In this document: positions 1-64,000 of the stretch, piece after piece
Layout: the number at the start of each line of letters is the position of its first letter
Numbering within the stretch: the stretch's first letter is position 1
NCBI RefSeq assembly: GCF_003602005.1
Contig: NZ_QZWD01000001.1
Span: 62,001-126,000 of the forward strand
From: Salinisphaera sp. Q1T1-3
GTDB lineage: Bacteria; Pseudomonadota; Gammaproteobacteria; Nevskiales; Salinisphaeraceae
Direction: 5' to 3'
DNA length: 64,000 nucleotides
Made by a program: the position numbers and the translations under genes
The notes under the pieces: model-generated
The model's database searches: none
The model's input: the letters and a program-made list of their open reading frames with translations, nothing else
Told to the model about the DNA's origin: nothing

Positions 1-297
1 CTTCCGGCAGTCGCGGCGCGTTATCCGGATGCCGCGGCGCTGCTGCTGGATGGCAACCGACGCGGCCAGCCCGGCGGGCGCGGCGAGACATTCGACTGGG
101 GCGTCGATTTTGGCGCGGTGGACGTCCCGGTCATCGTGGCCGGCGGGCTCCATGCCGGCAATGTGGGGCAGGCGATCGCATCGCTTGCGCCGTACGCCGT
201 GGATGTCAGTAGTGGCGTCGAGGCCACACGTGGTGTGAAATCGACACAAAAGATGCAGGCGTTCATAAACGCGGTTCTCAAGGCAGGTCAGACATGA
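1..297 (+). CDS. trpF: phosphoribosylanthranilate isomerase, C-terminal part (TrpF)
   Basis: Open from base 1 in frame 1 and ending at TGA 295-297, so only the last 98 residues are in the window. TrpF isomerises phosphoribosylanthranilate to the carboxyphenylamino-deoxyribulose phosphate in tryptophan synthesis. Visible are the C-terminal half-barrel motifs: LLLDG near the window start, the phosphate-binding [13 protein letters not shown] loop, and the closing [17 protein letters not shown] strand, whose DVSSGVE is the TrpF hallmark. Its stop overlaps the trpB start as ATGA, so translation is probably coupled. The 5' part lies outside the window. Confidence 0.93.
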
Positions 298-1544
298 GTA
301 CGACGATATCGCCCGATACCCGTTCCCATCCGGCCCCCGGTGAGCATGCGTGGCGGGATACGCCGGATGGTCGCGGCCACTTCGGGCCCTACGGCGGCCG
401 TTTCGTCGCCGAAACGCTCATGGCGCCGCTGGACGAGCTGGCGCGCGCCTATGATGAGGCGCGGGTCGATGAAGCCTTCATGGCACGGCTGCATGCCGAT
501 CTGGCCGACTTCGTCGGCCGTCCGACGCCGCTGTATCACGCCGAGCGATTGTCCGAAAAGGCCGGCGGCGCGCAGATCTGGTTCAAACGCGAGGACCTGA
601 GCCACACGGGCGCGCACAAGATCAACAATACCGTTGGTCAGGCCCTGTTGGCCGCGCGTATGGGCAAGACCCGCGTGATCGCGGAAACCGGCGCCGGTCA
701 GCATGGCGTGGCGACTGCCACGGTCGCCGCCCGGCTCGGGCTGACATGCGTGGTCTACATGGGCAGCGAGGACATGCGACGACAGGCGACCAACGTCTAT
801 CGCATGCGCCTGCTCGGCGCCGAGGTCCGGCCCGTGGACTCTGGCTCGAAGACGCTCAAGGATGCGATGAACGAAGCACTTCGCGACTGGGTCGCGAACG
901 TGGACGATACGTTCTACATCATCGGCACGGTCGCCGGCCCGGCGCCGTATCCGGCCATGGTCCGCGATTTCCAGGCCGTGATCGGACAAGAGGCACGCCG
1001 CCAGATGCAGGAGCGTCTAAAACGCCTGCCGGACGCGCTCGTGGCGTGCGTCGGCGGCGGTTCGAATGCGATCGGTCTGTTCTATCCGTTCCTGGATGAC
1101 AAAGACGTGGCCATTCACGGCGTCGAGGCCGGTGGCGACGGCATCGAGACCGGTCGTCATGCCGCGCCCCTGTCCTCGGGGCGATCCGGCGTGCTGCACG
1201 GTAATCGGACGTACCTCATGCAGGACGACAACGGCCAGATTCTGGGCACGCACTCGATTTCCGCCGGGCTCGACTACCCGGGCGTCGGGCCGGAACATTC
1301 CTGGCTCAAGGATATCGGTCGCGCCAATTATGTCTCGGTGACCGATGCCGAAGCGCTCGATGCATTTCACGAATGCACCCGCATCGAAGGCATCATGCCC
1401 GCACTGGAATCGGCACATGCGGTGGCCTACGCACGCAAGCTCGCGGCCACGATGTCCCCGGACCAGGTCGTGCTGGTGAACATGTCCGGTCGCGGCGACA
1501 AGGATATGTCGAGTGTGGCCGAGGCGGCGGGAGAGACGCTGTGA
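294..1544 (+). CDS. trpB: tryptophan synthase beta subunit
   Basis: 416 aa, full family length. The PLP-dependent beta subunit condenses indole with L-serine to give tryptophan, in an alpha2beta2 complex with TrpA. The PLP Schiff-base lysine is K109 in HTGAHKINN. The phosphate-binding GGGSNA loop lies near residue 255, and the N-terminal [13 protein letters not shown] segment is typical of TrpB1. The ATG lies inside the trpF stop (ATGA) and the TGA overlaps the GTG of trpA. Placement between trpF and accD gives a compact trpFBA-accD order. Confidence 0.97.
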
Positions 1545-2395
1545 ACCGACTCGACACGCGTTTCGATGCGCTGCGGCAGCGCGGCCGGACGGCTCTCATC
1601 CCGTATCTGACGGCCGGGGATCCCGGACCGGATGCCACGGTCGGATTCATGCACGGCCTGGTCGAGGCCGGCGCCGATGTCATCGAGCTCGGTGTGCCGT
1701 TCACCGATCCGATGGCTGACGGCCCGGTGATCCAGGCGGCCTGTGAACGGGCGTTGGCCAACGGCACCAGCCTCAAGGGTGTGTTGTCGATGGTGGCGCA
1801 GTTCCGCGAGCGCGATGCCGAAACCCCGGTCGTGCTGATGGGGTATTACAACCCGATCGATCGCATGGGGCTGTCGACGTTCTGCGAGGCCGCTCGCAAC
1901 TCAGGCGTCGACGGCGTGCTGATTGTCGACGTCACGGCCGAGGAAGCGCCGGAAGTGCTGCCCGAGCTCAGTGCCGCCGCCTTGTCGCCCGTCTGCCTGA
2001 TCGCGCCGACCACGAGCGAGGCGCGCATCGCCAAGATCTGTGCGCATGCCGGCGGCTATATTTATTATGTGTCGTTCAAGGGCGTGACCGGCGCCTCGAG
2101 TCTGGATGCCGATCGACTGGCCGATCAGATTGCGCCGATCCGCACCGTCAGCGCGTTGCCGATCGGCGTGGGCTTTGGCGTGCGCACGCCGACGGATGCG
2201 GCCGCGGTCTCTCGCGTGGCTGACGGTGTCGTGGTCGGTAGTGTGCTCGTGTCCCGGATTGCCGATAATCTCGATGATCCGGCGGCGGCGACCGCCGAAC
2301 TGCGCGCGACGCTCGGCGCCATGCGCGATGCGATCGATGCCGCCGATGATGAGCAGCGAAAAATTCACCGACAGGAAGAGGGCGAACGCGCGTGA
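1541..2395 (+). CDS. trpA: tryptophan synthase alpha subunit
   Basis: 284 aa from a GTG start at 1541 that overlaps the trpB stop (GTGA). The frame is open further upstream, but that extension lies inside trpB and is not part of the family. TrpA cleaves indole-3-glycerol phosphate to indole and G3P and channels indole to TrpB. The catalytic pair is E49 (VIELGVPF) and D60 (PMADGPVIQ). The C-terminal [12 protein letters not shown] and [10 protein letters not shown] phosphate-site loops are present. The last residues are charged and overlap accD by 4 bp. Confidence 0.96.
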
Positions 2396-3453
2396 GCTGG
2401 CTCGAGAAACTGATGCCGTCGAAGATGCGGGGCGATTCGACGCAGGGCAAGAATAGCGTGCCCGAAGGGGTCTGGACCAAGTGCAGCAGCTGTGGCGCGG
2501 TGCTTTATACCGCCGAAATGGAGCGCTCGCTGCACGTCTGCCCGAAATGCAACGCCCATCAGCGCCTGCGTGCGCGTCAGCGGCTCGATATCTTTCTCGA
2601 TCCGGACAATCGAGAAGAGCTGGCCACGAATCTCGAACCCAAGGATCCGCTGAAATTCCGGGATTCGAAAAAATACCGGGATCGTCTGGCCAGCGCCCAG
2701 AAGGAATCCGGCGAGCGTGAAGCGGTGCTCATGATGGCCGGCCAGCTCAAGCAGATGCCGATCGTCGTGGGGGCAATGGACTTCAAGTTCATGGGCGGTT
2801 CGATGGGCAGCGTCGTCGGCGAGACCTTCGTGCGCGGCGTGCATGAGGCGATCGAGCGACGCACGCCGTTCGTCTTCTTCTCGGCCTCGGGCGGCGCCCG
2901 TATGCAGGAAGGCCTGTTTTCGCTCATGCAGATGGGCAAGACCAGTGCTGCCCTGTCGCGTCTGGCCGATCACGGTCTGCCCTTCGTCTCGGTACTCACG
3001 CATCCCACCATGGGTGGTGTGGCCGCGAGCTTCGCCATGCTGGGCGATATCAACGTCGCCGAACCCGAAGCGCTGGTCGGATTCGCCGGACCGCGCGTGA
3101 TCGAACAGACCGTCAAGCAGACGTTGCCGGAAGGCTTCCAGCGCAGCGAATTTCTGCTCGAGCACGGCGCGATCGACATGATCGTCGAACGTGCCGACAT
3201 GCGAGACCGCATCCACGGTGTGGTCTCGATGTTCACGCATCAGCCGCCGCTGGCCGTGGCCGATGACGTGCCGACTGCCGAGGAAAGCCCGGATCTCGAA
3301 CAGACGATCATCGAGCCGGCGGACAGCGAGTCGAATGCCGATACCACGGACGAGGGCGATGAGGCGGCGACCGAGGCCTCGGATGACACGTCGACGTCCG
3401 GTGACGATCAAGGCTCGGACGACGACCACGACGAGGCACGCGAGAGCCGTTGA
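2392..3453 (+). CDS. accD: acetyl-CoA carboxylase carboxyltransferase beta subunit
   Basis: 353 aa from a GTG start overlapping the trpA stop. It forms the beta half of the carboxyltransferase that makes malonyl-CoA with AccA. The N-terminal zinc ribbon has C31, C34, C50 and C53 (CSSCGAV and CPKC). The crotonase-like carboxyltransferase domain spans roughly residues 60-285, with [11 protein letters not shown] and [15 protein letters not shown]. After about residue 290 there is a roughly 60-residue tail dominated by Asp, Glu, Ser and Thr. E. coli AccD is about 304 aa, so the tail is extra. The stop overlaps folC as TTGA. Confidence 0.95.
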
Positions 3454-4688
3454 AGCGCGAAGCCCTGGATGACTGGCTGGCCTGGCAGCTGGCCGCTCAT
3501 CCGCGTGAGATCGAGCTGGGTCTCGGGCGCGTGGCCACGGTCGCTGATCGCCTTGGCTTGGCCGCCGATCGTTCGAAGGTCCTGACGGTCGGTGGGACGA
3601 ACGGCAAGGGCAGTTGCGTGGCGCTGTCGCGCGGGCTGATCGGTGCGCGTGCGCGTATCGGCTGTTATACATCGCCGCATCTCTGGCGTTACAACGAGCG
3701 CATCACGATCGATGGTCATCCTGTGCCTGACGATGAGATCGTGACGGCATTCGAGGCCATCGACGCCGTGCGTGGCCCGACGCCGCTGACGTTTTTCGAA
3801 TGGGGCACGCTCGCCGCGCTCTGGTTGTTCAAGCGACACGATGTGACCGTGCGCCTGCTCGAGGTCGGCCTCGGTGGGCGGCTCGACGCCGTGAATTACG
3901 TCGATGCCCATGCGGCGCTCGTCACATCGATCGGGCTCGACCATACGGATTGGCTCGGTGACACCCGCGATGCCATCGGCTACGAAAAAGCCGGCATCTA
4001 CCGCGCCGGTCGCCCGGCCCTGTGTGCCGACCGGCAGCCGCCGGCCGGGCTCGTGGATCAGGCACATGCGGTCGGGGCCGATTATCGGTGTATTGGAACG
4101 GACTTCGATATCGTCGAGACAGCGGGTGGCGGCTGGTCTTACCATGACGGCGACGGGCACATCGAAACGCCGATCATCGACGGCGTGCACCGCGACAATC
4201 TCGCCGGCGCCATCGCTGCCGTGCGTGCGCTCGGCTTCGAGATCGGCGAGGCGGATCTCGCACGCGCGGGCCGGGCGCAACGGGCGCTGCCGGGTCGGCG
4301 AGAAATGATCGACGGTGCGGTACCGATCCTCTACGATGTCGGCCACAACGACGAGGCGGTTGCCTTGCTGGCCGACGCGCTTACCCGCCAACCGGTGACC
4401 GGACGCACACATGTGGTGATCGGGATGCTGGCGGACAAGCCGGTCGAGGCCGTCGGGGCCCGTCTCGCCGATGTGGCTGATTGCTGGTACCCGGCAGGGT
4501 TGACGACGATCACCCCGCGCGGGCTCGAGGGGACGACGCTGGCGAGGCGTCTGTCGCTGTCGGATACTGCCTTCGCGGACCCGGCGACAGCGCTCTCGGC
4601 AGCCCGCGAGGCGTCGCGTCCCGGCGATCGCATCGTGGTGTGTGGCTCTTTCTTTACGGTGGCTCAGGCTCGGAGTCCTGAACAATGA
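3450..4688 (+). CDS. folC: bifunctional dihydrofolate synthase/folylpolyglutamate synthase
   Basis: 412 aa. It ligates glutamate to dihydropteroate and then polyglutamylates folates using ATP; Mur-ligase fold. The P-loop is [11 protein letters not shown] (residues about 46-56), followed by [13 protein letters not shown] (folate site), [10 protein letters not shown] and [12 protein letters not shown]. The start is a TTG overlapping the accD stop (TTGA), in keeping with the coupled chain here; the N-terminus directly continues a normal FolC fold. The stop overlaps the next gene as ATGA. The accD-folC-dedD-cvpA-purF order is conserved in gammaproteobacteria. Confidence 0.95.
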
Positions 4689-5605
4689 ATGACGTGATGA
4701 AAAAACGCCTGATCGGCGTGGTGGTACTGGTTGCCATCGGTGTGCTCGTGCCGGTACTGCTGGCGCGCTGCATGGGCGACTCGGGCCAGAAGGGCGATCG
4801 TGGCCAGATGCGTGTCTATAACGTGCAACCCGACGGTCAGGCCGCCCCGGCTGATAATCAGGCGCAGTCCGGCGACCAGGGTGAGAATGACAACGACGGT
4901 CAGTCGACCCCCCGTCCGGACGCCGTCTCCCCGCAGCGTGACGACTCGGCGTCGTCGGACAGTGGCAGTCAGGGCTTCAGCACGCCGCCGGTCCACGGCA
5001 GCGGCGACGACGATGCTGATTCCCCGCGTGCCGGTGGTAACCAGGGCGCGTCCCGTAGCGAAACATCGCAGCGCGCATCGACCAGTCAGCGCGGCGATTC
5101 GACGTCGCAGTCGTCTTCGGCCGGACGTTCGTCGTCCCGCGAGAGCCAGTCCTCGACAGGTCGCAGCAGCAGCGCGTCGAACGACACGGCGTCGTCGCGT
5201 AATCGGTCGAGCGATAACACATCGACGCGCCGCAACGACGGCGGTCACGACTACGGCGCGTCCACGCAGGGTTCGAGCGCGCAGCAGGCTGACCGCGGCA
5301 ACGCCTCGTCGTCGACATCGAACAATGCGTCGAGCCAGGGTGCGAGCGGCAGCAATGGTCTCGAGCGGGCCCGGATCAGTGGCTGGGTGGTCCAGGTGGC
5401 GAGCTTTTCGGAGCGCAGCAATGCCGAGCGCATGGCAAAGAGCCTGTCCGGCAACTACACGGCCTCGTATACGCCGGGCGATGTCAACGGCAAGACGCTG
5501 TATCGGGTCAACGTGGGGCCGTTCGACAACGAATCGGCAGCCCGATCGGCGGAATCGCGGCTCAAGCAGCAGGGTCACAACGGGCTTGTCCGCAACCTGC
5601 CGTAG
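4685..5605 (+). CDS. dedD: SPOR-domain inner-membrane protein (DedD-like)
   Basis: 306 aa. One N-terminal transmembrane anchor (about residues 8-27), a roughly 190-residue linker rich in Ser, Asp, Asn, Gln and Arg with no predicted fold, then a C-terminal SPOR domain (about 230-306, starting WVVQVASFSERSNAERM and containing YRVNVGPFDNESAA). SPOR domains bind denuded septal peptidoglycan, and DedD in E. coli supports cell constriction. The name rests on the SPOR domain plus position between folC and cvpA. The E. coli linker is shorter. The stop codon TAG (5603-5605) coincides with the left boundary of a dispersed repeat. Confidence 0.85.
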   Translation: MNDVMKKRLIGVVVLVAIGVLVPVLLARCMGDSGQKGDRGQMRVYNVQPDGQAAPADNQAQSGDQGENDNDGQSTPRPDAVSPQRDDSASSDSGSQGFSTPPVHGSGDDDADSPRAGGNQGASRSETSQRASTSQRGDSTSQSSSAGRSSSRESQSSTGRSSSASNDTASSRNRSSDNTSTRRNDGGHDYGASTQGSSAQQADRGNASSSTSNNASSQGASGSNGLERARISGWVVQVASFSERSNAERMAKSLSGNYTASYTPGDVNGKTLYRVNVGPFDNESAARSAESRLKQQGHNGLVRNLP

Positions 5606-5768
5606 GGCGTGTTGATGTTTCGTTCGAGGGCCGCGTTGGAGACCGCAAATCGCGCCCTGCGGCGTTGCCAGTCTGGATCGTGGCACGCCACGATCGGCGA
5701 CTCGCGCCTTGCAGGACACACTGCGGTCTCTCGACGAAAAGGCGCTCGAATGAAAGCTCAAAAGGCCC
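5605..5768. repeat. dispersed TIR element, copy 1 (short derivative)
   Basis: Begins at the G of the dedD TAG stop with the family terminus GGGCGTGTTGATGTTTCG and ends CTCAAAAGGCCC. The right two thirds (from about 5655) are the reverse complement of the left part of the full-length copy at 40390-40699, including CTCTCGACGAAAAGGCGCTCG. At 164 bp it looks like an internally deleted derivative of the roughly 310-bp form. It separates dedD from cvpA, which are usually adjacent. Confidence 0.8.
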
Positions 5769-5778
5769 TGGGTCCGAT

Positions 5779-5809
5779 CCCGCGCGGCGTCTGTCTCGCG
5801 CCGCGCGGG
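5779..5809 (+). terminator. strong hairpin between dedD and cvpA
   Basis: A perfect 11-bp GC stem: CCCGCGCGGCG (5779-5789), a 9-nt loop, then CGCCGCGCGGG (5799-5809). GATTTGTTATCC follows, a short interrupted T-rich run. It may act as a partial terminator or mRNA-processing barrier downstream of the repeat. The T-tract is poor, so full termination is uncertain. Confidence 0.45.
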
Positions 5810-5855
5810 GATTTGTTATCCTAAGCCGGTCCTTGCCTCGGCGGTCGTCTCTGAC

Positions 5856-6398
5856 ATGATGTGGATCGACGTCATCATCGCCGTGGTTGTCGTGCTGTCG
5901 GCAATCATCGGCTTCTTCCGCGGATTTCTGCGAGAAGCCTTCGGTCTGGCAACCTGGATTGCTGCATTCTTTCTCGCGTTTCGTTATGCGCCGACGGTGG
6001 GGCCCTGGCTGGCCCAATGGATCGATGTCGACTCCGCTCGCATCGTCGTGGCCTTTGCCTGTGTTTTCGTCGCGGTGCTCATCGCGGGGGCGATTCTCAA
6101 CTATCTCCTCGGGCGCCTGATCAGCGAGACCGGCTTCGCCGGTACGGATCGGGCGCTTGGTATCGTCTTTGGTGTCGTACGCGGCGTTGCAGTGCTCATC
6201 CTGCTGGTGTTGCTGGCGGGGGTGACCTCGGTGCCGCGGGACGACTGGTGGCAGCAATCGATGTTCGTCGGTCAGCTCGAATCCGGTGCGGTCTGGGTAC
6301 GCGGTTATCTGCCGGCCAATATCGCCGGTGCCATAACCTATCCGGACGCGCCCGATACACCGGCCGCGGCACCGGCGGCAACCGTCGGTACGTCTTGA
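5856..6398 (+). CDS. cvpA: CvpA family inner-membrane protein
   Basis: 180 aa. Four hydrophobic segments (about residues 4-22, 28-48, 62-84 and 102-124) and the family motif GFFRGFLREAFGLATW near residue 22. CvpA was named for colicin V production in E. coli; its biochemical role is not settled and is linked to envelope stress. It keeps its usual place just upstream of purF. Two adjacent ATG codons (5856 and 5859) are both possible starts. The C-terminus is Ala/Pro-rich and short. Confidence 0.92.
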   Translation: MMWIDVIIAVVVVLSAIIGFFRGFLREAFGLATWIAAFFLAFRYAPTVGPWLAQWIDVDSARIVVAFACVFVAVLIAGAILNYLLGRLISETGFAGTDRALGIVFGVVRGVAVLILLVLLAGVTSVPRDDWWQQSMFVGQLESGAVWVRGYLPANIAGAITYPDAPDTPAAAPAATVGTS

Positions 6399-6456
6399 TG
6401 AGCCCGTGCCGATGACGGCTCTTCACGTTTTTCCTCTCTAACCGAGTCACTCGCTT

Positions 6457-7968
6457 ATGTGCGGCATAGTTGGGATGGTCTCGACCACCCCGGTCAATCA
6501 GGACATCTACGATGCGCTCACCGTGCTCCAGCACCGCGGACAGGATGCGGCCGGCATCGTCACCACACAGGAAGGCCGGCTGTATCTGCGCAAGGAAAAC
6601 GGGCTGGTTCGTGACGTCTTCCGTACCGATCACATGCTGCGCCTGGTCGGCAATGCGGGCGTCGGGCATGTGCGGTATCCGACGGCAGGCGTGGACTCGT
6701 CGGCCGAGGCCCAGCCGTTCTATGTCAATACGCCGTACGGCATCTGTCTTTCGCACAACGGCAATCTGACGAATGCCGAGACGCTGGCGCGCGAGCTGTA
6801 TCGGGCCGACCGGCGTCACCTGAACACGGATTCGGATACCGAGATCCTGCTCAATGTGTTTGCCCATGAGCTCATGCTCAGCGAACGCCTGGAGCTGTCG
6901 CCCGACGATATCTTCGAGGCTGTCTCGGCCGTGCACCGGCGTTGTCGCGGCGGCTACGCCGCCACGGCTCTGATCACCGGTTACGGTCTGGTCGGGTTTC
7001 GTGATCCCAACGGTATCCGGCCGGTGGTCTACGGCAAGCGCGAGACCGAGGCCGGCACCGATTACATGATTGCCTCCGAATCGGTCGCCCTCGATGCATT
7101 GGGCTTCGAGCGCATCGGGGACATCAAGCCCGGTGAGGCCGTCGTGATTACCCTGGACGGCCAGCTCCACGTGCGCCAGTGCGCGGAGGCCCCGCACTAT
7201 GCGCCCTGTATCTTCGAATACGTCTATCTCTCGCGGCCCGATTCCGTGATCGACGACGTCTACGTCTACAAGTCCCGGCTTCGCATGGGCACCTATCTCG
7301 CGGACAAGATTCAGCGCGATTGGCCCGATCACGATATCGATGTGGTCATCCCGATTCCCTCGACCAGCCGGACCGCGGCCGTCGAACTGGCCAATCAGCT
7401 GGACGTGAAGTACCGCGAAGGCTTCATCAAGAATCGCTACATCGGGCGCACGTTCATCATGCCCGGCCAGCAGCAGCGCGTGAAATCGGTACGCAAGAAA
7501 CTCAACCCGATCGATCTCGAGTTCGCCGGCAAGAATGTGTTGCTCGTCGATGACTCGATCGTACGCGGCACGACCTCGCGCCAGATCATCGAGATGGCCC
7601 GTGAGGCCGGCGCGAACAAGGTCTATTTCGCGTCCGCGGCGCCGCCGGTGCGCTATCCCAATGTCTATGGCATCGACATGCCGAGCGCCACCGAGCTGGT
7701 CGCGCACGGGCATACCGATGATGAAGTCTGCCAGATCATCGGCGCCGACAAACTCATCTATCAGGATATGGAAGACCTCAAGCGTGCGGTCTCGCTCGGC
7801 AACGAACAGATCGTCGAGTTCGAGGATTCGGTCTTCACGGGGCGCTATGTCACGCCGGAAGTGTCGGCGGAATATCTCGAACATCTCGAAACCAATCGCT
7901 CCGATGCGATGAAAGAAGGGCGGCGACGCAAGGACAACGCCGTGCTCGAGATTCACAACGACGCTTGA
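6457..7968 (+). CDS. purF: amidophosphoribosyltransferase
   Basis: 503 aa, normal length. It catalyses the first committed step of purine synthesis: PRPP plus glutamine to phosphoribosylamine. Processing would expose Cys2 (MCGIVGMV) as the Ntn-type glutaminase nucleophile. Ntn-domain motifs include [11 protein letters not shown] and GHVRYPTAG. The C-terminal phosphoribosyltransferase domain carries the PRPP loop [13 protein letters not shown] near residues 361-373. It is 58 bp after cvpA and is followed by metZ after about 200 bp. Confidence 0.97.
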
Positions 7969-7975
7969 TCCGGTC

Positions 7976-8009
7976 GCGGCACGCGCGACCGTTTGCCGGC
8001 GCGTGCCGC
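7976..8009. other. perfect 11-bp inverted repeat downstream of purF
   Basis: GCGGCACGCGC (7976-7986) and GCGCGTGCCGC (7999-8009) form a perfect stem with a 12-nt loop, just after the purF stop. No T-tract follows. The right arm lies in the spacer of the predicted metZ promoter and the loop contains its -35, so it may be a weak purF terminator, an operator, or both. Confidence 0.5.
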
Positions 8010-8021
8010 GGTCGGCATAAT
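7993..8021 (+). promoter_or_regulatory. predicted sigma-70 promoter of metZ
   Basis: -35 TTGCCG (7993-7998), a 17-bp spacer, and -10 CATAAT (8016-8021). The expected start is near 8028, which is exactly where the riboswitch P1 helix begins. This would give metZ its own transcript independent of purF read-through. It is prediction from sequence only. Confidence 0.6.
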
Positions 8022-8027
8022 CGCCCG

Positions 8028-8094
8028 ACGCGCCGATTTGTAACAGCTTGCGGGCGCGGGTCGTCGACAGACGACCGAAATGCCGCTAAACGGG
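8028..8094 (+). ncRNA. SAM-II (SAM-alpha) riboswitch aptamer upstream of metZ
   Basis: The order and spacing of conserved SAM-II elements are visible. P1 5' strand CGCGCC (8029-8034) is followed directly by GATTTG (SAM-II has GAUUU), then CTTGC and the P1 3' strand GGCGCG (8053-8058), with an 18-nt loop. The 3' part AAATGCCGCTAAACGGG (8078-8094) matches the SAM-II AAAUG..GCUAAA..GGG tail that closes the pseudoknot. A 7-bp hairpin with a GACA loop (8059-8076) is inserted between, a permitted variable position. S-adenosylmethionine binding would report methionine status to metZ. I did not verify every pseudoknot pair. Confidence 0.82.
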
Positions 8095-8110
8095 TCGTTG
8101 AACGATCTTG

Positions 8111-8148
8111 CGCCTGCGGCACGTGGTGTCCGCAGGCGTTTTTGTTTT
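8111..8148 (+). terminator. intrinsic terminator in the metZ leader (riboswitch expression platform)
   Basis: Perfect 9-bp stem CGCCTGCGG (8111-8119) and CCGCAGGCG (8130-8138) with a 10-nt loop, followed by TTTTTGTTTT (8139-8148). It ends 19 bp before the metZ ATG. The 5' arm GCGCCTGC (8110-8117) is complementary (one G-U) to GCGGGCGC at 8050-8057, which contains most of the riboswitch P1 3' strand. Terminator and antiterminator are therefore mutually exclusive. Confidence 0.85.
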
Positions 8149-8167
8149 AGCGGCACTGGAGACGTGC

Positions 8168-9361
8168 ATGGATATCGACTACGACCCGGACTGGGGAACG
8201 GCCACGCGCGGCGTACGCGCCGGCACACATCGCACCGCCGAGGGCGAGCACAGCAACGCCATCTACATGACCTCGAGCTTCGTCTTCGACTCGGCCGAGG
8301 CCTGTGCGGCGCGCTTTGCCGGTGACGAACCCGGCAATATCTACGCGCGTTTCACCAATCCCACGGTCGACGCGTTTACCCAGCGACTGGCAGCCATGGA
8401 AGGCGGCGAGGCCTGCGTCGCCACGGGGTCGGGTATGGCCGCGATCCTGGCGACCTGTCTGGCGACACTGTCGGCCGGCGATCATATCGTCGCCTCGCAT
8501 ACGTTGTTCGGCTCGACCATCGGCCTGTTCAATAATTATCTCGGCAAGCTCGGCATCACGACGAGTTACGTGGCGCCGGACGATGTCTCGGCCTGGGAAT
8601 CTGCGATCACGTCGTCGACGCGGATGCTGTTCGTCGAAACGCCGTCCAACCCGTTGACCGAAATCGTGGATCTCGGCGCGCTCGGCAAATTGGCGGAAGC
8701 CAATGGGGCATGTCTCGTGGTCGACAACTGTTTCTGCACGCCGGCCCTGCAGCGTCCGCTCGAGCTCGGCGCGCATATCGTGACGCACTCGGCGACCAAA
8801 TATATCGATGGGCAGGGGCGTGCGCTCGGCGGGGCCGTGGTCGGCGATGCCGATGTGGTCGGGGACCAGGTCTTTCGTTTTCTGCGGACCTGCGGGCCGA
8901 GCATGAGCCCGTTCAATGCATGGGTGTTCTACAAGGCACTGGAAACACTCGAAATCCGGATGCAGGCCCATTGTGCGAGCGCGATGCGGCTGGCGCAGTG
9001 GCTGGAGAGCCAGCCGGGTGTCTCGCGCGTCTACTATCCGGGCCTGAAGTCGCACAGCCAGCACGAGCTGGCGGCGCGCCAGCAGCCCGGTGGCTTCGGC
9101 GGCATCGTCTCGTTCGAGCTCAGCGGCGGTCGCGAAGCGGCGTTCGGGCTGATCAATGCAACACGCATGCTCTCGATCACGGCCAATCTGGGGGATACGC
9201 GGAGCACGATCGTCCATCCCGCCAGCACCACACACTCGCGACTGGCCGCGGAGGATCGCGAGCGGGCCGGTATTCGCGATGGCCTGGTGCGCGTCTCGGT
9301 CGGTTTGGAGAATGTCGAGGACATCATCGCCGATCTCTGGCGCGGACTGGCAGGCGGATGA
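8168..9361 (+). CDS. metZ: O-succinylhomoserine sulfhydrylase
   Basis: 397 aa. PLP enzyme of the Cys/Met metabolism family. MetZ makes homocysteine directly from O-succinylhomoserine and sulfide. The PLP lysine is K211 in SATKYIDGQGR, and the substrate-site YARFTNPT and SSFVFDSAEA segments are present. The ATG at 8168 follows GGAG; the open frame further upstream runs back into the terminator and is not coding. The location after purF matches Pseudomonas. Regulation is probably by the upstream SAM-II switch. The stop overlaps the next gene. Confidence 0.95.
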   Translation: MDIDYDPDWGTATRGVRAGTHRTAEGEHSNAIYMTSSFVFDSAEACAARFAGDEPGNIYARFTNPTVDAFTQRLAAMEGGEACVATGSGMAAILATCLATLSAGDHIVASHTLFGSTIGLFNNYLGKLGITTSYVAPDDVSAWESAITSSTRMLFVETPSNPLTEIVDLGALGKLAEANGACLVVDNCFCTPALQRPLELGAHIVTHSATKYIDGQGRALGGAVVGDADVVGDQVFRFLRTCGPSMSPFNAWVFYKALETLEIRMQAHCASAMRLAQWLESQPGVSRVYYPGLKSHSQHELAARQQPGGFGGIVSFELSGGREAAFGLINATRMLSITANLGDTRSTIVHPASTTHSRLAAEDRERAGIRDGLVRVSVGLENVEDIIADLWRGLAGG

Positions 9362-10155
9362 TGACGCCGGAAGACGTTCGGGCCGCGCTGATGACCGACG
9401 ACCCGCGCGAGAAATGTCTCGCGACACGGGCGTTGCATGCCGCGGATTCGTCCGCGCTGGCCGAAGCGGGTGGGGAACCGGTGGCGGTGCCGGTTCCCGG
9501 GCGGCCGGTGCGCCCGGCGCTTGTGCATCCATCGAAGCTCGCGCGCCGCGGCCTGGGGAGCGCGGCCGGACGTGCTGCGCTGATCCATGCGATCGCGCAT
9601 ATCGAGTTCAACGCCATCAATCTCGGCCTCGACGCAGCCTATCGCTATCGCGGGATGCCGCCGGCCTACTACGCCGACTGGCTGTCGATGGCGGCCGACG
9701 AATCCCGGCATTTCGAGATGCTCAACAATCGGTTGGCCGATTTCGGGCATGCCTACGGCGATTTCGATGCCCACAACGGACTCTGGGAAATGGCGGTCAA
9801 GACAGCGCACGATCCCATGGTACGCATGGCACTGGTTCCGCGCGTGCTCGAGGCGCGCGGGCTGGATGTCACGCCCGGTATGATTGAACGGCTGACGCGG
9901 GCCGGTGACACGGCCACGGTGGCCATCTTCGAGCAGATTCTGGAAGAAGAGGTCCCGCACGTGGAGATCGGCTCGCGCTGGTTCCGTTATCTGGCCGAAC
10001 CGCGCGGCCTCGATCCGGATCGGACCTTCTTCGCCTTGCTCGACGAATACATGAACGGCGGGCCGCCCGGACCGTACAATATTCCGGCGCGGCGCGAAGC
10101 CGACTTCTCGGAAGACGAGCTCGACGAACTCGACGCACGCGACCGGGCCCGCTGA
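9358..10155 (+). CDS. ferritin-like (DUF455/MiaE-like) domain protein
   Basis: 265 aa. Starts at the ATG overlapping the metZ stop (ATGATG; the second ATG at 9361 is also possible). Acidic and histidine residues typical of a di-iron four-helix bundle are seen in AHIEFNAINLGLDA, AADESRHFEMLNNRL and EEEVPHVEIGSRW. The DUF455 family is related to the tRNA hydroxylase MiaE, but its substrate is not known. Tight coupling to metZ suggests co-expression under the SAM switch. Function cannot be assigned. Confidence 0.8.
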   Translation: MMTPEDVRAALMTDDPREKCLATRALHAADSSALAEAGGEPVAVPVPGRPVRPALVHPSKLARRGLGSAAGRAALIHAIAHIEFNAINLGLDAAYRYRGMPPAYYADWLSMAADESRHFEMLNNRLADFGHAYGDFDAHNGLWEMAVKTAHDPMVRMALVPRVLEARGLDVTPGMIERLTRAGDTATVAIFEQILEEEVPHVEIGSRWFRYLAEPRGLDPDRTFFALLDEYMNGGPPGPYNIPARREADFSEDELDELDARDRAR

Positions 10156-10450
10156 GCCGACTCCGGATCCATATTGGGCTCGGGATCGGCCGGTGTCGCT
10201 GCCGTGTCCCGGTCTTGAGGCACCGATCGAACGGTGGGCGCGATCCACGCTCAAACCGCATACAAGGCATTCGGTCGGCCGAATCGAGACCGGCCGTCGC
10301 CGTCAACGGGCCTGCATCGTCAATAGCCGAAGCGGGCGTTTGGTTGCATTGCGCATTGAGTCGTGTGGATGCCGCGCCCGCGTCGGCAGTAAAGATGACA
10401 CGGAACAAGGCAGATCCACGCCGCGGCCGGTTCGCCTCCAGGACCTGTCT
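10156..10450. other. non-coding gap between convergent genes
   Basis: 295 bp between the ferritin-like gene and lpxH, which converge. The only structure noticed is a small hairpin ATTCGG-TCGG-CCGAAT (10269-10284). Long open frames on the + strand crossing this region are shadows of lpxH and ppiB. No strong intrinsic terminator was seen. Confidence 0.5.
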
Positions 10451-11203
10451 TCAGGTGCAGGCGAATCGGCCGTTTGGGTCCAGCGCCATCCGGCGTACGC
10501 CACGCCGGCTGACGGTCAGCACTTCGGCCTGATCATCCCGCCAGTCAGCCAGGACATGACGGCGCAGCCCATCGTCGTCATGATCGGCCGGTCGATGGGT
10601 ATGTCCGTGAATGATGCGGCGGGCGTCGAACTCGGCGGCCAGGCCACGCACACTGTCGTGTGCGACATCCATGATCGCCGGCGCTTTGTGTGTCTTGGCC
10701 TGCTGCGAGCGTGCACGGGCCCGCCGTGCGGCGATGCGCCGGACTGCCAGCGGGAGTTTGAGCATGCGGGCACGCCAGCGCGGGTTCGTGTAGCGCTTGC
10801 GAAAACGCTGATGCGCGGCGTCGTCGGTACAGAACACATCGCCGTGTGCCAACAACGTCGGTTGCCCGGCGATTCGATGAACCACCGGATCGGCCAGAGG
10901 CCGCAGGCCGGTGCGTTCGAAAAACGCGCGGCCGACCGCGAAATCGCGATTGCCCCGCTGAAAATAGACGGGCACGCGCGTGGCCGTCAGGTTGGCCAGT
11001 GCCGCCAGTGTTGCTGCGTGCGTGTTCAGGCCGTCGTCGTCGCCGATCCAGACATCGAACAGATCTCCCAGGATGTACAACGCGACGGCCTGACGCGCCG
11101 GGCCTGCCAGATAGCCGGCCAGACAATGCGCCATTGCCGTGTCGTCACCCGTCAGATGCAGATCGGCGATGAAGTGACACGTATCCGGCCAGGCGGTTTC
11201 CAC
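10451..11203 (-). CDS. lpxH: UDP-2,3-diacylglucosamine diphosphatase
   Basis: 250 aa. Hydrolyses UDP-2,3-diacylglucosamine to lipid X in lipid A synthesis at the inner face of the inner membrane. The calcineurin-like metal motifs appear in order: FIADLHL, GDLFDVWIGDDD, RGNRDF, AHGDVFCTDD and HGHTHRP. It lies 15 bp downstream of ppiB on the same strand, as in E. coli. Length is normal. Confidence 0.94.
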   Translation of the reverse strand: METAWPDTCHFIADLHLTGDDTAMAHCLAGYLAGPARQAVALYILGDLFDVWIGDDDGLNTHAATLAALANLTATRVPVYFQRGNRDFAVGRAFFERTGLRPLADPVVHRIAGQPTLLAHGDVFCTDDAAHQRFRKRYTNPRWRARMLKLPLAVRRIAARRARARSQQAKTHKAPAIMDVAHDSVRGLAAEFDARRIIHGHTHRPADHDDDGLRRHVLADWRDDQAEVLTVSRRGVRRMALDPNGRFACT

Positions 11204-11218
11204 GTCGAACGTCGCCGC

Positions 11219-11704
11219 TCAGACGATCCGGGCGGATTCGATCTGCACGGTCTCCTGCGGCACGTCCTGGCCGAAGGGGCCCGCGGCGCCGGTGGACACT
11301 TCGGCGATCGCATCGACGATATCCATGCCCTCGACCACGCGCGCGAAAACGGCATATCCCGGGCGATAGCCCATGTCATCGAGCTGCTCGTTGTCGCGCA
11401 GGTTGATGAAGAATTGCGAGGTCGCCGAATGAGGGTCCTGCGTGCGTGCCATGGACAGCGTACCGCGCTTGTTCTCCAGACCGTTGGCGGACTCGTTCTT
11501 GATCGGTGCCCGTGTCTTCTGCTGGTTGAAGTCCGTATCGAAACCACCGCCCTGGACGACAAAGCCGGGAATCACGCGATGGAAGATCACGCCGTCGTAG
11601 AATCCGTCGCGGACATAGGTCAGAAAGTTCTCGGCCGAGACCGGGGCGTTCGTCTCGTCGACTTCGATATGAATATCGCCGAGATTGGTCGTGAAGATCA
11701 CCAT
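11219..11704 (-). CDS. ppiB: peptidyl-prolyl cis-trans isomerase B (cyclophilin)
   Basis: 161 aa from the ATG at 11704; a 14-residue upstream extension is not family-like. Cytoplasmic proline isomerase. Cyclophilin motifs: FHRVIPGFVVQGGGF, with the catalytic-site Arg, and the SQFFINLRDN segment. In-frame order ppiB then lpxH suggests an operon, possibly including dusA 57 bp upstream. Confidence 0.95.
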   Translation of the reverse strand: MVIFTTNLGDIHIEVDETNAPVSAENFLTYVRDGFYDGVIFHRVIPGFVVQGGGFDTDFNQQKTRAPIKNESANGLENKRGTLSMARTQDPHSATSQFFINLRDNEQLDDMGYRPGYAVFARVVEGMDIVDAIAEVSTGAAGPFGQDVPQETVQIESARIV

Positions 11705-11761
11705 GACAAAAACCTGCTGGATCGCTGGGCGCGCATTGTGCGCCAAAAGCCCGTGCGTTGC

Positions 11762-12784
11762 CTACGCCGCGCTGACCGTCTCCGGGGCGACGGCCGCCAG
11801 AGCCGCATCGAGCACATCCAGGCCCGCGTCACTGCGATTGCCTCGTTCGGAAAGAATCCGTCGCCAGTTCCGGCCGCCCGGCTGGGCATGGAACAGGCCG
11901 AGCATGTGATGGGTGATATCGCGTAGCGCCCCACCGGCGGCGAGATGCCGGCCGATGTAGTCGCGCATGCCGGCCACGACCGCAACGCGACTGGGCGGTG
12001 CGTCCGCGGCATCGAACACGCGCTGATCGACGTCCGCCATCACATACGGATTGCGATAGGCTTCACGACCGATCATCACGCCGTCCACATGATCCAGCTC
12101 GGCAATCGCGCTATCCAGATCGACGAAGCCGCCGTTGATGCTCATCGGCAGATCCGGAAAATCTGCGGCGAGTTGATGAACCCGCGCATAGTCCAGCGGC
12201 GGGATATCCCGGTTTTCCTTCGGGCTGAGGCCGGAAAGCCAGGCCTTGCGGGCGTGCACGATCAGCCGATCCGCGCCGGCATCGCGGACACACGCGGCAA
12301 AACGCACCAGAAACGCATAGCTGTCCTGGTGATCGATGCCGATCCGTGTCTTGACCGTGACCGGCACCGACACCCGTGCCTTCATGTGCGCCACGCAATT
12401 GGCGATGCGCTCGGGCTCGGCCATCAGACAGGCGCCGAAGGCGCCGGTCTGGACGCGTTCGGACGGACAGCCGACATTGATATTGACTTCGTCAAAACCG
12501 GCTTCTTCGGCGAGGGCGGCGCAATACGCCATGTCCGCCGGTTCGCTGCCCCCGAGCTGCAATGCCACCGGATGCTCGGCTGGATCGAGCGCGAGAAAGC
12601 GTTTCGTATCTCCGTGAATCAGGGCATTGGCCGTGACCATTTCGGTATACAGCAACGCACGCTGCGTCAGCTGACGCATGAAATAACGCTGGGCCGGGGT
12701 CGTCCAGGCCATCATGGGGGCGACCGAAATGCGGGCGCCTCGGGGACGGTCACGCTCGGTGGTGGGCGGTTCGATCTCGCTCAT
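11762..12784 (-). CDS. dusA: tRNA-dihydrouridine(20/20a) synthase DusA
   Basis: 340 aa. FMN enzyme reducing uridines in the tRNA D-loop. Motifs: SVAPMMAWT at the barrel start, NINVGCPSERVQTGAFGACLM with catalytic C106, HARKAWLSGLSPKENR, and INGGF plus GVMIGREAYRNPY for the FMN phosphate. The KAWLxGLSPKENR motif is characteristic of DusA rather than DusB or DusC. Divergent from pyrD with a 99-bp gap. Confidence 0.94.
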   Translation of the reverse strand: MSEIEPPTTERDRPRGARISVAPMMAWTTPAQRYFMRQLTQRALLYTEMVTANALIHGDTKRFLALDPAEHPVALQLGGSEPADMAYCAALAEEAGFDEVNINVGCPSERVQTGAFGACLMAEPERIANCVAHMKARVSVPVTVKTRIGIDHQDSYAFLVRFAACVRDAGADRLIVHARKAWLSGLSPKENRDIPPLDYARVHQLAADFPDLPMSINGGFVDLDSAIAELDHVDGVMIGREAYRNPYVMADVDQRVFDAADAPPSRVAVVAGMRDYIGRHLAAGGALRDITHHMLGLFHAQPGGRNWRRILSERGNRSDAGLDVLDAALAAVAPETVSAA

Positions 12785-12883
12785 GGCTGCATTATCGCAT
12801 TGTGATCATGATGCTTCAGCCGGCCGTGCGTTGTGCGCTCGGAGTGGCCACAATATGCAGGCCGCTCTCTGTCTCAAGATCTC

Positions 12884-13912
12884 ATGTATTCGTTGCTCCG
12901 ACCGGCGCTTTTCTCGCTCGACGCCGAGCGGGCCCACGACCTGTCGCTGGCGGCGGCCTCGCGTGCCGCGCCGTGGTTGGCCGGCGTCTACGGGCGTCGC
13001 GTGCCCAATACGCCGACCACGTTGATGGGTCTGAGATTGCCCAACCCGGTCGGTCTGGCGGCTGGACTGGACAAGAACGGCGCGCATGTCGACGGCCTGG
13101 CGGCGATGGGATTCGGTTTTCTGGAGGTGGGTACGGTCACGCCGCGGCCGCAGTCGGGTAATTCGCGCCCGCGGCTTTTTCGGTTGCCGGAGGCGCGCGG
13201 CATACTCAACCGGTTCGGGTTCAACAACGCCGGCGTGGCGGCGCTGACCGAGAACGTCGCGACAGCACGATTCCGGGGGGTGCTCGGCATCAATATCGGC
13301 AAGAACAAGGAAACGCCGCCGGCCGATGCGGTTGCCGATTACACGGCCGCGTTGGCCGCGGTCTATGATCATGCCCATTACGTGACGATCAACGTCTCGT
13401 CGCCGAACACGGCCGGCCTGCGCGACTGGCAGGGCGGCGATGCGCTGGATGATCTGCTCTCGACGGTGGTGGCCGAGCGCGACCGGCTGGCCGAGATACG
13501 TCGACGACGCGTGCCGTTGGCGCTCAAGATCGCCCCGGATCTGGATGAGGCCGGTATTGCCGCGATCGTGGAGCGGCTGCGTCACTATCGTCTCGACGGT
13601 GTCATCGCGACCAACACGACGACTTCGCGCGAGGGGCTGGCGCCGCGCTGGCGCGCCGAGGCCGGCGGGGTCAGTGGCCGGCCGGTCAGGGATGTATCCA
13701 CGCGCGTGATTGCGATGCTCCATGCCCGGCTGGGTGAGGAGATCCCGATCATCGGCGTTGGCGGGATCCTCCACGGCGGCGATGCCGCCGCCAAGATCGC
13801 CGCCGGCGCGACCGCGGTACAGTTGTATTCCGGGTTGATCTATCGCGGCCCGGCGCTGGTCGCTGAATCGGTGCGGGCGATCAGCGCGCGACGCGCGCCA
13901 GCTGTGCCCTGA
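12884..13912 (+). CDS. pyrD: dihydroorotate dehydrogenase (quinone), class 2
   Basis: 342 aa from the ATG at 12884; a GTG at 12833 would add 17 residues unlike the family. Membrane-associated FMN enzyme oxidising dihydroorotate with quinone reduction. The N-terminal helix pair (YSLLRPALFSLDAERAHDL) is the class 2 membrane-association domain. NVSSPNTAGLRDWQ carries the catalytic Ser. GVGGI and the YSGLIYRGP end match the family. Its 3' end overlaps the convergent hydrolase gene by 32 bp. Confidence 0.94.
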   Translation: MYSLLRPALFSLDAERAHDLSLAAASRAAPWLAGVYGRRVPNTPTTLMGLRLPNPVGLAAGLDKNGAHVDGLAAMGFGFLEVGTVTPRPQSGNSRPRLFRLPEARGILNRFGFNNAGVAALTENVATARFRGVLGINIGKNKETPPADAVADYTAALAAVYDHAHYVTINVSSPNTAGLRDWQGGDALDDLLSTVVAERDRLAEIRRRRVPLALKIAPDLDEAGIAAIVERLRHYRLDGVIATNTTTSREGLAPRWRAEAGGVSGRPVRDVSTRVIAMLHARLGEEIPIIGVGGILHGGDAAAKIAAGATAVQLYSGLIYRGPALVAESVRAISARRAPAVP

Positions 13913-14393
13913 ACAACGCTTCGATGGCCTCAAGCGATTCAGACAGGCGATGACCGTCGGGTAACAGATGAACACGGGCTGCGCGCGACTCGCCGAATCG
14001 CAGGCTGGCTGTCACGGGCACGATGTCATCATGCCAGCCGTGTACGATCTCGATGTCCGACGGACATCCGGCTGGTTCGCCCGGATATCCCGGCATATAC
14101 AACGCCGGCGCCATCAGGAACAGGGCATCGGGCGCGAGACGGTCGCAGGCCATGGCGCTGACGTAGCCCCCCATGCTCGACCCGGCCAGCACGAGCGGTG
14201 CGCCCTTGGGCGCATGGTCGCAGAGCCGGGTCAGGCGAGCCGCGGGATCATCGAGCCCTTGATAATCGAGACTCTCGGCCGTGAATCCCAGTGCGCGTGC
14301 GGCATCGGCCAGCCGGGTGATCTTGCTGCCCCACGGGCCGCTTTCCTTGCCGTGGGCGAAGACAACGCGAGGTGTCGAGGCGGATGCAGACAT
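13881..14393 (-). CDS. small alpha/beta-hydrolase
   Basis: 170 aa. Alpha/beta-hydrolase fold with the nucleophile elbow GSSMGG (S73), a probable acid in HGWHDDIVP (about 116-124) and a histidine in DGHRLSES near the end. FAHGKESGPWGSK near the N-terminus is typical of a YqiA/UPF0227-like esterase group. The substrate is unknown. Its C-terminal coding end overlaps pyrD, and its 5' end is divergent from and close to the next gene. Confidence 0.75.
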   Translation of the reverse strand: MSASASTPRVVFAHGKESGPWGSKITRLADAARALGFTAESLDYQGLDDPAARLTRLCDHAPKGAPLVLAGSSMGGYVSAMACDRLAPDALFLMAPALYMPGYPGEPAGCPSDIEIVHGWHDDIVPVTASLRFGESRAARVHLLPDGHRLSESLEAIEALFRAQLARVAR

Positions 14394-14428
14394 GCGTGGA
14401 CGATGGTCGAGCCGGTCGCTACTATGCC

Positions 14429-14749
14429 ATGAAACATCGCAGACACATCGAAGGCGTGGTTCTGAAGCTTCTGTCCCTGTTCAACTGGTCGATTCTCACG
14501 CTTGCCGTGTTGGCCACATTGCTGGGATCGGTGCTCTGTCTGCTGATGTGGCCGTTTCCGCAGATGGCCGGCGACGGCCAACGGTTCGACGATGTGGTCA
14601 CGGCGACGGAGCTCGGGCTAGTGGTCGCTTTGATTGCGGCGGGAACGACCTGGCTGTTCGATCAGCGCCGTGCGGCGATGTGGGCGGCCGAGGCCACACT
14701 CGTGCTGGCCGTCATCGCCTCGATCATCTACGGCCTTTTCCTGCGATGA
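14429..14749 (+). CDS. small three-helix membrane protein
   Basis: 106 aa from the ATG at 14429. Three hydrophobic stretches (about residues 14-38, 52-70 and 76-100) with short charged loops. No family recognised. It ends 13 bp before the membrane-anchored hydrolase gene on the same strand, so the two are probably co-transcribed. An upstream ATG at 14372 would add 19 residues overlapping the divergent gene's 5' end. Confidence 0.6.
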   Translation: MKHRRHIEGVVLKLLSLFNWSILTLAVLATLLGSVLCLLMWPFPQMAGDGQRFDDVVTATELGLVVALIAAGTTWLFDQRRAAMWAAEATLVLAVIASIIYGLFLR

Positions 14750-14762
14750 TGCCGCCACGCTG

Positions 14763-16205
14763 ATGCAGACCTTTCCCGATCCCTCGCCGATGCGTTGGCA
14801 GCCGCGCCGATTCAAGTCGGCGGCGCTGGTGCTGGCGGTGGGGTTGTCGTGGCTCATCGCCTGTTGGCAGACCGCCTGGTGGGCGGCGGTGCTCGGCACG
14901 GTGCCGGGCGTGGTCCTCATCAGCACCGGCGCCGGACAGCTGCTCTATGCCGGTGATCGCCAGCTGCTCTATCATATGGCGCTCGCCGGGCCGGTCAGTA
15001 GCGTGCTCGCGCTATGCGTTGCGCCGGCAGTCGGATGGGGTTTCTTCGGTCTCCTGTTTGCCGGTGGGCTGTTGGCGTTTCTGGTAGCCGGATGGGCCCT
15101 GCGCGTACAGCATCCGGTGCCAGCCGGTATCGAGCCGCCGACGAGCAAGGCCGGGTTGTTGATCAAGGTCGCCACCGATGCCGCGCTGCTTGGCGTGTTC
15201 ATCAATTGTGCGCGGGTGCCGCGCGGTGCCGCCGTCACTACCGACATCGAAGAGCTTCAGGCCTGGGGCAGGCTGGCCGATGCCAACGGCTGGAGCGAGG
15301 TGCCGGAACGCATGCACGGGTCGGCCAGGCCGTTCATCGATATTCGACATCGCCGCGCGCGCGTGCTCGGTGTCGATTATGAGTGGCTCACGGCGGACTC
15401 GCGCTACAACCCCGGTGCGGACTGGCCCGGCCGGCAACGATGGCTGGGCCACCGACGCAATCGAACGGCTGCGATGCGGGTACTGCGCCACGATGACGAT
15501 CCGGCGCGGCCCTGGCTGATGTGCATCCATGGCTATCGGATGGGCCACGCCGGCCTCGATTTCCAGCTGTTCGACATCAAACGGCTGCATCACGAGCTCG
15601 GACTGAATCTGGTGATGCCGATTCTGGCTTTGCACGGCGTGCGCCGGGCCACACCGATGACCGGCGGGTTGTTTCTGGATGGGCCACTCGGGGATCTGGT
15701 CCATGCCCAGGCTCAGTCCCTGTGTGATCTGCGCAGTACGCTGGCCTGGGTTCGACAGGCCGCGCCGGGAACGCCGATCGGTGTCCTCGGATTCTCGCTC
15801 GGTGGATATCATGCCGCGCTGCTTTCCTGTTTCGAGCCTGAGCTGGCCTGTGTCATCGCCGGGATTCCGATGACCGATATCCCGGCCACGCTCTGGCAGC
15901 ACTTACCCACCGCACACGCCGATTATCTGGAAGCGGCCGGGCTTTCGGTGGCGGGCGTCAACAATCGGCTGCGTCCGGTTTCGCCGCTGGCCATGCCGTG
16001 TCGCGTGCCGGTAGCGCAGCGCCGTATCTTTGCGGCCACGGCCGATCAGCTGATCGCACCCGATCAGCCCCAGGCGTTGTGGCGACACTGGGACGAATGC
16101 GAGCTGACCTGGTATGACGGGGCTCATCTATCGGTCCGCCATGAATCGCGTATCGCACCTTTCATTGAAAGTGGCCTGGCACGGGCCGGGCTCGTTGCCG
16201 AATGA
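14763..16205 (+). CDS. membrane-anchored alpha/beta-hydrolase
   Basis: 480 aa. The N-terminal region (about residues 20-115) has four hydrophobic segments. The C-terminal half is a hydrolase with a CIHGYRMGHA oxyanion region, nucleophile elbow GFSLGG (S345), and a late GAHLSVR histidine. It may act on a lipid-like or envelope substrate from the membrane; that is inference. The first ATG after the previous stop is 14763. No family name is certain. Confidence 0.65.
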   Translation: MQTFPDPSPMRWQPRRFKSAALVLAVGLSWLIACWQTAWWAAVLGTVPGVVLISTGAGQLLYAGDRQLLYHMALAGPVSSVLALCVAPAVGWGFFGLLFAGGLLAFLVAGWALRVQHPVPAGIEPPTSKAGLLIKVATDAALLGVFINCARVPRGAAVTTDIEELQAWGRLADANGWSEVPERMHGSARPFIDIRHRRARVLGVDYEWLTADSRYNPGADWPGRQRWLGHRRNRTAAMRVLRHDDDPARPWLMCIHGYRMGHAGLDFQLFDIKRLHHELGLNLVMPILALHGVRRATPMTGGLFLDGPLGDLVHAQAQSLCDLRSTLAWVRQAAPGTPIGVLGFSLGGYHAALLSCFEPELACVIAGIPMTDIPATLWQHLPTAHADYLEAAGLSVAGVNNRLRPVSPLAMPCRVPVAQRRIFAATADQLIAPDQPQALWRHWDECELTWYDGAHLSVRHESRIAPFIESGLARAGLVAE

Positions 16206-16329
16206 CGCATCGTCGGCCCGATGGCGGCGTCCGGCCGGATGATGTCTTGTCCGGCGCCGGTCGATTCGGCCTGTGGCACAGTAAAGGTTGTCATAACCAG
16301 ACCGTGGCTCGACAAGACGAGGAGTGAAT

Positions 16330-17451
16330 GTGAAACAGGCGGTGCTGTCGGCGACGGGGCTCTATACCCCGCCCGAATCGATTTCCAACGACGAACTCGT
16401 TGCCTCGTTCAATACCTATGTCGATCGCTACAACGAGACTCATGCGGCCGAGATCGCCGCCGGTGAACGGGCGCCGTTGTCGCACTCGAGTGCCGAGTTC
16501 ATCACCAAGGCCTCGGGCATCGAATCCCGCTATGTGGTCGACAAGGCCGGTATTCTCGATCCGGACACCATGCATCCGCGTATCCGCACCCGCGGCAACG
16601 ATGAACCGTCGTTGCAGTGCGAGATGGCAATGGCCGCGATCGAGCCGTGCCTGGCCGCTGCCGGGCGCACCGCGGCGGATATCGATGCCGTGCTGGTGGC
16701 CTGTTCCAACCTGCCGCGGCCCTATCCGGCGCTGGCTGTGGAAGTCCAGAGCGCGCTCGGTGGCGGGGCGTTCGGATTCGATCTCAACGTGGCCTGTGCC
16801 TCGGCGGCGTTCGGTATCCAGACCGCCGCCGACATGATTCGCAGTGGCAGTGCGCGCCGTGTGTTGATGGTCAACCCGGAGATCTGTACCGCCCACCTGA
16901 ATTTCCGTGATCGCGACAGTCATTTCATCTTCGGCGATGTCTGTACCGCCGCGCTCATCGAAGATGCCGACGACGTCGCCCCGTCACAGGGTTTCGATAT
17001 TGTCGGGACCCATCTGCAGACACAGTTCTCCAACAACATTCGCAACAACTTCGGCTTTCTCAATCGCACCGAAACACAGCCGCGCACCGATGCAGACCGG
17101 CTTTTCGTCCAGAACGGCCGCAAGGTCTTCAAGGACGTCGGGCCGATGGTGGCGGAAATGATCGTCGATCATCTCGGCGCGCATGCGCTGACGGCTGCCG
17201 ACGTACGCCGTCTGTGGCTCCATCAGGCCAATATCAACATGAATACGCTCATTGCCAAGCGCGTACTCGGCCGGCCGGCAACCGCGGCCGAAATGCCGTC
17301 GGTATTCGCCGAATACGGCAATACGAGCTCGGCTTCGCCGGTCATCGTGTTTCATCAATATGCCGGCGATCTGGCCCCGGGCGAGATCGGCGTGATGTCC
17401 GGTTTCGGGGCCGGCTATTCGGCCGGCAGCGTGATCCTGCGTCGACGCTGA
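16330..17451 (+). CDS. beta-ketoacyl-ACP synthase III (FabH-like)
   Basis: 373 aa. Thiolase-fold condensing enzyme. The catalytic triad is present: C156 (NVACASAAFG), H298 (LWLHQANIN) and N331 (EYGNTSSAS). It is longer than classic FabH (about 317 aa), with an N-terminal insertion. This type stands alone outside fab operons in several gammaproteobacteria. The start is chosen as the GTG at 16330, 5 bp after the SD ACGAGGAG. The GTG at 16324 overlaps the SD and is less likely. Substrate unknown. Confidence 0.85.
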   Translation: MKQAVLSATGLYTPPESISNDELVASFNTYVDRYNETHAAEIAAGERAPLSHSSAEFITKASGIESRYVVDKAGILDPDTMHPRIRTRGNDEPSLQCEMAMAAIEPCLAAAGRTAADIDAVLVACSNLPRPYPALAVEVQSALGGGAFGFDLNVACASAAFGIQTAADMIRSGSARRVLMVNPEICTAHLNFRDRDSHFIFGDVCTAALIEDADDVAPSQGFDIVGTHLQTQFSNNIRNNFGFLNRTETQPRTDADRLFVQNGRKVFKDVGPMVAEMIVDHLGAHALTAADVRRLWLHQANINMNTLIAKRVLGRPATAAEMPSVFAEYGNTSSASPVIVFHQYAGDLAPGEIGVMSGFGAGYSAGSVILRRR

Positions 17452-17565
17452 GTCGGCGCGACCGGCAAACAGATCGCATCTCACGCCGTCTCGGGATCTC
17501 GTCGTCGGCGCCCGCGACGGCGCCGGCCGCAATGCCCCATGTTTCTCATTATTTCGGAGCTCTAG

Positions 17566-20175
17566 ATGACAGGTAACCCGCAGGCCAAATATCGGGCGGA
17601 CTACCAGGTCCCGACGTTCCTGATCGATACCGTCGATCTGGATTTCGATATTCAGGCGGATGCGACACGGGTCACGGCGACCCACACCGTGCGACGCAAT
17701 CCGGCTGCCCCCGAGGGCGCGTCGCGCTGGCGACTCGACGGCCGGGACCTGCGCCTTGTCCATATCGCCATCGATGGCGCCGAACTAGGCGTGGATGCCT
17801 ACACGCAGGACGACGGAGGCCTCTGGCTGGACAACCTCGCTGATCGTTTCACGCTCACGGTCGTCACCGAGGTCGATCCCGATCACAATCTGTCGTTGGA
17901 AGGGCTGTACCGCTCCGGGCCGATTCTCTGCACCCAGTGCGAGGCCACCGGGTTTTCCCGCATCACGTATTTCCCCGACCGGCCGGACGTGATGGCGTGC
18001 TTCACCACGCGTATCGAGGCGGATGCGGCGACATATCCGATCCTGTTGTCCAACGGCAACTGCATCGACTCCGGGCCTGCCCAGGCGGGACGTCACTACG
18101 CGGTGTACGAGGATCCCTTCGCCAAGCCCTGTTATCTGTTCGCGCTGGTGGCCGGCGATCTCGGGGTACTGCACGACACCTATCGGACCGGCAGTGGTCG
18201 CGACGTGGCGCTCGCGCTGTATACCGAACACGGTAATGAAGCCCAGTGCGCGCATGCCATGGCCTCGCTCAAGGCGGCGATGGCCTGGGACGAGGCCACC
18301 TACGGGCTGGAATACGATCTCGACCAGTTCCTGATCGTCGCGGTGGCCAGCTTCAATATGGGAGCGATGGAAAACAAGGGGCTCAACATATTCAACACGG
18401 CTTTCGTGTTCGCCCATCACGAGACGGCCACGGACCTGGATTTCGCGCGCGTACGCGATGTCGTCGCACACGAGTATTTCCATAATTACACCGGCAACCG
18501 GGTCACCTGTCGCGACTGGTTCCAGTTGTCGCTCAAGGAAGGCCTGACGGTCTATCGCGAGCATCAGTTCGCCATCGACCACGGCTCGCCGGGCGTGACA
18601 CGGATTGATCAGGTTCGGATGATGCGCGATGTCCAGTTCCCCGAGGACGCCGGGCCCCGTGCCCATCCGGTGCGGCCGGAGTCGTACGTCGAGATGAACA
18701 ATTTCTACACCGTGACGGTGTATGAAAAAGGCGCCGAATTGATCCGCATGATGGCCCAGATGGCCGGGCGCGACGCGTTCACGCGGGCGGTCAAGCATTA
18801 CCTGGACAAGCACGACGGCCAAGCGGTGACCATCGAGGACTTCGTGGTCGCGATCGAGGAATCCACGGGGCTCGATCTGGGCCAGTTCCGGGATTGGTAT
18901 GCCTATGCCGGCACGCCGCGGCTGACCGTGGGGCGCGAGTTCATCGATGGGCGCCTGACGCTGTCGATCGCCCAGTCCACGCCGGCCACGCCCGGCCAGC
19001 CGGACAAGCCCGCCTTCGATATCCCGATGGCGATCGCGCTGTTCGACAAGGCCGGCACGCCGCTCGCCGAGCCGACACTGGTGCGGCTGACGCAGCCAAG
19101 CGAAAGAATCACGTTCGATGGGCTCGAAAGTGAGCCCATCGTCTCGGCACTTCGCGGTATGACCGCGCCGGTCAAACTCACGTTCGAACAGAACACGGCC
19201 GAGCTGACACGGCTCATGGCACGCGACACCGATCCGGTCGCGCGCTGGGATGCCGCCCAGAGTCTGTATATGGCCACGTTGACCCAGAGTGTGGTGGCCT
19301 ATCGCGATGACGAGACGATGCCGGGCCTCGACTCGGGATTGATCGAGGCGTTGGACGTGCTGCTGGCCGATCCACCGGCCGATCGAGCGCTCCTCGCCGA
19401 GATGCTGACGTTGCCCAGTACGACACAGATCGGCGAGGCGTTCGATCGGATCGATGTGGGCGCCGTGGAAACCGCGCGGCGCCACGTCAAGCAGGCGATC
19501 GCCGAACGATTCGAAACCGAGCTGGCTGCATTGGCCGATGCCCATGCGCCCAGTGGCGTGTATGTCTTCGACGAGGCCGAGGCCGGGCGTCGTCGCGTGT
19601 TCGCGGTGGCGCTGGATTACCTGAGTGCGCGGGATACGGACGCGATCCGCGAGCGGGCACTGCGGGTTTACAACGCCGCCGATAACATGACCGATCGCAT
19701 GGCGGCGCTGAACGCGCTCCAGCGACTGCCGGGGCCGGCACGCGATAGCGCTCGGGCCGATTTTGCCGAGCGTTTCGCCGATGAGCCCCTGGTCATGGAC
19801 AAATGGCTGCGCCTGCAGGCCGCGACCGAAGACGGCGATGCCGTCGCCCGTGTCCGTGGCCTGCTCGATGATCGCCGTTTCGATTTCACCAACCCGAATC
19901 GGGTCCGCGCATTGCTCGGTGGTTTCGTGCGTGGCAACCCGTTGGCTTTTCATCGCGACGACGGCGCCGGGTACGCACTGCTCGGCGACGAAATCCTGCG
20001 ACTGGATGCGTTCAACCCGCAGCTGGCCGCGGCGCTGGCCGGGCTGGTCGCGCCGTGGCAGCGCTATGCCGAGCCCTATGCGCAGGGCATGAAGGATACG
20101 CTGTTGCGTTTGCAGGCCGCAGAACTGTCCGACAACACGCGTGAAATCGTCGCGGCGGGGCTTGCCGACAGCTGA
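17566..20175 (+). CDS. pepN: aminopeptidase N (M1 family)
   Basis: 869 aa, normal for bacterial PepN. Zinc metallopeptidase removing N-terminal residues from peptides in the cytosol. The substrate-anchoring GAMEN (about residue 266) and zinc site HEYFHN (H302) with the distal Glu in LKEGLTVYRE are intact. GGAG stands 8 bp before the ATG. It appears to be a single-gene unit between the ketosynthase and phoB. Confidence 0.96.
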   Translation: MTGNPQAKYRADYQVPTFLIDTVDLDFDIQADATRVTATHTVRRNPAAPEGASRWRLDGRDLRLVHIAIDGAELGVDAYTQDDGGLWLDNLADRFTLTVVTEVDPDHNLSLEGLYRSGPILCTQCEATGFSRITYFPDRPDVMACFTTRIEADAATYPILLSNGNCIDSGPAQAGRHYAVYEDPFAKPCYLFALVAGDLGVLHDTYRTGSGRDVALALYTEHGNEAQCAHAMASLKAAMAWDEATYGLEYDLDQFLIVAVASFNMGAMENKGLNIFNTAFVFAHHETATDLDFARVRDVVAHEYFHNYTGNRVTCRDWFQLSLKEGLTVYREHQFAIDHGSPGVTRIDQVRMMRDVQFPEDAGPRAHPVRPESYVEMNNFYTVTVYEKGAELIRMMAQMAGRDAFTRAVKHYLDKHDGQAVTIEDFVVAIEESTGLDLGQFRDWYAYAGTPRLTVGREFIDGRLTLSIAQSTPATPGQPDKPAFDIPMAIALFDKAGTPLAEPTLVRLTQPSERITFDGLESEPIVSALRGMTAPVKLTFEQNTAELTRLMARDTDPVARWDAAQSLYMATLTQSVVAYRDDETMPGLDSGLIEALDVLLADPPADRALLAEMLTLPSTTQIGEAFDRIDVGAVETARRHVKQAIAERFETELAALADAHAPSGVYVFDEAEAGRRRVFAVALDYLSARDTDAIRERALRVYNAADNMTDRMAALNALQRLPGPARDSARADFAERFADEPLVMDKWLRLQAATEDGDAVARVRGLLDDRRFDFTNPNRVRALLGGFVRGNPLAFHRDDGAGYALLGDEILRLDAFNPQLAAALAGLVAPWQRYAEPYAQGMKDTLLRLQAAELSDNTREIVAAGLADS

Positions 20176-20193
20176 GCCGTTGCGCACGCCGAA

Positions 20194-20226
20194 ACGGCCC
20201 CGGTCTCGATGAAGGCGCGGGGCCGT
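20194..20226 (+). terminator. GC hairpin downstream of pepN
   Basis: Perfect 9-bp stem ACGGCCCCG (20194-20202) and CGGGGCCGT (20218-20226) with a 15-nt loop, 18 bp after the pepN stop. No T-run follows, so it is a weak or factor-assisted terminator at best. Confidence 0.4.
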
Positions 20227-20250
20227 GGCGGTGTGCCCTGCAGAGTCGCA

Positions 20251-20283
20251 TTGTCATCGGGCTGTCACAGATGTTTCATAAAT
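20251..20283 (+). promoter_or_regulatory. Pho box upstream of phoB
   Basis: Three tandem 11-bp units: TTGTCATCGGG (20251-20261), CTGTCACAGAT (20262-20272) and GTTTCATAAAT (20273-20283). They match the PhoB half-site consensus CTGTCAT plus four AT-leaning bases. They end 32 bp before the phoB ATG, which points to autoregulation as in E. coli. Confidence 0.85.
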
Positions 20284-20315
20284 TGAGTGCACATGGCCCG
20301 TGAACTGTAGTTTTC

Positions 20316-21011
20316 ATGCAACACAAGCACGTCTTGATCGTCGAGGACGAGGCCCCCATCCGTGACATGATCCGGTTTGCGCTCGAGCGGGCGGATTTCA
20401 CGGTTTCCGAGGCCGAGGACGCACAGTCGGCGCGCATGGCGATCGCCGATCACCACCCGGATATGGTTCTCCTGGACTGGATGCTACCCGGCATCTCGGG
20501 CAGCGAACTGGCCCGGGAATGGCGACGCGACGAGCTGACTGCCGCAATGCCCATCATCATGGTCACCGCGCGCGTCGACGAGGATGATCGCGTACGCGGG
20601 CTTAATCTGGGGGCCGATGACTATGTCACCAAGCCCTTCTCGTCATCGGAACTCGTTGCAAGAGTTCGGGCGGTGCTGCGGCGTAGCCTGCCGGGCGGCG
20701 AGGACGAGCGTCTCGAGCTCGACGGGCTGTCGATCGATGCCGCCAGCCAACGCGTGACGGCCGGAGAACAGGCCGTGAAACTCGGGCCCACGGAATATCG
20801 GCTGCTGCGTTTCTTCATGAGCAACCCCGAACGGGTCTACACGCGCGAGCAGATGCTCGATCGCGTCTGGGGCCAGAACGTCTACGTGGAGGAACGAACC
20901 GTGGACGTCCATATTCGTCGCCTGCGCAAGGCGCTCGCGCCCTTCGGCTACGACGGTTTCGTACAGACGGTGCGGGGCAGCGGTTATCGTTTCTCAAGCA
21001 AATCGCTCTAG
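20316..21011 (+). CDS. phoB: phosphate regulon response regulator PhoB
   Basis: 231 aa. OmpR/PhoB class regulator: receiver domain with acidic pocket (VEDEAP) and phospho-acceptor D54 (VLLDWMLPG), the T (VTAR) and K (TKPFSS) switch residues, and a C-terminal winged helix ending VHIRRLRKAL...TVRGSGYRF. Activates phosphate-starvation genes when phosphorylated by PhoR. The stop TAG (21009-21011) is the left boundary of a dispersed repeat, which parts it from phoR. Confidence 0.95.
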   Translation: MQHKHVLIVEDEAPIRDMIRFALERADFTVSEAEDAQSARMAIADHHPDMVLLDWMLPGISGSELAREWRRDELTAAMPIIMVTARVDEDDRVRGLNLGADDYVTKPFSSSELVARVRAVLRRSLPGGEDERLELDGLSIDAASQRVTAGEQAVKLGPTEYRLLRFFMSNPERVYTREQMLDRVWGQNVYVEERTVDVHIRRLRKALAPFGYDGFVQTVRGSGYRFSSKSL

Positions 21012-21319
21012 GGCCTGTTGATGTGTCGTTCGAGGGCCTTTTCGTCGAGAGACCGCCGTGTGTCGGGCAAGGCGCGAGTCGCCGATCGTGGCGTGCCACG
21101 ATCCAGACTCGTAACGCCGCAGGGCGCCCATCGTCGATTTTTCGTGGGCGGCCCAACCCCAAGGGTCAAGTGCTCCAAAATCAAAAACACGACGGCAATC
21201 CAGCGTTCTAACAGGCTGGCGCAGAAATGACACGCTATGCCTGCGACGCCTCGTCTTGCCGCCCATCGTCAATTTCAGGGCGCGTCTGGCGCGGACTCGC
21301 ACGACACATCAACAGACCC
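21011..21319. repeat. dispersed TIR element, copy 2 (full length)
   Basis: 309 bp. Starts GGGCCTGTTGATGTGTCG at the phoB stop TAG and ends CGACACATCAACAGACCC. It is nearly identical over its length to the copy at 40390-40699, including CTTTTCGTCGAGAGACCGCC, CAAAAACACGACGGCAATCC and CCCATCGTCAATTTCAGGGC. Short open frames inside are frame artefacts shared between copies. The right flank is TC, so one TA is not preserved. Confidence 0.88.
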
Positions 21320-21666
21320 TCGGGCGTGTCGTCACGAGATCGACAGAGGCAACCCGCAGGGCCAGCGGCCAGGCGACGACAATCCGACGTTATCGCGTGC
21401 GCAGGTGGCGGGGGCCACGCCATGCGCAGGATGCCTTGTTCTGTTGCCGCTTGGCCGCTGATGCGACGGTCTATTTCGTGACGACACGCCCTGGAACGCC
21501 CGCGCGCGCCATGTGCGTCTGCCGATTTCATTCGGGCGCTCGCCGACGTGATACCGGCGGCGTCGGTCGTTTCGGAACAGGCAACGGTTCGGTCCGGCGC
21601 GCGTTCGATGGACAAACCGTCAAGGCTTTCGGTCCCAACGCGCGCCGCGCTGCGAGAATGGGTTGA
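21320..21666. other. non-coding stretch upstream of phoR
   Basis: 347 bp between the repeat and phoR. A GC-rich stretch with overlapping open frames on the + strand but no recognisable domain, good ribosome site or repeat match. No clear promoter or Pho box was seen. It may be ancestral spacer or remnant sequence brought next to the repeat. Confidence 0.4.
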
Positions 21667-23019
21667 ATGATGAATGCACCGGCCGGGGAAATACGCCGCA
21701 TCTGGGCGCGCGCCATGTTTCGGCTGCTGGTCTGGCTCGGGCTCTGGGCGCTCGCGGGTCTGCTGATATCGGGTCTCGGTATCACGCTGGCGCTGCTCAT
21801 CGGCCTGTCGCTGTACACTGCCGGACATCTGGTGTTTGCCTATCAGCTGCACCGCTGGCTGGCCAAGCCGCGGATCGAACCACGCGAAGGGTTCGGTGTC
21901 TGGCAGGAAATCTATACCGAGCTCTATCGGCTCAAGCAGCGCAATCGTCGGCGCAAGCGGCGGCTCAAGGATATCGTCTCGGAATTTCAGGCTTCCACGG
22001 CGGCATTGCCCGACGGCGCGGTGGTCATCGATGCGCGCGGACGGATCGTATGGTTCAACGAGGCGGCCGCGGCTCTGCTCAAGCTGCGGGCGGGTCAGGA
22101 TAACGGTCAGCGGATCGCGAATCTGATCCGGCATCCGAGGTTCGCCAACTTCATGGCCGCGGCCGCCATAGACGGCGACACCGCCGAACTCGAGATCCCG
22201 TCGCCGGCCAACGAAACCGACACGGTGCTGTTGCGTATCGTGCCCTATGGCGACCGACAACGCCTGCTCATCGCGCGCGATATCAGCGAGCAGAAACGAC
22301 TTGAGTTCACTCGCCGGGATTTCGTGGCCAATGCCTCGCACGAACTGCGAACACCGCTGACCGTGCTGCGTGGCTATCTGGAGATGATGAGTGAAGAGGC
22401 CGGGGCCGACGCCGCGCTCGCGGACTGGCAACGGCCGATCCGGGAGATGGAGAACCAGTCTGCGCGTATGGGCCATCTCATCGATAGCCTGTTGCGGCTG
22501 GCACGGCTCGAAGGCGAGGGGTTGCAGCAGCGACAGGAAAACATCGATGTCTCGGCTCTCGTCACGCGGCTCGTCGAGGAGACGCAGCGCTCTGCCGCCG
22601 GCGCGGCCCATCGTTTCGAGGTCGTCGCGGACGAAGGGCTTGCCCTGTTCGGTCGACCGGGCGAGATTGAAAGCGTGATCACCAATCTGCTCGGCAATGC
22701 CGTGCGCTACTCGGCGTCGGATACCGTTGTCCGAATCACCTGGGCGTCGAGCGAGCAGGGCGCGACATTGGCGGTCAGCGACGAGGGGCCGGGCATCGCG
22801 GCCGAACATATTCCACGTCTGACCGAGCGTTTCTATCGTGTGGATGCGGGTCGACGCGCAACAGACGGCGGCACCGGCCTGGGCCTGGCAATTGTCAAGC
22901 ACGGGGTCGAGCATCACGAGTCCGAGCTCGTCATCGACAGCACGCCGGGCCAGGGCACGACGTTCCGCGTGGTCTTCCCACAGCAGCGTGTCGTGGTCGC
23001 AAGCGAGGCCGCGACCTAG
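21667..23019 (+). CDS. phoR: phosphate regulon sensor histidine kinase PhoR
   Basis: 450 aa. Two N-terminal transmembrane helices (about 14-34 and 36-56), a charged linker, a PAS domain (about 100-200), HisKA with phospho-acceptor H225 (NASHELRTPLT), and HATPase_c with the N box (TNLLGNAVRYS), DEGPGI and GGTGLGLAI. Works with PhoB and, through PhoU/Pst, senses phosphate. The start could be the first or second of two adjacent ATGs. The stop TAG coincides with a second repeat. Confidence 0.93.
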   Translation: MMNAPAGEIRRIWARAMFRLLVWLGLWALAGLLISGLGITLALLIGLSLYTAGHLVFAYQLHRWLAKPRIEPREGFGVWQEIYTELYRLKQRNRRRKRRLKDIVSEFQASTAALPDGAVVIDARGRIVWFNEAAAALLKLRAGQDNGQRIANLIRHPRFANFMAAAAIDGDTAELEIPSPANETDTVLLRIVPYGDRQRLLIARDISEQKRLEFTRRDFVANASHELRTPLTVLRGYLEMMSEEAGADAALADWQRPIREMENQSARMGHLIDSLLRLARLEGEGLQQRQENIDVSALVTRLVEETQRSAAGAAHRFEVVADEGLALFGRPGEIESVITNLLGNAVRYSASDTVVRITWASSEQGATLAVSDEGPGIAAEHIPRLTERFYRVDAGRRATDGGTGLGLAIVKHGVEHHESELVIDSTPGQGTTFRVVFPQQRVVVASEAAT

Positions 23020-23414
23020 GGTCTGTTGATGTGTCCTGCAAGGCGCGAGTCGCCGATTGTGGCGTGCCGAAATCCAGACTGGCAACGCCGCAGGGCAGCC
23101 ATTGTCGATTGTTCATGGGGGGCAACCCTTCGGGACAAATGCCCCCCAAATCAAAAACACGACGGCAATCCAGCGTTCTAGAGCCTGTTGACACGCCCCC
23201 CTTGCGCCGCGTCGGCGCTCATCTTTAGCAACACAAGGCATCGGGCGCGTACGGCCGTCATTCTGGCGTAGCGAACGACAACACCGGATTGCCGCAAAAC
23301 AGCGCTTGTTCCTTCGGGTTGGGCCGCAAATCACGCCCGGCGGCGTTGCGAGCCTTGCCGGACACACTGTGGTCTCTCGACGAGAAGGCGCTCGAACGAA
23401 ACCTCAACAGGCGC
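23019..23414. repeat. dispersed TIR element, copy 3 (composite)
   Basis: The left part (23019-23178) is the left half of the 310-bp type, starting in the phoR stop TAG with GGTCTGTTGATGTG but lacking its first inner block. At CTA (23178-23180) a new family terminus begins, GAGCCTGTTGACACG. It leads into the second core type (CAAGGCATCGGGCGCGTACG) and ends CTCAACAGGCGC near 23414. The break falls at the CTAG found inside the full-length copy at 40390-40699, suggesting nested insertion or recombination. Confidence 0.75.
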
Positions 23415-23515
23415 TGGCGTCACACGTTGCACGACGGCAGTGAAAGCGCGCGACTGCCCGGCGGCCAGTCGTGGAACCGACACCGGGTGCACGCCCTCCG
23501 CCCGGCGTGACGCCT

Positions 23516-23548
23516 GTGTCATGCAAACGTCATATATCCGTCATCGAA
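23516..23548 (+). promoter_or_regulatory. three-unit Pho box upstream of the porin
   Basis: GTCAT occurs at 23518, 23529 and 23540, exactly 11 bp apart, each followed by a short AT-leaning spacer. That is the tandem half-site arrangement bound by PhoB. A -10-like TAATTT sits at 23566-23571. It indicates PhoB-driven expression of the porin. Confidence 0.82.
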
Positions 23549-23572
23549 CTGACGCATCCCGCGGCTAATTTG

Positions 23573-23598
23573 CCCCCTGAGCCAAGGCTCAAGGGGGG
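23573..23598 (+). other. hairpin in the porin 5' untranslated region
   Basis: CCCCCTGAGCC (23573-23583) and GGCTCAAGGGGG (23586-23597) pair with an AA loop and one bulged A. It lies between the predicted -10 and the start codon, so it could stabilise the mRNA 5' end or affect translation. No further evidence. Confidence 0.4.
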
Positions 23599-23642
23599 AC
23601 AGCTCGGCTGTGCCCGAATCTACTGCCATCAGGGAGTTCACC

Positions 23643-25043
23643 ATGAAGAATCTGCTCGCCGGCGACGGAGCCGCGCCGGGACATCGTGCGTCGGTCGGCA
23701 AATTCGGGGTCGTCATGGCCAGTGCGGTCATCGGTGCCACATCGCTCGTGGCCGCGCCGGCCTTTGCACAGGGCGGCAGCACGACCATGCAACTGATCCG
23801 GATGATGCACGACAACGGCAGCATCACGGACACCCAGTATCAACAGCTCATGAACGCGGCCCAGAACGAGTCGGCCGCTGCCGCGCAGAGCGGATCCGGT
23901 ACGTTGGCGAATACCAACGGCGGTTCTTCGGACACGGTAACCACGGGCGCAGGTACGGGCTTCAGCGATAATCTGAAACAGCAGTTCGACAGCATGGCCT
24001 GGGCACAGAAGATCAAGCTCACCGGCGATGTGCGGCTGCGTTACGAATACAACAGCAATAACGACGCGTTGGGCACCGCGCTCGGCAATCCGGCGGCGGA
24101 CACCGACAACCGCTCACGCGGGCGCGTGCGTTATCGGCTGGGCATGATCGCCAATCCGGTCGACAACCTGGAATTGGGCGCCGGGCTGGCCAGCGGCGGT
24201 GACGATCCGCGTTCGACGAACCAGACCTTTGGCGACAACTTCAGCAGCAAGGGCATCCAGCTCGATTACGCCTACGGTCAGTACGATTTCACGCCGTATC
24301 TGGCCAACGGCTTTCAGCTCAAGGCCATCGGCGGCAAGTTCAAGTTCGGCGATTACCTGTGGCACCCGACCGATGCGATGTGGGACGGCGACATCAACCC
24401 GGAGGGTGGGTCGGTCCATCTCGCGAAGAAGTCCTCGATTGGCGAGACCTTCCTGAACAGCGGCGTCTGGGTCATCCAGGAGAACAGTGGCTCCAACCAG
24501 GATCCCTATCTCTGGTATGTCCAGGGCGGCCAGCATTTCTCGGTCAACAACTTCATCGCCTCGATCGGCGGGACCTACTACGGCTTCGAGGAAACCTATA
24601 CGGGCGACAACGCGCCGGATACCGTCTTCGAGTACGGTTCAGGCACCAATACCACGTCGCAGTTCTCGGTCGTCGACGTGGACGGCACGATCGGGACCAA
24701 GTTCGACGGTGGCAAGGCCGAGCTGATCGGCCAGTACCTGAAGAACACGCATGAAGGGGTCGGCAAGGACGCCGGCTGGGCCGTCGGCGGCAAGGCCAGC
24801 TTGAACAAGTGGGGCATGAAGTATCTCTACGTCGATCTCGACCGCAACGTGGTGCCCGATTCCTATCCGGATTCGGACCGCTTCAGCGGCGCAACCGGGA
24901 TGAAGGGGCACGAAGTGGCCGTTTCCTACGCGCTCAACGACGCGATCGAGTTCGGTGTGGACTACTACAACACCGAGTCCAAGTTCGGCCCGTCCGACGA
25001 TCGCCAGAACCTGGTGCAGACGGACGTCGAATTCAGTTTCTGA
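23643..25043 (+). CDS. outer-membrane porin, putative phosphate-starvation porin (Porin_5-like)
   Basis: 466 aa from the ATG after GGGAGTTCACC. A long signal peptide (hydrophobic VVMASAVIGATSLVAAPAFA, cleavage after AFA-Q about residue 42) is followed by a periplasmic helix region (IRMMHDNGSITDTQYQQLM) that resembles the N-terminus of the Porin_5 family. A beta-rich barrel with many aromatic strands follows, ending VDYYNTESKFG...VQTDVEFSF with C-terminal Phe, the usual outer-membrane signature. Position between phoR and pstS and the triple Pho box suggest phosphate or polyphosphate uptake, analogous to OprP/OprO but not obviously homologous. Confidence 0.78.
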   Translation: MKNLLAGDGAAPGHRASVGKFGVVMASAVIGATSLVAAPAFAQGGSTTMQLIRMMHDNGSITDTQYQQLMNAAQNESAAAAQSGSGTLANTNGGSSDTVTTGAGTGFSDNLKQQFDSMAWAQKIKLTGDVRLRYEYNSNNDALGTALGNPAADTDNRSRGRVRYRLGMIANPVDNLELGAGLASGGDDPRSTNQTFGDNFSSKGIQLDYAYGQYDFTPYLANGFQLKAIGGKFKFGDYLWHPTDAMWDGDINPEGGSVHLAKKSSIGETFLNSGVWVIQENSGSNQDPYLWYVQGGQHFSVNNFIASIGGTYYGFEETYTGDNAPDTVFEYGSGTNTTSQFSVVDVDGTIGTKFDGGKAELIGQYLKNTHEGVGKDAGWAVGGKASLNKWGMKYLYVDLDRNVVPDSYPDSDRFSGATGMKGHEVAVSYALNDAIEFGVDYYNTESKFGPSDDRQNLVQTDVEFSF

Positions 25044-25099
25044 TCGACGGGCGACAGCATCACCATCCGCGCCGAGCGCCCCGCGCTCGGCCGTGATCG

Positions 25100-25131
25100 A
25101 CCCGGGGCGTCGTACGCGCTCCGGGTTTTTT
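25100..25131 (+). terminator. intrinsic terminator after the porin
   Basis: ACCCGGGGCG (25100-25109) pairs with CGCTCCGGGT (25117-25126), with one G-U pair and a 7-nt loop, followed by a T run to 25131. A second 8-bp hairpin GCCGAGCG/CGCTCGGC lies just upstream (about 25071-25091). Together they close the porin transcript and insulate pstS. Confidence 0.85.
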
Positions 25132-25290
25132 CGTTTCAATGCCGCCCGGGCACCCGACATGGCACGGCGTGCCGGATCGCCAGCCGCCCGCGGTATCGCA
25201 TCGATCGCTGATCGCATTTCAAGTCAATGTTTTTTCAGTCCTTTTCCACGCATTCAGAGCGCGAGCGATGATGTGTCGCCAGATGCGATC

Positions 25291-25318
25291 GTGTCACATG
25301 GCTGTCACAGAGCGTCAC
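25291..25318 (+). promoter_or_regulatory. Pho box upstream of pstS
   Basis: GTGTCACATGG (25291-25301) and CTGTCACAGAG (25302-25312) are 11 bp apart and match PhoB half-sites. A further GTCAC at 25314-25318 is offset by one base. The site lies about 85 bp before the pstS start. Intergenic sequence between the porin terminator and this box shows nothing else. Confidence 0.82.
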
Positions 25319-25397
25319 TACGATAGGAACTCCTACCCGGGGGGCTTGCACCGACGAGCTGTCCGTCACGCCAAAGCACGAGACAAAGGAGAGTTCT

Positions 25398-26462
25398 GTG
25401 AGATTCACGATCAACAAGGCGCTGGTGACCGCGGTCGCGGCGCTTTCGATCTGGGGGTCGGCGACTGCAGCAGTCGACCAGATCGACGGCGCCGGCGCCA
25501 CGTTCCCGTATCCGGTCTACTCGAAGTGGGCACAGGCATACAAGAACAAGACCGGGGTTCAGCTCAACTACCAGGCGATCGGCTCCGGTGGCGGCATCAA
25601 GCAGATCGAGGCCAAGACGGTGGACTTCGGTGCCTCGGATGCCCCGCTCAAGAAGGAAGAGCTGGACAAGAACGGCCTGATGCAGTTCCCGATGGTGATG
25701 GGCGGCGTCGTGCCGGTCGTCAACATCAAGGGCATGAAAGCCGGCGAGCTCAAGCTTGACGGCAAGACATTGGCCGAGATCTATGCCGGCAAGATCAAGA
25801 AGTGGAACGCCCCGGCGATCAAGAAACTGAACCCGAACGCCAATCTGCCCGATCAGCAGATCACCGTGGTTCATCGTTCCGATGGTTCGGGCACCACCTG
25901 GATCTTCACCAGCTATCTGACCAAGGTCAGCGACGTCTGGGCCAACGGCCCGGGCCATGCCAAGGCCGTGTCCTGGCCGACCGGCGTCGGCGGCAAGGGT
26001 AACCAGGGGGTGGCGTCCTACGTCGATCGCATCAAGAACTCGATCGGCTACGTGGAATACGCCTACGCGCTGCAGAACAAGATGGCCTACGTGCAGCTCA
26101 AGAACAAGGCCGGCAACTTCGTCGAGCCGACCGCCAGCAACTTCCAGGCGGCCGCCTCGAACGCCGACTGGCAGAATGCGCCTGGCTTCTACGAGGTGCT
26201 GACCGATCAGCCGGGTGACAAGAGCTGGCCGATCACCGGTGCCAGCTTTATCCTGATGTACAAGCAGCCCAAGAACCCGCAGGTCGCCCAGGCCGTGCTG
26301 AAGTTCTTCGACTGGTCGTATGCCAACGGCGACCAGATGGCCAATGAGCTCGACTACGTGCCCATGCCGGACAACGTCGTCAAGCTCGTGCAGCAGAAAT
26401 GGCAAGATCAGATCCAGGGCAATAACGGTCAGGCGATCTGGCCGCCGCAACAGCAGCAGTAA
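25398..26462 (+). CDS. pstS: phosphate-binding periplasmic protein PstS
   Basis: 354 aa from a GTG start with AAAGGAGAG upstream. Signal peptide of about 24 residues (LVTAVAALSIWGSATAA), then the mature N-terminus VDQIDGAGATFPYPVYSKW. Phosphate-ligand motifs: GAGATFPYP, GSGGGIKQI, DFGASDAPL and RSDGSGTT. It binds phosphate in the periplasm and delivers it to PstCA. First gene of pstSCAB-phoU. Confidence 0.96.
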   Translation: MRFTINKALVTAVAALSIWGSATAAVDQIDGAGATFPYPVYSKWAQAYKNKTGVQLNYQAIGSGGGIKQIEAKTVDFGASDAPLKKEELDKNGLMQFPMVMGGVVPVVNIKGMKAGELKLDGKTLAEIYAGKIKKWNAPAIKKLNPNANLPDQQITVVHRSDGSGTTWIFTSYLTKVSDVWANGPGHAKAVSWPTGVGGKGNQGVASYVDRIKNSIGYVEYAYALQNKMAYVQLKNKAGNFVEPTASNFQAAASNADWQNAPGFYEVLTDQPGDKSWPITGASFILMYKQPKNPQVAQAVLKFFDWSYANGDQMANELDYVPMPDNVVKLVQQKWQDQIQGNNGQAIWPPQQQQ

Positions 26463-26477
26463 GCACGTTGCTTCGAT

Positions 26478-26573
26478 GCACTCGCCGGTTTGGCGGGTGC
26501 ATCCGGCACGGCCGGCTTCATCAAGTCGGCCGCTTCCGTGGCCACCCGTCCAGGCCGGGCCACGAAAGCGGCT
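26478..26573 (+). promoter_or_regulatory. two hairpins in the pstS-pstC gap
   Basis: Hairpin 1: TGCACTCGCC (26478-26487) and GGCGGGTGCA (26493-26502), 10 bp with one G-U and a GGTTT loop. Hairpin 2: 15-bp arms at 26530-26544 and 26559-26573 with one mismatch. Neither has a T-tract. Such structures between a binding protein gene and its permease usually hold up decay or limit read-through, so pstS would outnumber pstCAB; that role is inferred. Confidence 0.65.
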
Positions 26574-26597
26574 GAATCACGGCGCAGGAGCACGAGT

Positions 26598-27578
26598 TTG
26601 AGCGAGATGTCAGCAGAATATGCGGGCCAGTCGCTGGCACCGGAACGACGCGCGATCGGCGCGTTCGGCGACCGGATATTCCACGGCGTGACGGCGGTGT
26701 CTGCCCTGATCGTGCTTGCCTTGATCATGGGCATCGCCGTGTCTCTGGTGATCGGTGCCTGGCCGGCGCTGTCCAAGTTCGGGTGGCATTTCGTGGTCAG
26801 CTCGGAGTGGAATCCGGTGACCGACGACTACGGCGCACTGGTTGCCATCTTCGGGACTCTGGTCAGCTCGGCGCTGGCGATGCTGATCGCCGTGCCCGTG
26901 AGCTTCGGCATCGCGCTGTTCATCACTGAACTGGCGCCATTGTGGATGCGTCGGCCGATCAGCACGGCCATCGAGCTGCTCGCGGCCATTCCCAGCATCA
27001 TTTATGGCATGTGGGGGCTGTTCGTCTTCGCGCCATTTCTCTCGGATTACGTGCAGCCCTGGCTCAACGACGCGTTCGGCGATGTGCCGATCGTGGGTTA
27101 TCTGTTCTCCGGGCCGCCGATCGGCATCGGGGTATTCACCGCCGGGCTCGTGCTGGCCGTCATGGTCATTCCCTTCATCACGGCCGTGATGCGCGATACC
27201 TTCGAGGTGGTGCCGTCCGTGCTGAAGGAATCGTCCTACGCGCTCGGGGCAACCACCTGGGAGGTCGCGCGGAGTGTGATCCTGCCGTACACCAAGACCG
27301 GCGTGATCGGCGGCATCATGCTCGGCCTCGGCCGCGCGCTCGGCGAGACGATGGCCGTGACTTTCGTGATCGGCAACTCCCACAGCATTCCGAACGGGCT
27401 GTTCTATCCCGGCAACAGCATCTCGGCCACGCTGGCCAACGAGTTCACCGAGGCCACGGGCGAACTCTATACCTCGGCGCTGATCGCGCTGGGGCTTGTG
27501 CTGTTCGTCATCACGCTCATCGTGCTGGTGCTCGCGCGCCTGTTGTTGCTCCGTCTGTCCGCCCAGGAAGGGCGCTAG
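26598..27578 (+). CDS. pstC: phosphate ABC transporter permease PstC
   Basis: 326 aa from a TTG at 26598, 7 bp after AGGAG. The ATG at 26607 is the alternative, and the longer open frame upstream runs through hairpin sequence. Six membrane segments, with the ABC-permease EAA-like loop LKESSYALGATTWEVARSVILPYTK and GRALGETMAV. Forms the inner-membrane channel with PstA. A 3-bp gap to pstA. Confidence 0.92.
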   Translation: MSEMSAEYAGQSLAPERRAIGAFGDRIFHGVTAVSALIVLALIMGIAVSLVIGAWPALSKFGWHFVVSSEWNPVTDDYGALVAIFGTLVSSALAMLIAVPVSFGIALFITELAPLWMRRPISTAIELLAAIPSIIYGMWGLFVFAPFLSDYVQPWLNDAFGDVPIVGYLFSGPPIGIGVFTAGLVLAVMVIPFITAVMRDTFEVVPSVLKESSYALGATTWEVARSVILPYTKTGVIGGIMLGLGRALGETMAVTFVIGNSHSIPNGLFYPGNSISATLANEFTEATGELYTSALIALGLVLFVITLIVLVLARLLLLRLSAQEGR

Positions 27579-27581
27579 GCC

Positions 27582-28415
27582 ATGACGCTCTATCAGAAAC
27601 GAAAGGCCATCAATCACTTCAACATGGCCATGTGCGTGCTGACCACGATCTTCGGCCTGTTCTGGCTGGTCTGGTTGCTCTGGACACTCGTCAGCCACGG
27701 CATCGGCTACATCGATTGGCAGGTCTTCACCGAGCCGACCCCGGCACCGGGCAACGATGGCGGCCTGTCGAATGCCATCGTCGGCAGCGTGATCGTCACC
27801 GCGGTGGGCACGTTGATCGGGGCGCCGATCGGTATCTTCGCCGGAACCTATCTGGCCGAATACGGGCGGGGCAGCCGGATCGCCGCCGTGGTGCGGTTCT
27901 TCAACGATGTGCTGCTGTCCGCGCCGTCGATCATCATCGGCCTGTTCGTCTACGAGATCGTGGTCGTCACGATGGGGCATTTTTCTGCCCTGGCCGGCGG
28001 CATCGCGCTGTCGCTGATCATGATTCCGCTCAACGTGCGCATCACCGAGAACATGATGCGTCTGGTCTCCGACCAGATGCGCGAGGCCGCGGCCGCCCTC
28101 GGCATTCCGCGCTGGAAGGTGATCACTCGGATCATCTATCGCGCGGCGCTGTCGGGCATCATCACCGGCGTGATTCTGGGCATCGCCCGCATTGCCGGCG
28201 AGACGGCCCCTCTGCTGTTCACGGCACTGAACAACAATTTCTTCAGCACGAACCTGCTCGCGCCGATCGCCAATCTCCCGATCATGATCTTCCAGTTCGC
28301 CCTCAGCCCGTACGAGGATTGGCATCACCTGGCCTGGGTGGGCGCTTTCCTGATCACTTTCGCGATCCTGGCGCTCAACGTCGTGGTGCGTTTCGTGCTA
28401 CGACCGAGCAAATAA
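27582..28415 (+). CDS. pstA: phosphate ABC transporter permease PstA
   Basis: 277 aa. Six predicted membrane helices. EAA loop MREAAAALGIPRWKVITRIIYRAA followed by GIARIAGETAPLLFTA, typical of PstA. Partners PstC. Starts 3 bp after pstC and ends 12 bp before pstB. Confidence 0.94.
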   Translation: MTLYQKRKAINHFNMAMCVLTTIFGLFWLVWLLWTLVSHGIGYIDWQVFTEPTPAPGNDGGLSNAIVGSVIVTAVGTLIGAPIGIFAGTYLAEYGRGSRIAAVVRFFNDVLLSAPSIIIGLFVYEIVVVTMGHFSALAGGIALSLIMIPLNVRITENMMRLVSDQMREAAAALGIPRWKVITRIIYRAALSGIITGVILGIARIAGETAPLLFTALNNNFFSTNLLAPIANLPIMIFQFALSPYEDWHHLAWVGAFLITFAILALNVVVRFVLRPSK

Positions 28416-28427
28416 GAGAGCCGAGTT

Positions 28428-29363
28428 ATGACAACGTCGACCTCAAGCAACGTGTTATCTCCGTCCGGCGGTACTTCAATGGCCCGAAACAGTTACGACA
28501 CCGAGACACCGGCCCGCACGACCCCGGCATCGACGGATACGGATGTTGGTCATACCGAGGGCCAAAGCGGTGGCGACGATGCGCGCCAGGGCGTTGTCCC
28601 GAAAGACAATCCCTGCAAGATCGCGGTCCGCGATCTGTGCTTCAACTACGGCGATTTTCAGGCGCTCAAGAACATCAATGTCGATATCGTCGACAAGGAG
28701 GTCACCGCTTTCATCGGGCCTTCCGGCTGTGGCAAGTCGACGCTGTTGCGCTGTTTCAACCGTATCTTCGAGCTCTATCCGGGCCATTCGGCGAGCGGCA
28801 CCGTCGAGATGGATGGGATGAACCTGCTTGACAAGAGCGTGGATCTGAACGTTCTGCGCGCCAAGATCGGCATGGTTTTCCAGAAGCCCACGCCGTTTCC
28901 GATGAGCATCTACGACAACATCGCGTTTGGTGTGCGTCTTTACGAGAAGCTCAAGCGCCATGAGATGGACGAGCGCGTTGAATGGTCGCTGCGCAAGGCG
29001 GCCCTGTGGGACGAGGTCAAGGACAAGCTGCGTGGCAACGGCTCGGCGTTGTCCGGCGGTCAGCAGCAGCGTCTGTGCATCGCGCGTGCCGTGGCGGTCA
29101 AGCCGGAGGTGTTGCTGCTGGACGAGCCGGCGTCGGCGCTGGACCCGGTCGCCACGCTCAAGATCGAGGAACTGGTCCACGAGCTCCGTGAGGAATACAC
29201 GATCGTGATCGTCACGCACAACATGCAGCAGGCCGCGCGTGTTGCCGGCTATACCGCGTTCTTCCATCTCGGTGAGGTCGTGGAATACGCCGATACCGAC
29301 ACGTTGTTCACCAATCCGCGCGAAAAGCGCACCGAAGACTATATCACCGGCCGTTACGGCTGA
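28428..29363 (+). CDS. pstB: phosphate ABC transporter ATP-binding protein PstB
   Basis: 311 aa. Walker [10 protein letters not shown] (residues 97-105), Q-loop [10 protein letters not shown], signature LSGGQQQR, Walker [12 protein letters not shown] and the H-loop THNMQQ are all present. The first roughly 60 residues are Thr/Ser/Asp-rich and absent from usual PstB (about 257 aa). An internal ATG at residue 18 would only partly remove them. Energises PstCA. Confidence 0.95.
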
Positions 29364-29386
29364 CCCCGGTGCGACGAGGCTGAATC

Positions 29387-30127
29387 ATGGAAATAGACAA
29401 GGTCGGAATCGAGCGCCACACGTCCAAGCAGTTCGACGTCGAACTGGAGGACGTGCGCGAACGCGTGCTCAAGATGGGCGGGCTGGTCGAGCAACAGATC
29501 GCCAACGGCGTGAAGGCGCTGGTCGATGGTGACGGCGGTCTCGGCGAAGACGTCGCGCGCAGCGACTACAAGGTCAACGCGATGGAAGTGGCCATCGACG
29601 AAGACTGCACGCGCATCCTGGCCAAGCGCCAGCCACAGGCCGGGGATCTGCGACTGGTGCTCGCGATCGCCAAGACCATCACCGATCTCGAACGCATCGG
29701 TGACGAGGCCGAGAAGATCGGCCGCATGGCCATGCATCTGGCCGGCCAGGAGCGGCCGACCAGCGCGTTCCGCCAGATCAGCCAGCTTGGTGGGCATGTC
29801 CGCCAGATGGTCCGCGACGCGCTCGACGCGTTCGCCCGCATGGATACGGACGCGGCGATCGCCGTTGCCCAACACGATGCCGAGGTCGATCGCGAGTACG
29901 AGGGCGTGATGCGCCAGTGCATCACCTTCATGATGGAGGATCCGCGCATGATCCGTCACATGCTCGACGTGATGTGGGCCGTGAAAGCGCTCGAGCGCAT
30001 TGGTGATCACGCGACGAATATCGGCGAATACGTCGTCTATCTGGTGGGCGGGCGCGACGTTCGTCATCTGGGGCTGGAAGAACTGGAAAAAGAGGCCAAC
30101 CGGTCCACTCGGCCGTCGCGTGGCTGA
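29387..30127 (+). CDS. phoU: phosphate transport system regulator PhoU
   Basis: 246 aa. Two PhoU repeats, with E/D-rich motifs NAMEVAIDEDCTRILAKRQP in the first and HDAEVDREYEGVMRQ in the second. PhoU links the Pst transporter to PhoR and prevents PhoB activation when phosphate is plentiful. Last gene of the pst cluster, 23 bp after pstB. Confidence 0.95.
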   Translation: MEIDKVGIERHTSKQFDVELEDVRERVLKMGGLVEQQIANGVKALVDGDGGLGEDVARSDYKVNAMEVAIDEDCTRILAKRQPQAGDLRLVLAIAKTITDLERIGDEAEKIGRMAMHLAGQERPTSAFRQISQLGGHVRQMVRDALDAFARMDTDAAIAVAQHDAEVDREYEGVMRQCITFMMEDPRMIRHMLDVMWAVKALERIGDHATNIGEYVVYLVGGRDVRHLGLEELEKEANRSTRPSRG

Positions 30128-30181
30128 TCTCGGCGCCCGCTTTGATACTATCTGCGCGATTTCACAGCGTGGGTAGTCGCC

Positions 30182-32620
30182 TTGGCCCGTCGAACATCAT
30201 CGAACAAGCGATCCGCGAAGCGCGGTCGGCCGCGCCGCGGTTTCTTCCGGCGTCTGTTGCCTTATGTCCTGTTGCTGATCTGCGCGGGCGCGGCCGCGCT
30301 GGCGCTCTACATGATGCATCTCGACGGCGAGGTGCGAACCAAGTTCGAGGGCACACGCTGGAAGTTGCCGGCCAAGGTTTATGCCAGTCCGCTCGAACTC
30401 TATGCCGGGCTCGACATGTCCAAGGACGCGCTGGAGAAGCGACTGCAGCGCCAGGGCTATCGGGAGGCGAACTCGATCGACGGCCAGGGCACGTACGACG
30501 ATGCCGGATCGAGCCTGTCGATCCATACGCGCGCCTTCCAGTTCTGGGATGGTAAACAGCCTGATCGCGAAATCCGGCTCGGCTTCGATCGCAACGGCGT
30601 CGCGTCGCTGAAATCCGTCGACGACAAGGGCGATCTGGCCCTGATCCGCCTCGATCCCATGCTGATCGGGAGTATCTATCCGGCCAAGGGCTCGGACCGG
30701 ATCCTGGTCAAGCTCGGCGAAGTCCCGCCCATGTTGCCGGCCGGTCTGATCACGGTCGAGGACAGGCACTTCATGACCAACTGGGGCGTGTCGCCGCGCG
30801 GCATTCTGCGAGCCGCGATCGCCGATATCCGTGCCGGCGCGATCGTGCAGGGCGGCTCGACGCTGACCCAGCAGTTGGTCAAGAACTTCTATCTGAGCAA
30901 TCAGCAGACCATCACGCGCAAGGCCAAGGAAGCGTTGATGGCCATTCTGCTGGATGCGCATTATTCCAAGGACGAAATCCTCGAGGCCTACCTCAACGAG
31001 GTCTATCTGGGCCAGGACGGCTCGCGCGCGATCCACGGTTTCGGTCTGGCCAGTTACTTCTATTTCCAGAAACCGGTCCAGGAGTTGCAGCCCAACGAAA
31101 TCGCGCTTCTCGTGGCGATGGTCAAGGGGCCGAGCTATTACGATCCGCGCCGATACCCGAAGCGGGCGCTTGCCCGACGGAACCTGGTGCTGGATATGTT
31201 CCACAATGCCGGATTTCTCGACGACAGCGCCTGGCAGAAGGCCAAGAACACGGATCTCGGCGTGACATCGAACGCCGCGCACGGCAACACGCAATATCCG
31301 GCGTTCATCGATCTCGTGCGCAAGCAGCTCCAAGGGCAGTACAAGAATTCGGATCTCACCGAGGAGGGTCTGCGCGTCTTCACGACACTCGACCCGGGCG
31401 TCCAGTCTGCGGCCGAGAAGGAGGTCGACGACGGGCTGGCACGCGTCGAGAAACAGCGCGGCATGAAATCCGGGACACTGGAATCGGCCGCAATCGTGAC
31501 CAGCGTGGAAGGCGGCAACGTACTGGCGCTCGTCGGCGGCCGGGATCGCGGGTTCGCCGGCTTCAACCGGGCGCTCGACGCGCAGCGTCAGATTGGCTCG
31601 CTCATGAAGCCGGTCGATTATCTGACGGCCATGAAGAGCCCGGACAAGTACAACCCGATCACGCCGCTCGACGACACGCCGCTGTCGGTCAAGCTGGCCA
31701 ACGGCCAGACCTGGTCGCCGCAGAATTACTCCCGCCAGAATCACGGCCCGGCCGTGCCGACCTATTACGCGCTCGAGCACAGCCTGAACGTGGCGAGTTC
31801 GCGTCTGGCATTGTCGGTTGGCATCCCCAACATCATCGATACGCTGCACGATCTCGGATACGAGGGCGATGCGCCGGCGGTGCCGTCGCTCGCACTGGGC
31901 TCGGTGTCGATGTCGCCGCTGGATGTCGCCCAGATGTACAACACGATCGCCACCGGCGGTTACTACACGCCGCTGCGCGCGATCAAGGACGTGACCACGC
32001 GCGACGGCAAGCCGTTGAATCGGTACCCGCTGAAAATTCATCAGGTGGTCGATCCCGGGCCGGCCTATATCACGCAGTGGCTCATGGAGCGCGTGGCCCG
32101 TCACGGCACCGGTGCCGGCATGTACCGCGTGATCGATCGGGACAAGCAGATGGCCGGCAAGACCGGCACGACCAACGATCTTCGCGATGCCTGGTTCGCC
32201 GGCTTTGGCGGCAACCGGGTCGGTGTGGTCTGGGTGGGTCGTGACGACAACCAGTCCGCCAAGCTCACCGGGGCGACGGGGGCACTACCGATCTGGTCGC
32301 GCATCATGGCCGATATCGATGCGCGCGGAATCATGAACACGCCACCGGATAGTGTTGCCGAAGTGCCGCTCCAGCTCGTGTTCAATCCGAGCGAGCCGAA
32401 CGACGGCGCCGGCCCCAATCCGCAGGCGCTGTTCAATCACGGCCAGAACTGTCCGGATGCCACGCCCGTGCCGTTCATCAAGGGCTTCGTTCCCCAGGGG
32501 CTTCTGTCCTGCGATACCGACCTGATGCGGCTCAACGCTCAGCAGGGCCAGCAGTCGAACCCGCGTAACCGGGAGAACGGGGACGAGGATCGCGGCAACT
32601 GGTTCCAGCGGATTTTTTAG
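30182..32620 (+). CDS. mrcB: penicillin-binding protein 1B
   Basis: 812 aa from a TTG start with weak SD. Bifunctional glycosyltransferase/transpeptidase for peptidoglycan. A basic N-terminus and one transmembrane helix (about 24-46) precede a UB2H-like region (about 65-150), the GT51 domain (TVEDRHFMTNWGVSPRGILRA, GGSTLTQQLVKN), and the transpeptidase with S473 (GSLMKP), HSLN and K660 (GKTGTTND). The TAG stop (32618-32620) coincides with a dispersed repeat. Confidence 0.93.
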   Translation: MARRTSSNKRSAKRGRPRRGFFRRLLPYVLLLICAGAAALALYMMHLDGEVRTKFEGTRWKLPAKVYASPLELYAGLDMSKDALEKRLQRQGYREANSIDGQGTYDDAGSSLSIHTRAFQFWDGKQPDREIRLGFDRNGVASLKSVDDKGDLALIRLDPMLIGSIYPAKGSDRILVKLGEVPPMLPAGLITVEDRHFMTNWGVSPRGILRAAIADIRAGAIVQGGSTLTQQLVKNFYLSNQQTITRKAKEALMAILLDAHYSKDEILEAYLNEVYLGQDGSRAIHGFGLASYFYFQKPVQELQPNEIALLVAMVKGPSYYDPRRYPKRALARRNLVLDMFHNAGFLDDSAWQKAKNTDLGVTSNAAHGNTQYPAFIDLVRKQLQGQYKNSDLTEEGLRVFTTLDPGVQSAAEKEVDDGLARVEKQRGMKSGTLESAAIVTSVEGGNVLALVGGRDRGFAGFNRALDAQRQIGSLMKPVDYLTAMKSPDKYNPITPLDDTPLSVKLANGQTWSPQNYSRQNHGPAVPTYYALEHSLNVASSRLALSVGIPNIIDTLHDLGYEGDAPAVPSLALGSVSMSPLDVAQMYNTIATGGYYTPLRAIKDVTTRDGKPLNRYPLKIHQVVDPGPAYITQWLMERVARHGTGAGMYRVIDRDKQMAGKTGTTNDLRDAWFAGFGGNRVGVVWVGRDDNQSAKLTGATGALPIWSRIMADIDARGIMNTPPDSVAEVPLQLVFNPSEPNDGAGPNPQALFNHGQNCPDATPVPFIKGFVPQGLLSCDTDLMRLNAQQGQQSNPRNRENGDEDRGNWFQRIF

Positions 32621-32744
32621 GGCCTGTTAACATTCGTTGGCGTTGTCGTGCGCTACGGCAGAATGATGGCCGTACGCGCCCGATGCCTTGTCTTGCAAGA
32701 AAATGAGCGCCGGCACGGCGCACTTGGGACATGTCAACAGGCCC
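32620..32744. repeat. dispersed TIR element, copy 4 (125-bp core-B form)
   Basis: Starts GGGCCTGTTAACATTCG in the mrcB stop TAG and ends CATGTCAACAGGCCC, so the terminal inverted repeats are almost perfect. The inner sequence, read on the minus strand, contains AAGTGCGCC, CAAGACAAGGCATCGGGCGC and GTACGGCC, the second core type shared with copies 3 and 8. It is the smallest intact copy. Confidence 0.85.
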
Positions 32745-33005
32745 CAGGCATCCGAGCGCCGTCTCGGCCGCAGGGCGTTCCCGAGGCGTGAATAATCGGC
32801 AGCTCAGCTCGGCAACGCGGGTGCGGCGCATCGGCGGACGAACCCCGGGCCAGTCGTGTTGGCCAGGCGCGCGGCGCGGTGGCACCGGCCGTGCCGGGAG
32901 CCCGTGGCTGGTGTAGACTGGCCGCCAGACGCGTCGGCCGCTGGCTGAACGGCCGACAAGCATGCGCGTCTTTTCGACCATCCTTCATCGTTCGGGCAGT
33001 CCGAT

Positions 33006-33623
33006 ATGAAACGTCTGTCATTGCTCATCGCCAGCGGTCTGGTTCTGGCCGGATGCGCGAGCGCGCCGCCGGAGCAGCGCGGTAGCCAACGCCCCATGCC
33101 GGATCAGGGGCCGCCAGGGCAGACACAGCGCCTGCCGTCGCAGCAACAGCCGAATTACGACCAGGACAATGCCGCGACCGACAGCCAGACCGCGGGGCCG
33201 GGCAGTACCGGGAATACCGGTCAACAGCCCCAGACCCAGCCCGAGCCGACGCCCCCCAAGAGCGCCGCTCAGGTCAGCAGCCCGGCCGTGATGTCGCTGA
33301 TCAAGCGGGCCGATACACTGGCCAACGGCGGCCACATGGAGGATGCGGCCGCGACGCTGGAACGCGCGCTGGATCTGGACCCGCGCAACCCGTTCATCTA
33401 CCAGCGCCTGGCCGCTGTACGGCTATCGGAAGGCCAGGCCGGACAGGCCGAGCAGCTGGCGATGAAATCCAACAGTGTTGCTGGCAGCAATCCCTTCGTG
33501 GCGGCCGGCAACTGGCAACTGATCGCCGAGGCACGCAAGTCCACCGGCGATTCCAAGGGCGCGAGTGAGGCGCGCTCCCGGGCGGTCGGTTACCGTCAGT
33601 CGGCTTCGCAATACGGCCAATGA
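33006..33623 (+). CDS. TPR-containing lipoprotein
   Basis: 205 aa. Lipoprotein signal peptide with lipobox LAGC (lipidated Cys at residue 17). A Pro/Gln-rich linker (about 20-90), then two tetratricopeptide-like helices pairs (about 95-165: LIKRADTLANGGHMEDAAATL...LDPRNPFIYQRLAAVRL). No +2 Asp, so outer-membrane sorting is expected. A hairpin GTCGGCCG/CGGCCGAC (32933-32957) lies upstream. The stop overlaps yoaA by 4 bp (ATGA). Role unknown. Confidence 0.75.
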   Translation: MKRLSLLIASGLVLAGCASAPPEQRGSQRPMPDQGPPGQTQRLPSQQQPNYDQDNAATDSQTAGPGSTGNTGQQPQTQPEPTPPKSAAQVSSPAVMSLIKRADTLANGGHMEDAAATLERALDLDPRNPFIYQRLAAVRLSEGQAGQAEQLAMKSNSVAGSNPFVAAGNWQLIAEARKSTGDSKGASEARSRAVGYRQSASQYGQ

Positions 33624-35548
33624 CGGCGGCGGCAGGCGCCGCACTGTTCGCCGACGACGCGCAGCTGGCGAAAAATCTGCCGGGCTATCGGGCCCGCGCC
33701 GGCCAGGCCGAAATGGCGGAGGCCGTGGCCGAGGCCATCGATAACGGGACGCGCCTGGTGGTCGAGGCCGGCACCGGTACCGGCAAGACGCTCGCCTATC
33801 TGTTGCCCGCCATGGCCTCGGGCCGCAAGGCCATTGTGTCGACGGCCACGCGCTATCTGCAGTCCCAGCTCGCGGACAAGGATGTGCCGCTGGCCCAGAC
33901 GATTCTCGGCCGGTCCTTTCACGTCACCGTTCTCAAGGGACGCGCGAACTATCTCTGTCTGCATCGGCTCGAAGTTGCCGAAGGGGCCACGGACATGTAT
34001 ACGGCGCCGAAGATCCGCGCCGTACGTGAATGGGCCAAGCGCACGCAGACGGGCGATATCGGGGAGTTCGGCGATCCCAGCGACGGGGACCCGCTCTGGC
34101 CGCGTATCACATCCACCACGGACAATTGTCTAGGTACCGAGTGCTCGCTGTACGAACAGTGCTGGGTACTGCACGCCCGGCGGGAAGCGCAGGCGGCCGA
34201 TCTTGTGATCGCCAATCATTATCTTCTGTTCGCCGATCTCACGCTGCGCGAATCCGGCTTTGGCGAAGTATTACCCGGCGCCGACGCCATCATTCTGGAC
34301 GAGGCCCACAAGCTCCCCGATATCGCCGGTCGTTTCTTCGGCCAGGCGCTGTCCTCGCGCCAGTTGCGTGATTTCGCGCGTGACGGCCGCGCCGAGCTGG
34401 ACTCGCTCGGCGGCGACATGCCCGATCGTCGTGCCCAGATCGATACGCTGGCCGAGCGGGAACGGGCATTCGTCGATACGCTGGCCGATGCCGGTCCGAC
34501 ACAGGGTTGGCAGGAATTGGCAAGCGACGTACGTATCGGCGCACGGGATGCCCTGATTGCTGCCCTGGGCGACGTGGAGCGTGGTTTCGAGGCCGTGGCC
34601 AGCCGCAGTGAGGGCATGAGCAATCTGGCCAAGCGGGCCGCCGAAATGCGAGAGCGTCTGGCCACGGTAACCGCCGATAATGACGGCGATCGTGTCAGCT
34701 GGCTCGAGATCCGGGGCAGCAGCTGGATCTGGCACAGCACGCCGCTTGACGTGGCCACGCCCTTTGCCCGGGCGATGAACACCATGCCCGGGGCGTGGAT
34801 CTTCACGTCGGCCACCCTGTCAGTCAAGGAATCGCTCGGTTATTTCTGCCAGCGGCTTGGCGTATTCGAGGCGGCCGAGAAGATTCTGCCGAGTCCGTTC
34901 GATTATCGCGAGAATGCGTTGCTGTACGGCCCGCAGCGCATGCCTTCACCCTCGTCGCCGGATTTCGACGCCGCCGTGATCGCCGAGATCGTCGCACTGG
35001 TCAGTGCTGCGCAGGGCGGGGCTTTCGTTCTTTGCACCAGTTATCGCGCCGTATCCCGTTATGGCGCGGCCCTCGCTGAGGCGGGCTTCGAGCCCCTCGT
35101 CCAGGGTCAGGCCTCTCGGGCCGCGCTGCTGGCGGATTTTCGAGCCGATGAGAATGCGGTTCTGGTGGCGACCAGCAGCTTCTGGGAGGGCGTGGACGTG
35201 CGCGGTCGCGGCCTGCGTCTGGTGATCATCGATCGGCTGCCTTTCGCCTCGCCCGCCGACCCGGTACTGGCGGCACGTTTCGATGCGATGAAGGCGGCTG
35301 GCGAGAACCCGTTCATGGATTATCAGCTCCCGCAGGCCGTGATCACGCTCAAACAGGGCGTCGGCCGACTGATTCGCGATGCCGATGATCGGGGTGTGCT
35401 CGCGATCTGCGATCCACGCCTGTACACCGCGCGCTACGGGCCGATCGTGCGGGCCAGTCTGCCGCCCATGGGCGTGACGCGCCAGCGCGCCTCGGCCTGC
35501 GATTTCGTCGGTGCCCTGACGCCCGATGCCACGGCCGGTGCCTCGTGA
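33620..35548 (+). CDS. yoaA: DinG-family ATP-dependent DNA helicase (YoaA-like)
   Basis: 642 aa. XPD/DinG superfamily 2 helicase. Walker A EAGTGTGKT (residues 49-57), DEAH in ILDEAHKLPD, and the C-terminal helicase motif SFWEGVDVRGRGLRLVII plus QGVGRLIRD. Four cysteines between motifs Ia and II (C in ANYLCLH, then NCLGTECSLYEQC) fit an Fe-S cluster. YoaA helps replication-fork repair in E. coli. It overlaps the lipoprotein upstream and tsaB downstream (GTGA). Confidence 0.9.
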   Translation: MTAAAGAALFADDAQLAKNLPGYRARAGQAEMAEAVAEAIDNGTRLVVEAGTGTGKTLAYLLPAMASGRKAIVSTATRYLQSQLADKDVPLAQTILGRSFHVTVLKGRANYLCLHRLEVAEGATDMYTAPKIRAVREWAKRTQTGDIGEFGDPSDGDPLWPRITSTTDNCLGTECSLYEQCWVLHARREAQAADLVIANHYLLFADLTLRESGFGEVLPGADAIILDEAHKLPDIAGRFFGQALSSRQLRDFARDGRAELDSLGGDMPDRRAQIDTLAERERAFVDTLADAGPTQGWQELASDVRIGARDALIAALGDVERGFEAVASRSEGMSNLAKRAAEMRERLATVTADNDGDRVSWLEIRGSSWIWHSTPLDVATPFARAMNTMPGAWIFTSATLSVKESLGYFCQRLGVFEAAEKILPSPFDYRENALLYGPQRMPSPSSPDFDAAVIAEIVALVSAAQGGAFVLCTSYRAVSRYGAALAEAGFEPLVQGQASRAALLADFRADENAVLVATSSFWEGVDVRGRGLRLVIIDRLPFASPADPVLAARFDAMKAAGENPFMDYQLPQAVITLKQGVGRLIRDADDRGVLAICDPRLYTARYGPIVRASLPPMGVTRQRASACDFVGALTPDATAGAS

Positions 35549-36219
35549 GACTGCTGGCCTTCGATGCCTCGACGGAGGCGCTGTCGGTCGCGTTGCACGA
35601 TAGTGCGGCGGCCGGGCTGGATCGTGAAATCTTCGATATCGCCCCGCGAGAACATGCGCATCGCCTGTTGCCCGCCGCCCACACGTTGCTCGACGAGGCC
35701 GGACTGAGCCTTGCGGCGCTCGACGGGTTCGCCTTTGCGCGTGGGCCCGGTGCTTTCACGGGCCTGCGCATCGCGGCCGGCCTGGTGCAAGGACTGTCGC
35801 TGGCGACCGGGTTGCCGGTGGTCGGTATCTCCACGCTCGCCGTGCTGGCGCGTCGGGCATTCGATCACGCACCGCAGGCTGGCACCGCCCAGATCGTTCA
35901 GGATGCGCGCATGGGCGAGATCTACACGGCGACGTTCCATCGCACCGACTGGCCGAATGCGGCGACCGAAGAACGGGTACTCGCGCCCGCGGATCTGACG
36001 CTCTCGACGATGCCGGACGTCGTTCGGGCGGGCAACGGCTGGGCGCTGGTGCCGAAAGTGGGGGCGTCGGAGGTCCCACAGGCGCTGTTGTATCCGCATG
36101 CACTGGATGTGGCGCGCTGCGCCGTACCGCGTTTCGCGACGGCGGACCGGATCGCGCCCAGCAGCGCGGTACCGGTGTACGTGCGCGACGATGTCGCCCG
36201 TAAACCCGGTCAGCGATAG
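35545..36219 (+). CDS. tsaB: tRNA threonylcarbamoyladenosine biosynthesis protein TsaB
   Basis: 224 aa from a GTG start overlapping yoaA. Part of TsaBDE, which makes t6A37 in ANN-decoding tRNAs. Starts [15 protein letters not shown] and contains the family motif [21 protein letters not shown] (about residues 63-83). TsaB is a TsaD paralogue without catalytic activity. The yoaA-tsaB neighbourhood is conserved in gammaproteobacteria. Confidence 0.93.
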
Positions 36220-36323
36220 CGCCTGATCTCGGCTCGGCTGCCGGGGCACTGCTCGCGGCTCGCCGTATCGGCAGGCATGGTAGGGCACAGACAGGCTTCA
36301 TCGACCCAGCCAAGGAGCAGGAT

Positions 36324-36851
36324 ATGCGTTATCGTCTGGCAGATCGCGTACCGTGTGTACCGGAAGACGGCGACTACTTCATTGCCGACAATGCGCGGGT
36401 GATTGGTGATGTCAGGCTCGGTGCGGGGGCCAGCGTCTGGTTCAATGCCGTGGCACGAGGCGACCAGGAGCGTATCGATATCGGGGCGGCCAGCAACATC
36501 CAGGAAAGTGTGGTGCTGCACACCGATCCCGGTTATCCGTTGAGCGTTGGCGAGGGCGTGACAGTCGGCCATCAGGCCATGCTTCACGGCTGCACCGTTG
36601 GAGACAACAGCCTCATCGGTATTCAGGCCGTCGTACTCAACGGGGCCGTGATCGGACGCAATTGCCTGATCGGTGCCGGTGCGTTGATTCCCGAGGGAAA
36701 GCATATCCCCGACAACGCGCTGGTGATCGGTGCGCCGGGACGCGTCAAACGAGAACTCACCCGTGAGGAAATCGCCGGGCTGGCGCGCTCCGCGGCCCAT
36801 TATGTCGACAACGGGCGACGTTTTGCCGCGGAATTGCAGGCCATCGACTGA
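36324..36851 (+). CDS. gamma-carbonic-anhydrase-like hexapeptide protein (YrdA family)
   Basis: 175 aa. Left-handed beta-helix protein with hexapeptide repeats. Metal-ligand histidines in VVLHTDPG and VGHQAMLHG match the gamma-carbonic anhydrase/YrdA group. [11 protein letters not shown] near the end is also typical. AAGGAG precedes the ATG. Whether it hydrates CO2 is unknown; many homologues are inactive. Confidence 0.88.
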
Positions 36852-36908
36852 GGGGGCAGCGCCGCGCCGGCGGCGTATCGCGAGCCGGTCGTCAGGCCGG
36901 GGTTGGCA

Positions 36909-37703
36909 TCAGGTGCGCGTTGCCGGGGCGCCCAGATAGACATCGAAGCGCACCGCGCGTGCCTCGACCTGATGACTCGGCGGCGCCAGCGGCTTCGCCC
37001 GTGCATGCTGCTTGACAACGACACGGCCTGCGCCCGCCGCCCGGGCCGCCGCCAGGAGCGTGTCCGCGTCGCCGTCGTGTCCGGCGAGATCGGCCAACCA
37101 GGCCAGTGCCTTCTGTGGTTTGGCCTTGCGTCGCGGGCTTTCGAACATCGGATCCATATAGATCACGTCGAAATCGCCGGCAGGCTGGTCTGCCAGCCAG
37201 GCCGCGGCATCGGCATGGACCGGCGGGGCCAGGCGCATGGCCCATGCCGTGGCGCTTGTCGCATGCTCGAGGCCGTCGAGACGCGCGTGCGCATCGGCAA
37301 GCAGGGCATGAAGCACCGGGTGTCGCTCGATCATCTGGACGGTACAGCCCGCTGCCGCGAGAGCCGCCGAATCCCGTGCCAGCCCGGCCGTACTGTCGAG
37401 CACATGCAAGCCGGCGGCGCGCCTCAGACCGCAGGCACGTGCCAGTGGCGATTGCCGAACGCCACGGGCACGTTGCGCCACGGCCTCGGCGAGATCGCAG
37501 CGTACGGGGTGTGCACGTGCGTCGTCAGCCCGGTGCAGGGCCAGCCCGTCGACGTCACGCGCCAAGTAGAAGCCCCGGGCAGGCGGTTCGGCGACGACCG
37601 GCAACGCCAGCCATCTCGCCGTTGCATGGTCGGCTGCCGTGGCGGCCTCGTTCATGAGCCAGACTGCCGTCTGTCGTGCGTGAGCGTCGCTCGTCGTCTT
37701 CAC
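36909..37703 (-). CDS. rsmJ: 16S rRNA (guanine1516-N2)-methyltransferase RsmJ
   Basis: About 264 aa from a GTG at 37703. SAM-dependent methyltransferase with the SAM loop DSTAGLARDSAALAAAGC, ERHPVLHALL, and catalytic YMDPMFESP, all RsmJ hallmarks. The frame stays open upstream to 37895, but those residues are encoded by a dispersed repeat. The ATG at 37655 is another possible start, but AVWLMNE just upstream resembles the family N-terminus. Convergent with the YrdA-like gene. Confidence 0.85.
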   Translation of the reverse strand: MKTTSDAHARQTAVWLMNEAATAADHATARWLALPVVAEPPARGFYLARDVDGLALHRADDARAHPVRCDLAEAVAQRARGVRQSPLARACGLRRAAGLHVLDSTAGLARDSAALAAAGCTVQMIERHPVLHALLADAHARLDGLEHATSATAWAMRLAPPVHADAAAWLADQPAGDFDVIYMDPMFESPRRKAKPQKALAWLADLAGHDGDADTLLAAARAAGAGRVVVKQHARAKPLAPPSHQVEARAVRFDVYLGAPATRT

Positions 37704-37812
37704 GAGATGATGACTCGGCGGGCCGGGGTACGGACGATCACGGGCTCGACGGGCCGATACGCGACACAGCGCCGCCTGGATCGATTGTCGGTGGCGCCAG
37801 TCCGGGGGACTA

Positions 37813-37998
37813 GGGCCTGTTGATGTTTCGTGCGAGTCCGCGCCAAGTGCGCCTTGAAATTGACGATGGGCGGCAAGACGAGCCGTAGCACGCATAGCGT
37901 GTCATGCTGCGCCAGCGTGCTGGAACGCTGGATTGCCGTCGTGTTTTCGATTTTGGGGCACTTGTCCCTTCGGGTTGGACCACAAATCCCGCCCGGCG
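37813..37998. repeat. dispersed TIR element, copy 5 (3'-truncated)
   Basis: Begins after CTA with GGGCCTGTTGATGTTTCGTG and continues in the opposite orientation to copies 2 and 6 (GCCGTCGTGTTTTCGATTTTG, GGGGCACTTGTCCCTTCGGG). It stops near ATCCCGCCCGGCG, without the right terminus. It lies between rsmJ and the SCP2 gene. Confidence 0.75.
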
Positions 37999-38073
37999 CC
38001 GACGAGCTCATGTAGTGCCCGCCGCCGATATCACGAGTTTCGAAAGGATCCGATATGGCCCGGGACACGTCGC

Positions 38074-38394
38074 TCAAAGAATGCGTTTCGGGTCGAAGAC
38101 CTGCTGGAGCTTCTGCGCGAGGATATAGTTGCCCTCGACCTTGATCTTGCCGGTGAGAAACGCGGTCAGACCATGCATGCGACCGGTCATGAGCTTGATC
38201 AGATGATCGTCGCGGATGTGCAGGGTCACATCCGGAGCCTCCGCCAACCCTTCATGCGCCTGGCAGTGGCCAGCGTCGATGACGATATAGACCGGATGCC
38301 GTGTCATGTACTGTGCGGTCATCGACAGATCGCCGGCCACCTCCGGCTTGAAACAGAGAGGCAGACGAGTCAGGAATTCGCGCGCGTCATTCAT
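38074..38394 (-). CDS. SCP2 sterol-binding-domain protein
   Basis: 106 aa from the ATG at 38394. Small SCP2-like lipid-binding fold: DLSMTAQYMTRHPVYIVIDAG and DDHLIKLMTGRMHGLTAFLTGKIKVEGN, which are the core strand-helix of the family. The function in bacteria is not settled; related domains carry lipids or assist ubiquinone synthesis (UbiJ). The gap to the next gene (38395-38638) shows nothing notable. Confidence 0.8.
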   Translation of the reverse strand: MNDAREFLTRLPLCFKPEVAGDLSMTAQYMTRHPVYIVIDAGHCQAHEGLAEAPDVTLHIRDDHLIKLMTGRMHGLTAFLTGKIKVEGNYILAQKLQQVFDPKRIL

Positions 38395-38638
38395 CGCGAT
38401 CGATAGGGGCAGGCAGCGACAAGCGCGCCATGGTGGCGTAAACGCGCCGTATTTTCCAGCCAAGACGTGGCGGAAGGCTTCTTGATGGCGGCTGCCCGAC
38501 GCGCCCAGGGCACGCGACCGGCACTCGACGATCGTCAACGAGCCGAGTCAAGCCGCAATTACATCTGACGATAACGTGACGGCCGGTTGCCAACCGGCGC
38601 GGGCTGTTCTCGAGCGAGGACAGTCGCCCGAACGGCGA

Positions 38639-38899
38639 TCAGCCGTCGAGGTAATCGACAATCGCGCTGTGGCCCCCCTCGGTGAGCAGGATCGCGTTGA
38701 CCGTCGTGGCATAGATCCGCCCGTCGGACCTCAGCTTCTCGATTTCCGAGGCATCCTCACTGGCGTTGAGGGAATAGTAGTCTCGGCCTTCATCGAAGCT
38801 CTCCTTGAGTTGTTTGAAGGCAAGAAACGCCGTGCCCTTGCTGGCACCGCGCGCTTCGTCGATTTCCTTGAGACTCCAGGTTTTCTGCGTTTTAGCCAT
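38639..38899 (-). CDS. conserved hypothetical small protein
   Basis: 86 aa from the ATG at 38899. Soluble and charged, with SLKEIDEARGASKGTAFLAFK, an acidic middle, and SDGRIYATTVNAILLTEGG. The SKGTAF..FK segment looks like a short helix-turn-helix, but I cannot name the family. An alternative start 33 bp upstream exists. Base composition is like its neighbours. Confidence 0.6.
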   Translation of the reverse strand: MAKTQKTWSLKEIDEARGASKGTAFLAFKQLKESFDEGRDYYSLNASEDASEIEKLRSDGRIYATTVNAILLTEGGHSAIVDYLDG

Positions 38900-39293
38900 G
38901 GGTGCGATGTCGTCACCATGCGAAGGCCGCAAAGCTAGCAGTGGCTTGTGTGCGGGTCAATCGTTGTCGTGGCGGTATCCGGAAAGCGCAAGCACTGCTT
39001 GCCGCGCCGGGTGTCGAAGCGCTCGCAAGCCGGCAGGATACAGCGCCGCGCTCGCGCTTCAACGGCGATCCGTGCCGTTCTTTTCGCCGCCATTGCCAGA
39101 GACCCGACAGCCGCTATGGGCGTCGGATGACGATCGCGCGTGCGCCGAGGCGATGCGGGCACAACATGCACAATCGCTGTCCGGTGATTCGCGAGTGCGG
39201 GAAGGCGTCTTCGTGTGTGCCGTATCGGCGGCTTTGTTTTATTCTGGCCCCGACCAGACCCGCACCGGGCAGACGAACAGGAGTCCGACGTAT
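38900..39293. other. non-coding gap
   Basis: 394 bp between the divergent small genes. Open frames on both strands give Arg/Ala-rich translations without motifs. TATTCT near 39239 could be a -10 for the downstream gene, but no good -35 was seen. No repeat copy or hairpin stands out. Confidence 0.4.
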
Positions 39294-39641
39294 ATGAAGA
39301 TCAGTGAGTTGGTGTCCCAGTGGCAGACGAGTGCCGGCGAGCCGCGTACGGCCGATGCGTATCGCGTGCGGTTGCCGCTCTACGATGCGGCCAAGATCGA
39401 AGCACTGACCGAATTGTTCCCCGGGCTGACGAGCGAACGGGTAATCACCGACCTTCTGGCCACGGCACTCGACGAACTGACCAGTTCGTTCTCCTATGAG
39501 CCGGGCGAGGAGGTCACCGGTTACGACGAACTGGGCGACCCCATGTACGCGGATACAGGCTTCACGCCGCGTTTCCAGAAGCTGACCAAGGCCCAGGCCG
39601 AAAAGCTCAAGGCCGCGCTGGCCGATGACGAGAGCGACTGA
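39294..39641 (+). CDS. conserved hypothetical protein (annotated elsewhere as 'type 1 pili tip component')
   Basis: 115 aa from the ATG at 39294 preceded by AGGAG. Motifs YRVRLPLYDAAKIEALTELFP, ERVITDLLATALDEL and DELGDPMYADTGFTPRF resemble a small gammaproteobacterial family that carries the above name in databases without functional support (recalled, not searched). No signal peptide. Its 3' end overlaps the Nudix gene by 17 bp. Confidence 0.7.
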   Translation: MKISELVSQWQTSAGEPRTADAYRVRLPLYDAAKIEALTELFPGLTSERVITDLLATALDELTSSFSYEPGEEVTGYDELGDPMYADTGFTPRFQKLTKAQAEKLKAALADDESD

Positions 39642-40281
39642 GACAAGGGCGGCACAGGCCCGTGACGACTGGCCGACATGTCTTGCTCGCGCCTGCGCGT
39701 TGCCGGCCACGCTGGCGTCGCCGGAAGACGATGCCCGTCGGGATCCGTCTCCCGGCGGCCGGGCAGCGGCGGTTCTGATCGGCATTGTCGATGCGCCGAT
39801 GCCCTACATCTATTTCACCGAGCGCAGTGCGACACTGACGCATCACCCGGGGCAGATCAGTTTCCCGGGCGGCCGCATCGAGGCGACCGATGCCTCACCG
39901 GCTGCTGCGGCCCTGCGTGAAGCCTGGGAAGAGATTGGCCTCGTCCCGGAGCGCGTTCGCATGCTCGGCCAACTGCCGACGTACCGGACCGTGACCGGTT
40001 TTGCGATCACGCCCTGCGTCGGATGGATTGCGCCGGGCAGACCGTGCCGGCCCGATGACCGGGAGGTTGCCCGCGTATTCGGCGTGCCGCTGGCCCATGC
40101 GATGGAAGGCGCGAACTATCGTCGGCACCGTCACGAACACGGCGGGCGCCGCCATCGCATCTATAGTCTGGATCACGACGCCAACCATATCTGGGGGGCG
40201 ACCGCGGCGATGCTCTGCGAACTGGCCAGGCGCGTCGCCTGTGTCCATGACGCGCCCTTCGTTCCGGTCGATGTCGACTGA
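39625..40281 (+). CDS. CoA pyrophosphatase-like Nudix hydrolase
   Basis: 218 aa. Nudix box GGRIEATDASPAAAALREAWEEIGL (about 82-105) written here only as its key residues: R98, E99, E102, E103 and G105. Just before it is ERSATLTHHPGQISFPGG, the UPF0035/NuCoA signature that marks CoA-diphosphate hydrolases such as NudL. It probably trims CoA or its derivatives. The N-terminal 45 residues are variable. Translation may be coupled to the upstream gene. Confidence 0.87.
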   Translation: MTRATETRAAQARDDWPTCLARACALPATLASPEDDARRDPSPGGRAAAVLIGIVDAPMPYIYFTERSATLTHHPGQISFPGGRIEATDASPAAAALREAWEEIGLVPERVRMLGQLPTYRTVTGFAITPCVGWIAPGRPCRPDDREVARVFGVPLAHAMEGANYRRHRHEHGGRRHRIYSLDHDANHIWGATAAMLCELARRVACVHDAPFVPVDVD

Positions 40282-40389
40282 ACGATCCGTCGCGGCAATT
40301 CGCGGCATCGGCCGGTTTTGCCGTAGCGGCTCGGACGCGGCCTGTTATCAGGGGGCGTCAGTTTCCGGGGGCTCTCCCGATTCTCGCCA

Positions 40390-40699
40390 GGGCCTGTTGA
40401 TGTGTCGTTCGAGCGCCTTTTCGTCGAGAGACCGCCGTGTGTCCTGCAAGGCGCGAGTCGCCGATCGTGGCGTGCCACGATCCAGACTCGTAACGCCGCA
40501 GGGCGCCCATCGTCGATTTTTCATGGGTGGCCCAACCCGAAGGGACAAGTGCCCCGAAATCAAAAACACGACGGCAATCCAGCGTTCTAGCACGCCGGCG
40601 CAGAATGGCTGCACGGCGCCGGGCTATGTCTCGTCTTGCCGCCCATCGTCAATTTCAGGGCGCGCTTGGCGCGGACTCGCGCGAAACATCAATCGGCCC
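40390..40699. repeat. dispersed TIR element, copy 6 (full length, reference copy)
   Basis: 310 bp. Left end GGGCCTGTTGATGTGTCG (40390 on), right end CGAAACATCAATCGGCCC followed by TAG. It shares almost every block with copy 2 at 21011. An internal CTAG lies at about 40588. It sits between two convergent genes and its right terminus supplies the end of the slipin reading frame. Confidence 0.88.
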
Positions 40700-41474
40700 T
40701 AGCATCATCGGATGTGGCCGTGGTCTGCTTGCCCATCTTCATCAAGGGCTCGATCAGATCCATCGGCAGCGGGAAGACGATGGTGGCGTTCTCGTTGTTG
40801 CCCATGTCGAGCAGCGTCTGGAGATAGCGCAGCTGCATGGCCTGTGGTTCGGTTGCGAGCTGGTGAGCGGCCTTGCGCAGGTTTTCGGCAGCCTGCAGTT
40901 CGCCTTCGGCATTGATGATCTTGGCACGTCGCGCGCGTTCGGCCTCGGCCTGGCGGGCAATGGCCCGTGTCATGCTCTCGTCGAGCTCGACCTGCTTGAT
41001 CTCGACGTTGGCGACCTTGATGCCCCAGGCATCGGTCTGGCGATCGAGAATGACCTCGATATCGGCGTTGAGCTTGTCTCGCGCGGCCAGCATGTCGTCG
41101 AGCTCGTGCTGGCCCAAAACGCTGCGCAATGTGGTCTGCGAGAGCTGGCTGATCGCGGAATAGAAGTTCTCGACCTCGACGATGGCTTTCTGGGCCGCGA
41201 TCACGCGGAAATACACGACAGCGTTGACTTGCACGGAGACGTTATCCCGCGAGATCACGTCCTGGGTCGGCACGTCCATGACCGTGACGCGCATATCGAC
41301 CTTGATCATCTTCTGGATGACAGGCACAACGAAAAACAGCCCGGGACCCTTGACGCCGGTATTGCGGCCGAGTGTGAACATCACGCCGCGTTCGTATTCC
41401 GGCAGGATCTTGAGCGAGGCGAAGATGAACAGCGCGATCAGGACAACCACGGCAATGATGATGTTGATGAGCAT
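40689..41474 (-). CDS. SPFH/stomatin-like protein (slipin)
   Basis: 261 aa from the ATG at 41474 after GGGAGAAG. N-terminal membrane hairpin (LINIIIAVVVLIALFIFASL), a band-7/SPFH domain (about 25-180: EYERGVMFTLGR, PTQDVISRDNVSVQVNAVVYFRV), then an Ala/Glu-rich coiled coil (ESMTRAIARQAEAERARRAK). Pairs with NfeD 22 bp upstream in a classic slipin-NfeD operon. The last residues ARAD and TGA stop are read from the repeat terminus. Confidence 0.9.
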   Translation of the reverse strand: MLINIIIAVVVLIALFIFASLKILPEYERGVMFTLGRNTGVKGPGLFFVVPVIQKMIKVDMRVTVMDVPTQDVISRDNVSVQVNAVVYFRVIAAQKAIVEVENFYSAISQLSQTTLRSVLGQHELDDMLAARDKLNADIEVILDRQTDAWGIKVANVEIKQVELDESMTRAIARQAEAERARRAKIINAEGELQAAENLRKAAHQLATEPQAMQLRYLQTLLDMGNNENATIVFPLPMDLIEPLMKMGKQTTATSDDARAD

Positions 41475-41496
41475 CGTCTTCTTCTCCCTTGACGAA

Positions 41497-42918
41497 TCAG
41501 GGCTCGGGTGAGCCTTCGGTCTTCGGCCGGACATGCACCGTGAGCCCGTCGACGGCCGTCACGATCAGGTTCTGGCCTTCGGTGACCGGCGTGTCGGTTT
41601 CGGCCTGCCAGGACTCACCGTGGAGCCAGACCCGGCCGGTGGCCGAGAAATCGCGACGTGCCGTACATTCGCGCCCGATCAGACCTTCGTGACCGGTCTC
41701 GGTCGGGGTGCGTCGCGCCCGTGCGAATAGGGCGACGACCAGGCCGAGCAGGGCGGCCGTGGTGAGCGCGATCACCACGATCGCGGACATCGAGACCTCG
41801 TAACCCGGGGTGTCGCCCAGCATGATGGAACCGAAGAGCAGCGCCGCGAGGCCGCCCAGCCCCAGCGCACCGAAGCTGGGTACGAAGGCTTCAGCGGTGA
41901 TCAGCGCGGCGCCGAGCAGGATGAGGGCGGCACCGGTGTAGTCGACTGGCAGCATGTGAAAGGCATAGAGCGCTGTCAGCAGACTGATCCCGCCGACGAT
42001 TCCGGGCAGCGTGGCGCCGGGGTTGAGTGCCTCGGCGGCCAGACCGACGATGCCGATCATGAACAACAGATACGCGATCGTCGGATTGGTCACGGTCGCC
42101 AGCAGTTCGGTGCGCCAGCCGGGCTCGATCCGGTGGATCCGCAAGTCCTCGGTGTGCAACGTCTGTTGGCCGGTTGCAGTCTTTACCGTTCGGCCGTTGA
42201 GCGCGGTGAGCAACGCCGTTTCGTTATCGGCGACTCGATCGATGACTTGCTGGTCGCGTGCCTCGGCCGCCGATAGTGTCGCAGCCTCGCGAACGGCCCG
42301 TTCTGCCCAGTCGGCATTGCGGCCACGCTGCTCGGCAAGGCTCCGGATATAGGCCACGGCGTCGTTGATCTGCTTGCGTCGCGCGCTGGCATCGCTCGAG
42401 ATGTCCGGCTGGTTGTTCCCGTTCGGCGAGGACGATGTGTCGGCGTCATCGGGCGCGTTCTGTCCGGCGTCGGACGGCGTCTCGCCCGATGCACCGCCGC
42501 CGATCTCGACCGGCGTGGCCGCGCCGAGATGCGTGGCCGGCGCGGCAGCCGCGACATGGCTGGCATAGAGGATGTAGGTGCCGGCACTGGCAGCCCGCGC
42601 CCCCGCCGGCGCCACATAGCCGACGATCGGCACCGGTGAGGCAAGAATGGCCTGAACGATATCGCGCATCGACGACATGAGGCCGCCGGGCGTGTCTATC
42701 CGCAGGATGACCAACGGCGCGCCGTCGGTTGCCGCCTGTGAGATTGCATCGGTCACGAACGCGGCGTTGGCCGGGCCGACGGGGCCGTCGAGCGGTATCT
42801 CGGGAACGATGCCTGTCTGCTTGTCGGGGGCTGCCTGCGCCCCGATCAGCGCCAGTACCAGACCGCTCAGGCAACACAGCCAGAACAGGGCGCGAACAGG
42901 GTGTGGCCATGCGGTCAT
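41497..42918 (-). CDS. nfeD: NfeD family membrane serine protease (long form)
   Basis: 473 aa. A signal-anchor (about 8-28), a ClpP-like protease domain (LRIDTPGGLMSSMRDIV; catalytic Ser in ARAASAGTYILYA), four or five C-terminal membrane helices (about 275-400), and an OB-fold NfeD domain (about 410-473). An acidic Ser/Asp/Pro/Gly/Asn-rich insertion of about 40 residues (about 137-178) sits after the catalytic Ser. Likely cleaves the partner slipin near its C-terminus in the membrane, as for archaeal homologues. Confidence 0.88.
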   Translation of the reverse strand: MTAWPHPVRALFWLCCLSGLVLALIGAQAAPDKQTGIVPEIPLDGPVGPANAAFVTDAISQAATDGAPLVILRIDTPGGLMSSMRDIVQAILASPVPIVGYVAPAGARAASAGTYILYASHVAAAAPATHLGAATPVEIGGGASGETPSDAGQNAPDDADTSSSPNGNNQPDISSDASARRKQINDAVAYIRSLAEQRGRNADWAERAVREAATLSAAEARDQQVIDRVADNETALLTALNGRTVKTATGQQTLHTEDLRIHRIEPGWRTELLATVTNPTIAYLLFMIGIVGLAAEALNPGATLPGIVGGISLLTALYAFHMLPVDYTGAALILLGAALITAEAFVPSFGALGLGGLAALLFGSIMLGDTPGYEVSMSAIVVIALTTAALLGLVVALFARARRTPTETGHEGLIGRECTARRDFSATGRVWLHGESWQAETDTPVTEGQNLIVTAVDGLTVHVRPKTEGSPEP

Positions 42919-43113
42919 GTCGCGCCGCGCAGCTGGGCAAACGACGCGGGTCCGCCTCGATCAAGATCAAGCGGCGCACGTCTTTCGGGCGATAGGTATC
43001 GCTCGGGCAGACTCGCGCCGGTCGGCCTCGGTGTCACGTCGACAACGCCCGACACTGCATTACCGGACGAGGCGGTGTCGCAGGCCGTTTGTTGCGCACC
43101 TCGGCTTGCCTTG

Positions 43114-43878
43114 TCATGACAGCCTGTCGTACAGCGCGCCCAGCTGGCCGGTAATCTTGTGGGACGGTGCGTAATGCACGAGCGGTATCGAGGCATCGTG
43201 CGATTCGCGCACCTTGACCGAGGCGCTGATGTGCGCATCGATGATCGGATGGCCTTCGGCTGTCAGTTCGGCCAGCAGACGCTGCGGCAGTTTCGCGCGT
43301 GGCTGGAACTGGTTGACCACGATCCCGTCGATCTTCAGACCGGGATTATGGTCTTCCTGTATCTCGTGGATGTTGTCGAACAGCGAATAGAGCGCCTGGC
43401 GGGCGAAGTCGTCGCAATCGAAGGGGATCAGCACGCTATCGGCGGCGATCAGAGCCGACTGCGAATAAAAATTGAGCGCGGGTGGAGTATCGATGAAGAT
43501 TTCATCGAAGTCCGAGAGCGCCTCGATCGCCTGTCGTAGCTTGTAAATCTTGTGCTTGGCTTCCAGCTTGACCCGAAGCGTCTCCAGATCCGGATGGGCG
43601 GCAGCGATATACAGGTTTTCGAACGGCGTTTCGGTGATGTGTTCGGCCAGAGTCGTGCCTTCGCGTCGCCGCCCAAGAGTGGCGTCAAAGAAATCCGCGG
43701 TTCCGGATTCGGCCTGACGCTCGTCGGAAGACAGCAGATACTGGCTGGCATTGCACTGGGCATCCAGATCGATGACCAGTGTTCGGCGACCGCGTGCGGC
43801 CGCGATCGCGGCGAGATTGGCCAGCAGCGTGGTCTTGCCGACGCCGCCTTTCTGGTTGAAAACCACCCGTGTCGTCAT
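43114..43878 (-). CDS. ParA-family ATPase
   Basis: 254 aa. Deviant Walker A FNQKGGVGKTT (residues 8-17), DLDAQCNASQYL (A'), and the DTPPAL switch (FIDTPPALNF). No ParB-like gene or parS was seen nearby, so it is an orphan, perhaps positioning protein cargo. Its 195-bp downstream gap (42919-43113) shows nothing specific. Confidence 0.88.
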   Translation of the reverse strand: MTTRVVFNQKGGVGKTTLLANLAAIAAARGRRTLVIDLDAQCNASQYLLSSDERQAESGTADFFDATLGRRREGTTLAEHITETPFENLYIAAAHPDLETLRVKLEAKHKIYKLRQAIEALSDFDEIFIDTPPALNFYSQSALIAADSVLIPFDCDDFARQALYSLFDNIHEIQEDHNPGLKIDGIVVNQFQPRAKLPQRLLAELTAEGHPIIDAHISASVKVRESHDASIPLVHYAPSHKITGQLGALYDRLS

Positions 43879-43935
43879 CCGACCCCCGACAGCTTGTGAT
43901 CAAGACCGGCGCGGCGCGCCGGCCCTGCATCGAGC

Positions 43936-44718
43936 TTAGCGACTCGGCTGTCCAGCGTCGAGTGCCGCGACGATGGCCGGCAGCGCGAGGCTTGCCGAAA
44001 CGCGCAGGCAGCAATCGACATCGCCGGAGACCGGTGTGCGTGCCGGATTGATTTCAATGACGGTGGCTTTGCCCGCCACGACTGTGTCGACGAACGCGGC
44101 CGCCGGGTAGACCTGATTCGACGTGCCGATGACCAGCACGCAGTCCGCATCCGCGACGGCCTGTTCGGCCGTGGCCAGCGCGCGTGTCGGCAAGTGTTCG
44201 CCGAACCAGACGATGTCGGGGCGCATCAGATCGCCACAGTCGGCGCAGCGCACCGGCGCATCCCCCTGGGCTTCGGCGATACGGGCCGTACGTCGATGCG
44301 CGCAGTTGCTGCAACGCTCGCGCCAGATGTTGCCGTGTAGCTCGGTGACCGATGCGGAACCGGCTGCCTGATGCAGGCCGTCGACATTCTGGGTGATGAT
44401 ATGCAGATGCTGGGTCGCGGCGAGCGAAACCAGTGCGTGATGCCCGGCGTTGGGCCCGCCCCGGGCGATCAGGGTCCGTCGCCAGTGGTACCACGCCCAG
44501 ACGCGCGCGGGATCCCGCGCAAACGCCTCCGGAGAGGCCAGATCGGCCGGCGAAAAGCGTGCCCAGAGGCCTGTCTGGGCCTCGCGGAACGTGGGAATGC
44601 CGGACTCCGCCGAGATGCCCGCGCCGCTCAGCACGACGATGTTCGTGGCCTGCGCGATCAGCTCAGCGGCCCGGTCGACGGCCACGCTGTCGAGTACGGC
44701 GTCTGTCGCGTCGGTCAT
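43936..44718 (-). CDS. cobB: NAD-dependent protein deacylase (sirtuin)
   Basis: 260 aa from the ATG at 44718. Sir2 motifs GAGISAESG (32-40), TQNVDGLHQ, catalytic H128 (ELHGN), a zinc ribbon CSNC/CADC, and GTSNQVYPAA. Y77 and R80 in WYHWRR match the YxxR motif of class III sirtuins, so it probably also removes succinyl groups, like E. coli CobB and human SIRT5. It lies 27 bp downstream of the GNAT-nitrilase gene. Confidence 0.9.
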   Translation of the reverse strand: MTDATDAVLDSVAVDRAAELIAQATNIVVLSGAGISAESGIPTFREAQTGLWARFSPADLASPEAFARDPARVWAWYHWRRTLIARGGPNAGHHALVSLAATQHLHIITQNVDGLHQAAGSASVTELHGNIWRERCSNCAHRRTARIAEAQGDAPVRCADCGDLMRPDIVWFGEHLPTRALATAEQAVADADCVLVIGTSNQVYPAAAFVDTVVAGKATVIEINPARTPVSGDVDCCLRVSASLALPAIVAALDAGQPSR

Positions 44719-44744
44719 GGGCTCATATCCTGTCTTGCCACGTC

Positions 44745-46373
44745 CTAGGACTTGACCGTCGAGCGGGCGGAACCGGGTTTGGCCGCGTTGACCGGGCGGT
44801 TCGTGTTGTCCTGCGCGCGACGACGCGGCTTCCACTGCACGCGATACAGATCGTGACGCCGATCCAGCATGTTCTGCACGCTACCCGACGTCCGGGCCTC
44901 GTGCAGCGTGTCCAGCCGTACATCGGCGATTGCGACCTGCTCTGCGTTGGGCGTGGTGTCGGCGGCGATGCCGTCGCGCGCGAAGGCGAAATCGCAGGGC
45001 GTGAAGATGCCGGACTGGGCGTAGTGCATGTCCATGGCATGAATGCGCGGCAGGTTGCCGGTGTTGCCCGAAGTCGCCACATAGATCTGGTTTTCGACCG
45101 CGCGTGCATGGGCCGAGTAGCGCACCCGCAGATAACCGGCCCGGTCCTCGGTGGAAAACGGCACGAACAGGATATTGATGCCCTGATCGGCCAGATGCCG
45201 CGACAGCTCCGGAAATTCGCTGTCGTAACAGACCAGAACCCCGACCGGTCCGCAGTCGGTCTCGATCGCATTGAGCGACGAACCGCCGACGATGTTCCAG
45301 TAGTGGCGCTCGCCGGGCGTGGGATGAATCTTGGGCTGCTGGTGCTCGGAGCCGTCGCGCAGGTAGATATAGGCGATGTTCTGTAGCTCGTCGCCGACCC
45401 AAGTCACATGTGAACCGGCGATGATGTTGATGTTGTAGCGCACCGCCAGATCGGCCATCAGCTCGCGGAAATCGTCGGTGAAGTCGGCCAGCCGCTGGAT
45501 GGCGGCCCGATGACGCAGATCCTCGTTCTTGATCGAGAGCAGCTGGACCGTGAACAGTTCGGGAAAGACCACGAAATCGGATTTCGCATCGGCCGTTTCA
45601 CGCACGAAATACGTCACGATCTGGGCGAATTCGTCGAACGAGTCCACGGCCCGCTGCATGTATTGCACGGTCGCGATCCGCACCGTGTTGCGGCGCTGCA
45701 GATGCACGTGGGAATCGCCGGCGACGTCTTCGCGATACTTGTATTCGGGATTGCGCCAGATCAGGTGGGCGCCGTAGCCCATGGAATCGCGATCGTCGGG
45801 CAGATAACCCGGCATCACCCCGATCAGCTCATAACCCTGCGAGAGCTGGAACGACAGGACACGATCCCGAATGGTCTTGTCGGCAACGGCCTGGACATAG
45901 GCCTCGGCACTGCCGTACTGCTTGTAGCGTCGACGCAGGCCGGGGATGCGTCCGACGAACACGATACCCTTGAGGCCGAGCTTGACTGCCAGCGCCTCGC
46001 GCTCCCGGTACAGCCGGCGTCCGATGCGCAGACCGCGGGCGTCCGGGTCCACGCAGATCTCGTAGCCGTATAGATAATCGCCGTCGATATCGTGCGTGGA
46101 GCCGTAGCCGTTGCCCGAGATCTGCGCCCAGCTGTGACGGCGCATGACTTGATTCTCCGGCAGACAGATGGTCGCACAGTAGCCCACGACTTCGTCTTCG
46201 TAGACCGCGACCAGCTGACCGTCCGGAAAGTTGTTGATCTGCCCGCGCAGCTCGTCGAAGGAGTAATCGTCCATGCGCGGATAGGTCCGCTGCACGATGC
46301 GGTTGATGGCCGGAATATCGGATAACCGGGCGGTGCGAACGATCAGGCGTGAACGACTGTTCTGCGGGGGCAT
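44745..46373 (-). CDS. GNAT acetyltransferase-carbon-nitrogen hydrolase fusion
   Basis: 542 aa. Residues about 10-215 are a GNAT domain (DPDARGLRIGRRLYRERE acetyl-CoA loop). Residues about 230-510 are a nitrilase-fold amidase with the E272-K348-C382 triad (FPELF, PKIHPTPGE, VCYDSEFPE). Such fusions are widespread but the substrate is not known. A possible pairing of acetyl transfer and amide hydrolysis beside a sirtuin gene is suggestive only. The basic C-terminus (RRRAQDN...) is variable. Confidence 0.88.
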   Translation of the reverse strand: MPPQNSRSRLIVRTARLSDIPAINRIVQRTYPRMDDYSFDELRGQINNFPDGQLVAVYEDEVVGYCATICLPENQVMRRHSWAQISGNGYGSTHDIDGDYLYGYEICVDPDARGLRIGRRLYREREALAVKLGLKGIVFVGRIPGLRRRYKQYGSAEAYVQAVADKTIRDRVLSFQLSQGYELIGVMPGYLPDDRDSMGYGAHLIWRNPEYKYREDVAGDSHVHLQRRNTVRIATVQYMQRAVDSFDEFAQIVTYFVRETADAKSDFVVFPELFTVQLLSIKNEDLRHRAAIQRLADFTDDFRELMADLAVRYNINIIAGSHVTWVGDELQNIAYIYLRDGSEHQQPKIHPTPGERHYWNIVGGSSLNAIETDCGPVGVLVCYDSEFPELSRHLADQGINILFVPFSTEDRAGYLRVRYSAHARAVENQIYVATSGNTGNLPRIHAMDMHYAQSGIFTPCDFAFARDGIAADTTPNAEQVAIADVRLDTLHEARTSGSVQNMLDRRHDLYRVQWKPRRRAQDNTNRPVNAAKPGSARSTVKS

Positions 46374-46397
46374 GGCACACCTCGATTAAAGATGGAT

Positions 46398-46433
46398 GGC
46401 ACGACGGGCCCCGCGGTAGCGGCCCGTCGTGCC
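46398..46433 (-). terminator. perfect 13-bp hairpin between typA and the GNAT-nitrilase gene
   Basis: GGCACGACGGGCC (46398-46410) and GGCCCGTCGTGCC (46421-46433) form a perfect stem with a 10-nt loop. On the minus strand it is followed by ATCCATCTTTAATC, so the T-run is weak. It probably ends most typA transcripts or acts as a leader hairpin of the downstream gene. Confidence 0.6.
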
Positions 46434-46509
46434 TGGTCGTGTTGTATCGCGGCCGGCGCGGCGATACACGAGCTGACGACCGGCGACGAGACGCCGGGCG
46501 AACTGGCGA

Positions 46510-48387
46510 TCAGCCGCCCTTGGCGGCCTTCTTGCGATCGTTTTCGGTCAGATGCCGCTTGCGGACACGGACCGAACCCGGCGTCACCTCGACCAGCTCG
46601 TCGTCGTTGATGAATTCCAGGGCCTGCTCGAGCGTCATGCGGACCGGCGGCACGAGCTGGATGTTCTCGTCGGAGCCGGCCGCACGCACGTTGGTCAACT
46701 GCTTGGCCTTCTGGACGTTGACCGTCAGATCGTTGTCGCGCGAGTGGATGCCGACGACCATGCCTTCGTAGATTTCGTCATTCGGCGCGATCATCATCTT
46801 GCCGCGATCCTGCAGGTTGAAGATCGCGAAGGCCACGGCCTTGCCGCCGGCATTGGCGATGAGCACGCCCTTCTGGCGCTGGCCGATCTCGGTGCCGCCG
46901 ATCGGCCCGTAATGATCGAACACGTGCGTGACGATGCCGGTGCCGGAGGTCAGGCTCATGAACTCGGTCTGGAACCCGATCAGCCCGCGCGAGGGGATGA
47001 TGAATTCCAGCCGCACGCGGCCCTTGCCGTCCGGCACCATGTTCTGCAGCTGACCGCGGCGGTGCTGCAGGTTCTCGATGACCGAGCCCTGATTGTCCTC
47101 CTCGATGTCGCACATCAGGAGTTCGTAGGGCTCCTGGATCTCGCCGTCGACCTCGCGAGTGACCACCTCGGGGCGCGAAACCGACAGCTCGTAGCCTTCA
47201 CGGCGCATGGTCTCGAGCAGCACCGACAGATGCAGCAGACCGCGACCGGAGACCTTGAACTTGTCGGCATCGCCGCCCTGTTCGACGCGCAGGGCAACGT
47301 TGGATTTCAGCTCGCGCTCCAGGCGTTCGCGAATCTGGCGGGAGGTCAGGTAATCGCCTTCCTTGCCGGCCATGGGCGACTTGTTGACCTCGAAGGTCAT
47401 GCTCATCGTCGGCTCGTCGACCGTCAGGCGGGGCAGCCCCTCGGGCTGGGCCGGGTCGCACAGGGTGTCGGAGATGTCCAGATCGTTCATGCCGGTCAGA
47501 GCGACGATATCGCCGGCCTGGGCCGAGTCGACCTCGACACGATTGAGTCCCAGAAAACCGAATACGCCGGCGATCTTGGCGCTGCGCTTGTCGCCTTCAC
47601 GGTCGACGATCGTGATCTGCATGCCCGGCTTGACGGTGCCGCGCGCGATGCGCCCGATGCCGATCTGGCCCACGAAACTGTTGTAGTCCAGTGTGGTGAT
47701 CTGCATCTGGAAGGTACCTTCCAGGTTGACCGGCGGCGGGGCCACACGCTCGGTGATCGTGCGAAACAGCGCCAGCATGTCGCCGTCGCGCACGTCTTCG
47801 TCCATGCCGGCATAGCCGCCGATGGCCGAGGTATAGACGGTCGGGAAGTCGAGTTGATCTTCGCTCGCGCCCAGGCTGTCGAACAGATCGAAGGTTTCGT
47901 TGAGCACCCAGTCGGGGCGCGCGCCTTCCCGGTCGATCTTGTTGATCACCACGATGGGCTTCAGGCCGAGCTCGAAGGCTTTTTCCGTGACGAAGCGCGT
48001 CTGCGGCATGGGCCCGTCCACGGCATCGACCAGCAGGAGCACCGAGTCGACCATCGACAACACGCGCTCGACCTCACCGCCAAAGTCTGCGTGGCCGGGC
48101 GTGTCGACGATGTTGATGTGATAGACCTTGTCCTCGTCCGGATCACGCCATTCGATGGCGGTGTTCTTGGACGTGATCGTGATGCCGCGCTCTTTTTCCA
48201 GATCGTTGGAATCCATGATCCGGTCGGCGACTTCCTCGCGTGCGTCGAAGGTCCCCGATTGTCGGAGCAGACAGTCGACGAGCGTCGTCTTGCCGTGGTC
48301 GACGTGGGCGATGATCGCAATATTGCGAAGATTTTCGATCATGGGCGGAGCTGGGACGTGAGGCGAAAACGCGGCATTATCAGTCAT
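46510..48387 (-). CDS. typA: ribosome-associated GTPase TypA/BipA
   Basis: 625 aa from the ATG at 48387, which has GGGAAGG 6 bp upstream. The usual family start is [19 protein letters not shown] at 48342, which lacks a clear SD. G motifs: AHVDHGKT (G1), ERGITI (G2), [10 protein letters not shown] (G3) and NKIDRE (G4). C-terminal domains end [16 protein letters not shown]. Acts in ribosome assembly and stress adaptation. Confidence 0.94.
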
Positions 48388-48481
48388 TGAAGCCTTCCCG
48401 GCTAGCCGAAAGTCGTAAATCGACGGATAACGATTTAATATTGCGCGCGATTCGCACGTCTCTGGCCGTTCGGCGACACCG

Positions 48482-49705
48482 ATGTCTGATGCTTCTGCAA
48501 CGCCCAACATCTATCTCGCGCGCGGCTCGCGCGACTATCTGAAAGCGAATTTCGCGCTGTTCGCGGCGTCCTTCGCGACATTTTCATCCATGTACTCGGT
48601 GCAGCCGCTCATGCCGCTGTTCTCGCGCCGGTTCGATGTGTCGGCGGCCGTGTCGAGTCTGTCCCTGTCGGTGACGACCGGCGTACTGGCCTTCACGCTG
48701 TTTCTGGCCGGACTCATGTCGGGGGCGATCGATCGCAAGCGGGTCATGGCGGTGTCGTTGTTCGCCTCGGCCCTGTTGTCGCTGCTGGCCGCCGCTGCGC
48801 CGAGCTGGTCGATGCTATTGATGGCTCGGGGCCTGGAAGGGTTCACGCTGGGCGGTGTACCGGCGCTCGCGATGGCCTATCTATCCGAGGAAATCGAGCC
48901 CGCCGGGCTGGGTTCGGCGGTCGGGTTGTATATTGCCGGCAGTGCAACGGGCGGCATGGGCGGCCGCGTGATTGCCGGCTGGGTGGCCGAAGCCTACGGC
49001 TGGCGCGCGGCGATCGCGGCCGTCGGCGCGATCGGCCTCATCGCCGGGGTCGTGTTCGTCTGTCTCTTGCCGCGCTCGAAGAACTTCGTCGCACGCAAGG
49101 GGCTGTCGCTGCGCGAGCACGCCGAGCCCGTGAGGTCGCATCTCCGCCACCCGGCGTTGCCGTGGGTCTTCTTCTGTGGCTTCGCGTTCATGGGCGCCTT
49201 CGTTTCGGTCTACAACTATTCGGCCTATCGGCTCGCGGCGCCGCCGTTTTCGTTGGGCCAGGGCGCGATCGGCGCTGTGTTCACGATCTATATCCTGGGC
49301 ATATTCACCTCGGCAATTGCCGGGCGTGTCGCCGATCGCCACGGCCGGCCGCCGGTGCTGGTGTTGTCGGTCGTGCTGATGGCCGCCGGTCTGGCGATCA
49401 CCTGGATCGATTCATTGCCGGCGATCGTGCTGGGCATCGGTCTCGTGACGATCGGTTTCTTCGCCGGTCATTCGACGGCCAGCGGCTGGGTCGGTCTGCT
49501 CGCCAGCCACGGCAAGGGTCACGCCGCCGGGCTCTATCTACTCGGCTATTATCTCGGCTCGAGCATTCTCGGCTCGCTCGGCGGCCTGTTCTGGGCCGAC
49601 TATGCCTGGCCCGGCGTCGCGGCCATGGTGGCTATCATCCTGCTGGGGGCGCTCGCTGCGATCCTCGGCCTGTATCGCTGGCACCGGCAGGCCGATAGCG
49701 CCTGA
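48482..49705 (+). CDS. MFS transporter (YnfM-like)
   Basis: 407 aa. Twelve predicted helices. Motif-A-like loop GAIDRKRVMAVSL after helix 2 and GRVADRHGRPPVL after helix 8. Resembles the YnfM/arabinose-efflux type of major facilitator proteins. Substrate unknown. Divergent from typA with a 94-bp gap. Confidence 0.82.
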   Translation: MSDASATPNIYLARGSRDYLKANFALFAASFATFSSMYSVQPLMPLFSRRFDVSAAVSSLSLSVTTGVLAFTLFLAGLMSGAIDRKRVMAVSLFASALLSLLAAAAPSWSMLLMARGLEGFTLGGVPALAMAYLSEEIEPAGLGSAVGLYIAGSATGGMGGRVIAGWVAEAYGWRAAIAAVGAIGLIAGVVFVCLLPRSKNFVARKGLSLREHAEPVRSHLRHPALPWVFFCGFAFMGAFVSVYNYSAYRLAAPPFSLGQGAIGAVFTIYILGIFTSAIAGRVADRHGRPPVLVLSVVLMAAGLAITWIDSLPAIVLGIGLVTIGFFAGHSTASGWVGLLASHGKGHAAGLYLLGYYLGSSILGSLGGLFWADYAWPGVAAMVAIILLGALAAILGLYRWHRQADSA

Positions 49706-49726
49706 GCAGCCACGCCGGGCCGGCGA

Positions 49727-51043
<1,317 letters not shown>

Positions 51044-51105
51044 GAAAACGACTCGGGAACGGAGCCGCGGCGATTCAACCGAGAATCAACGCAAGCCTTA
51101 GAAAT

Positions 51106-51119
51106 TTAGCATCGGCTAA
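51106..51119 (-). promoter_or_regulatory. MntR-like operator upstream of mntH
   Basis: Inverted repeat TTAGC-ATCG-GCTAA. The core TAGC-N4-GCTA is the same as in the E. coli MntR boxes (ATAGC-N4-GCTAT). It is 62 bp before the mntH start. Expected effect: repression of mntH when Mn(II) is high. Based on recall of the E. coli site. Confidence 0.65.
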
Positions 51120-51180
51120 CATTACGCCCGTTCCCGATCGAAGACAAGACACGTATTCACGAACGGGGCGGGCGGCCCGC

Positions 51181-51186
51181 TATACT
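51181..51186 (+). promoter_or_regulatory. -10 element immediately upstream of the PhoD-like gene
   Basis: TATACT at 51181-51186 lies 8 bp before the ATG at 51194, with no ribosome site between. The start of transcription would fall on or next to the A of ATG, giving a leaderless mRNA. A poor -35 TTCACG lies at 51156-51161 (19-bp spacing). Prediction only. Confidence 0.45.
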
Positions 51187-51193
51187 GGCCCGC

Positions 51194-53131
51194 ATGCCTG
51201 AACCGTGTGATAAAAGCGACCTGTCGGCGGTGATCGCCGGTCCGATTCTGCGGCGTGTCAGTGCGACCCGGCTGGGTCTCTGGCTGGTCACACGCGAGGA
51301 TGTGCCGGTCGAGCTGGCGCTGTTCGTCGACGACGCAGGCGATGCCGAGGCCCCTACGGCGAAGCTCGATACCGCGCCGTGGCGTCGCACCTGGCGGCTC
51401 GGTGAAGCCGTGCATATCCAGTGCATCGACGTGGATCTGGCCGCGACCGATGTGTCGGCCCTGCCCACGGACACGCCGATCGGTTATGACCTGGCTATTG
51501 GCGACGATGTGTCGTCACTGGCGGCAGCCGAGCCGGGCCTGTGTCATGCCGGCGAGCGCCGGCCGCGCTTCGTGCTGCGCGATCGGTTGCGGCATGTCCT
51601 GCACGGGTCCTGTCGGCGGCCGCATCACGACGGCCCGGACGGCATGGCCCGGGCCGATGCCTGGGTCGGCGCGCGTCGTGCGGACGTCGCGGACTGGCCG
51701 GATCTGCTCCTGTTGACCGGCGATCAGATCTACGCCGACGATGTTGCGGGCCCGTTGCTGCGCGCGATTCATGCCGCGATCTCGCGGCTGGGCCTGCTCG
51801 ACGAGACGCTGCACGGTGCGACGGTGGCCGACAGCCAGGCGTTGTATGCCAGCCCGCGAACCTATTACGGACGCAACGATCTGTTGCCGAAGGAAAAAAG
51901 CAACGCGCTACTGCGCGAGCGTTTTTTCGGCGGCACGCGCAAACCGGTCTTCACCTCGGCCTGCTCCAGCAATCATCTCGTCACGCTGGCCGAGATGGTG
52001 GCCATGTATCTGCTGACCTGGTCGGATGCGCCGTGGCGCGGGCTGGCCTACGACACGCCCGCGCTCGATGAAGAAGATGCCGAGCGATATCGCCAGGAGG
52101 CCGCGGTCATCGATCGTTTCGTCGCCGCTCTGGGGCCGGCGCGCCGCCTGATGGCCAACGTGCCGACCGCGATGATCTTCGATGATCACGACGTCACCGA
52201 CGACTGGAATCTTACCGCCGACTGGGAGAGCTCGGCCTACGGACACCCGTTTTCGCGGCGCATCATCGGCAACGCGCTGGTGGCTTATGTGCTGTGTCAG
52301 GGCTGGATGAACCGGCCCGGCGTCTTCGACGAGCGGCTGGCGGCACCGCTGGCCGATTTCTGTGCGGTCCCGGACACAACACGACAGGATGCGCTGATCG
52401 ATGCCACGCTTGCCTTCGATCAATGGCATTACACCATCGAAACCAGCCCGGCGATCGTCGTGCTCGATACGCGCATGCATCGCTGGCGTCGTCGCATCAA
52501 GACATCCAATCCGTCGGGCCTGATGGACTGGGAAAGCCTGATCGACATGCAGAACACGCTCAGCGGCCGGCAGAGCGCGATCATCGTCTCGGCCGCTCCG
52601 GTCTTCGGCGTCAAGCTGATCGAGAACGTACAGCGGATCTTCACGTTCTTCGGTAAACCGTTGATGGTCGATGCCGAGAACTGGATGGCGCATCGCGGCG
52701 CGGCGGTGGCCATGCTGCAGATCCTGAGCCATCGCCACACGCCGGAGAACTTCACCATTCTGTCCGGTGATGTGCATTATTCCTTCGTTTACGACGTCAC
52801 GCTGCGCAAGGTGGCCACGCGGCAACGTATCTGGCAAATCGTCTCGTCGGGCGTGAAAAACGAGTTTCCGCAGCGGCTGTTGTCCTGGTTCGACCGGCTC
52901 AATCGCTGGCTCTATTCGCCGTGGTCGCCGCTCAACATGTTCACCAAGCGTCGACGGCTTCGTGTCTCGCCGCAACGCCCGGCGGGGCCGAGCAGCCATC
53001 GACGGCTGGTCAATCGGGCGGGCATGGGATACGTCGGTTTCGATGAGGCCGGCTGTCCGCGCGAGATCGTCCAGCTCGGCGCCGATGGGCAAGACACGCG
53101 TTTCCGACCGTCCGAAGACATCGAAACCTGA
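51194..53131 (+). CDS. PhoD-like metallophosphatase
   Basis: 645 aa. PhoD/metallophosphatase motifs: LTGDQIYADD (175-183), IFDDHDVTDDW (D330 on), and SGDVHYSF near residue 524. There is no clear signal peptide, so it is a cytoplasmic or atypical member. Possible roles are phosphodiester or phospholipid-related hydrolysis. No Pho box is seen, so it is probably not part of the phosphate regulon. The C-terminal region (RLRVSPQRP...) is basic. Confidence 0.82.
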   Translation: MPEPCDKSDLSAVIAGPILRRVSATRLGLWLVTREDVPVELALFVDDAGDAEAPTAKLDTAPWRRTWRLGEAVHIQCIDVDLAATDVSALPTDTPIGYDLAIGDDVSSLAAAEPGLCHAGERRPRFVLRDRLRHVLHGSCRRPHHDGPDGMARADAWVGARRADVADWPDLLLLTGDQIYADDVAGPLLRAIHAAISRLGLLDETLHGATVADSQALYASPRTYYGRNDLLPKEKSNALLRERFFGGTRKPVFTSACSSNHLVTLAEMVAMYLLTWSDAPWRGLAYDTPALDEEDAERYRQEAAVIDRFVAALGPARRLMANVPTAMIFDDHDVTDDWNLTADWESSAYGHPFSRRIIGNALVAYVLCQGWMNRPGVFDERLAAPLADFCAVPDTTRQDALIDATLAFDQWHYTIETSPAIVVLDTRMHRWRRRIKTSNPSGLMDWESLIDMQNTLSGRQSAIIVSAAPVFGVKLIENVQRIFTFFGKPLMVDAENWMAHRGAAVAMLQILSHRHTPENFTILSGDVHYSFVYDVTLRKVATRQRIWQIVSSGVKNEFPQRLLSWFDRLNRWLYSPWSPLNMFTKRRRLRVSPQRPAGPSSHRRLVNRAGMGYVGFDEAGCPREIVQLGADGQDTRFRPSEDIET

Positions 53132-53148
53132 CCTGTAGAGGAGCTTTC

Positions 53149-53610
53149 ATGAAACACAGTACATTTCGCGTCTTGATCGGGGCCGGCTGTCTTGCCGTAT
53201 TGCCGGCACTGGCCCAGGCCGCACCGTTGACCAGCGCCGATACCAACGGCGATGGCCAGATCAGCCGCCAGGAAGCCATGGCCGCCCAGGATGCTTCCTT
53301 CAAGCGTCTGGATTCGGACAACAACGGCATGTTGTCGAAAAAGGAATTCGATGCCGGCCAGCCGTCGCTGCCGGATGATGCCTCGGACGCCGATAAGCAG
53401 CGTCGTCAGAAGATCGTCGGCCGCTGGTTCGATCGGATCGACGCCGACGACAACGGCAAGATTTCACCGGCTGAATATCGCAAGGCGGTTGCACCGTATT
53501 TCGACCGGCTGGATGCCAACCACGACGGCACGATTTCCGAAAAAGAGATTCGGGACAGTTTCGAAAAGGCCGATCAGGCCCAGCAGTCGCTGGAAAAGCA
53601 CGGCAACTGA
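53149..53610 (+). CDS. periplasmic EF-hand calcium-binding protein
   Basis: 153 aa. Signal peptide (about 1-24, LPALAQA-A). Four canonical EF-hand loops: DTNGDGQISRQE (31-42), DSDNNGMLSKKE (55-66), DADDNGKISPAE (98-109) and DANHDGTISEKE (122-133). All have Asp at 1 and Glu at 12. Probably binds four Ca2+ in the periplasm. The PhoD-like gene ends 17 bp upstream, so they may be co-transcribed. Confidence 0.88.
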   Translation: MKHSTFRVLIGAGCLAVLPALAQAAPLTSADTNGDGQISRQEAMAAQDASFKRLDSDNNGMLSKKEFDAGQPSLPDDASDADKQRRQKIVGRWFDRIDADDNGKISPAEYRKAVAPYFDRLDANHDGTISEKEIRDSFEKADQAQQSLEKHGN

Positions 53611-53636
53611 GACGGTCGCCGCGCAAGACGTTCGTC

Positions 53637-54689
53637 TCAGTCGTGCAGGCACCGTCTGAGATGCTGCGCGCCATGCCGCAAGGCGGCATCGGCCCGGTCG
53701 ATGCCGCCGGCCATGTTCAGATAGCCGTGATATAGACCGGATTCCCGAACCAGCGTCGTCGGCACGCCAGCGGCCTGGAGTAACGCGGCGTAGGCTTCGC
53801 CCTCGTCCCGGAGCGGGTCGAATCCGGCGGTCTGGACATAGGCCGGGGCGACGCCGTTCATCGCGCCGTAAATCGGCGAGATCAGCGGATCACGCTTGTC
53901 CTGTTCGGCATTCAGATAATGTGCCTCGAACCAGTCCATCGACTTTTTTTCGAGCACGAATCCGGCATCGAAGGGTGACTTGGATGGATGGTCGATCGCG
54001 AAATCGACGACCGGATAGAACAGAGCCTGGATGCGCGGTGTACAGGCATCGTCGCGCGTCTGCTGAGCAACGATCGCGGCCAGATTGCCGCCGGCACTGT
54101 CGCCGGCCACGGCCAGACGGTTGCTGTCGATGCCGAGCATCGCACTGCGGGTGGCGATATCGCGAAAAGCGGCGATGGCATCGTGGGCAGCCGCCGGTGC
54201 CGGTGCTTCGGGGGCCAGCCGATAGTCGACCGCGATGACCGTACAGCCGGCATGATGGGCCAGGGCGCGACATACAGCGTCGTGGGTGTCGAGATCGCCG
54301 ACGACGAAGCCGCCGCCGTGAAAGAACACGATCGCCGGCTGTGCCGTCTCTTCTTCCGATCCCGCGATGCGATAGCGACGTGCGGCCAGCGCGCCGGCGG
54401 GACCGGCCAGTGACAGCTCGTCGACGTGAAACGAGGCCGTCGTTCGCGGCCCGAGGGTGCCCGATTGCGCCTTCATCAGACGGCGCTCGGTGGCCACATC
54501 GCGGCCGCCGAGCGAGGCACCGCGCCAGGCGAGCAGACGCAGCACCATCTGCGCCTGCGGGTCGAGCTTTTGCCCGTCGCGTTCGATGGGTCGGCCGGCG
54601 ACCAGGCGCAGGGCGGCTGTCGGCAGGCCAAGAAGCAAGCGGGCGCCGGTGGCTTCGAGGCGTTGTCGTGTCGTACTCATCGTGGACAC
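53637..54689 (-). CDS. alpha/beta-hydrolase (HSL-family esterase)
   Basis: 350 aa from 54689 (the second Met at 54680 is also plausible). Hormone-sensitive-lipase family: HGGGFVVGD oxyanion motif, GDSAGGN nucleophile elbow (Ser in GDSAG), an Asp in AGFDPLRDEG, and His in GLYHGYLN. Hydrolyses short-acyl esters in related proteins. Substrate here unknown. Confidence 0.87.
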   Translation of the reverse strand: MSTMSTTRQRLEATGARLLLGLPTAALRLVAGRPIERDGQKLDPQAQMVLRLLAWRGASLGGRDVATERRLMKAQSGTLGPRTTASFHVDELSLAGPAGALAARRYRIAGSEEETAQPAIVFFHGGGFVVGDLDTHDAVCRALAHHAGCTVIAVDYRLAPEAPAPAAAHDAIAAFRDIATRSAMLGIDSNRLAVAGDSAGGNLAAIVAQQTRDDACTPRIQALFYPVVDFAIDHPSKSPFDAGFVLEKKSMDWFEAHYLNAEQDKRDPLISPIYGAMNGVAPAYVQTAGFDPLRDEGEAYAALLQAAGVPTTLVRESGLYHGYLNMAGGIDRADAALRHGAQHLRRCLHD

Positions 54690-54705
54690 TCAGACGCCCA
54701 CGGCC

Positions 54706-55071
54706 TCAAGGCCGGAAACCGGCTTCGAGCGTGTACCAGGTGATATCGAGTTCGGCCAGCGGTTCACGCAACTTGGCGAGCTCGGCTGCCGGGCCGTGCA
54801 TTTCCATTCGTGACACGGTTGCGATCTCCTGAGCCTCGGCAAAGAGGGCGCCGACGTTGTCCAGATGCACGAGGAAGGCATCGCCGTCGACATAGCCTTC
54901 GCGACAGATGGCCTGTGATCCGTTGAAGCAAAAACCATAGTACAGACAGCCGGACTCGGTCCGGGTGGCTTCAATGAACCGATCGACCAGCGCCATGAAC
55001 GCATCCATGCGTGCCGCCGGAATATCGAAGTAGGGGGTGAACGAAACACCGGTATCAGTCAGTTCGGCCAT
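54706..55071 (-). CDS. antibiotic biosynthesis monooxygenase-like (ABM) domain protein
   Basis: 121 aa. Ferredoxin-like alpha+beta ABM fold: FDIPAARMDAFMALVDRFIEATRTESGCLYYGF and YVDGDAFLVHLDNVGALFAEA. Members can be heme-degrading or quinol monooxygenases; this one lacks clear diagnostic residues that I can name. It ends 17 bp before the esterase on the same strand. The following gap (55072-55218) shows nothing. Confidence 0.72.
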   Translation of the reverse strand: MAELTDTGVSFTPYFDIPAARMDAFMALVDRFIEATRTESGCLYYGFCFNGSQAICREGYVDGDAFLVHLDNVGALFAEAQEIATVSRMEMHGPAAELAKLREPLAELDITWYTLEAGFRP

Positions 55072-55218
55072 GCGGCTGCTCGTCTGAGAAAAGAGATCTT
55101 GTCAGCCTACCGTTTGCCGATGACTCGTGTCATGCCGACGAACGAGCGCATCAGGCGTATCGCGGCAGTGCCGTCTTCGGCGAATACGGACGCGAGGGCA
55201 ACGCGCTGGCCCGGACGC

Positions 55219-55539
55219 TCAGTCGAGTGCCGGATCCCAGCGATGACGTGCCAGATCCAGTTGACCACCGACGAACACGATGCCTTCGTCACCGAGCCGG
55301 CGTCGCTGGGCGATACCGGATGTACTGTCGACCGGTAACGAGATCCGCCCCCTGGCATTGACGACGCGATGCCAGGGCAGCGATTGCGGGCAACGATGCA
55401 TGGCATAACCGACCTGGCGTGCTGCCCGCGGCTGGCCGATCTCGGCGGCCACGTCTCCGTAGGTCGCGACACAGCCACGCGGGATGCGCGCCACGACGGC
55501 ATAGACACGTTCGGAAAAACGTCGTTCGGTTGAAGTCAT
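55219..55539 (-). CDS. alkyltransferase-like protein (ATL)
   Basis: 106 aa from the ATG at 55539. Homologous to the DNA-binding domain of O6-alkylguanine-DNA alkyltransferase (VYAVVARIPRGCVATYGDVA, RQVGYAMHRCP). The active-site PCHRV is LPWHRV, with W56 in place of Cys. ATLs bind O6-alkylguanine and hand it to nucleotide excision repair instead of repairing it. Confidence 0.9.
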   Translation of the reverse strand: MTSTERRFSERVYAVVARIPRGCVATYGDVAAEIGQPRAARQVGYAMHRCPQSLPWHRVVNARGRISLPVDSTSGIAQRRRLGDEGIVFVGGQLDLARHRWDPALD

Positions 55540-55574
55540 GCCTTGGCCGGAACGAAACACGCAAGACGCATGCT

Positions 55575-55723
55575 AGGGCGTGTTGAGGTTTCGTGCGAGT
55601 CCGCGCCAAGCGCTGTTGTGCGGCAAGACGAGGCGTAGCAGGCGCCGCGCAGTCGTTCTGCGCATCCTGCTAGAACGCTGTATTGCCGTCGGATTTCTGA
55701 TCTGGCGCGCTTGCCCGACCGGT
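55575..55723. repeat. dispersed TIR element, copy 7 (3'-truncated)
   Basis: After CTA (55572-55574) begins GGGCGTGTTGAGGTTTCGTG, and then the same layout as copy 5: GCAAGACGAGGCGTAGCA and GAACGCTGTATTGCCGTCGG. It is more divergent and fades near 55720 without a recognisable right terminus. It lies 35 bp before the start of the ATL gene on the opposite strand. Confidence 0.7.
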
Positions 55724-55861
55724 TCCGCCGCCGAGAATCATTCGATGAGGGGGCGCTGACAGGCCCTGGGCTGCTACGACGCTCATCGGCGGGCTCGCGT
55801 CTTGTGATGACGGCCGGCAGGCGCCAGACTCGGGGCACACAACCCGAAGCGTTTGATTTTC

Positions 55862-56692
55862 ATGAAGACCATCCGTATGCCGGGCGGCGACGAAGTCGCG
55901 GCCCTGGGCCAGGGCACTTGGTATCTCGGCGATGATCCGGCCACGCACGATCGCGAGATCGCGGCTCTGCGCGAAGGTCTGGATCAGGGCATGACTTTGA
56001 TCGATACGGCCGAAATGTATGGCAACGGACGCGCTGAATCGCTGGTCGGCGAAGCGATCGCTGGCCGGCGCGACGAGGCCTATCTGGTCAGCAAGGTATT
56101 GCCGAGCAACGCCGGTTTCGAGGCCACCATCCGTGCCTGCGAGGCCAGCCTCTCGCGCCTGGGCACGGATTGTCTCGATCTGTATCTGTTGCACTGGCAG
56201 GGTCGCGAGCCCTTCGGCGAAACGGTCGCGGCCTTCGAGCGCCTGCAGGTCGACGGCAAGATCCGCCACTACGGTGTCAGCAACCTCGACCTGGCCGCCA
56301 GCCAGGCCTTCCTTGATGCCGGCGGCCGTGCCATGCAGGCCAATCAGCTGCTCTATAACTTGGATCAGCGGGGCATCGAATGGGACCTGCTGCCGTGGCT
56401 CGATGAACGTGGCATCGTGACGATGGCCTACTCGCCGTTCGATGGCGGTGCACTGCTGCGCCATCGGGAGCTGGTCGATTTTGCGACGGCGCGCGATATG
56501 ACGCCGGCCCAGGTCTGTCTGGCATGGCTGGCGTCCCACAAACGCGTACTGCCGATCCCGAAATCCGCCGACCCGGCGCGTGTCGCCGAAAACGCCGAGG
56601 CAATGCACTGGACGCTCGACGCGGCGGATCTGGCCACGCTCGATTCGCTTTTTGACCCGCCGACCGGGCCGAGTGCGCTGAGTATTTACTAG
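55862..56692 (+). CDS. aldo-keto reductase
   Basis: 276 aa. NADPH-dependent (beta/alpha)8 oxidoreductase. Catalytic tetrad D48, Y53, K78 and H111 (LIDTAEMYGNG, VSKVLP, LLHWQG). Late motif LPIPKSADPARVAEN binds the cofactor phosphate. Substrate unknown. An upstream TTG at 55853 is possible; ATG 55862 is preferred. The TAG stop (56690-56692) is the left boundary of repeat copy 8. Confidence 0.9.
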   Translation: MKTIRMPGGDEVAALGQGTWYLGDDPATHDREIAALREGLDQGMTLIDTAEMYGNGRAESLVGEAIAGRRDEAYLVSKVLPSNAGFEATIRACEASLSRLGTDCLDLYLLHWQGREPFGETVAAFERLQVDGKIRHYGVSNLDLAASQAFLDAGGRAMQANQLLYNLDQRGIEWDLLPWLDERGIVTMAYSPFDGGALLRHRELVDFATARDMTPAQVCLAWLASHKRVLPIPKSADPARVAENAEAMHWTLDAADLATLDSLFDPPTGPSALSIY

Positions 56693-57135
56693 GGCCTGTT
56701 ATTAACCCGGCATAAAAATAGATGATTTCTCGGGTTGATAACGCGCGTGTGCGAAAGCACGCGCGCCACGGCCAACGGCCGTGAAGCCATTGAAAATGAA
56801 AAGACGGACAAGTGCCGGCGTTTCTTTCGATGGCGTTGAAAACAGCTGACGTCGTCAGCTGTTCTGGTGCCGGATTAATAACACGTCTCGCGTGCGCCGC
56901 GCCGGCGCTCATTTTTTTGCAAGACAAGGCATCGGGCGCGTACGTAAGTCATTCTACCGTCGCGAACGACAACGCCGGATTGCGGAAAATGACCGCCGTC
57001 CCGTCGGATTGTGCCCAGAAACCGGCCATGCGGCGTTGCACGGTTTGACCCTGGAATGACCAAGGCTGAGGCCATGCGCCTTGCCTGGCCGGTTTTGCGC
57101 GGCAACGCGGTCACGTGCGAAACATTAACCGGCCC
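56692..57135. repeat. dispersed TIR element, copy 8 (large composite with a hairpin cluster)
   Basis: Starts GGGCCTGTTATTAACCCGG in the stop TAG and ends CGAAACATTAACCGGCCC. 56692-about 56886 is flanked by inverted GTTATTAACCCGG/CCGGATTAATAAC and holds four hairpins. From about 56880 the core-B type follows (CAAGACAAGGCATCGGGCGC, GTACGTAAGTCATTC). 443-444 bp, the longest copy. A further degenerate copy appears to follow immediately. Confidence 0.75.
56699..56863. other. cluster of four strong hairpins inside repeat copy 8
   Basis: HP1 TTATTAACCCG/CGGGTTGATAA (56699-56709 and 56731-56741, one G-U). HP2 10 bp with a GAAA tetraloop (56743-56752 and 56757-56766). HP3 CACGGCC/GGCCGTG with loop AAC (56767-56783). 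HP4 AACAGCTGAC/GTCAGCTGTT with loop GTC (56841-56863). HP2 and HP3 are adjacent and could stack. The stretch is AT-richer than its surroundings. Confidence 0.65.
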
Positions 57136-57137
57136 GA

Positions 57138-57284
57138 GGGCGCGTCCGGCGTGCCGTGCGTTCGGCCAGGGGCAAGAAGACGAGGCGCAGCATGCACGGC
57201 GTGCGGTTCTGTGCCAGTTGGCCAAAACGCAGAATGACCGTCGTGTTTGGACGCTGGGACGCCTGTTTTGACGAGGTTGGAGCG
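57138..57284. repeat. dispersed TIR element, copy 9 (degenerate)
   Basis: Begins GGGCGCGTCCGG right after copy 8 and contains GCAAGAAGACGAGGCGCAGC, GCATGCACGGCGTGCGG and AATGACCGTCGTGTTTGG, recognisably the same layout as copies 5 and 7, but with many changes and no right end. It lies in the 3' flank of kup. Confidence 0.5.
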
Positions 57285-57350
57285 CCTATGAAAGATCGCC
57301 ATGGGCGGCCGCCCGGACGTCGTTCCCTCGGCCGGTGGCGATTCAAGCGT

Positions 57351-59489
57351 TCAGATCTCGACGCGCAGTCCCAGTTCGACAACGCGCTGGGGCGGCACCT
57401 TGTAATAGGCGATCGGCTGGATGGCGTTGCGCGCCATGAAGGCAAAGAGCTTCTCGCGCCAGAGCATCATGCCCGGAACCTCGTCGGTCGGGATGATGGT
57501 CGTACGGCCGACATAGAAGGTTGCCTCGGTCATGTCGACTTCGATGCCGAACTGCTCGGCGAAACGAACCGCGACCGGTACGTTGGGATTCTGCATGAAG
57601 CCATACCGGGCGATCACGCGATATACCCCCTGACCGAGGTCGTCGATCGTCAGTCGCTCGGCAGCCGGGATACGCGGCACATCTTCGGTGCGCACGGTCA
57701 TCAGAAGGACTTGTTTGTGCAACACGCGGTTGTGCTGAAGATGATGACGCAGCATCGGCGGGGTGCCGGCGTCGCTGCTGGTCAGAAAGATCGCGGTACC
57801 CGACACACGGATCGTCTGATCGTTGGCCAGGCCAGCCACGAATGTCGTCAGGGGTTCGGGTTCATCGCGATCGCTTTCGGTCAGACGCTGGCGCAGCAGC
57901 TCCCGGCCACGTCGCCACGTACTCATCAGTGTGAATACGATGACGGCGGTCAGCACCGGGAACCAGCCGCCGTGCGGCACCTTGAACAGATTGGCGCCGA
58001 AGAAAGGCAGATCGATCAGTAGAAAGGCACCGGTGACCGGGGCGGCGATCCAGATCGACCACTGCCAGCGTTCGCGCATGATGAAAAAGGCCAGCACGGT
58101 CGTGATGGTCATCGCGAACGAAATGCCCACGCCGTAGGCCCAGGCCAGATTGGTCGATGAGCGAAAGCCCAGTACGAGACCGATCGTGGCCAGCATGAGC
58201 AGCCAGTTGAGCGTCGGCACATAGATCTGGCCGTATTCCTCGGATGAGGTCTGGAACAGCCGCATCGGGGGCAGCTGGCCGAGCTGGACAGCCTGTCGCG
58301 TCAACGAGAACGCGCCGGATATGACGGCTTGCGAGGCGATGACGGTGGCCAGGGTCGCCAGGGCGACCAGCGGATACAGGGCCCAGTCCGGAGCCAGATT
58401 GTAGAACGGCTGGCTCGCAGACTGACCCTGCGAGTCGATGAGCATGGCGCCCTGGCCGTAGTAATTGAGCAGCAAGGCCGGCAGGACCAGCCCGAACCAG
58501 GCCAGCTGGATCGGACGTCGACCGAAATGGCCCATGTCGGCGTACATGGCTTCGCCGCCGGTGACCACCAGGAAGACCGCCCCGAGGACGATGAAGCCGG
58601 TGCCGCCGTTGGCAACGAAGAAACCCGCCGCCCGCAGCGGATCGATGGCCTGGAGCACGCTCGGCTCGTGGGCGATGCCGTAAATGCCGAGCAGAGCGAG
58701 CACGCTGAACCAGACGACCATCACGGGGCCAAAGAAGCGCCCGACCGTTTCCGTGCCGCGTGACTGGATCGCGAAGAGGAGGACCAATATCACGATCGTG
58801 ATCGGGATCACATAGGGCTTGAAGACATCGGTGGCGACGTTGAGCCCTTCCACGGCGCTGGAGACGGAAATCGCCGGGGTGAGCATGAAACTGCCGTAGA
58901 GCAGAGCACTGCCGAAAACACCCAGGCGCAGCAGCCACTTCGAGTGTGGGCCGGCATTGCGTCGCCACGGGTTGAGCAACGCGACGAGCGCCAGCATGCC
59001 GCCTTCGCCGTTGTTGTTGGCCCGGGTGACGAACAGCATGTACTTGGTCGAGACGACCAGGATCAGCGCCCAGAAGATCAGCGACAGGATGCCGAGAATA
59101 TTCGCCGTATCAGGTACGAGATTGCTGGAGCCGTGAAAACATTCGCGCAGGGCATAGAGCGGACTCGTGCCGATGTCGCCATAAGATACGCCGAGGGCCG
59201 CGAGCCCGAGGGCAAACAGTCGTTTCGGGCCGAGAGAACGTTCTTCGGCCTCTTCGCTCTCGGCCTGCTCCTCGGGCGGATGCGCCTGCGCGATCTGTTC
59301 CTGCTCGCTCTTGTTCGAGCTGGCCTCGGTCTGCTTTTCCGCGTCTTTGGCGCGCGCATCCGGGGCCTGCGACTCGGTACGAGCGGCCTCTGCCTCGCGC
59401 CGGCCAGCGGCCTTGCCTGAATGGGCATCGGGTTGGGGGGCGGTCTCGTCAGTCTCGTCCGGGCGGGCGGGGTCTTTGTCGTCAGGCAT
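57351..59489 (-). CDS. kup: Kup-type potassium transporter
   Basis: 712 aa. KUP/HAK family K+:H+ symporter with about twelve helices. Core motifs GVSYGDIGTSPLYALRE, RANNNGEGGMLALVALL and GDIGT-type filter residues; the C-terminal cytosolic domain follows residue about 530. The first roughly 85 residues are a highly charged acidic/Ala/Gln tail absent from E. coli Kup (622 aa), which explains most of the extra length. GGAG precedes the ATG. Potassium uptake fits an osmoadaptive lifestyle. Confidence 0.93.
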   Translation of the reverse strand: MPDDKDPARPDETDETAPQPDAHSGKAAGRREAEAARTESQAPDARAKDAEKQTEASSNKSEQEQIAQAHPPEEQAESEEAEERSLGPKRLFALGLAALGVSYGDIGTSPLYALRECFHGSSNLVPDTANILGILSLIFWALILVVSTKYMLFVTRANNNGEGGMLALVALLNPWRRNAGPHSKWLLRLGVFGSALLYGSFMLTPAISVSSAVEGLNVATDVFKPYVIPITIVILVLLFAIQSRGTETVGRFFGPVMVVWFSVLALLGIYGIAHEPSVLQAIDPLRAAGFFVANGGTGFIVLGAVFLVVTGGEAMYADMGHFGRRPIQLAWFGLVLPALLLNYYGQGAMLIDSQGQSASQPFYNLAPDWALYPLVALATLATVIASQAVISGAFSLTRQAVQLGQLPPMRLFQTSSEEYGQIYVPTLNWLLMLATIGLVLGFRSSTNLAWAYGVGISFAMTITTVLAFFIMRERWQWSIWIAAPVTGAFLLIDLPFFGANLFKVPHGGWFPVLTAVIVFTLMSTWRRGRELLRQRLTESDRDEPEPLTTFVAGLANDQTIRVSGTAIFLTSSDAGTPPMLRHHLQHNRVLHKQVLLMTVRTEDVPRIPAAERLTIDDLGQGVYRVIARYGFMQNPNVPVAVRFAEQFGIEVDMTEATFYVGRTTIIPTDEVPGMMLWREKLFAFMARNAIQPIAYYKVPPQRVVELGLRVEI

Positions 59490-59780
59490 GCGGTCCGGTC
59501 ACTCCAGAGCAGATTGATGAACACTATACGGTGGTGATCGAGGCCGCGACGCCCGGATCTTGCTCCGCTGGAATGCCGTATTCCGGCGGCGCGTGCCGTG
59601 CTGTGTCGTTTCAGGCGCCGGGACAGTGGCCAGCGCGGTCTGCCAACGCCCAAGACCGTATCCTACGACGTTGCGCATCGAGCGTAAGATTCATTACTCG
59701 GTCTATTACCGCCACCTCGCACATGAGATAGGCGGAGCGGCCAGCGTTTGAATCTTCATTATCTTTTCCGGGATCACTTC

Positions 59781-61097
59781 ATGACGGCAGCGACTGCGCC
59801 AGATCATCCATCGCAAGACAATGCATCGGGGCACTCGGGGTGGGGCGCTGCTCTGGCTGCTCTGGCCGGTTGGTACGATTTCCTGATCTTTCCGATTGTC
59901 GCGCTTGCGCATTTCGGCCCACTGTTCTTTCCGCAAGCGTCGGCATCCCAGGCGCTGGCCAGTCTGGTCGGCCTTTGGCTTCTGGCTTATGTCATGCGAC
60001 CGCTCGGCGCCCTGATCTTCGGGTATTGGGGGGATCGCGGGCGGCGGACCCATGCCCTGGCCGCTGCGGTTGCACTCAGCGCGCTGGGCGCCGGTGCGAT
60101 CGGTGCATTGCCGACGACCGCCGGCTGGGCGGTGCCGGTGCTCGTGCTCTGTCGAGCACTGACCGGCCTCGGTCTCGGTGGCGCCTGGAGCGGGGGCATG
60201 GTGCTGGCCGCCGAGCAGGCCGTGCCGGGTCGACCCAGCCTTGCCGCCATCGCGCAGCTGGGGCTACCGCTTGCCATGCTCGGCACCATTGGCGCGGTCG
60301 CCCTGTTTATTCTGTTGCCCACTACCTCGACCGAAACATGGCCGTGGCGTGTCCCGTTTCTGGGCGCCCTGATTTTTTTGCCCGTCGCGTTTTATATCGC
60401 CTTCGTGGTGCCCGATCGCGCCCCGGCCGAGCGTCCGGCCTCGTGCGCTCACACCGATACGCCGGTGCATCGGTTCGGCATTGCCTTGTTCTGGGGCGTC
60501 GCCAGTGCGTTGCTGGCCTCGGCGCTGACGTTCTTTCACGGTCTGTTCGCAGTGCATTACGCCGGTCCGGAATGGGATGTGCCGGGGCTGCTCTATCTGG
60601 CTGGCGTCGTGCTGTCAGCCGTGGGGGGATTGGTCGGCCTGGGTATCGGCGCCCGCCTTCTACACGACATGCCCGCCTGGGGGGTTGTCACGCTCGGCGC
60701 ACTCGCCGCGAGTGGTGCCTTTGTCGGCGTTCTGGTGCTGCTGGCTCTGGTTTCCGTGAACTGGGCCTTTCTACTCGTACCGGCCTGTATCGGCGCACTG
60801 GGGATTGCCTATGCCGGTCTGCCGACACTGCTGGCCGATGCCTTTGACGCACCGCGCCGTTATACCGGGGTGGCACTGGTTTCCAGCCTGTCGGGGCTGT
60901 TCGGCGCGCTCTTGCCGCTGGAGATCAATCATCTTGCCGGCCCGCACGCGACCTATGCCTTGGCCTGGCTCATCCTGGTCACTCTCGCTGTCAGTGGTCT
61001 GTCCGCGCTCGGCGCGCTGGCGCTCAACATGGCCCGGCCGGATCGTGATGGGCCGGTCGATTCTCAGCGGAAATCACGCGAGCGGGTCTGCAACTGA
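59781..61097 (+). CDS. MFS transporter, metabolite:H+ symporter type
   Basis: 438 aa from the ATG at 59781. Twelve helices. N-terminal GWYDFLIFPIVALAHFGPLFFP with an aromatic-Asp in helix 1 and RPLGALIFGYWGDRGRRTHAL (motif A) resemble the ProP/ShiA/KgtP group. GLGLGGAWSGGMVLAAE is motif-like in helix 4-5. Substrate unknown. Divergent from kup across 291 bp in which no clear operator was seen. The 3' end overlaps dnaE2 by 34 bp. Confidence 0.82.
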   Translation: MTAATAPDHPSQDNASGHSGWGAALAALAGWYDFLIFPIVALAHFGPLFFPQASASQALASLVGLWLLAYVMRPLGALIFGYWGDRGRRTHALAAAVALSALGAGAIGALPTTAGWAVPVLVLCRALTGLGLGGAWSGGMVLAAEQAVPGRPSLAAIAQLGLPLAMLGTIGAVALFILLPTTSTETWPWRVPFLGALIFLPVAFYIAFVVPDRAPAERPASCAHTDTPVHRFGIALFWGVASALLASALTFFHGLFAVHYAGPEWDVPGLLYLAGVVLSAVGGLVGLGIGARLLHDMPAWGVVTLGALAASGAFVGVLVLLALVSVNWAFLLVPACIGALGIAYAGLPTLLADAFDAPRRYTGVALVSSLSGLFGALLPLEINHLAGPHATYALAWLILVTLAVSGLSALGALALNMARPDRDGPVDSQRKSRERVCN

Positions 61098-64000
61098 CCA
61101 AGCCGGTTTGTCTCATCGATGATTTCATGCGCCAGGCAATGCATGACCGTGCCGGCGCGTTGCATGATGCCGCGGACCCGCATCAGGCGGGCCGAGAGAA
61201 CGATGACACGGAACCGGGCCAGCACTTCGCGGCGCACGATGATATTGATCGTGCCGGTTTCGTCCTCCAGCGTGACGAAGGTCACGCCCTTGGCGCTACC
61301 GGGGCGTTGTCGCATCGTGGCGATGCCGGCGACTTCAGCATGGGCACCGTGATGCAGCCGGTTGAATACGGCCGCGGTCATCGCCCCGAGTGCGGCCAGA
61401 TCGCGTCGTATGAGCGCGAGCGGATGACGGCGCAGCGTCAGCCCGGTGCTGTGATAATCGGCCATGATGCCCGTGGCTTCCGTGGGTTCCGGCAGCGTCA
61501 CGGCCGGCTCCGGCGGGGGCTCGATATCGGCGAACAGATCGTTCTGTACCTCGGTGGCTGCGATCTGCCACTGCGCGGCATGTCGATGTCCGGCCAGCCC
61601 GATCAGAGCATCGGCCCGGGCCAGGGCGTTGCGCGCGCGGTGGTCCAGACGGGCACGCTGGACCAGGTCGGCAATACTGGTGAAAGCGCCCGCCGCGCGG
61701 GCCGCGACGATGCGCTCGGCAGAGACCGGTGACAATCCCTTGACACGATTCAGGCCAAGCCGCAGTGCCGGCCGGGTCTGGCGCGTTGCCGGCGCCCCCG
61801 GTACGGACTCGAGTGTGCACTCGACCGCCGCATAACGTACATCCGGTGGGCGAACCGTTACGCCGTGGCGACGTGCGTCCCGCACGAGCTGGGCCGGGGC
61901 ATAGAATCCCATCGGCTGGCTATTGAGCAGGGCCGCGGTGAACGCAGCCGGATAATGACACTTCAGATATGCAGAGACATAGACCAACAGCGCAAAACTC
62001 ACCGCGTGCGACTCGGGAAAGCCGTAACTGCCGAATCCCTTGATCTGTTCAAAAATCCGCTCCGCGAAGGCGTCATCGTAGCCACGCTCGGCCATGCCGC
62101 GTTTCAGTCGGTCGCGCCAGGGCTCCAGGCCGCCCTGTTTCTTCCAGGCCGCCATCGATTTGCGTAAGCCGTTGGCTTCGTCCCCTGTGAAACCGGCGGC
62201 CACGATCGCGATTTTCATGACCTGCTCCTGAAAGATCGGCACGCCCAGCGTGCGCTCGAGTACGCCGCGCAGGGCCTCGCTCGGATACACGATCTGATCC
62301 GGCGTCTTCTGGCGAGCTGCCAGATAGGGATGCACCATGCCGCCCTGGATCGGGCCAGGGCGCACGATGGCGACCTCGACGACCAGATCGAAGAACTTCT
62401 CGGGTCGCAGACGCGGCAGCATCGTCATCTGGGCCCGCGATTCGATCTGGAAGACGCCAATGGTGTCGGCCGCCTGAATCATCGCGTAGGTCGACGGGTC
62501 GCGTCCGGGGATGCCGGCCATGCTGAGCAGACGTCCGGTATAGCCCTGGATCAGATCGAAACAGCGCCGGATGCAGCTGAGCATCCCGAGCGCGAGCACG
62601 TCGATCTTCATCAGACCCACGGCCTCCAGATCGTCCTTGTCCCACTGGATGATCGTACGTTCGGCCATGGCTGCCTTTTCCACGGGCACCAGTTCGGCAA
62701 GCGGGGGCTGGCTCAGCACAAAACCACCGACATGCTGGGACAGATGGCGTGGGAAACCGAGCAGCGTGTCGACCAGCGACAGTATTCGGGGCAGCAGGTC
62801 GGCATCGAGTGGCACGCCGCGTGCGGCCAGCTGCTCGGCCAGTGAACCATCATCGGCACGTTGGGACAGCTCGCTGGCCACGACATCGATCTGGTCGGCG
62901 GACAGGCCCATCGCCCGGCCCACGTCGCGCATGGCACTGCGAGGCCGGTAACGGATCACCGTGGCTGCGAGCGCGGCGCGATGCCGACCGTACTTGGCAT
63001 AGATGTGCTGAATGATCTCTTCGCGACGTGCGTGTTCGAAGTCCACATCGATATCCGGTGGCTCGTTTCGTTCGCGCGAGATGAAGCGTTCGAACAGCAG
63101 CTCGTGTCTTGCCGGATCCACGTCGGTGATGCCGAGACAGAAACAGACAGCCGAGTTGGCGGCTGAACCGCGCCCCTGGCAAAGGATGGCGCGCCGCCGG
63201 GCTTCCCGGACAATGTCGTAGACGGTGAGGAAATAATGCGGATAGCCCAGCTCTTCGATCACCGACAGCTCGTCCTCGATGCGCTGGCGGACCCTGTGAG
63301 AAATACCGCTTGGCCAACGAGTTACCGCACCTTTTTCAACCTCCGCTCTTAAGAACTGACTTGAAGTCATGCCCGGCGGAATGGCCTCGTGCGGGTAGTC
63401 GTAACGGATATCCCGCAGATTGAAATGACAGCCGTCGACGATGCGCCGCGTCCGAGCCAGCGTCTCGGCTGGATAAATCGCTGCCAGAGTATGGCGCGCT
63501 CGCAGATAACGTTCGCCGTTGGCTGCCAGGCGTTGGCCGGCGGCCTGAACCGTGGTGTGAAGCCTGAGTGCGGTGAACACGTTCTGCAGCATCAGGCGCG
63601 AGCGCGCGTGCATGCAGGCATCACCCACGGCCACGACCGGCAGACCGTGGCGCGATCCCAGCGTGTACAGGCGTTCCACGTGGAGTGCGTCGTGAGGGCC
63701 TCGATGCAGGGCCAGCGCAAGACAACCGGCATGGGGGCGCTCGACACTCAGCCAGCCGAGAAGGTCGTGCAGTGCCGGCTCGGGCGCTCGAGCGTAATCG
63801 GGCAACACGACAAGCCAGCAGTCGTGGGCGCCCAGCTCGTTAAGATCAGCACGCGCCAGACGATATTGGCCCTTGTGGAGACAATTGCGTCCTCTGGTGA
63901 TGAGGCGGCACAGCTGGGTATAGCCGGCCCGATTGCGTGCCAGCACGACAACCGTGGGGCCTTCGACCAGCGTGATCCGTGTGCCGAGGATGAGTTTGAT
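61064..64000 (-). CDS. dnaE2: error-prone DNA polymerase DnaE2/ImuC (5' truncated by window)
   Basis: Open to the right edge; 978 residues visible of about 1030-1040. Family C polymerase alpha subunit of the mutasome, used for translesion synthesis with ImuA/ImuB. Seen are the end of the PHP domain, polymerase motif GRGSAANSAVCFCLGITDVDP, catalytic Asp cluster PDIDVDFEHARREEII, and a C-terminal OB domain (TFVTLEDETGTINIIV). PDIDVDFEH is typical of DnaE2. imuA/imuB would lie outside the window, upstream. Confidence 0.93.
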   Translation of the reverse strand: MKLILGTRITLVEGPTVVVLARNRAGYTQLCRLITRGRNCLHKGQYRLARADLNELGAHDCWLVVLPDYARAPEPALHDLLGWLSVERPHAGCLALALHRGPHDALHVERLYTLGSRHGLPVVAVGDACMHARSRLMLQNVFTALRLHTTVQAAGQRLAANGERYLRARHTLAAIYPAETLARTRRIVDGCHFNLRDIRYDYPHEAIPPGMTSSQFLRAEVEKGAVTRWPSGISHRVRQRIEDELSVIEELGYPHYFLTVYDIVREARRRAILCQGRGSAANSAVCFCLGITDVDPARHELLFERFISRERNEPPDIDVDFEHARREEIIQHIYAKYGRHRAALAATVIRYRPRSAMRDVGRAMGLSADQIDVVASELSQRADDGSLAEQLAARGVPLDADLLPRILSLVDTLLGFPRHLSQHVGGFVLSQPPLAELVPVEKAAMAERTIIQWDKDDLEAVGLMKIDVLALGMLSCIRRCFDLIQGYTGRLLSMAGIPGRDPSTYAMIQAADTIGVFQIESRAQMTMLPRLRPEKFFDLVVEVAIVRPGPIQGGMVHPYLAARQKTPDQIVYPSEALRGVLERTLGVPIFQEQVMKIAIVAAGFTGDEANGLRKSMAAWKKQGGLEPWRDRLKRGMAERGYDDAFAERIFEQIKGFGSYGFPESHAVSFALLVYVSAYLKCHYPAAFTAALLNSQPMGFYAPAQLVRDARRHGVTVRPPDVRYAAVECTLESVPGAPATRQTRPALRLGLNRVKGLSPVSAERIVAARAAGAFTSIADLVQRARLDHRARNALARADALIGLAGHRHAAQWQIAATEVQNDLFADIEPPPEPAVTLPEPTEATGIMADYHSTGLTLRRHPLALIRRDLAALGAMTAAVFNRLHHGAHAEVAGIATMRQRPGSAKGVTFVTLEDETGTINIIVRREVLARFRVIVLSARLMRVRGIMQRAGTVMHCLAHEIIDETNRLGQLQTRSRDFR

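What the first reader, a model, noticed from the sequence alone, without database searches (positions are those of the whole stretch)
5605..57284. Family of TIR-bearing non-coding elements that insert at CTAG and reuse TAG stop codons
At least eight copies share termini GGGCCTGTTGATG / CATCAACAGGCCC and two related cores. Five begin precisely in the TAG stop of dedD, phoB, phoR, mrcB and an aldo-keto reductase gene; others follow CTA. This looks like TA-target insertion (IS630/Tc1-mariner type, which can prefer CTAG). Because the element begins with G, insertion into TA restores TAG, so stop codons are neutral landing sites. No transposase is present, so these are MITE-like.
Basis: partly seen in the sequence, partly recalled or inferred. 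Interest (0 to 1): 0.85.

Follow-up and report, generated by a model that had tools for sequence, protein, structure and literature searches.

The report
IS5-driven miniature transposons at stop codons
A bacterium of the genus Salinisphaera carries hundreds of small, gene-less jumping elements that appear to be moved by an ordinary transposase encoded elsewhere in its genome and that often land on gene stop codons without harming the gene.

Summary
Eight element islands lie in the window; five begin in the TAG stop of a gene (SPOR-domain/DedD-like, phoB, phoR, PBP1B/mrcB, aldo-keto reductase). CTAGGGCCTGTTGA occurs 109 times in the genome, the reversed control 0 times. The genome is a Salinisphaera. 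The elements are MITEs: short, inverted ends, a TA duplication, a Y-TA-R (mostly CTAG) target. Similar ISs occur in sister species, Pseudomonas and Azotobacter. MITE ends come in species 'dialects' (GAKG or GCCG); in the genome that matches S. hydrothermalis they equal the ends of its resident IS. Relatives are empty at the phoB, mrcB and reductase sites; one shows an empty CTAG site at phoB. Stop codons are not clearly targeted: against unoccupied CTAG sites between genes the excess is not significant (OR 1.5, p 0.18), while in-gene insertions are depleted. CTAG is about tenfold rare, so about two in five CTAG stops are occupied. Unexpected: cores are more alike between species than synonymous sites.

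The parts
5605..5768 (+). MITE core A, 164 bp (internally deleted); TA target 5603-5604 is the TA of the TAG stop of the SPOR-domain gene 4685-5605; right duplication reads TG
21011..21319 (+). MITE core A, full length 309 bp, at the phoB stop (gene 20316-21011); left TA 21009-21010, right duplication reads TC 21320-21321; empty site in G010
23019..23414 (+). mosaic/nested island of core A and core B at the phoR stop (gene 21667-23019)
32620..32744 (+). MITE core B, 125 bp, at the stop of mrcB/PBP1B (gene 30257-32620)
   Evidence: element absent at this stop in 5 of 5 relatives examined
37813..37988 (+). MITE core A, left end intact (CTAG), right end missing; not at a called stop
40390..40699 (+). 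MITE core A, full length 310 bp; left flank CCAG, right flank CTAG
55576..55751 (+). MITE core A fragment, left end CTAG, right part diverged
56692..57311 (+). island of core C, core B and a core A remnant at the stop of the aldo-keto reductase gene (55862-56692)

Best explanation
These are miniature inverted-repeat transposable elements (core A about 310 bp, cores B and C about 125-375 bp), mobilised in trans by an IS5-family (IS427-like) insertion sequence of about 860 bp with the same terminal 17 bp. The transposase acts at a TA within Y-TA-R (best CTAG), inserts the element and duplicates the TA. The element begins with G, so insertion into the TA of a TAG or TAA stop leaves a TAG at the same place and the gene stays intact. 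CTAG is scarce and in-gene insertions are removed by selection, so surviving copies sit between genes and on stop codons. Shown: ends, target, duplication (with the caveat on mutation below), one empty site, an IS with matching ends, species-specific positions. Inferred: transposition in trans by this IS, current activity, and selection as the cause of the depletion inside genes.
For: Genome-wide termini 109 against 0 in the control. An intact single-ORF IS5 transposase at G000:C58, flanked CTAG|GCCCTGTTGAGGTTTCG and CTAG|GGCCTGTTGATGTTTC; core A matches its right end exactly over 20 bases including CTA, and its left end over 21 bases at 90%, with no significant interior match. A second copy, cut by a contig end, has its outer end in the TAG stop of a UvrD-like gene (named by eye). 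Similar ends and CTAG or TTAG flanks surround the IS in the 3 S. hydrothermalis copies, 3 other Salinisphaera genomes (one cut, one end seen), and Pseudomonas, Stutzerimonas, Ventosimonas and Azotobacter (ends examined in 11 of the 28 loci, one of them with one end only). TIR dialects, YTAG+GAKG / YTAG+GCCG: own 163/0, G005 75/16, G009 75/7, G013 6/93, G007 2/45, G001 0/62; reversed controls at most 1. In G005, 68 of its 75 GAKG ends read GGGCGTGTTGAGG (4 of them IS ends), as do both ends of 2 of its 3 IS copies. End pairs in G005+G013: 33 CTAG/CTAG, 15 CTAG/TTAG, 3 TTAG/TTAG of 51; own sample TTAG 10 against CTAA 1, p 0.012. phoB empty site: joined flanks align without a gap across the junction to G010. 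mrcB and reductase sites empty in 5 of 5 relatives examined; phoB stop without element in 12 of 12 readable relatives. In-gene insertions depleted, OR 0.29, p 0.0002.
Against: The IS shares only its ends with core A, so the MITE is not a simple deletion of it; cores B and C share only 11-12 terminal bases including CTA and could use another transposase. G013 and G007, rich in the GCCG dialect, and G009, rich in GAKG ends, hold no match to this transposase, and G001 holds only weak or partial ones; their mobiliser is unidentified. In G002 and G006 the two GCCG ends counted are those of the IS itself, so a MITE/IS match of dialect is shown only for the own genome and G005. CTAG/TTAG pairs could also come from mutation of CTAG/CTAG, and one own pair, TTGG/CTAA, would fit a 4-bp duplication. 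Conserved cores are unusual for purely selfish MITEs (my judgement). The collection holds one genome per species, so no same-species comparison was made, and no transposition was observed.
Confidence: 0.9

Rival explanations
1. IS630/Tc1-mariner MITEs: a different TA-duplicating transposase moves them.
For: A TA duplication is classic for IS630 (recalled). Cores B and C and the MITE-rich genomes G013, G007 and G009 lack an identified partner.
Against: The ISs found with these ends carry IS5-family transposases. IS427-group members are listed at 832-865 bp, mostly with 2-bp duplications (PMC3281130, passages). The genome was not searched with an IS630 model.
Confidence: 0.05
2. A non-mobile functional RNA or regulatory element placed at 3' ends (terminator, RNase site).
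For: Strong folding, z -6.1 and -5.5. 15 pairs with changes on both sides against 10.1 in shuffles, 10 of the 15 outside the TIR, 4 of them in one core hairpin. Core consensus 81-88% identical to six species with 6-10 copies sampled, where phoR synonymous sites are 46-52% identical.
Against: Species-specific positions and an empty site; no Rfam match in the window; 1 terminator-like site in 20900-23700, inside the phoR island, against 2.5 expected. With stems taken from the own consensus, departures in other species give G-U and A-C about equally (26 against 25 distinct, 87 against 67 cells), so no RNA strand is clearly favoured; own copies lean to G-U by cells (43/17) but not by distinct changes (18/14). 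The structure was derived from the same alignment.
Confidence: 0.05
3. Stop codons are actively preferred by the transposase rather than tolerated.
For: 34 of 93 strict events touch a called gene stop; stop against intergenic for all YTAR sites OR 3.4, p 6e-6.
Against: Against CTAG sites, the main target, OR 1.54, p 0.18. Stop ends are by definition intact, and the genes come from my own caller.
Confidence: 0.1

Closest known systems
IS427 group of the IS5 family (Paracoccus ISs, PMC3281130, passages incl. part of Table 2)
   Same: About 850 bp, IR 13-21 bp, mostly 2-bp duplication, IS5 transposase
   Different: There described as autonomous ISs; here similar ends are carried by hundreds of short elements. 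Group assignment not checked in ISfinder.
Bacterial MITEs such as Correia (Neisseria), ERIC, Chunjie (review PMC10969869, passages read)
   Same: Short, TIR, stable fold, high copy number (Correia over 120, ERIC up to 711), mostly intergenic, size variation and truncation
   Different: Other termini and hosts; here an IS with matching ends is present, CTAG is the target, and many copies sit exactly on stops. The review's main text holds no 'stop codon'.
QMITE2 of Coxiella (PMC5896051, passages read) and enterobacterial RU elements (PMC2759123, passages read)
   Same: MITEs meeting gene 3' ends; RU elements with TA duplications
   Different: In the passages read, insertion extends the C-terminus or removes the normal stop; here the stop is kept by TA + G.

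Membership tests
MITE (bacterial) | Terminal inverted repeats | tested here: met
MITE (bacterial) | Target-site duplication | tested here: met
   TA, with the mutation caveat
MITE (bacterial) | Short (100-400 bp) and many copies | tested here: met
MITE (bacterial) | Encodes no transposase | tested here: inconclusive
   full copies of 125-375 bp are too short for one; none of the 8 DDE_Tnp_1 matches lies on the window's contig; other transposase families and element ORFs were not searched
MITE (bacterial) | Autonomous partner with the same ends | tested here: met
   for core A; not shown for cores B and C
MITE (bacterial) | Demonstrated transposition | not testable with these tools
   only species-specific sites and one empty site
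IS5 family, IS427 group (the partner) | IS5-family DDE transposase | tested here: met
   NF033580 249 bits (cut-off 110), PF13340, PF01609
IS5 family, IS427 group (the partner) | About 830-870 bp, IR 13-21 bp, 2-bp duplication | tested here: met
   860 bp, ends imperfect, 16 of the first 22 bases equal; comparison values from PMC3281130; for the IS copies themselves CTAG/CTAG flanks do not tell 2 from 4 bp, one copy (G006) is CTAG/TTAG
IS5 family, IS427 group (the partner) | Placement in the ISfinder IS427 group | not tested
   no ISfinder access
IS630/Tc1-mariner | IS630-type transposase with these ends | tested here: inconclusive
   the partners found are IS5; no IS630 model was run on the genome
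IS630/Tc1-mariner | TA duplication | tested here: met
   not specific to this family
Known structured RNA | Match to an Rfam family | tested here: not met
   0 matches at gathering score in the window

The most novel reading that the evidence does not exclude
A genus-wide MITE/IS5 system in which the CTAG target, a terminal G and a CTAG-poor host combine into stop-safe insertion, so that roughly two in five genes ending in CTAG now have a transposon-made 3' end. Its cores are kept far more alike between species than neutral DNA, meaning they either circulate between species or do something for transposition or for the host mRNA.
Probability: 0.3. Interest if true: 0.6.

Novelty: new member of a known kind. 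Interest (0 to 1): 0.42.

Why it matters
It gives a clear, testable account of how a TA-inserting element with a leading G can use stop codons as neutral sites, links hundreds of MITEs to an identified IS by shared ends, and offers a natural test of MITE/transposase co-evolution in one genus. It also warns against reading such 3'-end repeats as regulatory RNAs.

Tried and rejected
IS630/Tc1 as the mover: set aside because the partner found is IS5. A 4-bp CTAG (IS5-type YTAR, recalled) duplication, my first reading: disfavoured by CTAG/TTAG and TTAG/TTAG pairs and TTAG 10 against CTAA 1. Very-short-patch repair as the cause of the skewed decay CTAG to CCAG (30 T-to-C against 8 A-to-G, p 0.0005): no Vsr match in this genome and in only 2 of 14 genus genomes, so the skew stays unexplained. 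Functional RNA: no Rfam match, no clear wobble asymmetry. Terminator role: 1 site against 2.5 expected in 20900-23700. MITE core on plasmids: no match; the IS itself has relatives there, 32 records at 60-80% identity. RNAalifold on the 40-row alignment A2 gave an uninformative structure. Literature: searches listed no paper that by its title or abstract start is about MITEs of Salinisphaera; beyond the listings I saw only passages of PMC3281130, PMC5896051, PMC2759123 and PMC10969869.
Full report
Observation. Eight islands of a repeated element lie in the window and five begin exactly in a gene's TAG stop: a SPOR-domain gene (DedD-like), phoB, phoR, PBP1B and an aldo-keto reductase. In the window the 13-base terminus with up to 3 mismatches occurs 55 times against 22.2 expected, maximum 35 in 100 shuffles. 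In the genome (3.87 Mb, 59 contigs) CTAGGGCCTGTTGA occurs 109 times and its reversed control 0 times. The 315-bp phoB copy finds 40 near full-length copies at 85-100% identity; 40 is also the number of candidates that were scored out of 291.

Organism. The genome's IS5 transposase is 92-93% identical to three copies in Salinisphaera hydrothermalis C41B8. G005, of the same genus, is taken to be that species because its IS copies lie at the same contig numbers and positions and have the same ends (inference). All 13 other genomes of the genus match the element. Of 3 genomes of the same family but other genera, 2 have matches (one with 2, best E 1.5e-4; one with 1, E 1.2e-28). 0 of 24 genomes of the same order outside the family have any.

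Anatomy. A sample of 864 kb (22% of the genome, including the window) gave 98 merged islands, 23 kb; at least 6 of them belong to another repeat. There are 142 strict ends in 93 events; 5 of the 93 are lone matches inside genes that look like chance (C11 121869, 166148, 210601, 210673, 412021). Extrapolating the other 88 gives roughly 390 copies and fragments per genome (inference). Three end types share GGGCCTGTT: core A (...GATGTTTCG), core B (...AACACTTCG or AACACGTCC) and core C (...ATTAACCCGG). Ends and cores appear recombined among copies.

Duplication. Read inward, end flanks are mostly CTAG (63 of 142), then CCAG (26) and TTAG (10), with CTAA only once. If four bases were duplicated, TTAG on one side would require CTAA on the other. 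In G005 and G013, 51 neighbouring pairs were 33 CTAG/CTAG, 15 CTAG/TTAG and 3 TTAG/TTAG (from the listings; the search pattern required YTAG at both ends, so CTAA partners could not have been listed). This fits a TA duplication, an element with G at both outer ends and a Y-TA-R target. Mutation of CTAG/CTAG could give some of the mixed pairs. At mrcB the own stop flank is TTAG, as in G009 without the element (TTTTAG), and the other end reads CTGG, one change from the CTAG expected for a TA duplication and two from the CTAA expected for a 4-bp one. In the own sample 10 of 41 pairs are CTAG/CTAG; most of the others have at least one end that is not YTAG, and one (TTGG/CTAA) would fit a decayed 4-bp duplication.

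Empty sites. Joining the flanks of the phoB element minus one TA gives ...GCAAATCGCTCTA|GGGCGTGTCGTCACGAGAT, which aligns without a gap across the junction to G010 ...GCAAGTCGCTCTAGGGCGCGTCGTCATGCGAT; in G013 the match stops at the junction and in G009 it crosses it with a gap. The phoB stop was read in 12 of 13 relatives (not G006) and none has an element there. At the phoR stop, 12 of 13 relatives have none; G009 has one with a GCCG-type end, apparently an independent insertion. At mrcB the stop is TAG in 3 of 5 relatives and TGA in 2, always without an element; at the reductase 5 of 5 lack it, the G009 frame being misread by the script but its end visible. The mrcB flanks beyond the site were too diverged for a clean junction.

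Partner. A PF01609 search of the genome found 8 matches. One (C58) is an intact frame between matching ends: CTAG|GCCCTGTTGAGGTTTCG and CTAG|GGCCTGTTGATGTTTC, 860 bp, IS5 family by NCBIfam NF033580 and Pfam. Core A matches its right end over 20 bases exactly (17 without CTA) and its left end over 21 bases at 90%; there is no significant interior match, and cores B and C share 11-12 bases including CTA. A second copy is cut by a contig end; its outer end sits in the TAG stop of a gene that looks UvrD-like by eye. Similar ISs with related ends (GGGCCTG, GGGCGTG, GGGTCTG, GGGGCTG and the like) and CTAG or TTAG flanks occur in S. hydrothermalis, three other Salinisphaera genomes (one a cut copy with a single end), Pseudomonas, Stutzerimonas, Ventosimonas and Azotobacter (11 of the 28 loci examined). 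6 of 14 genus genomes hold no match to the transposase, including the MITE-rich G013, G007 and G009.

End dialects. YTAGGGSSTGTTGAKG / YTAGGGSSTGTTGCCG per genome (forward + reverse; reversed controls at most 1 per genome): G000 163/0, G005 75/16, G009 75/7, G013 6/93, G007 2/45, G001 0/62, G004 1/11, G008 0/13, G010 1/10, G012 4/1, G011 4/1, G006 0/2, G002 1/2, G003 0/1. In G005, 68 of the 75 GAKG ends read GGGCGTGTTGAGG (4 of these are IS ends), like both ends of 2 of its 3 IS copies. IS copies in G002, G004 and G006 carry the GCCG form, but in G002 and G006 the two GCCG ends counted are those of the IS itself, and in G004 several lie at contig starts and may be IS too. So the dialects are real, the MITE/IS match is shown for the own genome and G005, and elsewhere it is a prediction.

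Stop codons. In the sample 35 ends in 34 of 93 events meet a called gene stop (32 TAG, 2 TAA, 1 TGA). Unoccupied CTAG sites: 37 at stops, 79 between genes, 59 in genes. Stop against intergenic: OR 1.54, p 0.18. Genic against non-genic: OR 0.29, p 0.0002; chance matches inflate the genic class, so the true depletion is stronger. Against all YTAR sites the stop excess is OR 3.4, p 6e-6. CTAG occurs 261 times in the sample including element ends, against 2,854 expected from base composition. 70 of 731 called genes end in CTAG, and 26 stop ends with CTAG carry an element, so about 37-41% of such stops are occupied (all). Genes were called with my own codon-usage script, not a standard annotator.

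Core conservation. phoR 4-fold sites are 46-52% identical between this genome and G005, G007, G010, G011, G012 and G013 (composition expectation 35%), whereas core A consensus sequences are 81-88% identical over shared columns, 76-87% with gaps counted (6-10 copies per species). Genomes with fewer sampled copies give 73-84% over shared columns (G001 lowest). The IS is 91-92% identical at 4-fold sites between this genome and S. hydrothermalis, against 47% for phoR, so the IS has moved horizontally (inference). The MITE cores may have done so too, or be constrained. Foreign copies were picked by similarity to an own copy, which inflates the figure. A structure test gave 15 pairs with changes on both sides against 10.1 in shuffles (1 of 500 shuffles as high), 5 of them in the TIR and 10 in the core, while further pair types did not exceed shuffles (50 against 49.1); the structure came from the same alignment. 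G-U and A-C departures were about equal by distinct changes (26/25 in stems common to both strands, 52/46 and 43/48 in the plus and minus folds), so RNA-level selection is not supported, though not excluded.

Verdict. A well-supported MITE family with an identified IS5-type candidate mover: a new member of a known kind. The stop-codon placement is real and mechanistically neat but is largely explained by where CTAG survives. Core conservation and the unidentified mobiliser of G013, G007 and G009 are the open points.

Noticed in passing
free element ends in the 864-kb sample: CTAG flanks decay asymmetrically to CCAG (T-to-C 30 against A-to-G 8); no Vsr repair match in this genome. Unexplained.
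   Followed up: partly
L215 and L258: A MITE with 15-bp flanks is identical over 343 of 343 bases in G013 and G009 although their phoR 4-fold sites are 48% identical: recent transfer or cross-binning.
   Followed up: no
L194 545-568: G009 holds CTAGGGCCTGTTAACAGGCCCTAG, a perfect palindrome equal to two element tips fused.
   Followed up: no
G000 C11 185758-185933 (sample C11 163758-163933); also sample C11 200915, 298900, C22 72566, 284226, 326278: A different repeat with CTCTGATCTATTCATCCACGG / CCGTGGATGAATAGATCAGAGG at its edges turned up in the core B search.
   Followed up: no
G009, contig ends: More than 20 of the listed G009 ends lie within about 130 bases of a contig start (examples read), suggesting very recent amplification there, with no match to this transposase.
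   Followed up: partly
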